Assembly (NCBI GenBank): GCA_018268465.1
Contig: JAFDWN010000051.1
Span: forward strand, 116,223-180,222
DNA from: Actinomycetota bacterium
GTDB lineage: Bacteria > Actinomycetota > Actinomycetes > Mycobacteriales > Mycobacteriaceae
Direction: 5' to 3'
Length of the DNA stretch: 64,000 nucleotides
Made by a program: the position numbers and the translations under genes. Under the pieces are notes generated by a model that had not been told where the DNA came from, made no database searches, and saw nothing but the letters and a program-made list of their open reading frames with translations. Below are positions 1 through 64,000 of this stretch, piece after piece (the stretch's first letter is position 1; each line of letters opens with the position of its first letter).

Positions 1-560
1 TCCTCGCGGTCGGCCGGGAGCGCACGATCGCACCCGAGCGGGTGTGGCCCGGCGAGGCGCCCCCCGAAGTGATGCTCTGCCTGCAGTCGGATATGAACGA
101 CGCCGGGGTGGCGACGGTGGCCGGCGCGGTCTTGTCCATGCTGCGGGCCTGGCAGGTGCGCCCGGAGCAGGTCTGCGTCGTGGAGGGCATCCCGCGCGTG
201 GACCGCGAGGTGTTCGCACTCGTGGAACACGAACTGCCCGGCGCCCGCTTCTACCCGTTCGCCGACGTGTGGGAGAAGGGTCTGCCGGTGTCGGCCCGCC
301 AGACGTGGATCTCCACGCGCTTCCATCTGCATATGGCCGCCGCCGCGGCCGGCGCCGGCGGGGTGGCGCTGTCGATCAGCCCCGACTACTACGCCACCAA
401 ACACCGTTCGCTGATCGACCTCGGCTCCGGATGGACGCTGCTGGAGGACTTCACCGCGCTGCCGTCACGGCCCCGCGGCGGCGGATTCGCACCCGGCACC
501 GTCAACCGGCTGCGCCAGCAGAAGCTGGGGCTGGCCAAGGCGATCTACCAGCGCGCCTAG
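1..560 (+). CDS. Polysaccharide pyruvyl transferase-like protein, C-terminal part
   Basis: The reading frame is already open at the left edge (codons in phase from base 3) and ends at TAG 558-560, so only the last 185 or so residues are present. The visible part has the layout of the polysaccharide pyruvyl transferase fold (PF04230): a strand-rich segment, then a STRFHLHMAAAAAG helix followed by VALSISPDYYATKH, which matches the family's conserved R-H-G...A pattern near the acceptor site. That family transfers pyruvate ketals to surface sugars; the exact substrate is not visible. The gene is convergent with the next one, and the stop codons overlap by four bases. Assignment is by pattern only. 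Confidence 0.6.
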   Translation, partial: LAVGRERTIAPERVWPGEAPPEVMLCLQSDMNDAGVATVAGAVLSMLRAWQVRPEQVCVVEGIPRVDREVFALVEHELPGARFYPFADVWEKGLPVSARQTWISTRFHLHMAAAAAGAGGVALSISPDYYATKHRSLIDLGSGWTLLEDFTALPSRPRGGGFAPGTVNRLRQQKLGLAKAIYQRA

Positions 561-1336
561 AACCAGGCCGACCAGAACCGGGTGAGCTGGCCGCCGATCG
601 ACACCAGGGCGCTCGGCACGCCCGACAGATCGAAGAACCAGAACACCACCCCGAAGAACCACTGATTGCCCGCCGGGGACAGCAGCAATAGCAGCAGCAG
701 GAAGAAGCCCCACTGCTTGGCGGGTGCGATGGCGCGTTGCGTCTGCGGGCTCAGGTGTGGTTCCAGCGCGCCGTAGCCGTCCAGCCCCGGAATCGGCAAC
801 AGATTCAGCACCACCGCGGTGACCTGCAGGAAGCCCAGGAACGCCACCCCCGCCCAGAACACACCGTGCGCCGGGTCGTAGAACAACCGCGTCAGGCCCA
901 GCAGCACCACGCCCAGCAGCAGGTTGGCCAGCGGACCCGCCAGGCTGACCAGCGTGCGCTGCCGCGCCGTCATGAACGAGGTCCGCAGGTAGACCGCCCC
1001 GCCGGGCAGGCCGATCCCACCCAGCGCGATGAACAGCACCGGCAGACCCAGCGACAGCAGCGGGTGGGTGTACTTCAGCGGATTGAGCGTCAGATAGCCG
1101 CGCATCTCGACGTCGCGGTCACCGAACCGCCATGCCGTGACGGCATGGCCGAACTCGTGCAGGCACAGCGACACCAGCCAGCCGGCGATGACGAAGACGA
1201 ACACACCCACGTATGCCAGCGGCCGGACCGACGCGGCCGACAGCCACGCCAGGACACCGCCTGCGGCGGTGACGGCGACGAGGACCAGGAAGATCGGGCT
1301 TGGCCGCACCGACTGGCGCGGTGGGCGAATGCTCAC
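557..1336 (-). CDS. M50 (site-2 protease-like) membrane metallopeptidase, Rv0359-like
   Basis: This 259-residue integral membrane protein has the two zinc motifs of M50 intramembrane proteases: HEFGH at residues 60-64 and NLLPIPGLDGYG near 178-189, with Asp186 as the third ligand. I count about six hydrophobic segments. Such enzymes cut membrane-bound substrates within the bilayer; the substrate here is unknown. It follows the Rv0358-like gene on the same strand after 18 bp, the arrangement of Rv0358-Rv0359 in M. tuberculosis, and has a GAGGTGAG ribosome site just before ATG 1336. It is shorter than rseP-type members and lacks a PDZ domain, as in the FtsH-independent minimal M50B-like group. 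Confidence 0.85.
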   Translation of the reverse strand: MSIRPPRQSVRPSPIFLVLVAVTAAGGVLAWLSAASVRPLAYVGVFVFVIAGWLVSLCLHEFGHAVTAWRFGDRDVEMRGYLTLNPLKYTHPLLSLGLPVLFIALGGIGLPGGAVYLRTSFMTARQRTLVSLAGPLANLLLGVVLLGLTRLFYDPAHGVFWAGVAFLGFLQVTAVVLNLLPIPGLDGYGALEPHLSPQTQRAIAPAKQWGFFLLLLLLLSPAGNQWFFGVVFWFFDLSGVPSALVSIGGQLTRFWSAWF

Positions 1337-1354
1337 CTCACGAAAATACCGGCG

Positions 1355-3343
<1,989 letters not shown>

Positions 3344-3350
3344 GCCGGGC

Positions 3351-4019
3351 GTGCCGTTCGTGACGGACGCCAGGAGTGAACCGGCCGCGGACGACCCGCA
3401 CGTCGCCGATCCCGACTACGACAGCCATGGCGGCTTCCCGAACTTCGAGATCGCCAGGCCGGGGCCGGGATTCGGGCGGTTTCTGACGGCGATGCGGCGC
3501 GCCCAGGATCTCGCGGTGTCGGCGGACCCGGACTCCGACACCTGGGACGAGGTCGCCGACCGCGCCGAGGAACTGGTCAAACTGCTCGATCCCTACCAGG
3601 CGCCCGAAGGGGTCGGCCCGGCGAACCGGACGCCCGACCTGCCCGGTGGCGGCAGCCTGCTGCAGGCACCGTGGTCGATCGTGCGGTTCGCTGCGGACGG
3701 GGTGGAACTGCAGGTGCAGTTCAGCCGATTCCACGTGGGCGGCAACTACGCGGTGCACGGCGGCGTGTTGCCCTTGTTGTTCGACTCGGTGTTCGGGATG
3801 GTCATCCACGCCGCAGGCAGACCGATCAGCAGGACCGCGTTCCTGCATGTCGACTACCGCAAGGTCACCCCCATCGACACCCCGCTGGCCGCGCGGGGCC
3901 GGGTGGTCCGGACGGAGGGCCGAAAAGCCTTCGTATCGGCCGAGTTATGCGATGCCGACGGCGCCGTGCTCGCCGAGAGCAACGGACTCATGGTGCGTCT
4001 GCTGCCCGGCCAGCCCTGA
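3351..4019 (+). CDS. PaaI-type hotdog thioesterase, Rv0356c-like
   Basis: About 222 residues. The C-terminal half holds a hotdog fold with the signature GGNYAVHGGVLPLLFD, in which HGG is the usual acyl-CoA thioesterase helix start, followed by KVTPIDTPLAARGRVVRTEG and a final strand pair. The first 90 residues are an acidic, variable extension (DPDYDSHGGFPNFEIARPG). It lies 8 bp after purA and probably shares its transcript; Rv0356c holds this place in M. tuberculosis. Start is GTG 3351 or GTG 3360; neither has a good ribosome site. The thioester substrate is unknown. Confidence 0.82.
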   Translation: MPFVTDARSEPAADDPHVADPDYDSHGGFPNFEIARPGPGFGRFLTAMRRAQDLAVSADPDSDTWDEVADRAEELVKLLDPYQAPEGVGPANRTPDLPGGGSLLQAPWSIVRFAADGVELQVQFSRFHVGGNYAVHGGVLPLLFDSVFGMVIHAAGRPISRTAFLHVDYRKVTPIDTPLAARGRVVRTEGRKAFVSAELCDADGAVLAESNGLMVRLLPGQP

Positions 4020-4103
4020 TCCGTCGCGACGGGAACCCCTGCTGCGACACGCCGGTGACGGCCGCGCGGGCCGAAGTCTCGCCGGTGGTGCGACCATGAC
4101 GGC

Positions 4104-4793
4104 GTGACACGCCGAACGGCCGAGCCCGATCTTCACCGCCTATCCACGCCACGGGCCGCCGCCGTGGCCGGCGTGCTGTTCGCGGTGCTGTTCGGGACGG
4201 CGTTGACCCTCATCCGGGTGGCGCTGCCGGAGGGCGCCGAACCGGGGGCGCAGTGGTTGGCCACGGGCAGCACCAATATCAAGGTGGCGGCGATCATCAT
4301 GCCGTTCGCCGGCATCACCTTCCTGTGGTTCCTCGGTGTGGTGCGCGACGGTTTCGGCGGTTTCGAGGACAAGTTCTTCTCGACGGTGTTCATCGGCAGC
4401 GGCCTGTTGTTCCTGGCCATGATGTTCGTGTCGATGGCGATCGGCGCCGGCCTGGAGGCCAGCAGCGCCGTATTCGCCGACTCCTCCGCCCATGACGAGG
4501 TGGCGGCATTCGGGCAGATGATCTTCCTGGTGATCACCAAGACCTATGCGTTGCGGATGGCCGCGGTGTTCATGATGTCGCTGGCCACCATCTGGCTCAA
4601 GACGGGTCTGATGCCGCGCTGGCTGGTGATCGCGACCTACCTTGTGGCGCTTGGCCTTCTGGTCGCGGGGGATCTGACGATGTGGCTGACGCTGGCCTTT
4701 CCGGCGTGGGTGCTGGTGGTCAGCGTGCTGTTGCTGGTGCGTGCGGGGGTCGTCGACCTGACCCGCGACGAACCCGCCGCCGGCGCGCGCTGA
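4104..4793 (+). CDS. Six-helix integral membrane protein, function unknown
   Basis: The 229-residue product has about six hydrophobic stretches (roughly residues 17-39, 59-80, 91-115, 137-155, 157-180, 185-210) and a polar loop of about 20 residues between the third and fourth. There is no transporter signature I know. It starts at GTG 4104, 84 bp after the thioesterase stop; that gap shows no clear signal. Actinobacterial genomes hold many such orphan membrane proteins, and I do not assign a role. Confidence 0.7.
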   Translation: MTRRTAEPDLHRLSTPRAAAVAGVLFAVLFGTALTLIRVALPEGAEPGAQWLATGSTNIKVAAIIMPFAGITFLWFLGVVRDGFGGFEDKFFSTVFIGSGLLFLAMMFVSMAIGAGLEASSAVFADSSAHDEVAAFGQMIFLVITKTYALRMAAVFMMSLATIWLKTGLMPRWLVIATYLVALGLLVAGDLTMWLTLAFPAWVLVVSVLLLVRAGVVDLTRDEPAAGAR

Positions 4794-4880
4794 CCCGCGC
4801 TCGCGCTGCGGTCCGGCCGGCCACGGCCGAGAATCGTCGCAGCGGAGCGCCACGGACTCCCGTGACGGAGAGGACGTGCG

Positions 4881-5324
4881 GTGCCGATATCCGAGGCCGC
4901 GGTAACGATCCCGCGGCCGGTGGCACAGGTATGGGACTTCTGCACCTGCGCCGGCAACGCGGGGGTTTACCTGCCGGGCACCATCGAGGTGGAACTGCTG
5001 ACCGACGGGGGGTTGCGGGTCGGCACGGTGTGGCGCGGGCGGTCGCGGTTCCTCGGGCCGGCGATCTCGTGGACGGGCAGTTTCACCGAGGTCGAGGCGC
5101 ACCGCCTGACCGTGTTCCGGTCATCGGAATCGCCGTTCGCGTTCAGCGCGATCTCGCACTTCACCGAACGTGACGGCGGCACCCATCTGACCTACCGGAT
5201 GGAGACCGAGGCGGGGCTGGGCGGGCTGTTCGGCAGGCTGGCCGATCCGATCGTGGAGAAGGCCTACGCCCGCGCTCTTCAGGTGGGGTTGGAGAACCTG
5301 GCCGTGGTGCTGGCGTCGGATTGA
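4881..5324 (+). CDS. SRPBCC (START-like) family protein
   Basis: A 147-residue protein that fits a single SRPBCC/polyketide cyclase-like fold: an N-terminal strand ISEAAVTIPRPVAQVWDF, the characteristic WSFCT-like helix start, a seven-stranded core and a long C-terminal helix (IVEKAYARALQVGLENLAVVL). Such proteins bind hydrophobic ligands in a deep cavity. A GGAGAGGA ribosome site precedes the GTG start. It converges with the ferredoxin-P450 pair, from which it is separated by a perfect palindrome, so it may or may not serve the same ligand. Confidence 0.8.
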   Translation: MPISEAAVTIPRPVAQVWDFCTCAGNAGVYLPGTIEVELLTDGGLRVGTVWRGRSRFLGPAISWTGSFTEVEAHRLTVFRSSESPFAFSAISHFTERDGGTHLTYRMETEAGLGGLFGRLADPIVEKAYARALQVGLENLAVVLASD

Positions 5325-5343
5325 GAGCGCCGCGGCGCTCTCA
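5322..5343. terminator. Perfect 22-bp palindrome holding both stop codons of convergent genes
   Basis: The sequence reads the same on both strands for 22 bases, with half-site TGAGAGCGCCG. Its first three bases are the TGA of the SRPBCC gene and its last three the TGA of the ferredoxin gene on the other strand. As RNA it would fold into an 11-bp GC-rich hairpin in either direction, without a U tract, which suits a bidirectional terminator. Confidence 0.6.
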
Positions 5344-5541
5344 CGATCCCTCGTCGGTCAGTGTCAGCGCCCCCGACGGGCACAGACTGACCGCCTCGCG
5401 CACATGCTTCTCTTCGGCGACCGGAACGTCCTCCGAAGCCAGCACCACCAGACCGTCGTCGTCCTGATCGAACACCTCCTGGGCGGCCACGACGCACATC
5501 CCCGCCCCGATGCAGATATCGCGGTCGGCCTGCACCCTCAC
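5341..5541 (-). CDS. 3Fe-4S ferredoxin, P450 partner
   Basis: A 66-residue ferredoxin with Cys10 and Cys16 in CIGAGMC and Cys54 in SLCPSGA. The cysteine that would complete a 4Fe-4S cluster is missing, so a 3Fe-4S cluster is expected, as in ferredoxins that pass electrons to actinobacterial P450s. Start GTG 5541 overlaps the P450 stop in a GTGA quartet; a longer open frame upstream is inside the P450 gene. The adjacent P450 is the obvious partner. No ferredoxin reductase is encoded nearby. Confidence 0.9.
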   Translation of the reverse strand: MRVQADRDICIGAGMCVVAAQEVFDQDDDGLVVLASEDVPVAEEKHVREAVSLCPSGALTLTDEGS

Positions 5542-6749
5542 CACGTCACCGCCAGTGACCGCAGCCCGTAGATGAAGTGGAAGGAGCGAAACGCGACGTC
5601 GTCGAAGGATTCTGCCAGGGCGAGTCGCGGGAATCGTTGCAGCAGAGCGGGAAAGGCGATCCGCATCTCCATCCGCGCCAGCGGGGCGCCGAGACAATGG
5701 TGGACGCCGTGGCCGAAGGCGAGGTGGCCCGGTGCGCCGCGGCGGATGTCGAGTTCCTCGGGCGCGTCGATGAACCCGGGGTCGCGATTGCCGGCGGGCA
5801 GGGAGACGAACACCAGCTTGCCCGCCGGGATCGGCACCCCGGCGACTTCGACGTCGGCGGTGGTGATCCGGGGGATTCCGCTGTGCACGATGGAAAGCCA
5901 GCGCAGCAGTTCTTCGATCGCCGGCCCGACCGCCGAAGGTTCGTCGCGCACCGCGGCCAGTTGCGCGGGGTGGCGCAGCAGCGCCAGGGTGCCCAGGCTC
6001 AGCATGTTCGAGGTCGTCTCGTGCCCGGCCACCAGCAGCAGGTTGGCGATGCCCACCAGTTCGTCGTCCGTCAGTTCTTCGCCGTGTTCGCGGATGAGCA
6101 TGCCGAGGATGTCGTCGGCGGGGTCCGTGCGGGCCCGCTCGACGAGTGAACGCATGTACGCCCGGCCCTGCCGCTGCAGTTCGAAACGCTCGGCCACCGG
6201 CAGGGACAGGTCCAGCTGGCGGGCGGTGCGGCGCTGGAATCCCTCGCGGTCGGCGTAGGGCACCCCCAGCAGTTCGCAGATCACCAGCGACGGGATCGGC
6301 AATGCGAAGTCGGCGACCAGGTCGGCGGGCGGGCCCGCGCTTTCCATCGCGTCCAGTTGCTGGCCGACGATCTCGGCGATCCGCGGTTCGAGCCGGTTGA
6401 TGCGCCGGATGGTGAATTCCGGTGTCAGCATGCGGCGCAGCCGCTGGTGTTCGGGCGGGTCGAGGCCGAGCAGGTTGCCCGCCCGCGCGCTGGCCTGTTC
6501 CTCGTCGGGCAGTTGCGGGGCGCCGGGGAGGACGAAGCCGGGAGGGCGGCCGTTGGAGAAGTGCGTGTGGTCGGCCAGTACCTCCTTGACGTCGTCGTAG
6601 CGGGTGACGAGATACACCTGCATGCCGAACGTGTTCACCTCCGTCCGCACCCCGACGCCTTCCCGGATCTCCCGAAGGTCCGGTGTGGGATCGAACGCGG
6701 TGCGCCGCATGTGCAGCGGCGGCAGGGGTGCGGAGTCCACCTCGGTCAT
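5538..6749 (-). CDS. Cytochrome P450
   Basis: The 403-residue soluble P450 has the I-helix oxygen-binding motif AGHETTS (241-247), the K-helix EELLR with Glu280 and Arg283, and the heme loop FGHGVHHCLGAPLAR with Cys352 as thiolate ligand. It is a bacterial class I enzyme needing a ferredoxin and a reductase; the ferredoxin overlaps its 3' end. The sequence resembles CYP105/CYP107-type hydroxylases in general layout, but the substrate cannot be read from it. The gene starts with ATG 6749. Confidence 0.95.
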   Translation of the reverse strand: MTEVDSAPLPPLHMRRTAFDPTPDLREIREGVGVRTEVNTFGMQVYLVTRYDDVKEVLADHTHFSNGRPPGFVLPGAPQLPDEEQASARAGNLLGLDPPEHQRLRRMLTPEFTIRRINRLEPRIAEIVGQQLDAMESAGPPADLVADFALPIPSLVICELLGVPYADREGFQRRTARQLDLSLPVAERFELQRQGRAYMRSLVERARTDPADDILGMLIREHGEELTDDELVGIANLLLVAGHETTSNMLSLGTLALLRHPAQLAAVRDEPSAVGPAIEELLRWLSIVHSGIPRITTADVEVAGVPIPAGKLVFVSLPAGNRDPGFIDAPEELDIRRGAPGHLAFGHGVHHCLGAPLARMEMRIAFPALLQRFPRLALAESFDDVAFRSFHFIYGLRSLAVTW

Positions 6750-6820
6750 GACTTCGAAGCTACCCGCGGTCGCGAGATCGGGGCTCCCGCGTGCTCCGGG
6801 CGTGCGTCAGCGCACCAACA

Positions 6821-8866
6821 TCACGGCTGTGCGTGCAGTCCCGGCCACCAGATGCGCGGCCCGATGAGCGTGAACAGCGCGGGGATGATCACCGTCCGCA
6901 CGACGAAGGTGTCGAGCAGGATGCCGAGTCCGACGATGATGCCCAACTGGGTCAACACGATCAGGGGCAGCACACCGAGCACGCAGAACACCGCGGCCAG
7001 CACGATGCCCGCGCTGGTGATGACCGCACCTGTCGCCGACACCGCACGCACGATGCCCAGCCGGGTCCCGAACTCGGGTGTCTCTTCCCTGGCGCGGGTG
7101 ACCAGGAAGATCGTGTAGTCGACGCCGAGCGCGACGAGGAACAGCAAGGCGAACAGTGGGGTGGTGTTGTCCAGCGCGGGGAAGCCGACCAGGTGCACGC
7201 TGACCCAGCCGCCGAGCCCGAGTGCCGCCAGCGACGACAGCACCGTGACGCCGACGAGGATCAACGGCGCCAGCGCCGACCGCAGCAGCGCGTAGAGCAC
7301 GATCAGGACGACAGCCAGGATCGCGGGAATGACGATGAGACGGTCGCGCTGCGCGGCCGCCGCCGCGTCGCGGGCTTTCGCGTCCGATCCGCCCACCACT
7401 GCGGTCGGTTCGACGCGGTGCACCGAATCTCGAAGTGCATCAACGGTTTCGAATGCCTCGTCGGATGCGGGTGCGGTGTCGAGGACCACCGAGAACTGAC
7501 TCAGGCCGGTGGGGGACTGCCCCGCCGGCGACACCGACACCACCCCCGGGGTGGCGCTGATGGCGCGCTGGATCTCGCGTCCGGAAGATCCGATGACGAC
7601 GGTCTGATCGGTCAGGCCGCCGGGGAAATGCGCCGCAAGGGTCTCGTAGCCCGTCACCGACTCCGCGCGGACCCGGAACTGTTCGGTCTGCGACAGGCCG
7701 AGGGGCGTGGTCAGCAGTCCGGTGCACAGCAGCGCCAGACCCGTGATGGCCACCGCCGCCACCCGGGCCGGCCTGCGGGCCACCGCGTCGGCGATGCGAT
7801 GCCACACGCCGCTGTCGGTGAGGGGTTGCGCGCCGATTTGGGGAATGAACGGCCAGAACAGCCGCTTGCCGAACAGCGCCAGCGCGGGCGGCAGCACCAC
7901 GAGGATGAAGACGGCGGCCACGACCAGTCCGGCGGCCGCCTGCACGCCGAGACTTCGTGTGCTCGGCACCGACGCCAGCACCAGGGTGAGCAGGGCCAGC
8001 ACCACTGTCGCGTTGCTGGCCACGATGGCGGGTCCGGCGGCGCGTACGGCGATCTGCAAGGGGGAGAGCCGATCTGCCTGCCGCGCGTGCCGGCCCGGCG
8101 GATGGTCCCTGCCGAGTTCCTCGCGGTAGCGCGAGATCAGCAGCAACGCATAGTTCGTGCCCGCCCCGAAGACCAGGACGCTGGTGATGCCTGCGGTCGA
8201 CCCGTCGGGTGACATGCCGACGGCCGTGGCGATCGCGGTGCCCACCACGGATGCGACGCGGTCGGCGAATCCGATGACGATCAGCGGCACCAGCCACAGC
8301 ACCGGCGATCGGTAGGTGACGATCAGCAGCAGCGCGACCACCGACGCGGTCACCACCAGGAGTGTGATGTTCGCTCCTGCAAAGGAGTTGGCGATATCGG
8401 CGCCGAACGCCGGTCCGCCGGTGACCTCGGTGCGCAGCGCGCCGGGCAAACCGTCGGCGGCCGTGCCGCGGAGGGCCTTGACGGCGTCGTTGAGGGCGAA
8501 CCCCGAGAGCGCCGAACTGAGCGGGACGGCGGCCAGTGCGGCCTTCCCGTCCTCGGACACCAGCAGGGGCGGTGCTGCGGGGCCGCTTCCGGCCGCGATC
8601 AGCATCCGTTCCCTGGCGGCGTCGGACGCTTCGACGTCCGAGGGACTCAGCGTGGCGCCGTCGGTGCGGGTGACGACCAGGATCGCCGGAACCTGGTCCC
8701 CGCCGGGGAATTCGGTTCGCAGCGCGTCGGCGCGGGCCGATTCCGCGCCGGGCGGCACGGCGACCGGGGACTGCTCTCCCGAACTCCCGCCGCCGAGCAG
8801 CACCATGGCCAGGCCGGATATCGCGACGACGAACAGGGCGACGATCCAGGACATCCGGCCGGACAT
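6821..8866 (-). CDS. MMPL/RND-family membrane exporter
   Basis: A 681-residue transporter with the doubled RND plan: one helix at residues 6-24, an extracytoplasmic loop to about 165, five helices, then a helix near 365, a second loop and five more helices. Acidic and helix-breaking residues of the MMPL family appear in VFGAGTNYALLLISRYREEL and LGVDYTIFLVTRAREE, the two GxxxDY-like proton-path segments. It is shorter than MmpL lipid exporters and closer to YdfJ-type drug or lipid efflux proteins. A MarR gene is divergent, and its presumed operator lies 10 bp before ATG 8866, so ligand-induced expression is likely. Confidence 0.9.
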   Translation of the reverse strand: MSGRMSWIVALFVVAISGLAMVLLGGGSSGEQSPVAVPPGAESARADALRTEFPGGDQVPAILVVTRTDGATLSPSDVEASDAARERMLIAAGSGPAAPPLLVSEDGKAALAAVPLSSALSGFALNDAVKALRGTAADGLPGALRTEVTGGPAFGADIANSFAGANITLLVVTASVVALLLIVTYRSPVLWLVPLIVIGFADRVASVVGTAIATAVGMSPDGSTAGITSVLVFGAGTNYALLLISRYREELGRDHPPGRHARQADRLSPLQIAVRAAGPAIVASNATVVLALLTLVLASVPSTRSLGVQAAAGLVVAAVFILVVLPPALALFGKRLFWPFIPQIGAQPLTDSGVWHRIADAVARRPARVAAVAITGLALLCTGLLTTPLGLSQTEQFRVRAESVTGYETLAAHFPGGLTDQTVVIGSSGREIQRAISATPGVVSVSPAGQSPTGLSQFSVVLDTAPASDEAFETVDALRDSVHRVEPTAVVGGSDAKARDAAAAAQRDRLIVIPAILAVVLIVLYALLRSALAPLILVGVTVLSSLAALGLGGWVSVHLVGFPALDNTTPLFALLFLVALGVDYTIFLVTRAREETPEFGTRLGIVRAVSATGAVITSAGIVLAAVFCVLGVLPLIVLTQLGIIVGLGILLDTFVVRTVIIPALFTLIGPRIWWPGLHAQP

Positions 8867-8875
8867 GGCGAGATC

Positions 8876-8908
8876 ATTTCAGATAATTAACAGTTAAACA
8901 AATGAAAT
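8876..8908. promoter_or_regulatory. Predicted MarR operator: nested palindrome between MMPL and marR genes
   Basis: Two inverted repeats share one centre at base 8892: inner TTAAC-A-GTTAA (8887-8897) and outer ATTTCA (8876-8881) with TGAAAT (8903-8908). The element is AT-rich, unlike its surroundings. It covers the -35 region of marR and lies 10 bp before the MMPL start, so a bound dimer would block both genes. Function is inferred from position. Confidence 0.7.
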
Positions 8909-8923
8909 ATATGGGGCTATGCT
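8894..8923 (+). promoter_or_regulatory. marR promoter, leaderless
   Basis: TTAAAC (8894-8899) and TATGCT (8918-8923) are 18 bp apart, and GTG 8930 follows six bases after the -10 box, the common mycobacterial leaderless spacing. The -35 box lies inside the operator palindrome. Confidence 0.5.
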
Positions 8924-8929
8924 TGACCC

Positions 8930-9421
8930 GTGCCCGACGACGACCGTGCCGCGCTGGAAGCGCGGATCGTCAATCGAGCGCGCGCCTTGACGGCGGAGTC
9001 CGAACAGATCGGGCGCGAGTTCGCCGGCCGTCACGACTTGGCCGCCAACGATTTCCGCGCACTGCTGCACATCATGGTCGGCCAGACCGCAGGCACCCCG
9101 CTGACCGCCGGTGAGCTGCGGGACCGGATGGGCTTGTCGGGGGCGGCCATCACCTATCTCGTCGAGCGGATGATCGCCTCGGGGCATGTGCGCCGCGACA
9201 CCGACCCCGGCGACCGCAGGAAGGTCATCCTGCGCGTCGCCGATCACGGCATGGCGGTGGCGAAGGGATTCTTCGGGCCGCTGGCCCGGCACACCCACCG
9301 CGCGATGGCCGATCTGACCGACGACGACCTGATCGCCGCAGACCGTGCGTTCGCGGCGCTGATCGGCGCGATGTCCGACTTCCGCGGCGAATTCGACGGG
9401 CCTTCCCTCAGTTCCGGTTGA
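8930..9421 (+). CDS. MarR-family transcriptional regulator
   Basis: A 163-residue winged-helix regulator. The recognition helix is in MGLSGAAITYLVERMIASG (about residues 65-84), followed by the wing DTDPGDRRKVILRV with the conserved Asp-Arg-Arg of MarR proteins. N- and C-terminal helices form the dimer interface. It probably represses itself and the divergent MMPL exporter through the palindrome between them, with release by a small ligand. Its 3' end overlaps that of the antiporter gene by 14 bp. Confidence 0.93.
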   Translation: MPDDDRAALEARIVNRARALTAESEQIGREFAGRHDLAANDFRALLHIMVGQTAGTPLTAGELRDRMGLSGAAITYLVERMIASGHVRRDTDPGDRRKVILRVADHGMAVAKGFFGPLARHTHRAMADLTDDDLIAADRAFAALIGAMSDFRGEFDGPSLSSG

Positions 9422-10994
9422 GGGTGGCCTCCTCGAGATCGAGCCCGTAAAGGACGGTGCGCAGCACCTCGTCGTCGATACGGCCGCTGTCCCGTTCGGC
9501 GATGAACGCCTCCCGCTCGGCCGCCAGCATCTCCAGCCGCAGCCTGCGGAACGCCGACGTCGGGCTCTCGCCGATCTCCTCGTCGTCGCGGCCGAGCTTC
9601 TCCCAGGCGAAGTTGCGGCGGCGGTTGTTCCACGCCCGCAGCACGTTGGCCGCCTGCTCCTGCACATCCGACGAGCCCGACGCGAGCAGCTCCTCCAGCC
9701 GCTCGGCAGCGGCCAGGGAGGCACGCTCCTGCGCGGCGGCCGCGGCCAGGGTGTCGGAGGTGGAGTCGTCACCCTGCACGCCGAGTGTGCGGATCACCCA
9801 CGGCAGGGTCAGGCCGTGCAACAGCAGGGTGCCGATCACGACGACGAACGTGAGGAACACGAGCATCGGCCGGCCGGGGAAGGGTTCGCCCGCCAGGGTG
9901 ACCAGCGGAACACCGAACGCGGCGGCCAGCGACACCACACCGCGCATACCCGCCCATGCCACCACGAACAGTTGCGCGGGCGTCGGTGCCGGATCCCGGT
10001 CGCGCACCCGCGCGGACAGCCACCGGGGCACGTACGCCCCCAGGTAGACCCACACCACCCGGACGAGGATCACGGTGGCAAGCACCGCCAGCGAGGACCC
10101 GATGATCGTGGACGCCCTGATTCCGGTGAGTTCGCGGACGACGCTGGGCAGCTGCAGTCCGATCAGCAGGAACGCGAACGACTCCAGGATCAGCTGCAGC
10201 GCCTTCCACACCGCCACGTCCTGCAGCCGCGTCGCGTACCCGGCGCGCGTCGACCGATGGCCGAGCATGAGTGCGGCGACGACCACCGCCAGCACGCCCG
10301 ACCCGTGGACGGTCTCGGCGATCAGATACACCAGGAACGGTGCCACCAGGCCGATCGCGCTCTCCACGACCGGGTCGTCCAGGCGGGAGCGGATGGCGAT
10401 GATCATCGTCCCGAGCAGCCAGCCGACCACGACGCCGCCCACCGCCGCCAGGGCGAACGTCCCCAGCCCGCCGGCCAGGCTCGTCGCCGCGCCGATGGCC
10501 GCCGCCAGCGACACCTTGTAGGCGGTCAGCGCGGTCGCGTCGTTGAGCAGGCTCTCCCCGCCCAGCAGCGTCATCATCCGCCGCGGCAGACCCAGCCGGC
10601 GCCCGATCGCGGTGGCCGACACCGCGTCGGGCGGGGCCACGATCGCGCCGAGGGCCAGCGCCGCGGCGAGGGTGAAGCCGGGCACGATCAGGTAGGCCAC
10701 CGCACCCACCGCGACCGTTGTGATCAGCGGGAGGCCGACGGCGAGCAGGGCGATCGGGCCGACGTTGCGACGCAACGCCACGGAGCTGCTCTCCAGACCG
10801 GCCGACCAGAGCAGGGGCGGCAGTACGACGTAGAGCACCAGTTCGGGCTCCAGACTCATGTCGGGCAACCCAGGCAGGATGCCCGCCAGCAGGCCGACGA
10901 CGACCAGGGCAAGAGGCGCGGATACGTCGTAGTGGCGCGCCAGCCCGGCGAGCAGCACCGCCACCACCACGACCGCCAGCAGAGTGGCACTCAC
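9408..10994 (-). CDS. CPA1-family Na+/H+ antiporter
   Basis: A 528-residue protein with 12 or so membrane helices and a charged cytoplasmic tail of about 120 residues (EERLASLAAAERLEELLA and onward). The family core is visible in VAPPDAVSATAIGR and GGESLLNDATAL, where the paired acidic residues and Asn-Asp bind cations in NhaP/YjcE proteins. It exchanges Na+ or another monovalent cation for protons. Start GTG 10994 (MSATLLAVVVV) has GAGG eight bases upstream; the frame is open far beyond it. The zinc-finger gene starts 85 bp away on the other strand. Confidence 0.92.
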   Translation of the reverse strand: MSATLLAVVVVAVLLAGLARHYDVSAPLALVVVGLLAGILPGLPDMSLEPELVLYVVLPPLLWSAGLESSSVALRRNVGPIALLAVGLPLITTVAVGAVAYLIVPGFTLAAALALGAIVAPPDAVSATAIGRRLGLPRRMMTLLGGESLLNDATALTAYKVSLAAAIGAATSLAGGLGTFALAAVGGVVVGWLLGTMIIAIRSRLDDPVVESAIGLVAPFLVYLIAETVHGSGVLAVVVAALMLGHRSTRAGYATRLQDVAVWKALQLILESFAFLLIGLQLPSVVRELTGIRASTIIGSSLAVLATVILVRVVWVYLGAYVPRWLSARVRDRDPAPTPAQLFVVAWAGMRGVVSLAAAFGVPLVTLAGEPFPGRPMLVFLTFVVVIGTLLLHGLTLPWVIRTLGVQGDDSTSDTLAAAAAQERASLAAAERLEELLASGSSDVQEQAANVLRAWNNRRRNFAWEKLGRDDEEIGESPTSAFRRLRLEMLAAEREAFIAERDSGRIDDEVLRTVLYGLDLEEATLNRN

Positions 10995-11065
10995 GTCGAC
11001 AACCTCGCTTTCGCACGGCCCGGGGCAGGCGTGCGGGGGCGCCTCAGCCGGTCGGGGGCCGGTTC

Positions 11066-11071
11066 TATCCT
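11066..11071 (+). promoter_or_regulatory. -10 box of the zinc-finger gene (near-leaderless)
   Basis: TATCCT lies eight bases before ATG 11080, the spacing of mycobacterial leaderless genes. No clear -35 box is seen. Confidence 0.4.
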
Positions 11072-11079
11072 TGTTCAGC

Positions 11080-11421
11080 ATGCTGAGGAGATCACGCCGC
11101 GGTGACGCGGATGCGGCGGCGCCGCCCGCGTCGTGTGAGCATCTCGCGGCCGTTGCCGGCGATGCGGGTCCCGCGTTGCCGCAACCGGCGCGCTGCCAGG
11201 ACTGCGAGGGCGACGGCGAGCACACCTGGGCGCATCTTCGGATGTGCCTGTCGTGTGGCCATGTGGCGTGCTGCGACTCCAGCCCGTCCCGCCATGCCAG
11301 TGAGCACTTCCGCGCGACCGGGCATCCGGTGATGCGATCGGCCGAACCGGGCGAAAGCTGGCGTTGGTGCTATGTCGACCACCGGCTCGCATACCCATCT
11401 GGCAGTCTGGACGGGCGATGA
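11080..11421 (+). CDS. UBP-type zinc-finger protein
   Basis: A 113-residue protein that consists almost wholly of a zf-UBP domain (PF02148): CEHL (residue 19 onward), CQDC, the core RMCLSCGHVACCDSSPSRHASEHF and the closing HPVM...WRWCYVDH. The spaced Cys and His residues would bind two or three zinc ions. In eukaryotes this fold binds ubiquitin C termini; bacteria of this group have no ubiquitin, so the ligand is unknown. It is divergent from the cation antiporter and its last base quartet (ATGA) overlaps the start of the PurT-like gene, which points to co-translation. Confidence 0.9.
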   Translation: MLRRSRRGDADAAAPPASCEHLAAVAGDAGPALPQPARCQDCEGDGEHTWAHLRMCLSCGHVACCDSSPSRHASEHFRATGHPVMRSAEPGESWRWCYVDHRLAYPSGSLDGR

Positions 11422-12968
11422 GTGAAACCACTGAGGGCGAACGGGTGACCGGGGGTTCCGGCGAGACCGAGGAGTACGGTCCGGCGCCGGACGCCCAGGA
11501 CGCCGTTCCGGGCGACGACGCCGACACCCCGGACGGCGGCGAGCGCGCCGATACCGACACTCCCGCCCCTCCGCACGACGGTGATACCGCGTACGACGAC
11601 ACCGAAGCCGCGGAGGCCACCGGCGCCGGGGCCGTCGATGAGCACGCCGCGGCCCCCGTCGACGAGCACACCGGGGACGACGCCGAGACCCCGCCGGTCG
11701 GCGAGGATGCCCAGCCCGAGGCGGACACCGCCCCGGAGCCCATCGTGTCGCTGGCCCCACCGCACGACGACTCCCACCCGGGAGGTAACCGGGCCACGGT
11801 GATGCTGCTGGGCGCGGGTGCGCTCAGCGGTGAGCTCACCCTGGCGTTCCAGCGGCTGGGCGCGGTCGTCGTCGCCGTCGATCGCGACGCGGAGGCTCCG
11901 GCGCTCGGTATGGCCGACCGCTCCGCGGTCGTCGACCTGAACGATGCGGAGGCGCTGACCACGCTGATCGACGCGGAGCACCCCCGCTACGTCGTCGCCC
12001 AGTCGAGCCTGGTGGCCGCCGACGCGCTCATCTCGGTCGCCGAACGCGGCGACATCGAGGTCTTCCCGACTCCGCGCAGCACCCGCCTCGGCGTCGACCG
12101 CGAGGGTCTGCGCAGGCTGGCGTCCGACGAACTCGGTCTGCCGACCGCGCCGTTCTGGTTCGCCGGTTCGGTCGAGGAACTCGCCGCGGTCGCCGACCAC
12201 GCGGGGTTCCCCCTGGTGGTGAAACCGGTGACCGGCACCGCCGGTGAGGGCCAGTCGGTGCTGCTGCGTCCCGACGACGTCGGACCGGCGTGGCAGCGCG
12301 CCATCGCCGCGGGCCGGTTCGGTCTCAACCGGGTGATGGCGGAGACCATCGTCGAGGTCGATTACCAGGTCACCCTGCTGACGATCCGCACCACCGGCCC
12401 GACGGGACCGATGCTGCACTTCTGCGAACCCATCGGCGTCCGGCAGGCCGGCAGCGACGTGCTGGAGACCTGGCAGCCGCAGCAGATGAGTCCCGCCGCG
12501 CTGGACGCCGGCCGGTCGATCGCGGCACGCATCGTCAACTCGATGGGCGGGCGCGGTGTGTTCTCCGTGGACCTGCTCGTGCGCGACGACGAGGTCTACT
12601 TCGCCGATGTGCGGGCCCGCCCGTACGACAGCGGTCTGGTGACACTGCGCACGCAGCGGCTCTCGGAGTTCGAACTGCACGCCAGGGCCATCCTCGGCCT
12701 CGCGGTGGACACCATCATGATCTCGCCGGGCGCTGCGGAGATCACCTTCGCCGACGCCGGCATGGGTGCCGGCGGCGCCGCCGGAGACGTCACCGCGGTG
12801 CTGGCCGAGGCGCTGTCCACCCAGGAGAGCGACGTGCGACTGTTCACCCGGCCCGACGAGACCGACGGCCGCCCCCGGCGCGGTGTCGCGCTGGCCACCG
12901 CCCCCGACACCATCGTGGCCAGGGACCGGGCCCGGCGGGTCGGTGCCACCCTGCGCACGCTCTGGTAG
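11418..12968 (+). CDS. purT: PurT-like ATP-grasp protein with long acidic N-terminal extension
   Basis: Residues 127 onward align along their length with PurT (formate-dependent GAR formyltransferase): VMLLGAGALSGEL, RLGVDREGLRRLASDELGLPT, VVKPVTGTAGEGQS and ETWQPQQMSP. Locus order (Rv0389-Rv0391) also fits PurT. Oddities: the first 125 residues are a disordered Asp/Glu/Pro/Ala-rich tail absent from E. coli PurT; the two metal ligands of the ATP-grasp site, both Glu in E. coli, are Asp385 and Asp397; and the PEIEA substrate segment reads AQSSL. It may be a purine enzyme with altered site or a relative with another substrate. Start ATG 11418 overlaps the preceding stop. Confidence 0.82.
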   Translation: MSETTEGERVTGGSGETEEYGPAPDAQDAVPGDDADTPDGGERADTDTPAPPHDGDTAYDDTEAAEATGAGAVDEHAAAPVDEHTGDDAETPPVGEDAQPEADTAPEPIVSLAPPHDDSHPGGNRATVMLLGAGALSGELTLAFQRLGAVVVAVDRDAEAPALGMADRSAVVDLNDAEALTTLIDAEHPRYVVAQSSLVAADALISVAERGDIEVFPTPRSTRLGVDREGLRRLASDELGLPTAPFWFAGSVEELAAVADHAGFPLVVKPVTGTAGEGQSVLLRPDDVGPAWQRAIAAGRFGLNRVMAETIVEVDYQVTLLTIRTTGPTGPMLHFCEPIGVRQAGSDVLETWQPQQMSPAALDAGRSIAARIVNSMGGRGVFSVDLLVRDDEVYFADVRARPYDSGLVTLRTQRLSEFELHARAILGLAVDTIMISPGAAEITFADAGMGAGGAAGDVTAVLAEALSTQESDVRLFTRPDETDGRPRRGVALATAPDTIVARDRARRVGATLRTLW

Positions 12969-12970
12969 CG

Positions 12971-13423
12971 ATGGGCGACACCGCAGAGCCGGCCGACCCC
13001 GAGGATCGGCCGACCATGGCACCGTTCCTCACCGCGCTGACCGTCATTACGGTCGTGGTGATCGCAATCGTGCTGTTCAACGTCTTCGGCGGGGACGGCA
13101 TGTCCGAGGAGCAGCGGGTCGGCCGCGCCGCCGTCGGCCAGAACGATGCGCTGCAGCGGGAGAGCTTCACCGACTACGGCACCTACACCTGCCGTGAACT
13201 GCAGGGAAATGCGGCTGATTTCCTTGCGCGCCAACGTGAATCAGTGGCCGAGCGGGGTGCCCGGTTCGTCGAGAACGTCTCCGACGTGGTGATCGACGGG
13301 GACCACGCCACCGGCACCGTGACGTACTACTTCGACAAGGCGCCGGACGCCAAAACCGGTGTCGAGACAGCGTTTGTGCGCGAAGACGGTGCCTGGAAGG
13401 TCTGTTCGACCGAGCCCAGCTAG
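12971..13423 (+). CDS. Membrane-anchored small protein with extracytoplasmic NTF2-like domain
   Basis: The 150-residue product has a short polar N terminus, one membrane helix (about residues 17-40, FLTALTVITVVVIAIVLFNV) and an outside domain of about 105 residues whose alpha-plus-beta pattern (helices with YTCRELQGNAADF, then strands GTVTYYF and AFVREDGAWKVC) suggests the NTF2-like/DUF4878 group. Two cysteines, in YTC and WKVC, could form a disulfide. It lies 2 bp after the PurT-like gene. No enzymatic residue is evident; many such mycobacterial proteins are accessory envelope proteins. Confidence 0.75.
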   Translation: MGDTAEPADPEDRPTMAPFLTALTVITVVVIAIVLFNVFGGDGMSEEQRVGRAAVGQNDALQRESFTDYGTYTCRELQGNAADFLARQRESVAERGARFVENVSDVVIDGDHATGTVTYYFDKAPDAKTGVETAFVREDGAWKVCSTEPS

Positions 13424-13442
13424 GTGTGGGACACTCACCGCC

Positions 13443-13856
13443 GTGAGCTACGCGGGTGACATCACGCCTCAGGAGGCGTGGAAGATATTGAGCGACAATC
13501 CCGACGCCGTGCTCGTCGACTGTCGCACCGAGGCGGAATGGCGTTTCGTCGGCGTACCGGACCTCGCCGCGCTGCGGCGCGATGTCGTGTTCGTCGAATG
13601 GAACCGCTCCGACGGCACCCGCAACGATGCCTTCGTCGCCGGCCTCAACGCGGCCGGCCTGCAGGCCGGTGAGCGTCCGGTGGTGTTCCTGTGCCGGTCG
13701 GGCAATCGGTCGATCCCGGCTGCGCAGGCCGCCACGGCGGCGGGCATCACGCCGTCCTACAACGTGCTGGACGGCTTCGAGGGCGGCCTCGACGGGCAGC
13801 GGCATCGCGGCGGCACCGGCTGGAAGGCCGTCGGGCTGCCCTGGACGCAGTCATGA
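13443..13856 (+). CDS. Single-domain rhodanese, Rv0390-like
   Basis: A 137-residue rhodanese with the active loop CRSGNRS (Cys84 to Ser90), the fold's VDCRTEAEW N-terminal motif and the C-terminal NVLDGFEGGL. Cys84 would carry a persulfide. It starts at GTG 13443 and its stop overlaps the metZ start as ATGA, so the two are translationally coupled; Rv0390-Rv0391 have the same order. A role in handing sulfane sulfur or sulfide to homocysteine synthesis is an inference from this coupling. Confidence 0.9.
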   Translation: MSYAGDITPQEAWKILSDNPDAVLVDCRTEAEWRFVGVPDLAALRRDVVFVEWNRSDGTRNDAFVAGLNAAGLQAGERPVVFLCRSGNRSIPAAQAATAAGITPSYNVLDGFEGGLDGQRHRGGTGWKAVGLPWTQS

Positions 13857-15085
13857 CCGGTCCCACCCCCGAGGTGCCGTCGGTGCGGATCCCGGCACCG
13901 TTGCCCGACGGCGTCAGCCAGGCCACCATCGGGGTGCGCGGCGGCCTGCTGCGGTCGGGGTTCGAAGAGACCGCCGAAGCGATGTTCCTGACGTCGGGTT
14001 ATGTCTACGAGACGGCGGCCGACGCGGAAAAGGCCTTCACCGGCGAGATCGACCGTTACGTCTACTCGCGCTACGGCAACCCGACGATCTCCATGTTCGA
14101 GGAGCGCCTGCGGCTGATCGAGGGCGCCCCGGCGGCGTTCGCCACCGCCACCGGCATGGCGGCGGTGTTCACCGCACTGGGGGCCCTGCTCGGCGCCGGT
14201 GACCGGCTGGTCGCCGCCCGCAGCCTGTTCGGTTCCTGTTTCGTGGTGTGCAGCGAGATCCTGCCGCGCTGGGGGGTGGAGACGGTCTTCGTCGACGGCG
14301 ACGACCTGTCCCAGTGGGAAGAAGCGCTCAGCGTGCCCACCCAGGCGGTGTTCTTCGAGACCCCGTCCAACCCGATGCAATCGCTGGTCGATATCGCCGC
14401 GGTGTCCGAGCTGGCCCACGCCGCCGGTGCAAAAGTGGTGCTGGACAACGTTTTTGCCACACCCCTGCTGCAGCAGGGCTTCCCGCTGGGCGTCGATGTG
14501 GTCGTGTACTCGGGGACCAAGCACATCGACGGACAGGGCCGCGTGCTCGGCGGGGCGATCCTCGGGGATCGGGAGTACATCGACGGGCCCGTGCAGAAAC
14601 TGATGCGCCACACCGGGCCGGCCCTCAGCGCGTTCAACGCATGGACACTGCTGAAGGGTCTGGAGACCCTGGCGGTGCGGGTGGACTACAGCAACGCATC
14701 GGCGCACCGCGTCGCCGAATTCCTCGAAACCCACCCTGCCGTGCGCTGGGTGCGGTACCCGTACCTGCCGTCGCATCCGCAGTACGACCTGGCCAAGCGG
14801 CAGATGAGCGGGGGCGGCACCGTCGTCACGTTCGAACTGGACGCACCCGAGGGCCGGGGTAAGCAGCGCGCATTCGAGGTGCTGGACAAGACGCGGCTGA
14901 TCGACATCTCCAACAACCTCGGGGATGCCAAATCGCTGATCACCCACCCGGCGACCACCACCCACCGCGCGATGGGGCCCGAGGGCCGCGCGGCGATCGG
15001 GCTCGGGGACGGCGTGGTGCGGATCTCGGTGGGCCTGGAGGGCACCGACGACCTCATCGCCGACCTCGACCAGGCCCTGGCCTAG
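13853..15085 (+). CDS. metZ: O-succinylhomoserine sulfhydrylase
   Basis: A 410-residue Cys/Met-metabolism PLP enzyme. The cofactor lysine is Lys223 in YSGTKHIDGQG, and the family signature around YSRYGNPT and SNPMQSLVDIAAV is present. MetZ makes homocysteine directly from O-succinylhomoserine and sulfide in the methionine pathway. Length and position after the rhodanese match Rv0391. The start ATG 13853 overlaps the preceding stop. It converges with the SDR gene with a four-base overlap of the ends. Confidence 0.94.
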   Translation: MTGPTPEVPSVRIPAPLPDGVSQATIGVRGGLLRSGFEETAEAMFLTSGYVYETAADAEKAFTGEIDRYVYSRYGNPTISMFEERLRLIEGAPAAFATATGMAAVFTALGALLGAGDRLVAARSLFGSCFVVCSEILPRWGVETVFVDGDDLSQWEEALSVPTQAVFFETPSNPMQSLVDIAAVSELAHAAGAKVVLDNVFATPLLQQGFPLGVDVVVYSGTKHIDGQGRVLGGAILGDREYIDGPVQKLMRHTGPALSAFNAWTLLKGLETLAVRVDYSNASAHRVAEFLETHPAVRWVRYPYLPSHPQYDLAKRQMSGGGTVVTFELDAPEGRGKQRAFEVLDKTRLIDISNNLGDAKSLITHPATTTHRAMGPEGRAAIGLGDGVVRISVGLEGTDDLIADLDQALA

Positions 15086-15957
15086 CTGTCGTCCGGCCCG
15101 CCCCACCCGGGTGCCACGATGCCGCGGGCCGTCTGCGCGCGCTGTTCGTAGCCGCGCCGCGCCGCGGCGTCGACGTCCAGGAACACCGAGTCGTTGCCCA
15201 GCTTCCGCGAGATCCAGCGGCGGGCCCTGGGTGACAGCGTGGGGGTGACGGCGCTGACGAACCGCAGCGCCGGCGGCACCGACACCAGCGTCGTCGGCTT
15301 GTCGAGCACTTTGACCACCGCCGCGGCGATGTCGGCGGGCCGCACGGGCTTCTGGGCCGCCGACGGGTGCGTGCCCGCGATGAGCTCGGTGTCGGTGAAC
15401 GTCGGGAGCACGCAGCTGATCTCCACGCCCTGCGGAGCGAATTCGTCCGCCAGGCCGGTGGAGATCCCGACGACCCCGAATTTGGTACCCGCGTAGACCA
15501 CCTGGCCGGGCACCGCGAGCATGCCCGCCATCGAGGCGATGTTGACGATGTGGCCGCGGCCTCTGGCGACCATCTCGGGCAAGACCAGCCGGCATCCGGT
15601 GAGCAGCCCGTACAGGTTGACCTCGACGGCCGTGCGGATCGCCTGTTCGGACTGTTCGAGGAAGGGGCCGACGGGCATGACCCCGGCGTTGTTGATCAGC
15701 ACGTCGATGCCGCCGTGCCCGTCGCTGCGGGTCTGGTCGAGGAAGTCGGCGAAGGAATCGCGGTCGGTCACGTCGAGGGGGTGACCCGACACCCGTCCGA
15801 GGGGGGCCAGCCGCGCCACCGCGGATTCCAGCAACGCGACGTCGCGGTCACCGATCACGACGTGGGCGCCACGGTTCAGCAGTGCCTCCGCGGTTGCGTA
15901 GCCGATGCCGCGGGCGGCTCCTGTGACGGCGATGGTCCTACCCCGGATGTTGTCCAC
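15082..15957 (-). CDS. Short-chain dehydrogenase/reductase
   Basis: A classical SDR of about 291 residues: TGAARGIG nucleotide loop (12-19), NNAGVMPVG, IVNIASMAG with the catalytic Ser region and YAGTK with Tyr and Lys. It would oxidise or reduce an unknown alcohol or ketone with NAD(P). GTG 15957 is preferred because a TAAAGT box lies eight bases upstream, a leaderless arrangement; an ATG at 16026 would add 23 weakly SDR-like residues. The C-terminal 60 residues after the core (SPRARRWISRKLGND) are typical of actinobacterial SDRs. Confidence 0.88.
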   Translation of the reverse strand: MDNIRGRTIAVTGAARGIGYATAEALLNRGAHVVIGDRDVALLESAVARLAPLGRVSGHPLDVTDRDSFADFLDQTRSDGHGGIDVLINNAGVMPVGPFLEQSEQAIRTAVEVNLYGLLTGCRLVLPEMVARGRGHIVNIASMAGMLAVPGQVVYAGTKFGVVGISTGLADEFAPQGVEISCVLPTFTDTELIAGTHPSAAQKPVRPADIAAAVVKVLDKPTTLVSVPPALRFVSAVTPTLSPRARRWISRKLGNDSVFLDVDAAARRGYEQRAQTARGIVAPGWGGPDDS

Positions 15958-15965
15958 GAGCGCGA

Positions 15966-15971
15966 ACTTTA
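15966..15971 (-). promoter_or_regulatory. Extended -10 box of the SDR gene (leaderless)
   Basis: On the minus strand TG-TAAAGT lies eight bases before GTG 15957. A TTGACA just upstream is too close to serve as its -35 box. Confidence 0.4.
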
Positions 15972-16032
15972 CAGGTGTCAACTTCGGTGGGGAAGGGATT
16001 GATCCCGGCGTGGTATTTGCAATCACGATGAG

Positions 16033-16050
16033 CCGAAGCCGGGTCTTCGG
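16033..16050. promoter_or_regulatory. 18-bp inverted repeat upstream of the GNAT-monooxygenase operon
   Basis: CCGAAG (16033-16038) and CTTCGG (16045-16050) are perfect complements around six bases, about 37 bp before the GNAT start. A second palindrome GGGAT-TG-ATCCC lies at 15995-16006. Either could be an operator for a sulfur or nutrient regulator; nothing identifies the protein. Confidence 0.35.
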
Positions 16051-16086
16051 AATGCACCCGGCCGGTGTGCGTTGGACAGTTGAGTG

Positions 16087-16581
16087 ATGCCCATGTCAGC
16101 CGTGAAACATCTGCGCTTCGTGGCGGTCGGACAGCAGGACCCGCTGGCCGAGCCGTTGCTGGCCGAGCTCGCAGTGGAGTATTCGAGTCGCTACGGCGGT
16201 TCCGCCGACACCGTCCGGGGCTGGCTGGAGGGCTACCCCGCCGCCGAGTTCGCGCCGCCCGGCGGCGGCCTGCTCCTCGGTCTGCTGGGCGAACGCCCCG
16301 TGACGGGCGGCGCCTTTCGCCGGTTCGACGCCGACACCGCCGAGCTGAAGCGGGTCTGGACCGACCGTCGACACCGCAAGCAGGGCCTGGCCACCGCGCT
16401 GCTGGCCGAACTGGAAGCCGTCATCGCCGCGCGGGGCTACCGCAATGTCTACCTGACCACCGGGGACCGCCAACCCGAAGCCGAGGCGCTGTATCTGTCG
16501 TCGGGCTACCGGCGGCTCCCTGCGCCCCTACCCGCTGAGGGAGAGGTCTATCCCATCGCCTTCGGCAAGGTGCTGGCGTGA
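16087..16581 (+). CDS. GNAT-family N-acetyltransferase
   Basis: A protein of about 164 residues with the acetyl-CoA pyrophosphate loop RRHRKQGLATALL and the closing NVYLTTGDRQPEAEALYLSSGY typical of GNAT enzymes. It transfers an acetyl group to an amine. Possible starts are GTG 16084, ATG 16087 and ATG 16093. Its stop overlaps the first monooxygenase gene as GTGA, and all four genes to 20136 overlap this way, so the enzyme probably acts on the same substrate as the monooxygenases (compare Bacillus yxeL/ytmI with yxeK/ytmO/ytnJ). Confidence 0.9.
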   Translation: MPMSAVKHLRFVAVGQQDPLAEPLLAELAVEYSSRYGGSADTVRGWLEGYPAAEFAPPGGGLLLGLLGERPVTGGAFRRFDADTAELKRVWTDRRHRKQGLATALLAELEAVIAARGYRNVYLTTGDRQPEAEALYLSSGYRRLPAPLPAEGEVYPIAFGKVLA

Positions 16582-17681
16582 CCGCCGGGCAGCTGCACCT
16601 GGCCGTCGCGCTGGACGGCTACGGCTGGCATCCGCACGCGTGGCGCCTGACCCGGCACACCGAGCCCGTCACCAGCGGGCGGTACTGGGCGGACCTGGCG
16701 GCCACCGCAGAGCGGGGACTACTCGACTTCCTCACCGTAGACGACTCGCTGGTGCCGCAGCCGGGCCGACGCGCGGAACTCGACCCGGGCCGGCTGGCGG
16801 GGCGCGCCGACGCCGTCCTCGTCGCGGCCCGCATGGCGCCGGCGACCAGCGACATCGGGCTGATCCCGGTCGCGACCGTCACCCACACCGAACCGTTCCA
16901 CATCTCCAAGGCCATCGCGACGCTGGACTACGTGTCGCAGGGGCGGGCCGGATGGCAGCCGCGGGTCAGCGTCACCGCGCACGAGGCGGCGCTGTTCGGA
17001 CGCAGGCGGTTCGACACACCGGATGTCGAGGAGCTGTTCGGCGAGGCCGACGACGCGGTCGAGGTCGTCCGCCGGCTGTGGGATTCGTGGGAGGACGACG
17101 CCGTCATCCGTGACGTCGCCACCGGACGGTTCGTCGACCGGGACAAACTGCACTACGTCGACTTCAGCGGGAAGCACTTCGCCGTCAGAGGCCCGTCGAT
17201 CACCCCGCGGCCGCCCCAGGGCCAGCCGGTGATCGCCGCGCTGGCACACAACCGCCGGATCTACGAATTCGCCGCTCGCGGTGCCGATCTGGTGTTCGTC
17301 ACCCCAACCGACGACGCCTCGCTGCGTGCCATCGTGGGCGAGGTGGGCGCGGCGGGCGGAGCGCACCTGAAGGTGTTCGCCGACATCGTGGTGTCGCTGC
17401 ACGGCGATGCCGACTTCCGTTCGGATGCCGCTGTTTTCGCCGGCAGCGCAGCAGAGCTGGGGGACCTGCTGTTGCGCTGGCACGATCTGGGCGTCGACGG
17501 TGTGCGGTTGCGCCCGGCCGTGCACGCCCTCGATCTTCCCGCCATCGTGGACGAGGTGGTGCCGCGATTGCAGCGCGAGGGCCGATTCCGCGGCGCGTAC
17601 GCCGGTCCGCAGACGCTGCGGCAGCGGCTAGGGCTGCCCGTCGCCGTCAACCGTTATTCGAGGGTGGAGCAACCGTCATGA
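16578..17681 (+). CDS. LLM-class flavin-dependent monooxygenase (first of three)
   Basis: A luciferase-like barrel of 367 residues. It begins LHLAVALDGYGWHP and has VATVTHTEPFHISKAIATLD and SQGRAGWQP, the pattern of NtaA/SnaA/DszA-like enzymes, though it is shorter than the 446-residue third copy. Such enzymes use reduced FMN from a separate reductase and oxygen to oxidise C-S, C-N or S atoms. No flavin reductase is in the operon. It starts with GTG overlapping the GNAT stop and ends overlapping the next start. Confidence 0.88.
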   Translation: MTAGQLHLAVALDGYGWHPHAWRLTRHTEPVTSGRYWADLAATAERGLLDFLTVDDSLVPQPGRRAELDPGRLAGRADAVLVAARMAPATSDIGLIPVATVTHTEPFHISKAIATLDYVSQGRAGWQPRVSVTAHEAALFGRRRFDTPDVEELFGEADDAVEVVRRLWDSWEDDAVIRDVATGRFVDRDKLHYVDFSGKHFAVRGPSITPRPPQGQPVIAALAHNRRIYEFAARGADLVFVTPTDDASLRAIVGEVGAAGGAHLKVFADIVVSLHGDADFRSDAAVFAGSAAELGDLLLRWHDLGVDGVRLRPAVHALDLPAIVDEVVPRLQREGRFRGAYAGPQTLRQRLGLPVAVNRYSRVEQPS

Positions 17682-18799
17682 ATGTCCCGCTGTCGATCCT
17701 CGACCTGTCGCCGATCAGCGCAGGTTCCGACGCCCCGACCGCGCTGCGCAACACCGTCGACCTCGCGCGGCGCGCCGAACGGTGGGGCTACCGGCGGTTC
17801 TGGCTGGCCGAACACCACTTCGTCGCGGTGGCCAGCTCGTCACCCGCGGTGCTGATCGGACAGATCGCCGCGGCAACGCAGCGCATCAACGTCGGCGCCG
17901 CGGCGGTCCAGGTTGGATTCAGCACGGCCATCGCGGTGGTGGAGAGCTTCGGGACGCTTGAGGCGTTCCATCCGGGCCGTATCGACCTCGGGGTGGGCAG
18001 GTCAGGACAGCGCCGATACCAGGCAGTGCGCACCGAAAATTCTGTTCCCCAGCAGAATCCGTGCAGCCAGTGGCGTGAGGTGGGCGGGGTGGTGGTGCCG
18101 CCGCCGGTCGACGTCGGCGCGTTGATGCGCAACCCGCGGCTGGCGGCGACACTGCCCGTCCTGCAGCAGCCGGAGGCGGTGGCGCCGGACTTCGCCGATC
18201 AGGTCGACGACATCCTCGCCCTCGTGGACGGCGACTTCCAGGCCGGCGGATTCGCCGCTCATGCGGTGCCCGGCGAGGGGACGGGGCTGACACCGTGGAT
18301 CTTCGGCAGCGGCAAGGGGCAGAGCGCCGAGGTGGCGGGCACCCGGGGGCTGCCGTTCGTCGCGAGCTACCACATCACCCCCGCGACGGCACTGGATGCG
18401 ATCGACGCCTACCGGGCCGCGTTCACCCCGTCGGCGCGGCTGCCCGAGCCGTACGTGGTGGTGTCCGCGGACGTGGTGGTCGCCGACGACACCGCCACCG
18501 CGCGGCATCTGGCGTCGAGTTACGGCCACTGGGTGCACTCGATCCGGGTGGACGGCGGTGCGGCTCCCTACCCCGATCCCGACGAGTGCCCGCCCCTGAC
18601 CGGCGAACAACTGGCGGCCGTCAAAGACCGTACCGCAACACAATTCGTCGGCGACCCCGACGAGGTGGCGCATCGCCTGGATACGCTGCGGCGGGTGTCG
18701 GGCGCCGACGAGCTGGTGGTCACGTCGGTGACCCACCGCCATGCCGACCGGCTGCGTTCTCACGAGTTGCTGGCCCGACGGTGGGGGATCGCGCGATGA
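17678..18799 (+). CDS. LLM-class oxidoreductase, MsnO8/YtmO-like
   Basis: A 373-residue luciferase-family protein opening MNVPLSILDLSPISAGSDA and containing FWLAEHHFVAVASSSPAV and GRIDLGVGRSGQ, the pattern of the MsnO8/YtmO/YwcH branch with the LAEHH motif near the flavin site. It is the middle gene of the three monooxygenases, overlapping both neighbours by ATGA. Function is likely a flavin-dependent oxidation step in the same pathway; the substrate is unknown. Confidence 0.88.
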   Translation: MNVPLSILDLSPISAGSDAPTALRNTVDLARRAERWGYRRFWLAEHHFVAVASSSPAVLIGQIAAATQRINVGAAAVQVGFSTAIAVVESFGTLEAFHPGRIDLGVGRSGQRRYQAVRTENSVPQQNPCSQWREVGGVVVPPPVDVGALMRNPRLAATLPVLQQPEAVAPDFADQVDDILALVDGDFQAGGFAAHAVPGEGTGLTPWIFGSGKGQSAEVAGTRGLPFVASYHITPATALDAIDAYRAAFTPSARLPEPYVVVSADVVVADDTATARHLASSYGHWVHSIRVDGGAAPYPDPDECPPLTGEQLAAVKDRTATQFVGDPDEVAHRLDTLRRVSGADELVVTSVTHRHADRLRSHELLARRWGIAR

Positions 18800-20136
18800 C
18801 CGACGCGGTGCGGGAAGGTAAGGACCGCAAGCCCATTCACCTCGCCGCGCACTTCCCGGGCGTCAACAACACGACGGTGTGGTCGGATCCGCAGTCGGGC
18901 AGCCAGATCGAGTTCGATTCGTTCGTGCACCTGGCCCGCACGGCCGAGCGGGGCCGATTCGACTTCTTCTTCCTCGCCGAAGGTCTGCGGCTGCGCGAGC
19001 ACATGGGCCGCATCCACGACCTCGACGTGGTGGGCAGGCCTGACACCTTCACGGTGCTGGCGGCGCTGGCGGGGGTGACCGACCGGCTCGGCCTGGCCGG
19101 CACCATCAACACGACGTTCAACGAACCCTTCGAGGTGGCAAGGCAATTCGCCACACTCGACCATCTTTCCGATGGCAGGGCCGCCTGGAATATGGTCACC
19201 TCGTCGGATGCGTTCACCGGCGAGAATTTCCGCCGCGGCGGATTTCTGGACCATGCCGACCGCTACCGCAGAGCCGAGGAGTTCCTGACGGTCGCCCGCC
19301 GGTTCTGGGACAGCTGGGAACCGGGGGCGGTGCGTGCCGACCGCGACAGCGGCATCTACGTCGACCCCGATCGTGTCGGGCGCGTCGATTTCCACGGGGC
19401 ACAGTTCGACGTCGCGGGGGTCGCGACGCTGCCCGCGTCCCCGCAGGGGCATCCGGTGCTGCTGCAGGCCGGCGACTCCGCCGAGGGCAGGGCCTTCGGC
19501 GCCGCGCATGCCGACGCGCTGTTCACCCTGCACGCCGAACGGGAAGCCGGACAACGCTATTACGCCGACGTGAAGGCCCGGGCGGCGGCGTCCGGGCGCG
19601 ATCCCGACCGGCTGAAGGTGTTCCCGGCGGCCGGCGTCGTACTCGGCGACACGCCTGCCGATGCCGTCGAGCGGGCCCACCACATCAGGCGCCAGCAGGT
19701 CAGCGGCCCGACGGCGATCACCATGCTTGAGCAGGTTTGGCAGCGTGACCTGTCCGCCTACGACCCGGACGGGCCGCTGCCGGACGTCGACCCCGTCGAG
19801 GACGGCGACGTGACCAAAGGCCGGGTCCGCCATGGCGACCCGAAGGCGCTGGCCGCCAGTTGGCGGGAACGCGCGGCCGCCGAGCGTCTCAGTATCCGAG
19901 AACTCGTCATCGCCGTGACCAGTCGCGAGCAGTTCGTCGGCACACCGGAGCAGGTGGCCGAGAGTATCGACCTGCACGTGCAGTCCGATGCGTGCGACGG
20001 CTTCATCCTGGTGCCGCACCTGACCCCGCACGGACTCGACGAATTCGTCGACACCGTCGTCCCGCTCCTCCAGGAGCGGGGTACCTTCCGCACCGAGTAC
20101 ACCGGTTCGACGCTGCGGGCGCATCTGGGGCTGTGA
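18796..20136 (+). CDS. NtaA/SnaA/DszA-type flavin monooxygenase
   Basis: A 446-residue member of the NtaA/SnaA/DszA family, with the hallmark segments FFFLAEGLRLREH, TINTTFNEPFEVARQFATLD and GRAAWNMVTSSD. This branch includes YxeK and YtnJ, which oxidise N-acetylated S-alkylcysteines in Bacillus, as well as nitrilotriacetate and dibenzothiophene-sulfone enzymes. The start ATG 18796 overlaps the previous stop; the open frame further upstream is a shadow. It closes the four-gene operon. Confidence 0.9.
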   Translation: MTDAVREGKDRKPIHLAAHFPGVNNTTVWSDPQSGSQIEFDSFVHLARTAERGRFDFFFLAEGLRLREHMGRIHDLDVVGRPDTFTVLAALAGVTDRLGLAGTINTTFNEPFEVARQFATLDHLSDGRAAWNMVTSSDAFTGENFRRGGFLDHADRYRRAEEFLTVARRFWDSWEPGAVRADRDSGIYVDPDRVGRVDFHGAQFDVAGVATLPASPQGHPVLLQAGDSAEGRAFGAAHADALFTLHAEREAGQRYYADVKARAAASGRDPDRLKVFPAAGVVLGDTPADAVERAHHIRRQQVSGPTAITMLEQVWQRDLSAYDPDGPLPDVDPVEDGDVTKGRVRHGDPKALAASWRERAAAERLSIRELVIAVTSREQFVGTPEQVAESIDLHVQSDACDGFILVPHLTPHGLDEFVDTVVPLLQERGTFRTEYTGSTLRAHLGL

Positions 20137-20198
20137 CGTGCGGATGGCAGTAGCACGATTCGTCGAAGTCGCGGCGGGGCCACGGATCTCGTCCTCCC

Positions 20199-20272
20199 CG
20201 CGAGGGTGCGCAAACTTCGGTGCGCGCCCGGCGTGGCGGCCGCAGACACGCACGCTCGCGGGAGAAGGGGGG
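20199..20272 (-). repeat. Dispersed inverted-repeat element, copy A
   Basis: CGCGAGGGTGCG (20199-20210) and CGCACGCTCGCG (20249-20260) form inverted arms 50 bp apart, followed by a purine run ending at the stop codon of the metallo-hydrolase gene. A second copy at 41345-41422 has the same arms, the same 50-bp spacing, a near-identical GCGTGGCG(G/C)CCGCAGACACG block and the same position after a minus-strand stop codon. It may be a terminator or a REP-like element. Confidence 0.7.
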
Positions 20273-21010
20273 TCAGCGTGGGTGGGCGGCCATATCCGTG
20301 GCGGCGCGGATCGACCCGCGCCAGATCGGCCCGTGGCCGGGCAGCAGCACCTCGGTGTCGAGGCTGCCCAGCGCGGCCAGGCTGCGCACGCAGCCCTGCT
20401 GGTCGTGGTTGAACAGCCCGGGCAGCAGTTGCGGGCCGGACAGCCGCGACAGCGGATGGCCGGTCGCGAGGGCATCCCCGCTGACCAGGACGCCGTCGAC
20501 GACGTAGGAGCAGTGCCCCCCGGTGTGGCCCGGGGTGGCGATGGGTGTCGGCGCACCCGGAAGGGCCGCGGCGGTGTCCTCGGTCAGCGCGGCGGCGGTG
20601 GGGATTCCGTCGCGCACCAGCCCGCCCTTGCCGGCGATGGCCAGCGACCAGCGCAACCACCGAGGCTGCCAGGCTCGGGTCAGCACGTCGACCGGCGACG
20701 CCTGTTCCAGATACTCACGCTTGGCGTGACCGACCTCGTTGAGGTGGCAATACACCGGTGTGCCATGGGTTTTCGCGAACCAGATGGCCGACCCGAAATG
20801 GTCGACGTGCGCGTGGGTCAGCAGGATCGCCCGAATGTCGCCGGCGCCGAAGCCCACTTCGCGCAGCGAGTCGAGCACGTCGCCGCGGTTGCCCGGGAAA
20901 CCCGAGTCGATGAGCAGCACACCGTCGTCACCGGTGACGATCGTCCAGTTCACCAGTTCGGTGTATGCGAAATACACGGTGTCGGTGACGCGTTCGAGGG
21001 ACGGTGCCAT
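20273..21010 (-). CDS. MBL-fold metallo-hydrolase, Rv0406c-like
   Basis: A 245-residue metallo-beta-lactamase-fold enzyme with THAHVDH (His66, His68, Asp70, His71), TPGHTGGH and the later Asp in VSGDAL and His in LLPGHG, enough ligands for two metal ions. These enzymes hydrolyse thioesters, lactones or similar bonds; the substrate is unknown. It is divergent from fgd1, as Rv0406c is from Rv0407, so the 81-bp gap holds both promoters. Start ATG 21010. Confidence 0.92.
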   Translation of the reverse strand: MAPSLERVTDTVYFAYTELVNWTIVTGDDGVLLIDSGFPGNRGDVLDSLREVGFGAGDIRAILLTHAHVDHFGSAIWFAKTHGTPVYCHLNEVGHAKREYLEQASPVDVLTRAWQPRWLRWSLAIAGKGGLVRDGIPTAAALTEDTAAALPGAPTPIATPGHTGGHCSYVVDGVLVSGDALATGHPLSRLSGPQLLPGLFNHDQQGCVRSLAALGSLDTEVLLPGHGPIWRGSIRAATDMAAHPR

Positions 21011-21091
21011 GCCGCGAGTTTATGCACAGGAGTAGAAACGAATGAGGCGCACCGACACCCAGGCCGGACGAGGTAACAGGAATGAGGAGCT

Positions 21092-22102
21092 GTGGCTGAA
21101 CTCAAACTCGGGTACAAGGCGTCGGCGGAGCAGTTCGCGCCGCGTGAGCTGGTGGAACTCGCGGTGGCCGCCGAGGAGCACGGTATGGACAGTGCCACGG
21201 TCAGCGATCATTTCCAGCCGTGGCGCCACGAGGGTGGGCATGCGCCGTGGTCGTTGGCGTGGATGGTCGCGGTCGGCGAGCGGACCCAACGTCTGGCGCT
21301 GGGCACCTCGGTGCTGACGCCGACGTTCCGCTACAACCCGGCGGTCATCGCGCAGGCGTTCGCCACGATGGGATGTCTGTATCCGGGCCGGATCTTCCTC
21401 GGGGTGGGTACCGGTGAGGCGCTCAACGAGATCGCCACCGGGTTCGAGGGGGAGTGGCCGGAGTTCAAGGAGCGGTTCGCGCGACTGCGTGAGTCGGTGC
21501 GGTTGATGCGCGAACTATGGGTCGGCGATCGGGTGGATTTCGACGGGGAGTACTACCGCACCAAAGGGGCGTCGATCTACGACGTGCCCGAGGGCGGCAT
21601 CCCGGTGTACATCGCTGCGGGCGGTCCGGCGGTGGCCAAATACGCCGGACGCGCGGGTGACGGTTTCATCTGTACGTCGGGTAAAGGTGAGGAGCTCTAC
21701 ACCGAGAAACTCATGCCGGCCGTATTGGCGGGGGCCGCGGCGGCCGACCGCAACCCCGACGACATCGACAAGATGATCGAGATCAAGATCTCCTACGACC
21801 CCGATCCGGAGTTGGCGCTGGAGAACACCCGGTTCTGGGCGCCGTTGTCGCTGACGGCCGAGCAGAAGCACAGCATCGACGACCCGATCGAGATGGAGAA
21901 GGCGGCCGATGCGCTGCCGATCGAGCAGGTGGCCAAACGCTGGATCGTGGCGTCGGACCCCGACGAGGCGGTGGAGAAGGTGGGTCAGTACGTGACGTGG
22001 GGACTCAACCACCTGGTGTTCCACGCGCCGGGCCACGACCAGCGCCGGTTCCTCGAACTCTTCGGCACAGACCTCGCACCAAGGCTGCGCAAGCTCGGTT
22101 AA
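21092..22102 (+). CDS. fgd1: F420-dependent glucose-6-phosphate dehydrogenase
   Basis: FGD1 oxidises glucose 6-phosphate to 6-phosphogluconolactone and reduces cofactor F420, feeding F420H2-dependent reductases. The protein has the expected 336 residues and the known active-site positions: His40 and Trp44 in SDHFQPW and Glu109 in [10 protein letters not shown]. It is a luciferase-like barrel. Start GTG 21092 has GAGGAG six bases upstream. This gene is a strong mark of an F420-using actinobacterium, and its neighbours match Rv0406c-Rv0409. Confidence 0.98.
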
Positions 22103-22126
22103 CCCGGCGGCGTCACCCGCCGGGTT
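22101..22126. terminator. Hairpin terminator after fgd1
   Basis: AACCCGGCGG (22101-22110) and CCGCCGGGTT (22117-22126) form a perfect 10-bp stem with a six-base loop, starting within the TAA of fgd1. No U tract follows. The gene on the other strand ends at 22145, so it may act in both directions. Confidence 0.65.
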
Positions 22127-22144
22127 ATGACGGCGGGTTTGCGG

Positions 22145-23605
22145 TCACCGGACGGCCCCCACGGTATACGGCGAGGTGACGAGCGCGACGATGTGGGCGG
22201 CGCGCCGGGTGACGGCCGGGTCCACCTGGGCGTCCTCGTCGGGCTGGGGGCGGGTCAGCCAACCCGACGGGCGTATGACGCTGTCGCGCAGCGTGATCGG
22301 CCGCGGCGGCGGAGGCAGCCGATCGCCGTCCACCGCCTGGCTGACCACCACCGTCACCCGCTGGTAGTCGGTGCCCGCACGCCATCGCCAGGTGACGGCA
22401 TACCAACCCGGTCCGGTGCCGGTGTCGCCGTAGAGGATCCTCGCGTCCGGCGGCATCGACCGCTCGCCACCGGCCGGCACGGATCGGACGGGACGCACAC
22501 TCGGATACCAGACCACGTGGTCCAGATCGTCCAGTGCGGCACCGTTGGGCGTGGAGATGACGTCGATCGCCGCCGCCGGAAGGACGTCGCCTCCCGGCAC
22601 CTCGAAGCGCGCCAATGTCGCATCGGGGCCGAGGAACCGGGTGATGAACGCTGCGGACGCCGGTGCGTGCAGACCGGCGCGGGCGGCCCAGTCGGCGGCC
22701 ACTCGGGGAGCGGGTGCGCCATCGCCCCGGGCGGGATGGGTCGTCACCAGGACGGCCGCGCCGATGGTGAGAATCACCAGCGCGATGGCGGAGCGCCCGG
22801 TCAATCCGGCCGCGGCGCCGTTCGGCTGCACCGGGACGTCGCGGCGGAAACGGTCGAGCGGCACCACGGCGACGGGGAGGATCGCGGCGGTGATGACGAC
22901 GGTGGCGACCAGGCCGATGAGGTCGGCTGCCGCGAGCACGATCGCCGACCCGACGGCCAATGTCGCTGTGGCGACCACGAATCGCCGTCCGAAGCCATCC
23001 GCCCGGAGCGCGAGAAACACCGCCACCGCGGCGAAGAACGTGGCCACCAGTGCGGCGGCCCGGTCGCCTCCGCCGAGCGCGGCGGTGAGCAGACGAGCGG
23101 GCAGGGGTGTGGCGGTGACGACCGCGAACGTCCACAGCGGCCACAGGCGCACGGCGTAGCGCACACCGAACAGGGCCGTCGTGCAGCATGCGAGCCACAG
23201 CACGGCGCCGAGAAGATCGAGCCGCCACAGCGCGGCAAGATCGGGGAACCGCTGACTCAGCAATGCGATGGCACTGAACCCGCCGGCTCCGGCCAGCGCC
23301 GCCACGATCCAGTCCCATCCGGCGTCGGCCGCGTCGCGCGGCATCGACCGGTAGCCGGCGGCGATCAGTGCGACGAGGACGGGTACGGCGAGCACGAGCA
23401 CGGTGCGCGATCCCGCGCGAGCGTCGGCCAACAGGTGTGCGTAGGTGCCGCCGTAGGCGACGGCGCTCAGCAGCAGCACCGCGGCGGCCCGGCCGCCGAG
23501 GCGCAGCCGGGCGGCGAGAGGGACCGGGAGGGGGCGCGTTACGCGGGTACAGGTACCGGGTGCAGCCGAGATCGGCATGCGTTCCCCGAGGGCCGAATCC
23601 GACAT
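22145..23605 (-). CDS. Multi-pass membrane protein with extracytoplasmic C-terminal domain, unknown
   Basis: Residues 35-280 of the 486 hold about eight hydrophobic helices; the last 200 (from VTTHPARGDG) form a soluble, strand-rich domain with WYAVTWRWRAGTDYQRV and two Pro-rich stretches. The layout, several helices followed by a periplasmic domain, loosely recalls exosortase/EpsI-type fusions, but I cannot find a convincing catalytic Cys-Arg-His set, so I do not assign that. It replaces nothing obvious in M. tuberculosis between fgd1 and pta. ATG 23605 or 23578 may be the start. A long open frame on the opposite strand is a GC artefact. Confidence 0.65.
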   Translation of the reverse strand: MSDSALGERMPISAAPGTCTRVTRPLPVPLAARLRLGGRAAAVLLLSAVAYGGTYAHLLADARAGSRTVLVLAVPVLVALIAAGYRSMPRDAADAGWDWIVAALAGAGGFSAIALLSQRFPDLAALWRLDLLGAVLWLACCTTALFGVRYAVRLWPLWTFAVVTATPLPARLLTAALGGGDRAAALVATFFAAVAVFLALRADGFGRRFVVATATLAVGSAIVLAAADLIGLVATVVITAAILPVAVVPLDRFRRDVPVQPNGAAAGLTGRSAIALVILTIGAAVLVTTHPARGDGAPAPRVAADWAARAGLHAPASAAFITRFLGPDATLARFEVPGGDVLPAAAIDVISTPNGAALDDLDHVVWYPSVRPVRSVPAGGERSMPPDARILYGDTGTGPGWYAVTWRWRAGTDYQRVTVVVSQAVDGDRLPPPPRPITLRDSVIRPSGWLTRPQPDEDAQVDPAVTRRAAHIVALVTSPYTVGAVR

Positions 23606-23650
23606 GTGTCCCGTTCCACTACGCGTCCGGACGATACCTTTGCTAGTGCA

Positions 23651-23676
23651 GACACCATGGGTGTCTTACGGGTGTC
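23651..23676. promoter_or_regulatory. GACACC/GGTGTC operator-like cluster upstream of pta
   Basis: GACACC-ATG-GGTGTC (23651-23665) is a perfect inverted repeat, and a third GGTGTC follows at 23671-23676. The next 60 bases are AT-rich (CAAATATATGTTTG at 23675-23688). The 265-bp gap serves both the membrane protein and pta-ackA. A regulator site is likely by form; the protein is unknown. Confidence 0.45.
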
Positions 23677-23870
23677 AAATATATGTTTGAACTGGCAAAA
23701 ACGTCAAATGGAGCATGTTCAGCAAATAACAAGCCAATAACCAATGGCGCTGAAGCGACAGCTGGCGGCCTGCTGCGCGGCCGGGCGGCCGCCCGGCCGT
23801 CTGAACGTTTGGCTAACTCTCGGGGTTCGCGGGATGCGGCCCTCGTACCTGATAGGGAAAGCTATGGGCC

Positions 23871-25976
23871 GTGACCGACGGACCCGGTTTCGCCACCAGC
23901 ATCTATGTCGCGTCCCCCGAGGGGGACACCGGAAAATCAACCGTCGCCCTGGGGATCGTGCACCAGCTGGCCGCGTCGGTGGCCAGGGTCGGGGTGTTCC
24001 GGCCCATCTGCCGGCGCACCAACGGGCGGGATCCGTCCGACGGGCAGCGTGACCGCGACTACATCCTCGAACTGTTGCTCGCGCACACCACCGCGGGTCT
24101 GCCCTATGAGCAGTGTGTGGGGGTCAGTTATCAGGAACTCCACGAGGATCCCGATGCGGCGATCACCGAGATCGTCGACCGGTTCCATCGGGTTGCCGCC
24201 CAGTGCGATGCGGTGGTCATCGTCGGCAGCGACTACACCGACGTCGCCACCCCGAGCGAGCTGAGCGTCAATGCGCGGATCGCGGTCAACCTCGGTGCGC
24301 CGGTGGTACTCACGGTGCGCGCCAAGGACCGCACACCCGGGGAGATCGTGCAGGTCGTCGAATTGTGTCTGGCCGAACTCGCCCTGCAGCATGCCCACAC
24401 CGCCGCGGTCGTGGCCAACCGCTGCGATCCCGACCGGATGGCCGCCGTCACCGAAGCGCTGCGCGGGTTCAAGCCCACTTGTTACGTGCTGCCCGACGAA
24501 CCGTTGCTCTTCGCGCCGTCGGTGGCCGACCTGCAGCGCGCGGTGGGCGGGTCGGTGCTCAGCGGGGATCCCGAACTGTTCACCCGTGAGGTGACGGGTG
24601 TACTCGTCGCAGGCATGACCGCCGAGCACGTCCTGGAACGCCTCGCCGAAGGGATGGCCGTCATCACCCCCGGCGACCGGTCCGACGTGGTGCTGGCCGT
24701 CGCGAGTGCCCATGCCGCGGAAGGCTTTCCCTCGATGGCATGCATGATCCTCAACGGCGGTCTCCAGCTGCACCCCGCCATCGCGGCGTTGGTCGCCGGG
24801 TTGCGGTTGCGGCTGCCCATCGTCGGGACGGACCTGGGCACCTACGAGACCGCGAGCCGGGTCGCCTCCACCCGCGGCCGCATGACCGCCACCTCGGCCC
24901 GCAAGATCGACACCGCGCTCACCATGATGGAGAACCACGTCGACATGGCCGACCTGCTGACGCAGCTGGCCATCCCGATACCGACCGTCACCACGCCGCA
25001 GATGTTCACCTACCAACTGCTCGAGCGCGCGCGGTCCGACCGCAAACGGATCGTCCTGCCCGAGGGTAACGACGACCGCATCCTGCGGGCCGCCGGCCGG
25101 CTGCTGCAGCGCCGGGTGGCCGACCTGACGATCCTTGGCGACGAGAACAGAATCCGCTCCCGCGCAGCGGAACTGGGGGTGGACCTGTCGGCGGCACAGC
25201 TGATCGACCCGGCCACCAGCGCCCTGGTCGACGGGTTCGCCGCGACGTACGCCGCCCTGCGCAGCCACAAGGGCATCAGCGTCGACCAGGCCAGGGACAC
25301 CATGCACGACGTGTCCTACTTCGGCACCATGCTGGTGCACGAAGGCATCGTCGACGGCATGGTGTCCGGCGCCGCGCACACCACTGCGCACACCGTGCGC
25401 CCCGCGTTCGAGATCATCAAGACCCAGCCCGACGTGTCGACCGTGTCGAGCATCTTCCTGATGTGCCTGGCCGATCGGGTCCTGGCCTACGGCGACTGCG
25501 CGATCGTGCCCGACCCGACTGCCGAGCAACTCGCCGACATCGCGATCTCCTCGGCGCGCACCGCCGCCCAGTTCGGCATCGAGCCGCGGGTGGCCATGCT
25601 GTCCTACTCGACCGGTGATTCGGGCACCGGGAAGGACGTCGAGAAGGTCAGGACGGCAACAGAACTGGTGCGGACCCGGCAACCGGACCTGCTCGTCGAG
25701 GGGCCGATCCAGTACGACGCCGCGGTGGAGCCGTCGGTGGCGGCGACCAAGATGCCGCACTCGCCGGTGGCGGGACGGGCGACGGTGCTCATCTTCCCCG
25801 ACCTCAACACCGGAAACAACACGTACAAGGCCGTGCAGCGCAGTGCGGGCGCGATCGCGATCGGCCCTGTGCTGCAGGGCCTCAACAAACCCGTCAACGA
25901 CCTGTCCCGTGGGGCATTGGTCGAGGACATCGTCTACACCGTGGCCATCACCGCGATCCAGGGGCAGCGAAAATGA
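23871..25976 (+). CDS. pta: Phosphate acetyltransferase
   Basis: Pta interconverts acetyl-CoA and acetyl phosphate. The 701-residue protein has the long actinobacterial form: an N-terminal P-loop ATPase-like domain ([10 protein letters not shown], residues 15-24), a DRTGG domain in the middle, and the catalytic PTA_PTB domain from about residue 385 ([18 protein letters not shown]) with [19 protein letters not shown] and [14 protein letters not shown] 23871 has an AGGGAAAG site somewhat far upstream. The ackA start overlaps its stop by four bases, so the two are made together for overflow or acetate use. Confidence 0.97.
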
Positions 25977-27115
25977 CGCAGAAGCGCACCGTCCTGGTGC
26001 TCAACTCCGGCTCGTCGTCGTTGAAATACGCGGTCGTCGAACCGGATTCGGGTAGTGAGGTGGCGGCAGGCATCGTCGAGCGGATCGGGCAGGGACCCGT
26101 CGCCGACCATGAGGCCGCGCTGCGCGCGGCGTTCGAGGAACTCTCGGCAAGCGGCCTGCAGCTCGAGACACTGGGGCCGGTGGCCGTCGGCCACCGGGTG
26201 GTCCACGGCGGCCCCGACCTGTACCGGCCCACCCCCGTCGACGACGCGCTGATCGCCAGGATCGAGGAGCTCTCGCCGCTGGCCCCCCTGCACAACCCGC
26301 CCGCGGTGCTGGGGATCGAAGTGGCCCGCAAGGTGCTGCCGGGGCTCCCGCATGTGGCCGTCTTCGACACCGCGTTCTTCCACGATCTGCCCGCGGCGTC
26401 CGCGACCTACGCCATCGACCGGGATGTCGCCGCCCAGTGGCACATTCGCCGCTACGGGTTCCACGGCACCTCCCATCAGTACGTCAGCGAACAGGCGGCA
26501 CGATTCCTGGACGTGCCGCTGACGTCGCTGAGCCAGATCGTGCTGCACCTGGGCAACGGCGCGTCGGCGTCGGCGATCGTCGGGGGACGCCCGGTGGACA
26601 CCTCGATGGGGCTGACACCGATGGAGGGCCTGGTGATGGGCACCCGCTCCGGTGACCTCGACCCCGGAGTGATCATGTACCTGTGGCGCACCGCCGGGAT
26701 GAGCGTCGAGGACATCGAGACGATGCTGAACCGGAACTCCGGTGTGCGGGGTCTCGGCGGCGCGATCGACTTCCGGGTGCTGCACAAGAACATCGAATCC
26801 GGGGATGCGGCAGCACAACTGGCCTACGACGTGTACATCCACCGACTGCGCAAGTACATCGGCGCCTACCTGGCGCTGCTGGGCACCACCGGCGTCATCA
26901 CCTTCACCGCCGGTGTCGGTGAGAACGACGCCGCGGTCCGCCGCGACGCCCTCTCCGGTCTGGCACCCCTGGGGATCGAACTCGACGAGCATCTCAACGC
27001 CAGCCCCGCCAGGGGTGCCAGGCGCATCTCGGCCGACCGGTCACCCACCACGGTGCTTGTTATCCCCACCAACGAGGAACTGGCGATCGCGCGGGCGTGC
27101 CTGGACGTGATCTGA
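25973..27115 (+). CDS. ackA: Acetate kinase
   Basis: AckA makes acetate and ATP from acetyl phosphate and ADP, and works in reverse for acetate uptake. It has 380 residues with [11 protein letters not shown] at the N terminus, [30 protein letters not shown] and [11 protein letters not shown], all family signatures of the ASKHA fold. ATG 25973 overlaps the pta stop. It converges with pknG, leaving only 7 bp between the two genes. Confidence 0.97.
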
Positions 27116-27122
27116 CGGCGGC

Positions 27123-30429
<3,307 letters not shown>

Positions 30430-30433
<4 letters not shown>

Positions 30434-31749
30434 TTGTACTCATTGAGACGTGGCCACAACCCCAGCGTCACGGCGATCGCCGCGCCGATGCTGAGGACCG
30501 CTGCGCCGACGGTCGCACCCGACAGCACCCGCCGGGCATTGAGGATGTCGTTGCGCAGCTGGCTGCGGCTCTCCTCGATGCCTTTGCTCAGCGCATCGTC
30601 GAGTTTGTCGAAAGCCGGCGTGGAGTCGTCCTCGCCGGTGCCGAGCGCCACCTGCGTCGCGGCCTGGTAATTGCCCACCGCGATGTAGGCGTTGATCCGG
30701 TCGTCGGCGGCCCGCCATCTCGTCAGCAGCTGGTCGGCGTCGGCAAGATCGCTCTTGTCGATCGCGTTGTCGCGGGCCAGATAGTCGGCGAGCTGCTTCT
30801 GCATCATGTCGATGCGCTGGTAGTAGGACTGTTTACGCACATTTTCGTCCCCGCGCCGGATCAGAGCCAGCGTCTCGTCGGCGCGGGCCTGCTGAGCGGT
30901 GATGGCGAGGCTGGTCACCGTCTTGAGGGAGTCGGCTGCGGTCTCCTTCGCGCTGCGGCTGTCGGCCGTGGAGATCGCCAGCGCCGTACCCACCCACACC
31001 ACCATAATCAGCACGGCCAGCCCGCCGGCGACGAAGCCGATGTTGACCCGCCGCCGCGTCCGGCGCGCCAGCCAGCGGTTGGCGAACGCACCGAACAGCA
31101 GCGTCGCCAGCACCACCAGGATGACCGGGGCGGGGATCCTGGTCGAGGCCGTCGTCTCCGCGTCCACCCGTGCCGAGGTCTGTTCGTACAGCCGCTGCGC
31201 GTCGGGCAGGATCTGTGTCTGCATCAACGACGAGGCCTCGGACAGATACGAGGAGCCGACGGGGTTGCCCGCCCGGTTGTTGGTCCGCGCGGTTTCGATC
31301 AATCCCGTGTAGACGGCCAGCTGCGCGTTGATCCTGCCGAGCAACTGGATCAGATCGTCGTCGGTGAGGCCGCTGGAGGCCCGCGTGACAGCCACCGATG
31401 CGTCGGTGATGGCCTGCTCGTAACGCTGCCGGACGTCGCGCGGTTCGGCGCCCGCGATGAACGCGGTGGCCGCGGCGGCGTCGGCCACCGACAGCTTGGT
31501 GTAGAGCTGGCCGGCCGCGAACGACAGCGGTTCGGTGTGGTTGAGGACCGTGGTCAGCGCGCGCTGGCGGTCGTTGATCGTGGTCGACGTGGCAAACGCA
31601 CTCGCGATCACCAGTGCGGACAGCACGAATCCGATGGTCAGGATCCGACCGGGCGTGGTCCAGAGGAACCACCAGCGCGGATGCGCTGGTGCGGTCGGCG
31701 ACCGCGACGCCAATGGCTCGGTCGAGGGGTGCGCCAACTCAACAGTCAC
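30430..31749 (-). CDS. glnX: Transmembrane signalling protein linking GlnH to PknG
   Basis: A 439-residue protein with four membrane helices (about 32-52, 208-226, 236-257 and 410-430) and two long helical extracytoplasmic segments rich in Ala, Gln and Asp, like the sensor part of chemoreceptors. It has no kinase or HAMP output domain. Rv0412c/GlnX carries the GlnH signal to PknG. GTG 31749 is the start; ATGA overlap joins it to glnH. The region upstream, to mutT3, holds the operon promoter but no box I can place with confidence. Confidence 0.9.
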
Positions 31750-31904
31750 GTTGCGCGGACCTCATCTTTTTGGGTTCTTTCCGGCTACTTTCCCCGACTG
31801 CTGCAACTCTATAAAAGAATTCTAAGAGCTTCCCATGCGCCGCGTGCAGATTCCCCGAATCGTCCCGCGCGCCGCCGACCGGAGCCGTTCCCGCCCCGCC
31901 GCCC

Positions 31905-31910
31905 TATCCT
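31905..31910 (+). promoter_or_regulatory. -10 box of mutT3 (leaderless)
   Basis: TATCCT lies exactly six bases before GTG 31917, the standard leaderless spacing, which also supports that start. Confidence 0.5.
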
Positions 31911-31916
31911 GTACGG

Positions 31917-32423
31917 GTGCGTGGCGACGGCGACGGCTGGGTGATGGCCGACGACGGCGGCCGCTTCTGGGGCAGGCACGGCGCGGCAGGCCTGCTGCTG
32001 CGCGCGCCCGGCCCCGGCGGCGCCCCGTCCGTGCTGCTGCAGCACCGGGCGTCGTGGAGCCACCAGGGTGACACCTGGGGTTTGCCAGGAGGGGCCCGCG
32101 ACAGTCACGAAACCGCCGAACAGGCCGCCGTCCGCGAGGCCCACGAGGAGGCGGGCCTGCCCGCCGATCTGCTGACCGTCCGCACCACGGTGGTCACCGC
32201 CGAGGTCGCGGGGACCGGCGGGACGCGCTGGACCTATACGACGGTGATCGCCGACGCCGCGGAGCTGCTGGCGACCGTGCCCAACCGGGAGAGCGCCGAG
32301 CTGCGCTGGGTCGCTGAGGACGAGGTCGCGGCCCTGCCCCTGCATCCCGGGCTGTCCGCCAGCTGGGCGCGGTTGCGCAGCGTGACGTCGGCCTTCCCGC
32401 TGCTGGTCAAGCGCACGACGTGA
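31917..32423 (+). CDS. mutT3: NUDIX hydrolase, MutT3-like
   Basis: A 168-residue Nudix enzyme. The Nudix box runs from Gly59 onward as GARDSHE, seven residues, then REAHEEAGL, matching G-x5-E-x7-REUXEEXGU in full. MutT3 (Rv0413) is one of the mycobacterial pyrophosphatases acting on oxidised or damaged nucleotides. GTG 31917 is favoured by the leaderless -10 box; ATG 31944 is an alternative. It overlaps thiE tail to tail by 17 bp. Confidence 0.88.
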
Positions 32424-33090
32424 GCGCGGCAGCGAGCCGTCGCGCGGCGGCGGCCGGGTCGTCGGCGGCGGTGATGGCACGTACCACGACCACCCGCCGG
32501 GCACCCGTCGCGAGCACCTGCGGCAGACGCTCCTCGTCGATCCCGCCGATCGCGAACCACGGCTTGTCCGTCCCCAGCCCGGCCGCATACCGCAGCAGGT
32601 CCAGACCGGGCGCCGGACGTCCGGGTTTGGTCGGTGTCGGCCAGCACGGCCCGACGCAGAAATAGTCCACGGCCTCCGCGGCGGCCCCGGCCACCTGCGC
32701 CTCGTCGTGGGTGGACCGGCCGATGAGCGGACGCGCACCGATGACCCCGCGGGCCACGGCCAGCGGTAGGTCGTCCTGGCCCAGGTGCAGCACGTCGGCG
32801 CCGGCCGCGACCGCGATATCGGCCCGGTCGTTGACTGCCAGCAGCGCCCCGTGCTTGCGCGCTGCGTCGGCCAGCGTGGCCAGCGCCTCCAGCTCCTGGC
32901 GCGCCTCCAGCGGCCCGAACCGTTGCTCGCCGGCCGACCCCTTGTCGCGGAGCTGGATGATGTCGACGCCGCCCGCGAGTGCCGCGTCGGCGAATTCGGC
33001 GAGGTCGCCGCGCTCTCGCCGGGCATCGGTGCACAGGTACAGGGATGCGTGCGCGAGCCGGGCCGCCGGGGCTTGGGATTGTGTATGCAC
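32407..33090 (-). CDS. thiE: Thiamine-phosphate synthase
   Basis: ThiE couples HMP pyrophosphate and the thiazole phosphate to thiamine phosphate. The 227-residue TIM barrel has IIQLRDKGS for pyrophosphate, [27 protein letters not shown] with the metal-binding Asp residues, GRSTHDEAQ, and [12 protein letters not shown] and WFAIGGID. It stands divergent from the thiO-thiS-thiG unit, so it is not under the riboswitch on the other strand. ATG 33090 has a TAGCGT box ten bases upstream. Confidence 0.95.
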
Positions 33091-33117
33091 ACCGTGACGC
33101 TAGCGTCCGGGCCGGAG

Positions 33118-33123
33118 TAGTGT
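33118..33123 (+). promoter_or_regulatory. -10 box of the thiOSG transcript
   Basis: TAGTGT sits just before the aptamer, giving a start of transcription near 33130. Confidence 0.4.
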
Positions 33124-33130
33124 GGTGGCC

Positions 33131-33270
33131 CAGTACACGGGAGTCCCGCGAGGGGACTGAGAGTGGGCACGCGAGGCCGGCCTCGTATCTCCCGCACGCT
33201 GCGGTTGCGCATCGTGCGGAAGACCTGCCCTGACCGTCGCACCTGATCCGGGTCATGCCGGCGAAGGGAG
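33131..33270 (+). promoter_or_regulatory. TPP riboswitch (thi-box)
   Basis: The THI element is complete: a first arm with ACACGGGAGTCCC, the invariant CTGAGAG (33157-33163), a variable hairpin inserted in the middle (about 33165-33235), then ACCTGATCCGGGTCATGCC followed by GGCGAAGGGA (33241-33269). Thiamine pyrophosphate would bind and shut off thiO-thiS-thiG. The thiO ribosome site GGGAG (33266-33270) is at the 3' edge of the aptamer, so control of translation start by hiding that site is plausible; no U-tract terminator is present. Confidence 0.95.
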
Positions 33271-33275
33271 AGGGA

Positions 33276-34312
33276 ATGCAATCGGGCGTACTTGCCGTCA
33301 TCGGTGGCGGCGTGATCGGTCTGTCCGTCGCGCGCAGGGCCGCGCAGGCGGGCTGGTCGGTGCGGGTGCACCGGGATCGGCGCACCGGGGCTTCGTGGGT
33401 CGCCGGCGGGATGCTCGCACCCCACAGCGAGGGCTGGCCGGGTGAGGAGCGGCTGCTGCGGCTCGGTCTGGCTTCGCTGGCCCTGTGGCGGCAGCACGGC
33501 CCGGGCAGCTACCTCGACGGGTTGCCGCCCGAGGTCGTGACCTCGCACGAGTCGCTGGTGGTGGCCGTCGACCGCGCCGACGCCGCCGATCTGCGCACCG
33601 TGGGCGAATGGCTGGCGGCACAGGGCCACCCCGTGACGCCGACGACCGCCGCCCGCGACGTCGAACCGATGCTGGCGCAGGGCATCCGGCACGGCTTCGT
33701 CGCCGAAACCGAACTTGCGGTGGACAACCGCGGCGTCGTCGAAGCGCTGGCCGGGCACTGCGAACGGCTCGGTGTGCAGTGGGCGCCGCCCGTCGCGGAC
33801 CTCGCGTCGGTACGGGCCGACGTCACCGTCATCGCCAATGGGATCGACGCCCCGGCGTTGTGGCCTGATCTGCCGGTGCGTCCGGTCAAGGGGGAGGTGC
33901 TGCGGCTGCGCTGGCGGCGGGGCTGCATGCCGGTTCCGCAGCGCGTCGTCCGCGCCCGCGTCCACGGCAGGCAGGTGTACCTGGTGCCGCGCGCCGACGG
34001 CGTGGTCGTCGGCGCCACCCAGTACGAACGCGGCCGGGACACCGCACCCGCGGTGGCGGGAGTACGTGAACTGCTCGACGGCGCCTGCGCGGTGATGCCG
34101 GCGCTGGGCGAGTACGAACTGGCCGAATGCGCGGCGGGCCTGCGGCCCATGACGCCCGACAACCTGCCGATCGTCGGCCGGCTCGACGGGCGCACGCTGG
34201 TCGCCGCGGGCCACGGCCGGTCGGGATTCCTGCTGGCGCCGTGGACCGCCGAGGCGATCGTCGCCGAACTCAACGGAGCGCCGCTGCCCGAGGCCGAACT
34301 GGTGGGAGGACG

Positions 34313-34316
<4 letters not shown>
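33276..34316 (+). CDS. thiO: Glycine oxidase ThiO
   Basis: A 346-residue FAD enzyme of the DAO family with the dinucleotide loop VIGGGVIGLSVARRAAQAG (8-26), GGMLAPHSEG and the C-terminal GLRPMTPDNLPIVGR and AAGHGRSGFLLAP. It oxidises glycine to iminoglycine (dehydroglycine) for thiazole synthesis. ATG 33276 lies five bases after GGGAG at the riboswitch end. The stop overlaps the thiS start as ATGA. Confidence 0.95.
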
Positions 34317-35276
<960 letters not shown>

Positions 35277-35291
35277 AACCTCGCGTCGAAT

Positions 35292-35349
35292 GTACGGTTG
35301 TTCGCCGACCTACTCGCGAAATGCGTAGAACAACCGTACGTTCGCGGGG
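35292..35349 (+). repeat. Dispersed hairpin element, copy 1 (after thiG)
   Basis: GTACGGTTGTTC (35292-35303) and GAACAACCGTAC (35328-35339) form a perfect 12-bp stem with a 24-base loop; the right arm continues as GTTCGCGGGG up to the ABC gene start. The same right-hand segment and arm spacing recur at 63320-63376, also just after a plus-strand stop. It could end the thi transcript, yet it also abuts ATG 35350 and could sit in that gene's leader. Confidence 0.65.
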
Positions 35350-36264
35350 ATGATCGAACTCGCCGGCCTGACGAAGATATTCGGGGACAACCGTGCCGTC
35401 GACGACCTGACCTGCTCGATCGAACCCGGCGTGGTCACCGGATTCCTCGGCCCGAACGGTGCGGGGAAGACCACCACGATGCGGCTCATCCTCGGCCTCG
35501 ACCGTCCCACTTCCGGCACCGCGACAATCGACGGGCAGGCGTACCGCGAGATGCGCGACCCGCTGCGCACCGTCGGGGCGCTGCTCGACGCCAGGCAGGC
35601 CCATCCGAATCGCTCGGCGCGCAACCACCTGCGGTGGATCGCCGCCACCAACCGCATCCCGAACACCCGGGTCGACGAGGTGCTGGATCTGGTCGGCCTG
35701 TCGGCCGTCGCCGACCGGCAGGCCGGCCTGCTGTCCCTGGGGATGAGCCAACGGCTGGGTATCGCCGCCGCGCTGCTGGGGGACCCGCCGGTGCTGCTCT
35801 TCGACGAACCCGTCAACGGTCTCGACCCCGAAGGCATCCACTGGGTGCGCACCCTGATGCGCACCCTCGCCGGAGAGGGCCGCACGGTGTTCGTCTCCAG
35901 TCACCTGCTGGCCGAGATGGCCAACACCGCCGACCGGCTGGTGGTGATCGGGCGCGGCAGGCTCATCGCCTCGACCACGGTCGGCGAATTCGTCAGCCGC
36001 TCGGGCGCGGACACCATCCGGGTGCGCAGCCCGCAGCTCGACACGCTGCAGCGGTTGCTCACCGAGTCGTCGATCGACGCGAACTACGAGGCCGACGCTA
36101 CCGCGTTGACGGTGCGCGGCGCCGCCATCGAGGTGGTGGGTGAGCTGGCCGCCCGCAACGACATCACGCTGCACGAGCTGAGCGCGCAGCGGGCGTCGCT
36201 GGAAGAGGCGTATCTGAAACTGACGGACGAGGCGGTCGACTACCGCGCGGGCGGATCCCGATGA
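35350..36264 (+). CDS. ABC exporter ATP-binding protein
   Basis: A 304-residue ATPase of the antibiotic/ABC-2 exporter type: Walker A GPNGAGKTT (36-44), a variant signature LSLGMSQR, Walker B VLLFDEP, and a C-terminal regulatory extension of about 85 residues. It pairs with the permease that overlaps its end by four bases. These two-gene systems export drugs, peptides or lipids; the substrate is unknown. The start is immediately downstream of the hairpin element and has no separate ribosome site apart from GCGGGGA. Confidence 0.93.
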   Translation: MIELAGLTKIFGDNRAVDDLTCSIEPGVVTGFLGPNGAGKTTTMRLILGLDRPTSGTATIDGQAYREMRDPLRTVGALLDARQAHPNRSARNHLRWIAATNRIPNTRVDEVLDLVGLSAVADRQAGLLSLGMSQRLGIAAALLGDPPVLLFDEPVNGLDPEGIHWVRTLMRTLAGEGRTVFVSSHLLAEMANTADRLVVIGRGRLIASTTVGEFVSRSGADTIRVRSPQLDTLQRLLTESSIDANYEADATALTVRGAAIEVVGELAARNDITLHELSAQRASLEEAYLKLTDEAVDYRAGGSR

Positions 36265-37019
36265 GCGCGCTGGCCGCGGTGCGCGCCGAGGGGATCAAAC
36301 TATCCACCACCCGCGCGCCGCTGTGGTCGGCGCTCGGCGTGGCCGTGCTCTCCCTGGGACTGGCCGCCATCCAGGGCTGGACCTCGTACGACTACAGCCC
36401 GCTGCCGCCGCAGAAGGCCGCCCTCGGGGTGGCGGTATTCGGCGTTCCCGTGCTGATGATCCTGGCGGCGATGACGGTGACGGGGGAATACCGCACCGGC
36501 ACCATTCGCACCACGTTCACCGCCACCCCCGACCGGACCCTGGTGCTCGTCGCCAAAACGGTTGTCTGCGGGGTGGTTTCCGGGCTGTACGCCGCGGTGA
36601 TGGTGCTGGCGGCGGTGGCCGTGGCGCGGCTGGCCGCCGACCAGCCCGCCGGGGCGCGGTTGTCGCTGACGGACGGCGGCACGTTCCGCCTCGCCGGGGC
36701 GATCGGCCTCTACGCGGTGCTCGCTGTGGCGCTCGGCGTCGGGGTCGGCACCCTGGTGCGGTTCTCGGCGGGCGCGGTGGCGGTGCTGCTGCTGTGGCCG
36801 ATGGTCGCCGAGCCGATCGTCGGCAACATGCCCAGCTTCGGCCCCGCAGTGGGCCCCTACCTGCCCTTCGCCAACATGTTCCGGTTCCTCGACGTGATGT
36901 GGCTGTACCCCACCTACGCCGTGCCGTGGGGTGAGATCGGCTCGCTCGTCTACTTCGTCGCATTCGTCGCGGCGGTGTTCGTCGCCGCGCTGGTGCTGGT
37001 GAATCGGCGCGACGCCTGA
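36261..37019 (+). CDS. ABC-2 type exporter permease
   Basis: A 252-residue permease with six membrane helices (about 22-40, 55-75, 98-122, 145-170, 175-195, 226-247). The segment MTVTGEYRTGTIRTTFTATP after helix two is typical of ABC-2/CcmB-like permeases next to such ATPases. ATG overlaps the ATPase stop, so the pair forms one exporter. Confidence 0.9.
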   Translation: MSALAAVRAEGIKLSTTRAPLWSALGVAVLSLGLAAIQGWTSYDYSPLPPQKAALGVAVFGVPVLMILAAMTVTGEYRTGTIRTTFTATPDRTLVLVAKTVVCGVVSGLYAAVMVLAAVAVARLAADQPAGARLSLTDGGTFRLAGAIGLYAVLAVALGVGVGTLVRFSAGAVAVLLLWPMVAEPIVGNMPSFGPAVGPYLPFANMFRFLDVMWLYPTYAVPWGEIGSLVYFVAFVAAVFVAALVLVNRRDA

Positions 37020-37072
37020 GCGCTCGGCCCGGGATCGGGCGATGGGACCGCAGCGCCGGCGGCGTCGACGGC

Positions 37073-37078
37073 TAACCT
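37073..37078 (+). promoter_or_regulatory. -10 box of lpqL (leaderless)
   Basis: TAACCT lies seven bases before ATG 37086, matching mycobacterial leaderless promoters. Confidence 0.45.
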
Positions 37079-37085
37079 GGGCGCA

Positions 37086-38582
37086 ATGGTGCGCAAGGTG
37101 GTGGCGGTGCTTGCCGTCATGGTGACGGTCGTCGGCTGCTCCCGCGGGGCGCAGCCGCAGCCGGTGGACCCCGGTCGGGACGCGCTACCCGCCGCGGCCG
37201 ACTTCGCGCAGACGCTGCGCAAGAGCGTCACCGTCGACGCGATGATGGCCCACCTGACCGCGTTGCAGGGCATCGCCGACGCCCACGGCGGCAACCGCGC
37301 ACTGGGCACACCCGGCTACGACGCCAGCGTCGACTATGTCGCGACCGCGTTACGGGACAAGGGCTTCGACGTGCAGACCCCCGAATTCGAGGTGCGGCTG
37401 CCCTACGCCGAGGAGCCCGTCGTGACCGTGGGCGGCCGGGCTGTGACGGCGCATCCGCTGGGCTACACGATCGGCACACCGCCCGCTGGGGTGAGCGGAC
37501 CGCTGGTCGCCGCACCCGTCGACGACACGCCGGGCTGCACCGCCGCCGACTACGACGGGCTGCCCGTCGAGGGCGCCGTGGTTCTCGTCGACCGCGGGTC
37601 CTGTCCGTTCTCGGCGAAACTCGCCGCCGCCACCGAACGAGGTGCCGTCGGTCTCATCGTCGCCAACAACGTCGACGAGGAGCGGCTGGGCGGAACGCTC
37701 GGTGAGCAGACCGACGTCAGGATCCCCGTCGTGAGCGTCACCGTAGCCGAGGGCCAACGGTTGCGGGGGCAACCCGGCCAGGACGTGGCCATCACCCTCG
37801 ACGCCGGGATTCGCACCGAACACGCGCGCAACGTCGTGGCGCAGACGAAGACCGGTTCGGCCTCCGATGTGGTGATGGTGGGTGCGCACCTGGACAGCGT
37901 GCCCGAGGGCCCGGGCATCAACGACAACGGTTCGGGGGTGGCCGCGGTGCTGGAAACCGCGCTGCAGCTGGGGAGTTCGCCGCAGGTGCGCAACGCGGTG
38001 CGGTTCGGATTCTGGGGTGCGGAGGAAGAAGGGCTGGAGGGGTCGGCGAACTACGTCCGTTCGCTGGACGTCGAACAGCTCAAGGACATCGCGTTGTACC
38101 TCAACTTCGACATGCTGGGCTCGCCCAACCCCGGCTACTTCACCTACGACGGCGACCAGTCCGCACCGCCCGATCCGCGCAGCGGCATCCCCCGCGTGCC
38201 GGAGGGATCCGCGGGCATCGAACGCACCCTTGTCGCATATCTCGACGGGGCGGGAAAACCCGCCCAGGACACCGGGTTCGACGGGCGCTCCGACTACGAC
38301 GGGTTCACCCAGGCCGGAGTGCCCGCGGGCGGGCTGTTCTCCGGGGCGGAGGATGACAAATCCCCCGAGCAGGCCGAGATGTGGGGCGGTAAGGCCGACC
38401 AGCCGTTCGACCCGAACTACCACAAGCCCACCGACACCGTCGACCACGTCGACCGCACCGCCATGGAGATCAACGGGGGCGGCGTGCCCTACGCGGTGGG
38501 GTTGTACGCGCAGGACCTGACCGGCCGCAACGGGGTGCCGATCCGCGAGGACCGGACCCGGCATCCGATCAGCGCCTCATGA
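37086..38582 (+). CDS. lpqL: Lipoprotein aminopeptidase, M28 family
   Basis: A 498-residue secreted lipoprotein: signal ending VVGC with Cys18, a PA domain inserted near residues 135-245 and an M28 zinc peptidase domain. Metal ligands appear in GAHLDSV, GINDNGSG, EEEGLEGS, NFDMLG and YHKPTDTVDH. It should release N-terminal residues from peptides outside the membrane. The M. tuberculosis equivalent is Rv0418 LpqL. The stop overlaps the next, related gene as ATGA. Confidence 0.92.
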   Translation: MVRKVVAVLAVMVTVVGCSRGAQPQPVDPGRDALPAAADFAQTLRKSVTVDAMMAHLTALQGIADAHGGNRALGTPGYDASVDYVATALRDKGFDVQTPEFEVRLPYAEEPVVTVGGRAVTAHPLGYTIGTPPAGVSGPLVAAPVDDTPGCTAADYDGLPVEGAVVLVDRGSCPFSAKLAAATERGAVGLIVANNVDEERLGGTLGEQTDVRIPVVSVTVAEGQRLRGQPGQDVAITLDAGIRTEHARNVVAQTKTGSASDVVMVGAHLDSVPEGPGINDNGSGVAAVLETALQLGSSPQVRNAVRFGFWGAEEEGLEGSANYVRSLDVEQLKDIALYLNFDMLGSPNPGYFTYDGDQSAPPDPRSGIPRVPEGSAGIERTLVAYLDGAGKPAQDTGFDGRSDYDGFTQAGVPAGGLFSGAEDDKSPEQAEMWGGKADQPFDPNYHKPTDTVDHVDRTAMEINGGGVPYAVGLYAQDLTGRNGVPIREDRTRHPISAS

Positions 38583-40054
38583 GGGTCGCGACGCTGCGGG
38601 CCGCGGGCGCGGCCCTCGCCGCGGCCGTGCTGGTGTCGTGCGCGGGTGCGCCGCCCGCGCCGCCGCCGGCGGATCTGGCCCGCGACACGGCCGGACAGAT
38701 CACCGCCGACGCGATGTACGTGCACCTGCGCGCGCTGCAGGAGATCGCCGACGCCAACGGCGGCACCCGCGCCGAGGGCACACCCGGTTATGACGCGAGC
38801 GTCGACTACGTCGTCAAGGTGTTGCGGGACAGCGGTTTCGATGTGCAGACTCCGGAATTCGAACGGGTCGGGATCACCCGGGGCGGCAACCCCGGGCTCA
38901 CCGTCGCCGGTCGCACCTTTCCCGCCGAGCAGGCCTCCCTGCTGCACACCACACCCCGCGGCGGGCTGACCGCGATCACGCTGCGACCGCCGAAGCCCGC
39001 CGGGTGCACCGCCGCGGATTACGGCACGGTGAAGGTCGCCGGGGCCATCGCGGTCGTCGACGACTTGGGCTGCTCGGTCGTCGTCAAACACGACGTCGCG
39101 GTCGGCAAGGGCGCCGTCGGCCTGCTCGTCGTGAGTCCTCCCCGCCCCAACGGCAGCCCCGCCGGGCTCTATCCCGAGGGTTACTACCGCGGGCTGCAGG
39201 TGCCGGTCGGGATCATCACCCCCGACGCCGACGCAGCCCTGCGCCGCACCAATGCCCCGGTGCGGCTGGTGCTGGACCGTCAGCCGGTCGCGGTCTCGTC
39301 GCGAAACGTGGTGGCGCAAACCGGGTCCGGCGACCCGCGCAATGTGGTGATGGTCGGTGCGCATCTGGACGGCATCGCAGGCGGACCCGGCATCAACGAC
39401 AACGGCTCCGGGGTGGCGGCCGTGCTGGCGACCGCGGCGGCGCTGGGAGCGCAGCCCGGCACTGCGAACGCGGTGCGGTTCGCGTTCTGGGGGTCCGAGG
39501 AGCCGGGCGTGGCGGGGTCGTCCGCCTACGTCCGCGCGCTCACCCGCGACGAACTCAACGACATCGCCCTCTATCTGAACGTCGACATGATCGGTTCGCC
39601 CAACGCCGGGTACTTCACCTACGACGGCGACCAGTCCGCCCAGCCGAGTCCGGATGTGTCGCCCGCCGATGTGCCGGAGGGATCGGCCGGCATCGAGCGG
39701 ATGCTGGCCGGCTATCTGAGCCTGGCCGGCGTGCGGCCGGCCGACATGCCGTTGAGCAAGACCCGCGACGACTCACCGTTCCTGCGCGCCGGGGTCCCGA
39801 TCGGCGGGGTGACCACCGGATCGTCGCAGCGGAAAACAGAAGTGCAGGCGCGGTTGTGGGGCGGGCGCGCCGGTGTCGCGTTCGATCCGAACTATCACAC
39901 CCGCCGCGACGACATCACCAACATCAACCGCGATGCGATCGCAGTGATGGGTCCCGCGGTCGGTTTCGCGGTGGCCACCTACGCCCAGTCCACCGACGGG
40001 GTCAACGGTGTGCCGCCACGCGACGACCGCAGGCGCACCCCCGCCGGGCCGTGA
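38579..40054 (+). CDS. Second M28 lipoprotein aminopeptidase, paralogue of the preceding gene
   Basis: A 491-residue relative of LpqL with lipobox VLVSC (Cys21) and the same domains. Metal ligands are kept: GAHLDGI, GINDNGSG, SEEPGVAGS, NVDMIG and NYHTRRDD. It shares long stretches with LpqL (TPGYDASVDYV, YFTYDGDQSA), so it arose by tandem duplication, but the PA region is more divergent, with RPNGSPAGLYPEGYY unique to it. The pair likely cleaves different peptides. ATG 38579 overlaps the LpqL stop. Confidence 0.9.
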   Translation: MRVATLRAAGAALAAAVLVSCAGAPPAPPPADLARDTAGQITADAMYVHLRALQEIADANGGTRAEGTPGYDASVDYVVKVLRDSGFDVQTPEFERVGITRGGNPGLTVAGRTFPAEQASLLHTTPRGGLTAITLRPPKPAGCTAADYGTVKVAGAIAVVDDLGCSVVVKHDVAVGKGAVGLLVVSPPRPNGSPAGLYPEGYYRGLQVPVGIITPDADAALRRTNAPVRLVLDRQPVAVSSRNVVAQTGSGDPRNVVMVGAHLDGIAGGPGINDNGSGVAAVLATAAALGAQPGTANAVRFAFWGSEEPGVAGSSAYVRALTRDELNDIALYLNVDMIGSPNAGYFTYDGDQSAQPSPDVSPADVPEGSAGIERMLAGYLSLAGVRPADMPLSKTRDDSPFLRAGVPIGGVTTGSSQRKTEVQARLWGGRAGVAFDPNYHTRRDDITNINRDAIAVMGPAVGFAVATYAQSTDGVNGVPPRDDRRRTPAGP

Positions 40055-40057
40055 CGG

Positions 40058-41203
40058 TCAGCGGCCGGCGTAGGCCTTGGCCACCCGGCTGACGAACTGG
40101 TACACGCCGTCCTCGTCGGGAGCCAGCGGTCCCGGCCGCGCGTGCGGTGAACTCAGCCCGCGCTGCACCGACTCGCACGCCGCCCAGTCCTGCCGATTGG
40201 TCAGATCCCAGAAGTCGACCGCGTAGGACGGATCGAAATCATCTTTGGCGGCAACGTCTTTGGGGAATGCCCAGGCGCATTCGACATGCGTGCGGTCGAC
40301 GCCCAGCGGCGTCATGAGATGCGTCATCACGTAGTCGGGGTGCAGGCTCACCAACAGGTTCGGATAGCCGACCAGGTACATGACGCTGCGCAACTCGTGT
40401 TCGGACAGACCCTGGATCGCCACCCCGCCGCTCTTGCCGCTCAGCGACATGGTCTCGGCGCCGTCGATGATCGACATCCAGCCACCCATCCAGGAACCTT
40501 CGAATTCGAGGTTCTCACCGCTGGTCGGCGGGCTGATGCGGGTCAGTTCGGGGTGGATGCTCGAACAGTGGTAGCACTCCTGGTAGTTCTCGGCGATGAC
40601 CTTCCAGTTGGTGGCCAGTTCGTAGGAGTGCCGGGCGACGATGGTCAGATCTTCTGGGCGGTAGGGCCCCACGACCTCCTCGAGCCCCGCAACGTGTTCG
40701 CCGAACTCGACGTCGGTTCCGCTGGGGTCGACGAAAAGCCAACCGTGCCAGTCGACGAGGCGCAGTTCGGCCAGGCCGAATTCGCCGGGATCGAAGTCGT
40801 CGGCGTCGCGGAATCCCGGCGCGTTGCGCAGCGTGCCGTCGAGCCGGTAGGACCACGAGTGGTAGGGGCAGACGATGCTGCGGCCCTTGGCGGCCGCCCC
40901 GCAGGCCAACAGTTCGTGGCCGCGGTGCCGGCAGCTGTTGGCGAAGGCCCGGATCCGGTCCTCGGCGCGGACCAGCAGGATGCCGTTGGGGCCGGAGCCG
41001 ATCGCGCGCTGGGCGCCGACGGTGCCGAGGTCGCCGGCGTGGCCAACGCAGGTCCAGCCGGAGAAGATGTTGCGCTGCTCCCAGGCGAACACCTCGGGGT
41101 CGACGTACGCCTCGCGCGGCAGCATCCGGGACTGTCCGAAGGGTGCCAGCGCCGCGGCGAGGTCGCCGGCGGGGACCGGCGCGGGACCATCTTGATTGAC
41201 CAT
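40058..41203 (-). CDS. Rieske non-heme iron oxygenase, choline/betaine monooxygenase-like
   Basis: A 381-residue oxygenase subunit. The Rieske cluster uses Cys91-x-His93 (CRHRGH) and Cys112-x2-His115 (CPYHSW). The catalytic domain has ENYQECYHCSSIHPE with His212 and His217; this ENYxECYHC form marks choline, glycine-betaine and carnitine oxygenases (CMO, GbcA, CntA) that hydroxylate N-methylated amines. No reductase subunit is encoded nearby. ATG 41203 follows a TATCCT box by six bases (leaderless), and a predicted TetR operator covers this start. The frame continues upstream through a repeat but is not part of the gene. Confidence 0.93.
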   Translation of the reverse strand: MVNQDGPAPVPAGDLAAALAPFGQSRMLPREAYVDPEVFAWEQRNIFSGWTCVGHAGDLGTVGAQRAIGSGPNGILLVRAEDRIRAFANSCRHRGHELLACGAAAKGRSIVCPYHSWSYRLDGTLRNAPGFRDADDFDPGEFGLAELRLVDWHGWLFVDPSGTDVEFGEHVAGLEEVVGPYRPEDLTIVARHSYELATNWKVIAENYQECYHCSSIHPELTRISPPTSGENLEFEGSWMGGWMSIIDGAETMSLSGKSGGVAIQGLSEHELRSVMYLVGYPNLLVSLHPDYVMTHLMTPLGVDRTHVECAWAFPKDVAAKDDFDPSYAVDFWDLTNRQDWAACESVQRGLSSPHARPGPLAPDEDGVYQFVSRVAKAYAGR

Positions 41204-41216
41204 ACAGTCAGGATAC
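41192..41216 (-). promoter_or_regulatory. Promoter and TetR operator D at the Rieske gene
   Basis: On the minus strand TATCCT (41215-41210) is six bases from ATG 41203. The 20-bp imperfect palindrome 41192-41211 reads TTGATTGA-CCAT-ACAGTCAG on the plus strand, the weakest of four related sites. It spans from the -10 end across the start codon, so a bound repressor would block transcription directly. Confidence 0.55.
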
Positions 41217-41247
41217 TGCCCCGGGGGGCCGCTGGTCCAGCGCTCGC

Positions 41248-41356
41248 CGCGATGCCCTGCTCGCCGCGAGCGTGCGCGCGACGCCCTGCTCGGCGCGACG
41301 CCCTGCTCGGCGCGACACCCTGCTCGCCGCGACGCCCTGCTCGGCGCGAGCGTGCG
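41248..41356. repeat. 17-bp tandem repeat array
   Basis: Four contiguous 17-bp units of CGCGACGCCCTGCTCGG (41277-41344), with one to three changes each, follow a further degenerate unit at 41248-41264. A 12-bp block CGCGAGCGTGCG separates them (41265-41276) and closes the array (41345-41356); its inverse lies at 41395-41406. This lies in the 223-bp gap between the Rieske and permease genes. Confidence 0.75.
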
Positions 41357-41422
41357 CATACTCGGCAGATCGGTCGGCGTGGCGCCCGCAGACACGCACG
41401 CTCGCGGGAGGAAGAAGGGGGG
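41345..41422 (-). repeat. Dispersed inverted-repeat element, copy B
   Basis: CGCGAGCGTGCG (41345-41356) and CGCACGCTCGCG (41395-41406) are perfect 12-bp inverted arms 50 bp apart; then comes a GGAGGAAGAAGGGGGG run ending next to the stop codon of the permease gene at 41427. The element aligns with 20199-20272 over its whole length without gaps between the arms. Confidence 0.7.
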
Positions 41423-41426
41423 CTGG

Positions 41427-42326
41427 CTAGACCTCGCCCGCGAACGCGCCGATGCCGCGATCCTTCGTGGTGGTGTCGCCGCGCGTCAACCGCCGGAACA
41501 CCAGGAATCCGATCACGATCGCCGTCAGCGCCGCGAGCAGCAGCAGGGTCGCCAGCGCGTTGAGGGCGGGCGTCGGCGCCGCGCGTGCCGTGTTGTAGAT
41601 CTTCACCGACACCGGTTCCGTCGACGCGTCGCCCGATAGGTAGCGCACCAGCACGAAATCATCGATCACGTCCGCGAATACGAGCACGGTACTGGCGAAG
41701 ATCGCCGGCATGAGCATCGGCAGGGTGACCCGGCGCAGCGCGCCCAGCGGTGAGGCGCCCAGATCCTGCGCGGCTTCCTCGTACTGCGGGCCGATGGTGG
41801 CCAGCCTGGCGCGTACCAGTACGGCAGGGTAGGCGACTTGGAAGGTCACCAACCCGATCACCTGCGCGGTGGTGCCGAGGGTCACCGGCAGGGTCAGCGA
41901 CGTGACGACGAACAGCAGCGAGACCGCGAGCAGAACCTCGGGGATCACGAACGAGATCAGCATGAGCAGGTTGGCGCCTGCGGGTATCCGCCCGCGCCAC
42001 CGGTCGATACCGATGGCGAACAGCACCCCGAGCGGGACGGTGACCAGGGTGGTGATCACACCGAGCTTGAGCGTCTGCAGCAGTGCGGTGTGCAACGAGG
42101 CGTCATGCCACACCGACCGGGTCGGATCACCCCAGTACCAGCGGAACGAGAAGCCCTGCCAGTGGGTGCGCGACCGTCCGTCGTTGAACGAGAACATCAC
42201 CGCGATCAGCACCGGCAGCAGCGACCACACCAGGTAGGCCAGGGTGACGCCGACGAGGATCCGCGGCGGCCGCCACGGATCGTTCCACCATGCGATGGGA
42301 CCCCGGATCCGGACCTGCCGTGTCAC
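41427..42326 (-). CDS. PotC-like ABC importer permease
   Basis: A 299-residue permease with six helices and the EAA loop EEAAQDLGASPLGALRRVTLP (residues about 190-210) that meets the ATPase. The N-terminal LVWSLLPVLIAVMFSFNDG and C-terminal layout match the PotC/PotI half of polyamine-type importers. GTG 42326 overlaps the stop of the partner permease as GTGA. It is followed by an inverted-repeat element that may end the transcript before the Rieske gene. Confidence 0.92.
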   Translation of the reverse strand: MTRQVRIRGPIAWWNDPWRPPRILVGVTLAYLVWSLLPVLIAVMFSFNDGRSRTHWQGFSFRWYWGDPTRSVWHDASLHTALLQTLKLGVITTLVTVPLGVLFAIGIDRWRGRIPAGANLLMLISFVIPEVLLAVSLLFVVTSLTLPVTLGTTAQVIGLVTFQVAYPAVLVRARLATIGPQYEEAAQDLGASPLGALRRVTLPMLMPAIFASTVLVFADVIDDFVLVRYLSGDASTEPVSVKIYNTARAAPTPALNALATLLLLAALTAIVIGFLVFRRLTRGDTTTKDRGIGAFAGEV

Positions 42327-43270
42327 ACCTTCACCTCGTCGCCCCGCGACACGACGCGGACGTAGTAGAACATCGGGAGCACGGTCACGATGAGCACCAG
42401 CATGACGAAGGCGCCTGCCTGTCCGGCCTGACCGGGTGACTGGACGCTGTTGTTGATCAGGTTGCCGACGATCGCCGTGGTCGGCGACGCCGACAGCAGG
42501 TCGCCGGTGAAGTAGTCGCCCAGCATGGGCAGACACGTCAGCAGCACCGCGGCCACGATGGTCGGCCGGCACATCGGCAGTGTCACCCGCCAGAACGAGG
42601 CGAACCGGTTGGCGCCCAGGTCACGTGCTGCCTCGAGGGTCGACTGCGGCAGCCGGTCGAGCCCCGCGTACAGGGGCAGGATCATGTACGGCACGTAGCC
42701 GTACACCAGGCCCAGGATCACCACCACCGGCTGGCCGGTCAGCCAGTTGACGTTCACCTCGAACAGGCCGCCGAGGCGCAGCACTCGGTTGACCAGACCG
42801 TCGTCCTGCAGCAGGTTGACCCACGCCAGCATGCGCATCATGTAGCTGATCCAGAACGGCGCGATGAGCAGCACCAGCAGCAGGCCCCGCCACCGTCCCG
42901 ACAACCGGGCCACGTAGTAGGCCACGGGGAAGGCGATGAGCAGACACAGGACACTGGCGGCCAGTACGAACACGACGGTGCGCAGCAGTGCGGGCCCGTA
43001 CACGCCGTTCGGCCCGACGATGTGGGTCAGGACGTAGTTGAACTGAGACGGATTCCACTGCAACGGGTTCCACACCGGCACCGGGGTGCGGAAGATGGGG
43101 TCGACGTACCCGAAGACGATGGCAAGGACCACGTACAGCGGGGCGAGGACGAACAACACCAGCCACGCGATGCCGGGTGCGGCGAGCGCGGGCCAGATCA
43201 GCCTGGTGCGTTGTCTGGGTGGTTTGCGGTCGGTGACCGGCTGCGGTGTGACGGGAGGTGCCGCGGTCAA
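42323..43270 (-). CDS. PotB-like ABC importer permease
   Basis: A 315-residue permease with six helices. Its EAA motif is EAARDLGANRFASFWRVTLP, and FLIAPFWISYMMRMLAWVNLL-like segment AFWISYMMR places it with PotB/PotH. It starts with TTG 43270, two bases after the binding-protein stop; GGAGG about ten bases upstream supports this rare start. With PotC, the lipoprotein and the ATPase at 46044 it completes an importer. Confidence 0.9.
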   Translation of the reverse strand: MTAAPPVTPQPVTDRKPPRQRTRLIWPALAAPGIAWLVLFVLAPLYVVLAIVFGYVDPIFRTPVPVWNPLQWNPSQFNYVLTHIVGPNGVYGPALLRTVVFVLAASVLCLLIAFPVAYYVARLSGRWRGLLLVLLIAPFWISYMMRMLAWVNLLQDDGLVNRVLRLGGLFEVNVNWLTGQPVVVILGLVYGYVPYMILPLYAGLDRLPQSTLEAARDLGANRFASFWRVTLPMCRPTIVAAVLLTCLPMLGDYFTGDLLSASPTTAIVGNLINNSVQSPGQAGQAGAFVMLVLIVTVLPMFYYVRVVSRGDEVKV

Positions 43271-43272
43271 AC

Positions 43273-44550
43273 TCAGGAGCCCCCTCCGGCCTTGAAGGAG
43301 TTCCAGATGTTCTGCCAGGCCTGGTCATTAGCGGCGTCGAGCTCCAGAATGCGGTACCCGACATCGAAGTACTCCGGGCGCACCGCCGCCGATTTGAGGT
43401 TCTCCGGGATGAAGCCCTCGGCGACCAGTGTGTCGGGGTTGAGCGAATTCTGCGGTGGCTGGTACCCGATCGCGGTGAAGTTCTGTTTGGCCACTTCCGG
43501 ATCGAGCATGTGGTTGATGAACAGGTGCGACAGCACCGGATTCTTGCCCGCTCGGATGGAGACGATCAGGTCGTTGTCCACCAGGCCCTTGCCGTCGGAG
43601 GGGAACCAGTACCGCAGGATGTCCGGTGAGGCGCCGTCGGGCAGGTACGACACGGCGTTGACGATGTCGCCCGACCACATCTGGGAGAGCCCGATCTGGC
43701 CGGCCGGCAGGTCGTTGTACATCGTGATGGTGACCTTCGGCGAGGTGGCGGCCACCATCTCGTTCAGTGCCGTGCCGACCTTCTGCAGGTCGGCTTCCGA
43801 GGATGTGTTCACATCGGTGATGCCAAGGCGCAGCAGCACCATCGACATCGCGGTGTGCCAGTCGTCGATGATCGCCGTCTTACCCTTGTAGATCGGATCC
43901 CACAGTGCGTCATAGGGATTGGCGCGCGCGCCGATATCCTCTTTCACCTGGTCGGTACGCCAGCCCAGGCCGGTCGTGTACACGGTGTACGGCACCGAGT
44001 AGCGCCACTCCTTGTCGTACCAGGGGTCGGAGAAGAACGGCCAGATGTTGCTGATGTTGGGGACGTAGCTGTGGTTGAGGGGGCGGATCAGCCCGCCGGT
44101 GACCAGTCGGCTGATCTGGTCGTAGCTCGGGAAGTAGAGGTCGTAGTTCACGTTGCCGCCGAGGATCTTCGTCATCGCCTCGGTGGTGTCGTTGAACGTC
44201 GAGATCTGGACCTTCGTCTTGTACATGTCCTCGAAGGATTTGATCGCATCGGGGCTGAGATAGTCGGCGTAGGTGTAGACCTGCAGTGTCGCGCCCTGTT
44301 CGGGGGCGAGTCCGTCGGCGATCGGTTTGTTGTCCTCGGCGATGTCCCAGGTGACCGGGCTGTCCGGGGAAGCCAGTTTGAGGGTGGGCGCCGAGGACGG
44401 CGGTGCCGCGCTGGAGCAGGCTTGCAGGAACGCGCCGAGGGTCGGCACCGTTGCAGTCAGAAGTGCTGCGCGAGTGAGGAACTGGCGTCGGGTGGAACTC
44501 ATGTGCGGCCAGTCCGGCCTGCCTCGGAAGGGGTCGTTGGGTACTGGCAT
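43273..44550 (-). CDS. PotD-like substrate-binding lipoprotein with Tat signal
   Basis: A 425-residue periplasmic-binding protein of the spermidine/putrescine type (SBP_bac_8). The N terminus has a twin-arginine signal (STRRQFLTRAALL) ending in lipobox LQAC, so it is exported folded and lipid-anchored. Binding-domain landmarks are YTYADYLSPDAI, YDLYFPSYDQISRL, YTVYTTGLGWR and WSGDIVNA. ATG 44550 has GGGAGG seven bases upstream; ATG 44598 lies in the operator and is rejected. The ligand could be a polyamine or another cationic amine. Confidence 0.92.
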   Translation of the reverse strand: MPVPNDPFRGRPDWPHMSSTRRQFLTRAALLTATVPTLGAFLQACSSAAPPSSAPTLKLASPDSPVTWDIAEDNKPIADGLAPEQGATLQVYTYADYLSPDAIKSFEDMYKTKVQISTFNDTTEAMTKILGGNVNYDLYFPSYDQISRLVTGGLIRPLNHSYVPNISNIWPFFSDPWYDKEWRYSVPYTVYTTGLGWRTDQVKEDIGARANPYDALWDPIYKGKTAIIDDWHTAMSMVLLRLGITDVNTSSEADLQKVGTALNEMVAATSPKVTITMYNDLPAGQIGLSQMWSGDIVNAVSYLPDGASPDILRYWFPSDGKGLVDNDLIVSIRAGKNPVLSHLFINHMLDPEVAKQNFTAIGYQPPQNSLNPDTLVAEGFIPENLKSAAVRPEYFDVGYRILELDAANDQAWQNIWNSFKAGGGS

Positions 44551-44573
44551 CTTGACCTCCCAGCTCAGGCACC

Positions 44574-44617
44574 TTGTCACTGCTATCGACTCTCGCATAG
44601 ACTGAATGCTCAGTCAA
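44574..44617 (+). promoter_or_regulatory. Aminotransferase promoter with TetR operator A
   Basis: TTGTCA (44574-44579) and TAGACT (44598-44603) are 18 bp apart. The operator TAGACTGA-ATGC-TCAGTCAA (44598-44617) overlaps the -10 box and the start of transcription; the inner arms GACTGA/TCAGTC are perfect complements. The opposite strand serves the binding-protein operon, so one site can control both directions. Confidence 0.65.
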
Positions 44618-44641
44618 CCGTTCGTAAACGGAGGTTCAACT

Positions 44642-46030
44642 GTGTCTTCGTCGGTGGCGGAAAGCCCCGCGGCCAGCTCTCAATCCGGTGTCATCAGTGG
44701 TCTGATCGCCGCTGAGGAACAGGTGTTCCTGCGTCGCCAGCCGCGCAGTACCGAACTCATCGCGCTGGCCTCCGAACACCTTGCCGGTGGCGCCACGTCC
44801 AACTGGCAGATCGCCCAGCCGCAGGCGGTGTGGATGAGTCACGGCGCGGGGTCGAAGGTGTACGACGTCGACGGCACCGAGTACGTCGACATGCACGGCG
44901 GCTACGGCGCTTCCATTGCGGGACATGCTCATCCGGCGATCGTCGAGGCCGTCAGCGACCGGGTTCGGCGCGGCACCCACTTCGCCCAGCCGACCGAGGA
45001 CGCCATCTGGATCGCCGGGGAGCTGTCCCGCCGGTTCGGTCTGCCGCTGTGGCGGTTCGCCAACTCGGGCACCGAGGCCACCATGGACGCCGTCCACCTG
45101 GCGCGCTCGCTGACCGGTCGCGACCTCATCATCAAGGTCGAGGGGTGCTATCACGGTCACCACGACTCGGTGCAGGTGTCGGTGCTGCCCGAGGCCGACG
45201 AGATCGGGCCGCGGGAGCACCCCACCGGCGTCCCCGGTAACAGCGGAATCCCCTCGGCGATCCGCGATCTGGTGATCGTGGTGCCGTTCAACGACCCGGA
45301 GGCGGTGGCTCGGGCGCTGGCCGAGCACCCGGGCCGGGTGGCCGCGATGATCCTCGAACCGGTGATGATGAACGCGGGCATCATCCCGCCCGCCGACGGC
45401 TACCTGGCCGCGGTGCGCGAACTCGTACACGAAGCGGGCGCGCTGCTCATCTACGACGAGGTGAAGACCGGGTTCACCACCGGCCCGGGCGGCATCACCG
45501 CACGCTCGGGTGTGGTGCCCGACATGGTGTGTCTGGCCAAGGCACTGGGCGGTGGGATCGCCGTGGCCGCCATCGGCGGGACGACGGCGGTGATGTCGGC
45601 CATCGCCGACGGCCGCTACGAGCAGGTCGGCACCTTCAACGGCAACCCGCTGGCGATGGCCGCCACCCGCGCGACCCTCACCGACGTGCTCACCCCGCAG
45701 GCGTACGCCCATCTCGACGAGCTTGCCACCTCGCTGCGCGGTGCGCTGGAGGAAACCATCGCCAGGCACGGATTCGACTGGCACGTCGTCAGCGTCGGCG
45801 CGAAGGGCTGCGTCACCTTCCGCCGCGAGCGGGTCCGCGAGTTCCGTGATTTCCTGGAGATCGACGCCCGATTGGGGCATCTGCACTGGCTGATGCAGCA
45901 CAATGGCGGTGTATTCCTCCCGCCCTGGGGGAAGGTGGAGCAATGGTTGTTGTCGGTTCAGCACGACCGCGACGATGTCGCGAGATTCGCCGCCAATTTC
46001 GCCCGGTTCGCGGCGGCGGTCGCACCCTGA
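44642..46030 (+). CDS. Class III aminotransferase, glutamate-1-semialdehyde aminomutase-like
   Basis: A 462-residue PLP enzyme with cofactor Lys300 in VCLAKALGGG, phosphate-binding NSGTEATMDAVHLAR, GCYHGHHDS and IYDEVKTGF. The form is close to GSA aminomutase but a biosynthetic HemL is unlikely in this catabolic setting; it probably moves an amino group from an omega-amine or a short amino acid. GTG 44642 has CGGAGG eight bases upstream. Operator A lies 25 bp before it, and the importer ATPase gene follows after 13 bp. Confidence 0.9.
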   Translation: MSSSVAESPAASSQSGVISGLIAAEEQVFLRRQPRSTELIALASEHLAGGATSNWQIAQPQAVWMSHGAGSKVYDVDGTEYVDMHGGYGASIAGHAHPAIVEAVSDRVRRGTHFAQPTEDAIWIAGELSRRFGLPLWRFANSGTEATMDAVHLARSLTGRDLIIKVEGCYHGHHDSVQVSVLPEADEIGPREHPTGVPGNSGIPSAIRDLVIVVPFNDPEAVARALAEHPGRVAAMILEPVMMNAGIIPPADGYLAAVRELVHEAGALLIYDEVKTGFTTGPGGITARSGVVPDMVCLAKALGGGIAVAAIGGTTAVMSAIADGRYEQVGTFNGNPLAMAATRATLTDVLTPQAYAHLDELATSLRGALEETIARHGFDWHVVSVGAKGCVTFRRERVREFRDFLEIDARLGHLHWLMQHNGGVFLPPWGKVEQWLLSVQHDRDDVARFAANFARFAAAVAP

Positions 46031-46043
46031 TCGGTCGGCCCCG

Positions 46044-47208
<1,165 letters not shown>

Positions 47209-47231
<23 letters not shown>

Positions 47232-47868
47232 GCACCGGCCGGATGGGGGTGAGGTTCAGCTCGCGTTCGGCGAACCGCATTGCGATGTCGTAGGCGACGT
47301 CGGCGTCGACCTCCGGATCCTCCAGCGCCACCTGAATCGACAAGCCGTCCAGCAGCGCGGCGAATTCCAGCGCGAACATCCGCGGGTCGACGTCGGTGTC
47401 GAATTCGGCGGTCTCCTTGCCGGATCGGACGGCGTCGACGATCATCTTGCGCCACCGGGCGTCCAATTCGACGCGGCCCGCTTTGACCTCGCTGTGCCGG
47501 AAGGCCTGGGCCCACAGGTCGAACCACAGGCCCCAGGCGCCGGGGATGTCGTTTACGCCGTCGCCGTCGGGCACGCAGGTCCACTTGATGAGCAGCGAGA
47601 GCCGCTCACGCAGCGACGGCACCTCGGCCAGCATCTTCTCGGCGGCCTCGTAGAACGATTCCTCCGAATAGCGCAACGCGTCCACGAGCAGGCGGTCGCG
47701 GGTGCCGAAGTAGTAGATGACCAGCGCCGAACTCACGCCGGCCCGCTTGGCGACATCGGCGATGCGGGTGTCGCCGAAACCGAGTTCGCAGATGAGCTCC
47801 GCTGCGGCGCGCAGCATTTCGACGCGGCGACCTTCGTTGTTCTCCGTCGCGGGCGCGGGCTCGGCCAT
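47209..47868 (-). CDS. TetR-family regulator, BetI-like
   Basis: A 219-residue repressor. The N-terminal DNA-binding domain has IADVAKRAGVSSALVIYYFG (about 36-55), the helix-turn-helix of TetR. The ligand domain with LWFDLWAQAFRH recalls BetI, the choline-responsive repressor. It is divergent from the FAD oxidoreductase, and a 20-bp palindrome lies in the gap between them. Three copies of that palindrome occur at other genes of the cluster, so this protein is the best candidate to bind all four. Confidence 0.93.
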
Positions 47869-47903
47869 ATGCGGTGTTCCCCCTCCAAGTGCATCGTTGC
47901 CAC

Positions 47904-47946
47904 TTGTCTGTAGCCTAACACTTCGTTAGATTGAACAGTCAGTCAA
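47904..47946 (+). promoter_or_regulatory. FAD-oxidoreductase promoter with TetR operator B
   Basis: TTGTCT (47904-47909) and TAGATT (47927-47932) are 17 bp apart. The operator TAGATTGA-ACAG-TCAGTCAA (47927-47946) covers the -10 box and start site, the same geometry as operators A and C. It also lies upstream of the tetR gene, which would give autoregulation. Confidence 0.65.
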
Positions 47947-47981
47947 TACATTTGCGCGCTCGGGCGAAAGTGGGTCCCTCG

Positions 47982-49634
47982 GTGTCCAGTACGGCGAACA
48001 CATACGACGCGATCATCGTCGGAGGCGGCCACAACGGTCTGGTCGCCGCCGCCTACCTTGCCCGGTCGGGGGCGCGCACGCTGGTGCTGGAGGCGCGCGG
48101 CTCCCTCGGCGGCGCGGCCACCACCGAAGCCCCGTGGCCGGACGCCCCGCACCTGCGCGTCACCCGGCTGTCCTATGTGATGAGCCTGATGCCCCCCACC
48201 ATCGTGCGGGACCTGAACCTGGAGCGGCACGGCTACAAGGTCCACCCGATGGGGCCCTACTACCAGGCATTCCCCGAGGGCGGATCGCTCACCATCTACG
48301 AGGACGACCCCGCGCGGACCCACGAACAGCTGGCCAAGTGGTCGAAGAAGGACGCCGACACGTGGCCCAAATGGAACGAATGGCTGGGCGGCATCGCCGA
48401 CGTGATGGGTCCGCTGCTGACCCAGGTGCCGCCCAACATCGGATCGCACCGCCCGTCTGATCTGCTCGACCTGGCCAAGCTGGCCTGGAGTCAGCGCGGC
48501 ATCAGCACGCGCACCACCGCGGACGTCACCCGGCTGCTCACCATGAGCATCGCCGACCTGCTCGACGACTGGTTCGAATCCCCCCAGATCAAGGGTGCGC
48601 TCGCCGTCAACGGGGTGATCGGCACCTGGGCCGGGCCCTACGAACCGGGCACGGCGTATGTGATGGCCCACCACTCGATCGGCGACGTCGGCGACGGCCA
48701 GCTGGGCAGCTGGGGATTCCCCGAAGGCGGCATGGGTGCGGTGTCGGAGGCCATCGCCCGCTCGGCGCGCAGCTTCGGGGCCGAGATCCGCACCGGTGCA
48801 AAGGTTTCCCGGCTCCTTGTGCACGGCGGCCGGGTACACGGGGCGGTGCTGGACAACGGCGACGAGATCCGCGCGCCGCTGGTCGTCACCACCCTGCACC
48901 CGCGCACCGCGTTCCTGGACCACATCCCGCGCACCGAACTGCCCGAGGACTTCGTCGGCGACATCGAGCACTGGAAGACCCGCAGCGGGGTGGTGAAGAT
49001 CAACCTCGCGCTGGCCGAACTGCCCAACTTCACCGCGGACCCCAGCACCGGACAGGCCGAACACCACACCGGTTCGGTGGAGATGGCGCCCACCATGGAG
49101 TTCATCGAGGCCGCGTTCCAGGACGCCCGTGCCGGCCGCCCCGCGCTGCTGCCGTTCAGCGACGGCGTCATCCCGACGACGCTGGACAAAACCCTCAATC
49201 CCGATGGCACACACATCATGTCGCTGTTCACCCAGTGGGTGCCCGCCGAATGGAGCCAGGCGCCGCACACCGAGGAACTCGACGCCTACGCCGACCGCCT
49301 GATCGATCTCTACGATCAGGTGGCCCCCGGGTTCAAGGCGTCGATCACCCACCGCGACATCGTGGGACCGCACGAGATGGAGACGGAGTACGGCCTGGTC
49401 GGCGGCAACATCTTCCACGGCGAACTATCGCTCGAGCAACTGTTCCACATGCGTCCGGCACCCGGATACGCCGACTACCGCACCCCGGTGGCCGGGCTCT
49501 ACAACGGCAGCTCGGGCACCCACGCCGGCGGCGGCGTCTGCGGCATTCCGGGCTGGCAGGCCGCGCGCGCGGCGCTGGCCGACCAGAAGCGCGGGCGTAA
49601 CCGTGTACTGGCGGCGCTGAGCCGTCGGACCTAG
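47982..49634 (+). CDS. FAD-dependent oxidoreductase, phytoene-desaturase/PYROXD2-like
   Basis: About 550 residues. The N-terminal FAD loop is YDAIIVGGGHNGLVAAAYLA, followed by VLEARGSLGGAATTE; the C terminus GLYNGSSGTHAGGGVCGIPG is the second FAD contact of CrtI-like amine oxidases. The group oxidises C-C or C-N bonds of varied substrates, and no carotenoid genes are near. GTG 47982 or GTG 47970 starts the protein; a TTG in the operator is rejected. The acyl-CoA synthetase gene follows after 9 bp. Confidence 0.9.
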   Translation: MSSTANTYDAIIVGGGHNGLVAAAYLARSGARTLVLEARGSLGGAATTEAPWPDAPHLRVTRLSYVMSLMPPTIVRDLNLERHGYKVHPMGPYYQAFPEGGSLTIYEDDPARTHEQLAKWSKKDADTWPKWNEWLGGIADVMGPLLTQVPPNIGSHRPSDLLDLAKLAWSQRGISTRTTADVTRLLTMSIADLLDDWFESPQIKGALAVNGVIGTWAGPYEPGTAYVMAHHSIGDVGDGQLGSWGFPEGGMGAVSEAIARSARSFGAEIRTGAKVSRLLVHGGRVHGAVLDNGDEIRAPLVVTTLHPRTAFLDHIPRTELPEDFVGDIEHWKTRSGVVKINLALAELPNFTADPSTGQAEHHTGSVEMAPTMEFIEAAFQDARAGRPALLPFSDGVIPTTLDKTLNPDGTHIMSLFTQWVPAEWSQAPHTEELDAYADRLIDLYDQVAPGFKASITHRDIVGPHEMETEYGLVGGNIFHGELSLEQLFHMRPAPGYADYRTPVAGLYNGSSGTHAGGGVCGIPGWQAARAALADQKRGRNRVLAALSRRT

Positions 49635-49643
49635 ACCTCGCCG

Positions 49644-51698
49644 ATGGACCCGCAGGACCGGGCGCGCCGGGCGGCGGTCGCCACCATGCTGGGCGCGCGT
49701 TCGATGGCGCTGGTCGGCGCCAGCGCCCGGCCGGGCAGTCTCGGCGAGCGCATGATCATCGAGGCGCGGCGCGGCTCGGCGCGTGTACAGCTGGTCAACC
49801 CCCGTTACGACTGGATCGGCGACCTGCGGTGCGTCCCGACGCTGGCAGATCTGGAGGAGCCCGTCGACCTCGCGCTCATGGGGGTTCCGGACAACGCACT
49901 GCTGGACCAGCTGGAGACCGCGGCGGCGACCGGGGTGCGCTCGGCGGTGCTGTTCGGCTCGGCGGTGGGCCTGCGCGAGAAGGTGGCCGAGATCGCCGCG
50001 CGGGCGGGGATGGCGATTTGCGGTGCCGGCTGCATGGGATTCGTGAACAACCGCCGCGGAGTGCGTGCGCTGGGTTACCTCGAGCCCGATCCGTTGCCCC
50101 GCGGCGGGATCAGCCTGGTCACCCACTCCGGGTCGGCGTTCTCGACGATGCTGCGCGCCCGCCGCGGCTTCGGGTTCGCGTTGGCGGTGTCGTCGGGGCA
50201 GGAGCTCGTCACCAGCACCGCCGACTACGTCGAATACGCGCTCGACGAACCCGACACGCGGGTGATCGCCCTGTTGATGGAGTCGCCGCGCTACGTGCCG
50301 CGGTTGCGTCGGGCACTGCTGCGCGCGGCCGACCGGGACGTCCCGGTGGTGGTGCTGGCCATCGGGGGCTCACCGCGCGGACGTGCGATGGTGGCGGCGC
50401 ATTCGGGCGCACTGGCCGGTGAGGCGGCCGGATGGGCGGCGTTCTGTGCGGCCGCGGGCGCGGTGGCGGTGCGGGATCTCGCCGAATTCGGCGACACCAT
50501 CGAACTCTTCGCGGCGGGTCGGCGTGCCCGCGCGCGAGGTATTGCCACCGTCCATGATTCGGGAGCCGAGCGCGCTCTGGTCGCCGACGTCGCGCACGAT
50601 CTGGGGGTGGAGTTCGCCGACCTCGCCGCCGGCACCGTCAGCGCCATCGGCGAGCAGCTCGACGCGGGACTGGTGGCCACCAATCCGCTCGACGTGTGGG
50701 GTACGGGTGCGGACACCCGCGGGCTGTTCGCGAACTGTCTGAGTCTGATGGCCGCCGACCCCGGGGTGGGGGCGACCGCGCTGGCCGTCGATCTGGTAAC
50801 CGAATTCGACGGTGACACCGCCTACCCGGACGCCCTGCTCGACGTGGCCGCCACCACCGACGCGGCGCTGGCGGTACTCGCCTGTGTTCCGTCGGCCATC
50901 GATGCGGATACCGCGGCGCGACTGCGCGGCAACGGTATTCCGGTCCTGGAGGGTGCGCGCACCGGGCTGGCCGCCCTTGGGCATCTGGTGCGCTGGCCGC
51001 TGCCGCGCATCGCCGAGCCCGTGGTGTTGTCGGCGCACCGGCAGCGCCGGTGGCGCACGGCCATCGCCGCCGGCGATGTGTCGGCGGAGGCGTTGCTGGC
51101 CGACTACGGTGTGCCGGTCACCGACACCTGTACGGCGGCGTCGGCGGATGAGGCGGCCGGCGCGGCAGCGGCTATCGGCTACCCGGTCGCGCTGAAAACC
51201 GTTGGTGCCGGGCATAAGAGCGATGTGGGCGGAGTGCTGCTCGACATCGCCGACGAGGCCGCGCTGCGGGCGGGCTACGCGCGGATGGCCGCCGCGCTCG
51301 GGCCGGCGGTGAGCGTCTCGGCGATGGTCGGGGCCGGGGTGGAGATCTCGATCGGATTCGTCCGCGACGAGGTGTTCGGGCCGCTGGTGGTGGTGGCCGC
51401 GGGTGGCACCCTCGTCGAGCTGCTGGCCGACCGGGTGGTCGCCTGCCCTCCGGTGTCCCCCGATCGCGCGCGGGATCTGCTGGCGCAGCTGCGCATCCAC
51501 CGCCTGCTCGCCGGCTGGCGCGGCGACCCGCCCTGCGATACCGCGGCGCTGGCCGCCGCCATCACCGGGATCGCCGAACTGGCAACCGAACTCGGCGATG
51601 TGCTGGACGCCGTCGAGGCCAACCCGGTGATCGTCTCACCCGGCGGTGCCGTCGCGGTCGACGCACTGTTGATACCACGCCGCCGGATCAGCCAGTAG
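49644..51698 (+). CDS. NDP-forming acyl-CoA synthetase (acetate-CoA ligase family)
   Basis: A 684-residue fusion: CoA-binding domain (VGASARPGSLGERMIIEA, residues 24-41), a succinyl-CoA-synthetase-like domain with AAHSGALAG, where His is the phosphorylated residue, and a C-terminal ATP-grasp domain from about 470 (LLADYGVPVTD, YPVALKTVGAGHKSD). It would activate a carboxylic acid made by the pathway, with ADP as product. It shares operator B's transcript. Its end overlaps the ROK regulator gene by 63 bp on the other strand. Confidence 0.9.
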   Translation: MDPQDRARRAAVATMLGARSMALVGASARPGSLGERMIIEARRGSARVQLVNPRYDWIGDLRCVPTLADLEEPVDLALMGVPDNALLDQLETAAATGVRSAVLFGSAVGLREKVAEIAARAGMAICGAGCMGFVNNRRGVRALGYLEPDPLPRGGISLVTHSGSAFSTMLRARRGFGFALAVSSGQELVTSTADYVEYALDEPDTRVIALLMESPRYVPRLRRALLRAADRDVPVVVLAIGGSPRGRAMVAAHSGALAGEAAGWAAFCAAAGAVAVRDLAEFGDTIELFAAGRRARARGIATVHDSGAERALVADVAHDLGVEFADLAAGTVSAIGEQLDAGLVATNPLDVWGTGADTRGLFANCLSLMAADPGVGATALAVDLVTEFDGDTAYPDALLDVAATTDAALAVLACVPSAIDADTAARLRGNGIPVLEGARTGLAALGHLVRWPLPRIAEPVVLSAHRQRRWRTAIAAGDVSAEALLADYGVPVTDTCTAASADEAAGAAAAIGYPVALKTVGAGHKSDVGGVLLDIADEAALRAGYARMAAALGPAVSVSAMVGAGVEISIGFVRDEVFGPLVVVAAGGTLVELLADRVVACPPVSPDRARDLLAQLRIHRLLAGWRGDPPCDTAALAAAITGIAELATELGDVLDAVEANPVIVSPGGAVAVDALLIPRRRISQ

Positions 51699-52745
51699 TC
51701 CGGCGAACGCCAGCTCGGCGGCGCCGATCATCAGCGTCTGCGAGCCGAGGCTGGCAGGGACGATCCGGACGAGGTCATGCGGTGCGCGCATGCTGTGCCT
51801 GGCTACGGCGTCGCCGAGTACCGCAGGGGCGCGCGCGGGGAACTCGGCCAAAAATCCGCCCAGCACGATCAATTCGGGGTTGAGCATGTTGACGGCGTTG
51901 CCCAGCGCGATGCCCAGGTACTGCGCCTGTCGGTCGAGATCGCCGCGGTCGCGCCGGACCTCGGTCTCCAGGCACCCGATCCGCCCGCAGTGACATGCGC
52001 CGGCGCCGCCGACGAAGGTGTGTCCGAGTTCGCCCGCATAACCTGCCGCACCTTCGAGCAGTTGGCCGGCGACGACGAAGCCGGCGCCGATACCGCTTGC
52101 GCCGCCGTTGACGTAGATCATGTGGTGGGCGTTGACGTGGTTGCCGAAGAGGTGTTCGGCGACGGCGCCGGTGTTCGCGTCGTTGGCCGCGAAGACCGGC
52201 AATTCCGTAGCGGCACTGAGCATCCGGCCGATCTCCTCGTCGTGCCAGTTCAGATTCGGGGCGAGGGAGACCATGGATCCCGGTGCGTGCACCAGACCGG
52301 GCACGGCGACGCCGACGGCCATGACCGACTGGCCGGGGTCCAGCGCGTCGCGGATCCCCGCGATGGCCTCCGCGGCGATGGCGACGGCCTGGGCCGCGGT
52401 CGGGACGGTGCCGGTGGCCCGGCGCACGACACGCAGCACCCGCCCGCCCAGAGCCACCACGCCGACTGTGATGGCGTCGTTCTCGGGGTTGACCGCGACC
52501 GCCAGCATGCGTGTCTGGGGCCGCACGATCGGGCTGGGCCTGCCGACCTGCGTGCTGGCCGGGACCGATTCCTCGACGAGGCCGCCCGCGGTGAGTTCTT
52601 CCACCAGGTCCTTGATCGTCGACCGCGACAGCCCGGTGCGGCGGGTGAGTTCGGCGCGGCTCAAGGCGCGCTGGCGATGGACGAGCGTCAGGACGACCGA
52701 CAGGTTGCGGCGGCGGACGTCGTCGGTGCTGGTCCCGATCCTCAC
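51636..52745 (-). CDS. ROK-family transcriptional repressor (sugar cluster, first)
   Basis: A 369-residue NagC/XylR-type regulator: an N-terminal winged helix ([20 protein letters not shown], about 28-47) and a sugar-kinase-like domain with the zinc motif [10 protein letters not shown] and [11 protein letters not shown] 52745 is preferred, with AAGGAG four bases upstream; ATG 52775 lies in the operator. It is divergent from xylA and should respond to a sugar, likely xylose or a relative. The TGTTC-N7-GAACA palindrome before xylA is its likely site. Confidence 0.92.
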
Positions 52746-52779
52746 ATTGCTCCTTGACAGTGGCTCACGACACATCTTA

Positions 52780-52796
52780 TGTTCGGGTCCTGAACA
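52780..52796. promoter_or_regulatory. ROK operator X1 upstream of xylA
   Basis: TGTTC (52780-52784) and GAACA (52792-52796) are perfect inverted arms around seven bases; flanks TAT and AAATC match those of the second site at 54100-54116. Confidence 0.55.
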
Positions 52797-52818
52797 AATC
52801 CACCCTCAGGAGCTTGAT

Positions 52819-54054
52819 ATGTCCGTCCTCACGTCCACCCATCCGGCAGCCGACCAGGCAGGCGAAGCGCTGGTCCCCAAGCCGTCGGACAAATTCTCGT
52901 TCGGCCTGTGGACCATCGGCTGGACAGCCAACGACCCGTTCGGGGTGGCCACGCGGCCGGCGCTGGATGTGGTCGAAGCCGTCGAACGGCTGGCCGCGCT
53001 CGGCGCGTACGGCCTGACCTTCCACGACGACGACCTGTTTCCCTTCGGCAGTTCCGACGAGGACCGCCGGCGGGCCGTCGGCAGGCTGAGTTCGGCATTG
53101 CAGTCCACCGGCATGGTCGTACCGATGGTCACCACCAACCTGTTCACCCATCCCGTCTTCAAGGACGGCGGATTCACCAGCAATGATCGCGCCGTGCGGC
53201 GCTTCGCGCTGCGCAAGGTGCTGCGCAACATGGATCTGGCCGCAGAACTGGGTGCGGAGACGTTCGTGCTGTGGGGCGGGCGCGAAGGCAGCGAATACGA
53301 CAGCGCCAAGGATGTGCGCGCGGCGTTCGCACGCTACAAAGAGGCCCTCGACCTGCTGTGCCAGTACGCCCTCGACCAGAAGTACGCGCTGCGGTTCGCC
53401 ATCGAGCCCAAACCCAACGAACCGCGTGGCGATATCCTGCTGCCCACCGTGGGACACGCGATGGCGTTCATCGACACCCTCGAGCACCCCGAACTCGTCG
53501 GCGTCAACCCGGAGACCGGCCACGAGCAGATGGCGGGGCTGAACTTCATGCACGGCATCAGCCAGGCGCTCTACAGCGGCAAGCTGTTCCACATCGACCT
53601 CAACGGCCAGCGGGGCATCAAATTCGACCAGGATCTGGTGTTCGGCCACGGCGACCTCGCCAATGCGTTCGCACTGGTCGACCTGCTCGAGAACGGCGGA
53701 CCCGACGGTGGTCCGGCCTACCAGGGCCCGCGGCACTTCGACTACAAGCCCAGCCGCACCGAGGACGCCACCGGGGTGTGGGAGTCGGCGGCGGCCAATA
53801 TGCGGATGTATCTGTTGCTCAAGGAGCGGGCCGCGGCCTTCCGTGCCGACCCCGAGGTGGCCGAGGCGCTGCAGACGGCGCGGGTGGCCGAACTGCGGCA
53901 GCCCACCCTCAACGCCGGCGAAACCTACGGGGATTTGCTCGCCGACCGGTCGGCGTATGAGGATTTCGACCCCGATTCGTACTTCGGCGCAAAGGGATTC
54001 GGCTTCGTCCGGCTCAACCAACTGGCGCTGGAGCATCTGATGGGCGCCCGGTGA
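52819..54054 (+). CDS. xylA: Xylose isomerase
   Basis: A 411-residue actinobacterial-type xylose isomerase with [17 protein letters not shown] near the start, [10 protein letters not shown] carrying the ring-opening His, [26 protein letters not shown] with metal-binding Glu, [11 protein letters not shown] and [16 protein letters not shown]. It converts D-xylose to D-xylulose (and glucose to fructose). CAGGAG precedes ATG 52819; the open frame upstream is a shadow. No xylulokinase is in this window, so the kinase must be elsewhere. Confidence 0.93.
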
Positions 54055-54079
54055 CACGCGTTCTACCAAACCTCTGGAC

Positions 54080-54093
54080 GTGACACGCGTCAC
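54080..54093. promoter_or_regulatory. CRP-like site upstream of the sugar transporter
   Basis: GTGA-CACGCG-TCAC is a perfect palindrome matching the core of mycobacterial CRP sites (TGTGA-N6-TCACA) except for the outermost bases. It lies 46 bp before the binding-protein gene, next to operator X2. Confidence 0.5.
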
Positions 54094-54099
54094 GCTATA

Positions 54100-54116
54100 T
54101 GTTGTCCGAAACAACA
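54100..54116. promoter_or_regulatory. ROK operator X2 upstream of the sugar-binding protein gene
   Basis: TGTTGT (54100-54105) and ACAACA (54111-54116) are perfect inverted arms around five bases. Overall form (TATGTT, seven-base core, AACAAAT) is shared with X1. Confidence 0.55.
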
Positions 54117-54138
54117 AATGTGGAGAAAGGCGATCTCT

Positions 54139-55221
54139 ATGAAGCGGATGAGCGGGCTGGTGTTCGCCGTGGTGGTCGGCGCGAGCGTTGCCCTCACGGC
54201 CTGCGGTGGAAGCGACGGCGGTGGCGGCACCGGCGGCGGTGACTCGGCGCAGAGCGGCAAGATCGGTGTCATCCTGCCCGACACCAAGTCGTCGGTGCGC
54301 TGGGAATCCAAGGACCGCCCCGAACTGGAAGCCGCGTTCAAGGCGGCCGGCGTGCAGTACACGATCCAGAACGCCGAGGGTTCCGCGGACAATATGGCCA
54401 CCATCGCCGACGGCATGATCGCCGACGGTGTCACCGTGCTCGCCATCGTCAACCTCGACTCCGACAGCGGCGCGTCGATCCAGCAGAAGGCGGCCAGCCA
54501 GGGCGTCAAGACGATCGACTACGACCGGCTGACCCTGGGCGGTTCGGCCGACGTCTACGTCTCCTTCGACAACACCAAGGTCGGCGAACTGCAGGGCCAG
54601 GGACTGGTCGACTGCCTGGCCGGCAAGCCGTCGAACGTGGTGTTCCTCAACGGATCCCCCACCGACAACAACGCGACCCTGTTCACCGCCGGCGCGAAGT
54701 CGGTGGTCGACAAGACCCCGTCCATCACCATCGTCGGCGAGCAGGCCGTGCCCGACTGGGACAACGACAAGGCCGTCACGATCTTCGAGCAGCTCTACAC
54801 CGCCGCCGACGGCAAGGTCGACGGTGTCTACGCCGCCAACGACGGCCTCGCAGGTTCGGTCATCTCGATCCTGGAGAAGAACGGGCGCGCCGGTCAGGTG
54901 CCGGTGACCGGTCAGGACGCCACGGTCGAGGGTCTGCAGAACATCCTCGCGGGCACCCAGTGCATGACCGTCTACAAGTCGGCCAAGGAAGAAGCCGGGG
55001 CGCTGGCCAAGGCCGCGATCGCACTGGCCAACGGCGAACAGCCCGAGACCAACGGCACCACCCGCGACGACCAGGGCAACCGCGACGTGCCTTCGGTGCT
55101 GCTGACCCCCAAGTCCATCACCAAGGACAACGTCGACGTGGTGTTCAACGACGGCGGCCAGTCCAAGGACGACGTCTGCACCGGGCAGTTCGCCGCCGCG
55201 TGCAGCGCCGCGGGCCTGTAG
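54139..55221 (+). CDS. Sugar-binding lipoprotein of an ABC importer
   Basis: A 360-residue family-4 periplasmic-binding protein (ribose/xylose type). Signal peptide with lipobox LTAC (Cys20), a Gly/Ser-rich linker, then GKIGVILPDTKSSVRWESKDRP, AIVNLDSDSGASIQQKA, VFLNGSPTDNNA and VYAANDGLAGSVISIL, the family's ligand and hinge segments. It resembles XylF/ChvE proteins. ATG 54139 has GGAGAAAGG upstream. It starts a four-gene run that ends with the second ROK gene. Confidence 0.93.
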   Translation: MKRMSGLVFAVVVGASVALTACGGSDGGGGTGGGDSAQSGKIGVILPDTKSSVRWESKDRPELEAAFKAAGVQYTIQNAEGSADNMATIADGMIADGVTVLAIVNLDSDSGASIQQKAASQGVKTIDYDRLTLGGSADVYVSFDNTKVGELQGQGLVDCLAGKPSNVVFLNGSPTDNNATLFTAGAKSVVDKTPSITIVGEQAVPDWDNDKAVTIFEQLYTAADGKVDGVYAANDGLAGSVISILEKNGRAGQVPVTGQDATVEGLQNILAGTQCMTVYKSAKEEAGALAKAAIALANGEQPETNGTTRDDQGNRDVPSVLLTPKSITKDNVDVVFNDGGQSKDDVCTGQFAAACSAAGL

Positions 55222-55237
55222 CGCGAAGGTGACGAGT

Positions 55238-56014
55238 ATGACCGAGCCCATCCTCGAATTGCGGGGCGTCAACAAGAGTTTCGGCGTCGTCCACGTCCTG
55301 CACGACGTCGACTTCCAGGTCTACCCCGGAGAGGTCACCGCACTCGTCGGCGACAACGGTGCCGGTAAGTCGACGCTGGTCAAGGCGATCGCCGGGATCT
55401 ACCCGATCGACACCGGGACCTACCTGTTCGAGGGCAAGCCGGTCACCGTCCACGGACCCAACGATGTTGCGGGCCTTGGCATCGAGGTCGTCTACCAGGA
55501 CCTGGCCCTGTGCGACAACCTCGACATCGTGCAGAACATGTTCCTCGGCCGCGAACTCAAACGGCACGGCACCCTCGACGAGGCCCGGATGGAGTCGATG
55601 GCCAAGGAGGCCCTGACGTCACTGTCGGTGCGCACCGTCAAATCGGTGCGCACCCCGGTGGCCAGCCTGTCCGGCGGCCAGCGCCAGACCGTGGCGATCG
55701 CCAAGTCGGTGCTGTGGAACTCCAAGGTGGTGCTGCTCGACGAGCCCACCGCCGCGCTCGGCGTGGCCCAGACCCGCCAGGTGCTCGACCTGGTGCGCCG
55801 CCTGGCCGACCAGGGCCTGGGTGTGGTCTTCATCTCGCACAACATGGTCGACGTCTTCGAGGTCGCCGACCGGGTGTGCGCGCTGTACCTGGGCAGGGTG
55901 GCCGCGGAGGTCAAGGCCTCCGAGGTCACCCACAGCCAGATCGTCGAACTGATCACCGCCGGCCGGTCCGGCAGCCTGGGCCTCGCGCCCGCCGAAGCCG
56001 CCCAGTCGATGTAG
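55238..56014 (+). CDS. Sugar ABC importer ATP-binding protein, single domain
   Basis: A 258-residue ATPase with Walker A GDNGAGKST, signature LSGGQRQ, Walker B VVLLDEP and FISHNMVDVFEVADR. It belongs to the RbsA/XylG group but has only one ABC domain instead of the usual two (about 500 residues); such single-domain forms, as in FrcA, are known. ATG 55238 is preferred over GTG 55229, with GAAGG upstream. It sits between the binding protein and the permease. Confidence 0.92.
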   Translation: MTEPILELRGVNKSFGVVHVLHDVDFQVYPGEVTALVGDNGAGKSTLVKAIAGIYPIDTGTYLFEGKPVTVHGPNDVAGLGIEVVYQDLALCDNLDIVQNMFLGRELKRHGTLDEARMESMAKEALTSLSVRTVKSVRTPVASLSGGQRQTVAIAKSVLWNSKVVLLDEPTAALGVAQTRQVLDLVRRLADQGLGVVFISHNMVDVFEVADRVCALYLGRVAAEVKASEVTHSQIVELITAGRSGSLGLAPAEAAQSM

Positions 56015-56024
56015 AGGAAGCGAT

Positions 56025-57317
56025 ATGACCAGTTCCGAAGCCGCACCCGGCGCGGCTGCCGTGAAACCCAAACTGGCCGACTCCGATTTCGCCGCCGACG
56101 CGCGCAGCGACGAGACCTTCCTCGACGCCATGCGCAGCTACGGCCAGCGGGTCCGCGGTGGCGACATGGGTTCACTGCCGGCGGTTCTCGGCCTGATCGT
56201 GCTGTTCGTCGTGTTCGGGCTTGCCAACAGCAGGTTCACCTCGGCGCTCAACCTGGCCAACCTCGTCACCCAGGCCGGCGCGATCTGCGTCCTCGCGATG
56301 GGTCTGGTGTTCGTGCTGCTGCTCGGCGACATCGACCTGTCCGCCGGTGTGGCGGGCGGGGTGTCGGCATGCGTGATGGCGCTGACCATGGTCAACCAGG
56401 GCTGGCCGTGGTGGGCCGGGATCCTGATCGGCGTCGCGTGCGGCGCGCTGATCGGCCTGGCGATCGGCGTGCTCTGCGCGAAACTCGGCATCCCGTCGTT
56501 CGTCGTGACCCTCGCCTTCTTCCTGGGCCTGCAGGGTGTGACGCTCAAGCTGATCGGTGAGGGCGGTTCGGTGCGGGTCGACGACCCGGTGATCCGCGGG
56601 CTGACCATCTCCAATCTCTCGGTGAGCACCGGCTGGATCCTGGCAGTGCTCATCGCGGCCGGGTACGCGGGGCTGGAACTTTACCGGCATCGGTCGAAAG
56701 TGACGCTGGGACTGTCCCATTCACCGTTCGGGGTGGTGGCCGCGCGGATCGCCGCGGTGGCCGTCGTCACCCTCGGGGTCACCTACCTGATGAACCTCAA
56801 CCGCAGCGTCAACCCGAACATCGAGATCCGCGGCATCCCCTACGTGCTGCCGGTCGTCGGCCTGCTGCTCATCGTGCTGACCTTCGTGCTCAACCGGACC
56901 TCCTACGGCAGGCACATCTACGCGGTGGGCGGCAACCGGGAGGCGGCGCGCCGCGCGGGTATCCCCGTGGCCCGCATCCGGATCTCGGTGTTCGTCGTAT
57001 GCTCGTCGCTGGCCGCGCTGAGCGGCATCATCGCCGCCTCCTACGGCGGAAAGGTGTCGGCGTCCTCCGGTGCCGGGAACACGTTGCTCTACGCGGTCGG
57101 CGCCGCGGTGATCGGCGGGACCAGCCTGTTCGGCGGCAGGGGACGCGCACTGGACGCCGTCATCGGCGGCGTGGTGGTGGCGACCATCGCCAACGGGCTC
57201 GGCCTGCTCAACCAGTCGTCCTACATCAACTTCCTGGTCACCGGCGGGGTGCTGCTGCTGGCGGCGAGCGTGGACGCGATCTCCCGCAGGCGCCGCTCCG
57301 CGGCCGGGCTGAGCTGA
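56025..57317 (+). CDS. Sugar ABC importer permease
   Basis: A 430-residue permease of the ribose/xylose/arabinose type (BPD_transp_2) with 10-11 helices from residue 50 on and an unusual N-terminal tail of about 45 polar residues. The family core is in LVFVLLLGDIDLSAGVAGG, and the C-terminal GKVSASSGAGNTLLYAVGAAVIGGTSLFGG is the typical XylH/RbsC signature. It pairs with the preceding ATPase and binding protein. Ten bases separate it from the second ROK gene. Confidence 0.93.
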   Translation: MTSSEAAPGAAAVKPKLADSDFAADARSDETFLDAMRSYGQRVRGGDMGSLPAVLGLIVLFVVFGLANSRFTSALNLANLVTQAGAICVLAMGLVFVLLLGDIDLSAGVAGGVSACVMALTMVNQGWPWWAGILIGVACGALIGLAIGVLCAKLGIPSFVVTLAFFLGLQGVTLKLIGEGGSVRVDDPVIRGLTISNLSVSTGWILAVLIAAGYAGLELYRHRSKVTLGLSHSPFGVVAARIAAVAVVTLGVTYLMNLNRSVNPNIEIRGIPYVLPVVGLLLIVLTFVLNRTSYGRHIYAVGGNREAARRAGIPVARIRISVFVVCSSLAALSGIIAASYGGKVSASSGAGNTLLYAVGAAVIGGTSLFGGRGRALDAVIGGVVVATIANGLGLLNQSSYINFLVTGGVLLLAASVDAISRRRRSAAGLS

Positions 57318-57327
57318 GTCGTCGCTT

Positions 57328-58542
57328 GTGCCTGCCCGGACCACCCGCTCGGGAGCCAACCAGGAGAGTGTCCGCAGGCACAACCTGAGCACGCTGCTGC
57401 GGCATCTGCACCTGTCCGGCCGTTCGTCGAGATCGTCGCTGACCACCCTGATGGGTCTGAACCGCAGCACCATCGCCGACCTCGTCGTCGAACTCGAACT
57501 GCTCGGACTCGTCGCGCAGCAGAAGCCGGACACCCGGGGCCGGGCGGCCGGACGGCCCTCGGTGCGCGTGGTCGCCACCGACCACGCCTACGTGCTCGCC
57601 ATCGACGTGCGGGTCGCCGAACTCGTCGTGGCGCGGGTCGGACTCGGCGGCACGGTGCTGTCGTCGATCACCGCACCGTGTCCGCGAGACCATCAGCCGC
57701 TGGCCACCGTCGAGGAGATCGCCCGGCTCGCCAGGACCGTCATGCGCGACGCCGATCCCACATCCGTGCTTGTCGGCGTGGGGGTCAGCGTGCCGGGAAT
57801 CATCGCCAGGGACAGCGGAATCGTCCGTCTGGCACCCAATCTCGATTGGCGCGACGTCCCGCTCGACGATCTGCTGACCGCCGCGCTGGACACCGCGCCG
57901 CGTCCGGTCCTCGGCAACGACGCCGACCACGGCGCGCTCGCCGAACACCTGCGCGGGGTGGGCAGGGGGGTCGACGACCTGGTCTACATCTCCGGGGAGG
58001 TCGGGGTCGGAGCCGGGCTCATCGCCGGCGGGCGGCCCGTGACCGGCGCGTCGGGATTCGCCGGGGAGATCGGCCACCTACCGTTCGGCGACGGAACACG
58101 CCGGTGCCACTGCGGTTCCCGCGGATGCTGGGAAACCGAGATCGGCGCGGTGGCGCTGGCCGACGCGGTCGGCTGCCCGTCCGACCGGATCACCGACCTC
58201 AGCGGGTATCTCGGTGAATTGGATTCGGCGCCTGCGGAACTGGAGGCGGTCGCCCGGCATCTCGGGCGCGGGCTGGCGGGTTTGGTGAATCTGCTCAACC
58301 CGCAGATGATCGTGTTGGGCGGGTATCTGCGCGCGCTCTACCGCTGGCTGGAGCCCGGCGTCCTCGCCGAACTGGAGGTCCGCGCGCTTCCGGTGGCCGG
58401 GTTGCGGCCCCGCATCGTGCTGCCCGGGCTGGGTGATCAATCGGTGCTGATCGGCGCCGCCGAGGTGGCCTTCCGCGGGCTGCTCGACGACCCCGTCGGA
58501 TGCCTGCCCGGGGCACACCGCACCGCCGACCTCGTCGGCTGA
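57328..58542 (+). CDS. ROK-family transcriptional regulator (sugar cluster, second)
   Basis: A 404-residue ROK regulator: winged helix with SRSSLTTLMGLNRSTIADLV (about 33-52), sugar-kinase-like domain with GFAGEIGH and the zinc motif CHCGSRGCWE. It is the last gene of the transporter run, so it is likely made with the transporter and controls it. It is only distantly similar to the first ROK protein, with a longer N terminus (SGANQESVRRHN). Two regulators for one sugar unit is unusual; they may respond to different sugars. Confidence 0.93.
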   Translation: MPARTTRSGANQESVRRHNLSTLLRHLHLSGRSSRSSLTTLMGLNRSTIADLVVELELLGLVAQQKPDTRGRAAGRPSVRVVATDHAYVLAIDVRVAELVVARVGLGGTVLSSITAPCPRDHQPLATVEEIARLARTVMRDADPTSVLVGVGVSVPGIIARDSGIVRLAPNLDWRDVPLDDLLTAALDTAPRPVLGNDADHGALAEHLRGVGRGVDDLVYISGEVGVGAGLIAGGRPVTGASGFAGEIGHLPFGDGTRRCHCGSRGCWETEIGAVALADAVGCPSDRITDLSGYLGELDSAPAELEAVARHLGRGLAGLVNLLNPQMIVLGGYLRALYRWLEPGVLAELEVRALPVAGLRPRIVLPGLGDQSVLIGAAEVAFRGLLDDPVGCLPGAHRTADLVG

Positions 58543-58566
58543 CCCGCCCGTCTCATCGCAGGCGAA

Positions 58567-58614
58567 TGTGAACTGGCTGCGAGGTTTTCGCGAATATCTC
58601 GCAGCCAGTTCACA
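58567..58614. terminator. Long perfect hairpin between convergent genes
   Basis: Arms TGTGAACTGGCTGCGAG (58567-58583) and its complement (58598-58614) form a perfect 17-bp stem with a 14-base loop, midway between the ROK stop (58542) and the cupin stop (58627). There is no U tract. A bidirectional terminator is likely; its length and conservation of arms also suit a dispersed mycobacterial element. Confidence 0.65.
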
Positions 58615-58626
58615 CTCGGCGACGGC

Positions 58627-58962
58627 CTAGAAGATCGAGTAGACCTTGCGGACCGTTTCGTGGATATCCCACGTGCCGGTCCAGCCCTTCGGGAATACCG
58701 CGGTGTCACCCGTCGCGACCTCGGCTGGTTCGCCGCCGTCGGGGGTCACGGTCATCCGGCCCGCCACGAGGTAGATCACCTCGTTGGTCTCCAGCGTCCA
58801 GCGCGACGGACCCGGCTCGCACTGCCAGATTCCCGCCGACCTCTCGCCGTCCGCCCAGACCTCAACGCCGTGGGTGGCCATCGGGTGTCCGGTCGCCTCG
58901 TCCAGCGGACCCCAGTCCTCGAGTTCCGCGTCGACGGCTCCGGCGAGAACGGGTGTGATCAC
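58627..58962 (-). CDS. DUF861-like cupin protein
   Basis: A 111-residue single cupin barrel of the DUF861/EutQ-like group: IWQCEPGPSRWTLETNEVIYLVAGRMTV holds the first cupin motif with Glu, and GDTAVFPKGWTGTWDIHE the second. The usual first His pair is not evident, so metal binding is doubtful. Such proteins are often found beside amine oxidases. GTG 58962 overlaps the DAO stop as GTGA, so the two are made together. Confidence 0.85.
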   Translation of the reverse strand: MITPVLAGAVDAELEDWGPLDEATGHPMATHGVEVWADGERSAGIWQCEPGPSRWTLETNEVIYLVAGRMTVTPDGGEPAEVATGDTAVFPKGWTGTWDIHETVRKVYSIF

Positions 58963-60185
58963 CTGGCGATCCTTTCGGTTGTTTCTCTCACAACGCTTTC
59001 CGGGAACGGAAGCGAGATCGGTTCGGGCGCCAGGCGGCTGTTGCCGTCGGCGTCGAAGCGGTCCAGACCGAGGTCGGTCAGGTCGAGCCAGTCGCAGCGG
59101 CCCGCGGTGGTCAGGTCGGCGGCGACCTCGGCCACCGCGGGACCCCACATCATGCCGTGGCCCGCGGCGCTGGCCACTACGGTGCCGTCGACGGGGCCGT
59201 CGCCGGTCAGCAGCGGTCCGAGGATCGGCAGGTGGTCGGGGGTGTAGTCGATGGTGGCCGCCCAGGTGCGCCGCAGGCCGAGCCCGGCGACCGCGGGGAA
59301 CAGCTCCTCGATGCGGTCGCGCGCCTTGCGGTAGTAGGCCGTGTCGAAGTCGACGGCCACTCCCGGCGGTTCGTCGGGATTGCTCATACCCCACAGCACG
59401 CCGCCGGATTCGCCTGGCCGCCAATAGATTCCGGAGGTGATGTCGAAGACCATCGGCAGGGTGTAGACGTCGAGGTCGCGCAGGCGCTCGGTGACCACCA
59501 CCTGGTGGCGGGTCCCGCCGGCGGGGATCCGCGCGCCCGCCGTCGCGCCCACGTCGGCGAGCTGCGGCCCGCCCGTCAGCACCACCCGCTCGGTGTCGAT
59601 CGGACCCGCGGACGTATCCACGCCGACCACCCGGCCGCCCGAGGTGCGCAGACCGGTGAAGGCGCAGCGTTCGCGGACGTCGACGCCCCGCGCGGTGAGC
59701 GCGGCGGTGTAGGCGAGCACGTTGCGGGGGGCGTCGATGTAGCCGTCGCCGGGCGCGTACGAGGCGCCCAGCGTCGCACCCGGGGCGATGCCGGTGACCC
59801 TGTCGTCGATGTCGCCGCCGGATAGCCACTCGACGTCGAGACCGATGCTGCGCTGCAGGGCGATCCGATCGTGGGCCTGTGCCACTTCGGCTTCGGAGAA
59901 GCACGGCATCAGATAGCCCTGCGCCACGAAGCCGCAGTCGAGCGGGAAGCGCTCACCGCTGGCGCGGTAGAAGTCCTGGGCGCGCAGGCCGAGGCGGATG
60001 GCGGTCTCCGTGCCGCCCTGGGCGCGCACCATCCCCGCCGCCCGGCTGCTGGCGCCCTCGCCCAGGGTGGCGGCCTCGAGCAGGACGACATGGGGCACAC
60101 CGCTTTCGGCGAGCAGGACGGCCGTCCACGCACCGACCGTTCCGCCGCCCACGACAACGACATCGGCATTGTGGGAGCTGGTCAT
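58959..60185 (-). CDS. FAD-dependent amine/amino-acid oxidase (DAO family)
   Basis: A protein of about 408 residues with the FAD loop DVVVVGGGTVGAWTAVLLAE near the start, ASSRAAGMVRAQGG, and the C-terminal DYTPDHLPILGP and AAGHGMMWGPA of DAO proteins (sarcosine, glycine or gamma-glutamylputrescine oxidase type). It probably oxidises a secondary amine. ATG 60185 or 60203 starts it; neither has a ribosome site. Operator C lies directly upstream and is shared with the divergent acyl-CoA dehydrogenase. The cupin gene follows with overlap. Confidence 0.9.
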   Translation of the reverse strand: MTSSHNADVVVVGGGTVGAWTAVLLAESGVPHVVLLEAATLGEGASSRAAGMVRAQGGTETAIRLGLRAQDFYRASGERFPLDCGFVAQGYLMPCFSEAEVAQAHDRIALQRSIGLDVEWLSGGDIDDRVTGIAPGATLGASYAPGDGYIDAPRNVLAYTAALTARGVDVRERCAFTGLRTSGGRVVGVDTSAGPIDTERVVLTGGPQLADVGATAGARIPAGGTRHQVVVTERLRDLDVYTLPMVFDITSGIYWRPGESGGVLWGMSNPDEPPGVAVDFDTAYYRKARDRIEELFPAVAGLGLRRTWAATIDYTPDHLPILGPLLTGDGPVDGTVVASAAGHGMMWGPAVAEVAADLTTAGRCDWLDLTDLGLDRFDADGNSRLAPEPISLPFPESVVRETTERIAR

Positions 60186-60222
60186 AGTATGGAACGCTGA
60201 CATAGACTGAACAATCAGTCAA
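60179..60222 (+). promoter_or_regulatory. Acyl-CoA dehydrogenase promoter with TetR operator C
   Basis: TGGTCA (60179-60184) and TAGACT (60203-60208) are 18 bp apart. The operator TAGACTGA-ACAA-TCAGTCAA (60203-60222) differs from operator A only in the spacer and overlaps the -10 box in the same way. It lies between the divergent oxidase and dehydrogenase genes. Confidence 0.65.
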
Positions 60223-60249
60223 GTGGTCGGGCGAGGATTGGGGTGCCGG

Positions 60250-61425
60250 TTGTACGGGCTGACGGAACAGGATCTGCGCATCCGGGACACCGCGCGGGAG
60301 TTCGTCGAGTCGCTGATGCCCAACGAGGTGGAGGCCGAGCTTGCCGGAGGCATCCTGCCCAAGGAAGTCACCGCCGAACACCGCAGCCGGGCAATCGAAT
60401 TGGGCCTCTACGCCACCAACATGCCGACCTCCGTCGGTGGTCCAGGCTGCACCGCGTTACAGCAGGTGCTGGTGCAGGAGCAGTGCGGGCGGGTGACCAA
60501 CGGCCTGGCCTGGGTGATGGCCACCCCACCGCAGTGGTGGCCCGAGGTGGCCACCGACCACCAGCTCGAACGCTGGCTGCTGCCCAGCGTGCGCGGAGAG
60601 AAGCACGAGGCCTACGCCATCACCGAGGAGTTCGCCGGCTCCGACGTGTCCGCGCTGCAGACCACCGCGCGCCGCGACGGGGACGAGTACGTCGTCGACG
60701 GCGTCAAATGGCACGTCACCTCGTTCAACCTCGCCGACTACGTCTTCGTCGAGGCGGTTCTCTCCGAGGGCGAGCATGCGGGCGATCACGTCCTGCTGGT
60801 CGTCGACCTGCCGTGGCCGGGGGTGGAGGTGGTGCGCACACCGCACTACTCCCATCACATCGCCGACGAACATCCCATCGTGGCGTTCCGCGGCGTCCGC
60901 GTGCCCGCCGCCAACCTCGTCGGCGCCGAGGGCAGCCCGATGACGTTCACCCAGGACTGGTTCCGTTTCGAACGGCTCATGGTGGCCGCACGGTGTGTAG
61001 GTGCGGCGCAGCGACTGGTGGATGAGGTGACGGAGTTCGCGCGCACCCGCATCGTGGGCGGACAGCCGCTCGGCGAGCACCAGCTGGTGGCGGGGATGCT
61101 CGCCGACAGCGCCACCGAACTGTTCGCCGCCAGGACCATGCTCTACGAGGTGGCCCGCAGCATCGACGCCGGTGCCGACCGCAAGACGCTGCACGGCCAG
61201 GCGTCCATGGCCAAGCTGTACTGCTCGGAGATGGCTGGACGGGTGGCCGACCGGGCCGTGCAGATCTTCGGTGGACGCGGCTATATGCGGGAGAACGTCG
61301 CCGAACGGATGTTCCGCGAGTTGCGGGTGGAGCGCATCTGGGAGGGGGCCAGCGAGTTGCAGCGCCTCATCGTCGCGGGCCAGCTGATGAAGCGGGGGAC
61401 AGCGGCGCTGCTGGATCCGAACTGA
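60250..61425 (+). CDS. Acyl-CoA dehydrogenase
   Basis: About 391 residues of ACAD fold: N-terminal helices from LTEQDLRIRDTAREF, the FAD/substrate segment YAITEEFAGSDVSAL, VDGVKWHVTSFN, and the C-terminal QIFGGRGYMRENVAERMFRE and RIWEGASELQR with the catalytic-base Glu in the usual position. It would introduce a double bond into an acyl-CoA, which fits the acyl-CoA synthetase of the same predicted regulon. TTG 60250 has GAGGA upstream; GTG 60223 directly after the operator is an alternative. Its end overlaps the next gene by 59 bp. Confidence 0.9.
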   Translation: MYGLTEQDLRIRDTAREFVESLMPNEVEAELAGGILPKEVTAEHRSRAIELGLYATNMPTSVGGPGCTALQQVLVQEQCGRVTNGLAWVMATPPQWWPEVATDHQLERWLLPSVRGEKHEAYAITEEFAGSDVSALQTTARRDGDEYVVDGVKWHVTSFNLADYVFVEAVLSEGEHAGDHVLLVVDLPWPGVEVVRTPHYSHHIADEHPIVAFRGVRVPAANLVGAEGSPMTFTQDWFRFERLMVAARCVGAAQRLVDEVTEFARTRIVGGQPLGEHQLVAGMLADSATELFAARTMLYEVARSIDAGADRKTLHGQASMAKLYCSEMAGRVADRAVQIFGGRGYMRENVAERMFRELRVERIWEGASELQRLIVAGQLMKRGTAALLDPN

Positions 61426-62674
61426 GCGGCCCGGCGCCTGCGCGGGTCAGCGTCCCCGCGACGCGGGCCAGGAACCCTTGTGTCGCTTGATAACCGCATC
61501 CGACCATGCGCAGGCACCCCCGGTAGGTGACGATGCCGACGACGATTGCGTCGGCGACCTGCGACTGCACCAACGGGCCCCACACCGCCCGCGGGCGTAT
61601 CCGCGCGGCCGTGAATTCCTGCACCCCCAGATTGCTGACCAGCAGATCGAACGGTATCCCCTGGGTGAAGAACGCCTGCGCGACGTCCGCGCCGGCGTCG
61701 ACGGGCATGGCCTGTCGGGCCCGGGCGGAGGTCGACGCCACACCGGCGGGCGTGCGGGCCGGCGTCAGCTGCGCGGTGACGCTGCGGGCCTGGTCCCAGA
61801 AGCCGCCGCCGTCGGCGGGGTCCAGACCTGTGGTGCCGGCCGTGAGGTACACCGCGCAGTCGCCGTCTGCGCCGAGCAGCGCCCGGACGTCGATCGGGCT
61901 GAGCACCCGGACGAACCGATCGCCACGCTCGGCGGACCGTGCCCACGAGACCGCCGTGACCATCGCCCCGTGCACGGTGGTCGCCTCGGCGCGGCAACGC
62001 CGGGCCAACCCGATGGTGGCCTCGGCGTCCAGTTCCTGCACCACGACGTCCGGGGGTGTTCCGTCGAACGGTCGCACCGTGGTCGGTGCGGACATTCGCC
62101 CGTCCGGCGCATCGCCCGAAGTGGGCAGCGGCCGGGGCAGGAGGCGGTCGATCATGTCCTCTTGCGACGGCGGCACCGGAAGGGGGGTCAGGTGCCCACC
62201 GTTGAGGACGACGACCAGATCGTCGAGCACCCTGATCGCCGAGATGCCGTCGGCAACGGTGTGGTCGAACGTCAGGATCACCGCGGAGCCGGCCACACCG
62301 GTAAGTAACAGCGCGCGCACGAGTGGCGCCACGGACCGGTCGAAGGGTCTGGCGAGCTCCGCGGCCGCCAACGGCCGCCAATCCGCACCGGCCCTGACGT
62401 AGGTGGTGAGGCCGACCGGTATCACCGGGGCGGGTAGGTGAAACGCCGGACCGGTCTCCCGGTCGTCCGCGATACGGACACGCAGCAGCGGGTGACGGCG
62501 TTGAACCGCGCCGAGCGCGGTGCGTACGTGTGGTTCGGCCAGCGTCTCGTCGAATTCGGCCACCACCGAGAAGTGGGTGGGATTGCGTTCGGCGAAGCGG
62601 TAGAAAACCCGCTCGAACGCGCCGATCGGGCGGACCGGTGTGTCGGCGGGAGTGCCGGAGGCGACTGTCGACAT
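61367..62674 (-). CDS. Condensation-type acyltransferase, PapA-like
   Basis: A 435-residue protein of the CoA-dependent acyltransferase/condensation superfamily. The active-site motif is DHTVADG (HHxxxDG with the first His replaced by Asp, the catalytic His kept), and a second family landmark is in VWGPLVQSQVADAIVV. The N-terminal IGAFERVFYRFAERNPTHFSV resembles PapA5, which esterifies lipid alcohols. No polyketide or glycolipid genes are near. ATG 62674 has GAGGAG seven bases upstream; the frame extends further but without support. Confidence 0.82.
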   Translation of the reverse strand: MSTVASGTPADTPVRPIGAFERVFYRFAERNPTHFSVVAEFDETLAEPHVRTALGAVQRRHPLLRVRIADDRETGPAFHLPAPVIPVGLTTYVRAGADWRPLAAAELARPFDRSVAPLVRALLLTGVAGSAVILTFDHTVADGISAIRVLDDLVVVLNGGHLTPLPVPPSQEDMIDRLLPRPLPTSGDAPDGRMSAPTTVRPFDGTPPDVVVQELDAEATIGLARRCRAEATTVHGAMVTAVSWARSAERGDRFVRVLSPIDVRALLGADGDCAVYLTAGTTGLDPADGGGFWDQARSVTAQLTPARTPAGVASTSARARQAMPVDAGADVAQAFFTQGIPFDLLVSNLGVQEFTAARIRPRAVWGPLVQSQVADAIVVGIVTYRGCLRMVGCGYQATQGFLARVAGTLTRAGAGPLSSDPAAPLSPASSAGPRR

Positions 62675-62842
62675 GATCGAACTCCTCGTCGTCGGGTGTG
62701 ACGCGTCGTACCCAGCAGACGGATCGGCGAGGGTGCCGGGTTCAGGGCACGCGCAGGCTGTGGCCCATGTCATAGGTATGGCGTTGTCGGTCATCGAGGT
62801 CGCTGGCTTGCCGGATGGCCGCCGATGCGCTGGGCTGGTGCG

Positions 62843-63304
62843 ATGGCTGACCAACCCGGTCCGGTGACACTGTCGATGACCGTGCTGATGACCCCGGATA
62901 TGAGCAACTTCTCCGGCAATGTGCACGGCGGGGCGCTGTTACGGCTGCTCGACCAGGTCGCCTACGCGTGCGGCAGTCAGTACGCCAGCTCCTACGTCGT
63001 GACCCTCTCGGTGGACCGCGTGCTGTTCCGGGGCCCGATCCGGGTGGGGGAGCTGGTCACGTTCACCGCATCGGTCAACTACACCGGGCGCACCTCGATG
63101 GAGGTCGGTATCCGGGTGGACGCCAAGGAGATCATCACCGGCACCAGCAGGCATGTGAACAGCTGCTACTTCACCATGGTGGCCGTCGACGACGCCGGGC
63201 ACCCGCACCCCATCCCGCCGTTGGTGCCCGACACCGACGTCACGCGCAAACGGTATGAGGACGCGCAGCGGCGCAGGAAGGCCGCCCGGGACGCCGAAGG
63301 CTAG
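62843..63304 (+). CDS. Acyl-CoA thioesterase, YciA/BACH-like hotdog
   Basis: A 153-residue hotdog thioesterase: MSNFSGNVHGGALLRLLDQVAYACG holds the conserved Asn, His and Asp of YciA/ACOT7 proteins, then VVTLSVDRVLFRGPIRVGELV and a charged C-terminal tail. It hydrolyses acyl-CoA to acid and CoA. ATG 62843 (MADQPG) is likely; ATG 62825 is possible. The 168 bp upstream hold no feature I can name. It converges with the permease gene, with a hairpin between. Confidence 0.88.
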   Translation: MADQPGPVTLSMTVLMTPDMSNFSGNVHGGALLRLLDQVAYACGSQYASSYVVTLSVDRVLFRGPIRVGELVTFTASVNYTGRTSMEVGIRVDAKEIITGTSRHVNSCYFTMVAVDDAGHPHPIPPLVPDTDVTRKRYEDAQRRRKAARDAEG

Positions 63305-63319
63305 CCCGCGCCCAGTGCG

Positions 63320-63376
63320 CGGTTGTTGCACGCAAAGTGCGAGAAGACCGGTTGAACAACCGTACTTTCGGTGGGG
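63320..63376 (+). repeat. Dispersed hairpin element, copy 2 (after the thioesterase)
   Basis: CGGTTGTT (63320-63327) and AACAACCG (63355-63362) form an 8-bp stem with a 27-base loop; the right arm also pairs locally as CGGTTG-AA-CAACCG. The right part GAACAACCGTAC-n-TTCG-GGGG is shared with 35328-35349, and the arm spacing differs by one base. Like copy 1 it lies 15-20 bp after a plus-strand stop. Confidence 0.6.
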
Positions 63377-63377
63377 A

Positions 63378-64000
63378 TCAGCGGCGCGACAGCAGATTCA
63401 TGCCGTGGTACACCAGCAGGGCGGCGATGGAGCCGAGCGCGATGCCGGTGAACGTCAACGACCCCGCGGTCCAGGTGAAGTCGGCGATACCGATGATCAG
63501 CGGGATGGCCGCGGTCATCTGGTTGACCGGTTTGCCGAAGTCGACGTGGTTGGTCAGCCAGATCCGCACACCCAGCACGCCGACCAGCCCGTAGAGCACG
63601 ATGGTGGCGCCGCCGAGTACACCGGGCGGGATCGCGGAGATGGTGGCGCCCACCTTCGGGCACAGCGACAGCACGATCGCCACGGCCGCGGCGATCCAGT
63701 AGGCGGCGGTCGAATAGACCCGGGTGGCCGCCATGACGCCGATGTTCTCGGCGTAGGTGGTGGTGGCCGAGCCGCCGCCGAATCCGGCCAGCGTGGTCGC
63801 CACCCCGTCGGCGGCCAGGGCCCTGCCCATCACGGGGTCGAGGTCTTTGCCGGTCATCTGGCCGACGGATTTGACGTGCCCGATGTTCTCGGCGACCAGG
63901 GCGATGACGGCGGGCAGGAACATCGGCAGCACCGTGAGCGAGAACGACGGCGTCTGGAATTCGGGCAGGCCGAACCACGGTGCGGCCGCGATGGCCGAGG
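63378..64000 (-). CDS. NCS2 nucleobase:cation symporter, C-terminal part
   Basis: The frame runs off the right edge, so the N terminus lies beyond the window. The visible 207 residues hold about six helices and the NCS2 signature FLPAVIALVAENIGHVKSV, then GFGGGSATTTYAENIG and PPGVLGGATIVLYG, as in uracil permease UraA. It imports uracil, xanthine or a similar base with protons. Convergent with the thioesterase gene. Confidence 0.92.
   Translation of the reverse strand, partial: SAIAAAPWFGLPEFQTPSFSLTVLPMFLPAVIALVAENIGHVKSVGQMTGKDLDPVMGRALAADGVATTLAGFGGGSATTTYAENIGVMAATRVYSTAAYWIAAAVAIVLSLCPKVGATISAIPPGVLGGATIVLYGLVGVLGVRIWLTNHVDFGKPVNQMTAAIPLIIGIADFTWTAGSLTFTGIALGSIAALLVYHGMNLLSRR

Follow-up and report, generated by a model that had tools for sequence, protein, structure and literature searches.

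Genes and palindromes of the cluster

The window analysed here, by which we mean the whole stretch of 64,000 nucleotides, carries a cluster of importer and enzyme genes that includes, on the minus strand, a Rieske oxygenase (40058..41203), recognised by profile and structure matches as Group V-like. Profile searches place beside it, on the same strand, a PotC-like ABC permease (41427..42305, start not fixed), a PotB-like ABC permease (42323..43270) and a PotD/PotF-like substrate-binding protein (SBP, 43273..44502), and on the plus strand a class III (HemL-like) aminotransferase (44642..46030), a PotA-like ABC ATPase (46044..47231), a CrtO/phytoene-desaturase-like FAD oxidoreductase (47982..49634, start not fixed; the FAD oxidase below) and an ADP-forming acyl-CoA synthetase (49644..51698). 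Between the ATPase and the FAD oxidase lies, on the minus strand, a TetR-family regulator with a BetI-type C-terminal domain (47209..47868), identified by profile search and genome comparison, which is our proposed repressor. Further to the right are a cupin (EutQ-like Cupin_3, 58627..58962) and a DAO-family FAD oxidase, sarcosine/glycine-oxidase-like (58959..60185), both on the minus strand, and a plus-strand acyl-CoA dehydrogenase (ACAD, 60250..61425; its start may be 60223, 60243 or 60250). All four importer parts match models of the PotABCD/PotFGHI polyamine importers but stay under the equivalog cut-offs; the only threshold reached is that of the PotA subfamily by the ATPase (TIGR01187, 399 bits for a cut-off of 355.6).

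The initial annotation had described four matching 20-bp palindromes in this region, and both their positions and their letters are exact. Three of these putative operators are strong, with no mismatch, and separate divergent genes: operator 2 (44598..44617, TAGACTGAATGCTCAGTCAA) stands between the leftward importer genes and the rightward aminotransferase, operator 3 (47927..47946, TAGATTGAACAGTCAGTCAA) between tetR and the FAD oxidase, and operator 4 (60203..60222, TAGACTGAACAATCAGTCAA) between DAO and ACAD. Operator 1 (41192..41211, minus strand, TTGATTGACCATACAGTCAG) is weak by sequence, with three mismatches, and covers the start of the leaderless Rieske gene. Matches to the palindrome with at most 3 mismatches number 7 in the window, both strands counted, against a mean of 0.04 in the shuffled window.

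The promoter layout proposed for the strong sites is also found as described, with TTGTCA at 44574-44579 (spacer 18), TTGTCT at 47904-47909 (spacer 17) and TGGTCA at 60179-60184 (spacer 18) upstream of the -10. What is new is that every strong palindrome unites a rightward -10, in its left arm, with a leftward -35-like hexamer, in its right arm. In operator 2 the left arm holds the -10 TAGACT, and the right arm the leftward -35 TTGACT, with GAGAGT 17 bp further. The leftward -10s are poor hexamers (GAGAGT for the importer, CAGCGT for DAO); that of tetR is probably TAGGCT at 47917-47912, and the -35-like arm of this gene reads CTGACT in about half of the loci. The idea that TetR would sit on the -10 and start site at each strong site is supported in its core by the sequence, which suggests in addition that the leftward promoters would be covered. 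Since the palindrome spans both promoters, a bound TetR could shut transcription in both directions.

Conservation of the sites and co-occurrence with TetR

In the genome of origin (6.88 Mb), exact matches to TNGAYTGANNNNTCARTCNA are the three strong sites only, with none for the reversed control. A search of 198 genus genomes located TAGAYTGANNNNTCAGTCAR in 38 of them, at 107 places in total (reversed control 0), and all 107 places lie within 260 bp of the start of an SBP, aminotransferase, tetR, FAD oxidase, DAO or ACAD gene, as judged from gene hits of at least 55% identity. In a selection of 16 genomes, of which 12 have the TetR and 4 lack it, a search tolerating up to 2 mismatches gave scattered matches outside the cluster, fewer than those of the reversed control. 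Few other matches in the genome, and conserved sites in related ones, had been expected from the outset, and this is what the scans returned.

With each gene represented in a locus by its top tblastn hit alone, and a floor of 45% identity (38% for the distant loci), operator 2 is kept at 13-14 of 14 positions in all 34 loci. Operator 3 is kept in 34 of 35 by a region scan, and the remaining locus, L038, which was excluded from the tetR/FAD oxidase flank profile, also has the site; operator 4 is kept in 20/20 loci and in 11/11 further ones. The mean majority fraction is 0.97-0.99 inside the sites versus 0.45-0.81 in their flanks. At more distant loci, where TetR identity falls to 51-63%, the site is present in 14 of 17, a good site before tetR being missing in L150 and L161 (9/14) and in L159 (11/14); L162 gave no TetR hit in this set. 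Seven distant genomes, a set that leaves out that of L144, were scanned whole with at most one mismatch, and all 18 places found are at cluster genes (2 for the reversed control). Even where target genes have been relocated, by 16 kb or to another contig (G428, G429, L153), the site is found with them. The predicted fusion of one operator with two promoters is, on these comparisons, kept from Mycobacterium to Nocardioides.

The motif is present in 36 of the 39 genomes with an orthologous TetR versus 2 of the 159 without, these two being incomplete assemblies with the cluster genes on contig fragments. Rieske orthologs (at least 80% identity) are distributed likewise, in 34/39 and 2/159 genomes respectively, and in G054 and G136, both devoid of a Rieske ortholog, the site stays beside TetR. 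In addition, the palindrome adjoins the tetR gene and overlaps promoters, an arrangement which by sequence is that of a TetR repressor. We therefore consider it highly probable that the protein encoded at 47209-47868 acts on these sites. It could be argued instead that they are bound by another regulator, either a TetR paralog or some global factor, and that the neighbouring TetR has another target, as the genome does encode further TetR paralogs, 28-36% identical among the matches listed, one of BetI type (C42) lies beside a related palindrome, and G166 retains a 71%-identical TetR with neither a Rieske ortholog nor a site in front. We think that this is very unlikely, because the motif tracks the cluster TetR over 198 genomes, because the site remains before TetR genes whose surrounding cluster is gone, and because the paralog sites differ in their outer bases (TGAYTGA vs TAGAYTGA). 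That two distant TetR paralogs adjoin a related palindrome, TGAYTGA-N4-TCARTCA, also speaks for our reading.

One might also see in the palindromes mere promoter or structural elements that no regulator reads, given that they overlap -10 and -35-like hexamers. This we find extremely unlikely, since their two-fold symmetry exceeds the needs of a promoter, exact matches are limited to the cluster, and G136 keeps its site before tetR even though the first base of the rightward -10 is lost there (CAGATT). Finally, a few TetR-family proteins are activators, and this one might bind the sites and chiefly activate. Such a role appears very improbable to us, as the sites cover the rightward -10 in three cases and the start codon in the fourth, which is typical of steric repression.

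The initial annotation had drawn a single TetR regulon over 20 kb, joining the importer, Rieske, aminotransferase, FAD oxidase, ligase, DAO, cupin and ACAD genes. Site conservation and co-occurrence with TetR support this membership as a prediction, and the sites do mark promoters of the importer/enzyme cluster. The extent has to be reduced, however: a 7-kb cassette of sugar genes (51636-58542) has no palindrome site and is an optional insertion, absent from 20 of the 33 informative loci (L045, which stops at a contig end, is uninformative), so that we rejected these genes as members and the 20 kb are not one regulon.

The probable operator at the Rieske start

Operator 1 covers a leaderless start, as had been proposed: the Rieske ATG (41203-41201, minus strand) lies 6 nt past the -10 TATCCT (41215-41210, minus strand). 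By sequence alone this site is unremarkable, since TTGACTGA-N4-TCAGTCAA with up to 3 mismatches finds 8 places in the genome, the four window sites included, versus 9 for the reversed control. The first Rieske codons are coding, so half of the site brings no independent evidence. In all 30 loci, TANNCT stands just upstream and the ATG inside the site. It may be asked whether this is an operator at all or only a promoter followed by coding sequence, as the site is at chance level by sequence and relatives match at just 9-11 of 14 positions; the match is also weak (8-11/14) in 9 of the 11 distant loci with a Rieske gene (exceptions: L144, L146). We regard this objection as unlikely to hold, although it deserves some weight, because the noncoding half between the -10 and the ATG (GACTGT or GACTGC) is kept in 30/30 loci and because two Nocardioides loci have a near-ideal operator 1 (TTGATTGAACATGCAGTCAA and TTGATTGAACATACAGTCAA) with the ATG inside. 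Read as an operator, it would sit between the -10 and the first codons of the leaderless message.

Probable regulator, possible substrate and proposed mechanism

The regulator has a TetR_N helix-turn-helix (PF00440, 39.7 bits, cut-off 24), which is better conserved than the rest of the protein (91% vs 80%; among the distant proteins, 74% vs 52%). It had been called BetI-like, and this stands for the C-terminal domain only. It shares with BetI, the choline-responsive TetR repressor, TetR_N, the BetI-type C-terminal domain and a presumed control of quaternary-amine genes, but it scores 78.2 bits with TIGR03384, below the cut-off of 201.3, its target genes differ, and the cluster genes that were scanned include neither a choline nor a betaine-aldehyde dehydrogenase. 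A similar TGA-type palindrome is the operator of FadR of Bacillus and of related TetR repressors. The palindrome layout is alike, and the NCBIfam FadR model matches the helix-turn-helix end with 34.8 bits, but this is under its cut-off of 200, and FadR has other target genes. Its top PDB matches (4ich, 4kwa and others) are TetR regulators that bear no functional name, and named ones (FadR-like, RutR, AmtR and others) score lower.

Aligned with CntA and with the demethylase of entries 3vca/4qup, the ECYHC of the Rieske protein supplies the bridging Glu and a Cys-X-X-Cys at the mononuclear iron site. The stachydrine demethylase Stc2, which we take to be 3vca/4qup (the entries themselves say demethylase or dioxygenase), and the carnitine monooxygenase CntA are both among the best-scoring solved structures. 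This Group V signature of Glu and Cys-X-X-Cys suggests a quaternary-amine substrate; the feature is described in PMC10952381, according to which some Group V members carry the Cys pair. The protein is not the glycine betaine enzyme GbcA, as it reaches 188.2 bits with that model for a cut-off of 670. No reductase partner was found among the scanned cluster genes, and the neighbouring genes in three Nocardioides loci give no clue to the substrate. That the substrate class is an N-methylated amine or a betaine has, to our mind, about an even chance.

We propose that TetR would repress the importer, the Rieske enzyme, the aminotransferase, the two flavin oxidases, the acyl-CoA ligase, the cupin and the acyl-CoA dehydrogenase, as well as itself, each strong palindrome acting through the rightward -10 and the leftward -35-like hexamer that it combines. 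Release would come from a pathway ligand, for which an N-methylated amine or a betaine is the likeliest candidate. The cluster perhaps serves the use of a betaine-like nutrient in an environmental mycobacterium. More broadly, we tentatively suggest, with slightly less than even confidence, an undescribed regulon for the degradation of betaines or N-methyl amino acids in environmental mycobacteria and Nocardioides, with its own TetR, two-way promoter-operators and an operator fused to a start codon. This regulon may extend, by way of a half-conserved site, to a second Rieske/importer operon (C30). Among the literature matches listed (titles and beginnings of abstracts), nothing concerned the cluster or the motif. 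The system belongs to an ordinary class. Its interest is that an unassigned catabolic pathway is now provided with a probable regulator, exact predicted operators and defined target genes, so that substrate and inducer become directly testable, and that an operator fused with two promoters is a clean natural case of joint constraint on the evolution of a repressor site and of promoters.

Two other motif candidates were considered. A possible additional member, TAGATTGANCCRTCCGGCAA, recurs in G098, G009 and G172 but inside reading frames, and was dropped for this reason. The core pattern TGAYTGANNNNTCARTCA did not pick up any of the three strong sites, since these have AGAYTGA in the left arm, and found other palindromes instead; its matches include the one beside the distant TetR paralog of the same genome (C42) and another in G041. 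Separately, an intergenic palindrome match in the genome of origin, at C30:175806, is a further candidate for the regulon.

Conservation of the predicted operators

Sequence conservation strongly supports the view that this cluster is a real and well-conserved TetR regulon with sharply defined predicted operators. The initial annotation had placed four palindromes in the window, and the window sequence confirms the positions of all four (operator 1 at 41192-41211, at the Rieske start; operators 2 to 4 at 44598-44617, 47927-47946 and 60203-60222). The expectation of few other matches in the whole genome was also borne out, exact TNGAYTGANNNNTCARTCNA occurring in the 6.88-Mb genome at the three strong sites only. 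Operator 1 is present, but its score is not special: eight places in this genome, including the four window sites, lie within three mismatches of the ideal palindrome, versus nine for the reversed motif used as a control. GC-rich repeats (cgcgacgccctgctcgg...) at 41260-41350 separate operator 1 from the permease gene.

Orthologs of the proposed repressor (47209-47868, minus strand), with at least 71% identity and E values of at most 5e-49, are present in 39 of 198 genomes of the genus; the remaining TetR matches among those listed have E values of at least 1e-27, the long ones being 26-37% identical, while identity reaches 46% in some of the short N-terminal matches. Exact TAGAYTGANNNNTCAGTCAR matches 107 times in 38 of the 198 genomes (reversed control, 0), and every one of these matches lies at most 260 bp from the start of a cluster gene. 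The motif is found in 36/39 TetR-positive genomes and in 2/159 TetR-negative ones, G111 and G126, whose cluster genes sit on short contigs of incomplete assemblies. These two are also the only TetR-negative genomes with a Rieske ortholog of at least 80% identity, which 34 of the 39 TetR-positive genomes possess (all except G004, G054, G070, G136 and G166). G145 has a Rieske fragment of 73 residues (88% identity).

We fetched 37 neighbourhoods, i.e. those of all orthologs outside our own genome minus G070, which was covered (as L103) in a scan of named genomes. Within the length fetched for each locus, 33 of the 37 share one gene order: Rieske, permeases, binding protein / aminotransferase, PotA, tetR / FAD oxidase, CoA ligase, (sugar cassette), cupin, DAO / ACAD. 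At L041 and L058 the Rieske gene is at or past the stretch edge, where the search for its ortholog across genomes locates it. The window also carries a tandem pair of M28 peptidases with PA domains (37086-40054), and relatives of the second adjoin the cluster in many fetched loci.

Conserved sites had been predicted in related genomes, and a region scan, window included, reveals them at all three types of divergent junction: in 34/34 between binding protein and aminotransferase (13-14 of the 14 motif positions), in 34/35 between tetR and FAD oxidase (12-13 of 14) and in 20/20 between DAO and ACAD (14 of 14). Conservation is much lower in the flanks than within the site.

Promoter anatomy

Throughout the 88 strong genus sites scanned, the left arm doubles as the rightward -10 TAGAYT, which accounts for the break in symmetry at position 2. 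Some distant loci deviate, with TAAACT (L146), TCGATT and CCGACT (L154) or TGGACT (L161) there. On the opposite strand the right arm reads TTGACT, or CTGACT if the last base is G, as in about half of the tetR sites. The hexamer 17 bp past the right arm has A at position 2 and T at position 6 in 33/34 and 33/34 cases for the binding-protein gene, 32/34 and 30/34 for tetR, and 20/20 and 20/20 for DAO. For tetR, TAGGCT would be a better -10 than that hexamer; it is kept, nearer the site, in G004, and G136 has TAGGTT. At the Rieske gene, a TANNCT -10 is followed after 6-7 nt by the ATG in 30/30, with GACTGT or GACTGC in between; two Nocardioides loci (L144, L146) have near-ideal sites there, with the ATG inside.

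Losses, relocations and distant relatives

Where the cluster has decayed, G054 (L038) keeps tetR and a site 58 bp before it, though the region scan missed it; of the FAD oxidase, PotA and ACAD genes there, remnants are left. G136 (L071) keeps tetR and a site at one mismatch, the first T of the rightward -10 being lost and the operator kept. In G004 (L073) the TetR match is in two pieces in different frames, and the site version is decayed. G166 (L072) has tetR, and no site was found at this locus.

The named-genome scan comprised 72 loci, many from genomes also among the 198. A site precedes tetR at 13-14 of 14 positions in 54/54 loci whose TetR is at least 78% identical, and in 14/17 with 51-63% identity (Nocardioides, Gordonia and related assemblies), the exceptions being L159 (11 of 14), L150 and L161 (both 9 of 14). 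In the seven of eight distant genomes that were searched whole, 18/18 places with no more than one mismatch are at cluster genes (reversed control, 2). The site moves along with relocated genes: in G428 the importer/aminotransferase block, 16 kb from tetR, still has TAGATTGAATACTCAGTCAA, the DAO gene of G429 on a separate contig has CAGACTGAACGTTCAGTCAA, and in L153 a newly formed potA/Rieske junction carries a site matching at 12 of 14 positions.

Extent of the predicted regulon and other candidate sites

The initial annotation envisaged one regulon across 20 kb. This stands for the amine cluster, with its conserved sites; the sugar genes at 51636-58542 are rejected as members, since no operator-like sequence at up to three mismatches was found within them and they are absent from 20 of 33 informative loci. 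This stretch (ROK regulator, xylose isomerase matching TIGR02631 at 664 bits, sugar ABC transporter genes, second ROK protein) is an optional insertion in the amine cluster: 13 loci (12 fetched relatives and the window) carry it, flanked by CoA ligase and cupin; L045 is uninformative and was left out of the 33.

The importer is similar to Pot polyamine systems and DAO to sarcosine and glycine oxidases, and the aminotransferase is HemL-like. The closest solved structures to the Rieske enzyme are the demethylases 3vca/4qup (which we take to be Stc2) and 3n0q, and CntA. The enzyme contains ECYHC, that is, Glu plus Cys-X-X-Cys, a combination reported for some Group V enzymes, the quaternary-amine group (PMC10952381). 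From these enzyme classes we infer, with about an even chance of being right, a pathway for breakdown of a betaine or an N-methylated amino acid, in which CoA ligase and ACAD would serve to oxidise the acid left over.

Elsewhere in this genome, an intergenic place with two mismatches, TTGACTGACTGATCAGACCA (contig C30, 175806-175825; L187:11807), lies 32 bp before a family-5 binding-protein gene. That gene belongs to a second operon encoding an ABC importer and a Rieske enzyme, with the Rieske paralog (C30:168908-169954, 39-42% identical) at its end. In G144, G033 and G194 this operon keeps the half-site GTCAGTCAA alone at the corresponding place, and no such site was found at the corresponding operon in G041. 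Cross-regulation is one possible reading and a sister regulator another; we regard the place as a lead, not a result.

Contig C42 of this genome (L168) has two palindromes, at 19539-19556 and 23757-23774. The first, TGACTGATGTATCAGTCA, lies at an MFS gene start beside a TetR_C_16 regulator; the second, TGATTGATGCGTCAATCA, separates an amidohydrolase gene from a BetI-type TetR paralog. Both are probably sites of other TetR proteins. Paired TGAYTGA-N4-TCARTCA palindromes, 2.2 kb apart, occur in two genomes without this TetR, G117 (C1:4356236 and 4358450) and G071 (C6:269453 and 271653), and are perhaps sites of another regulator.
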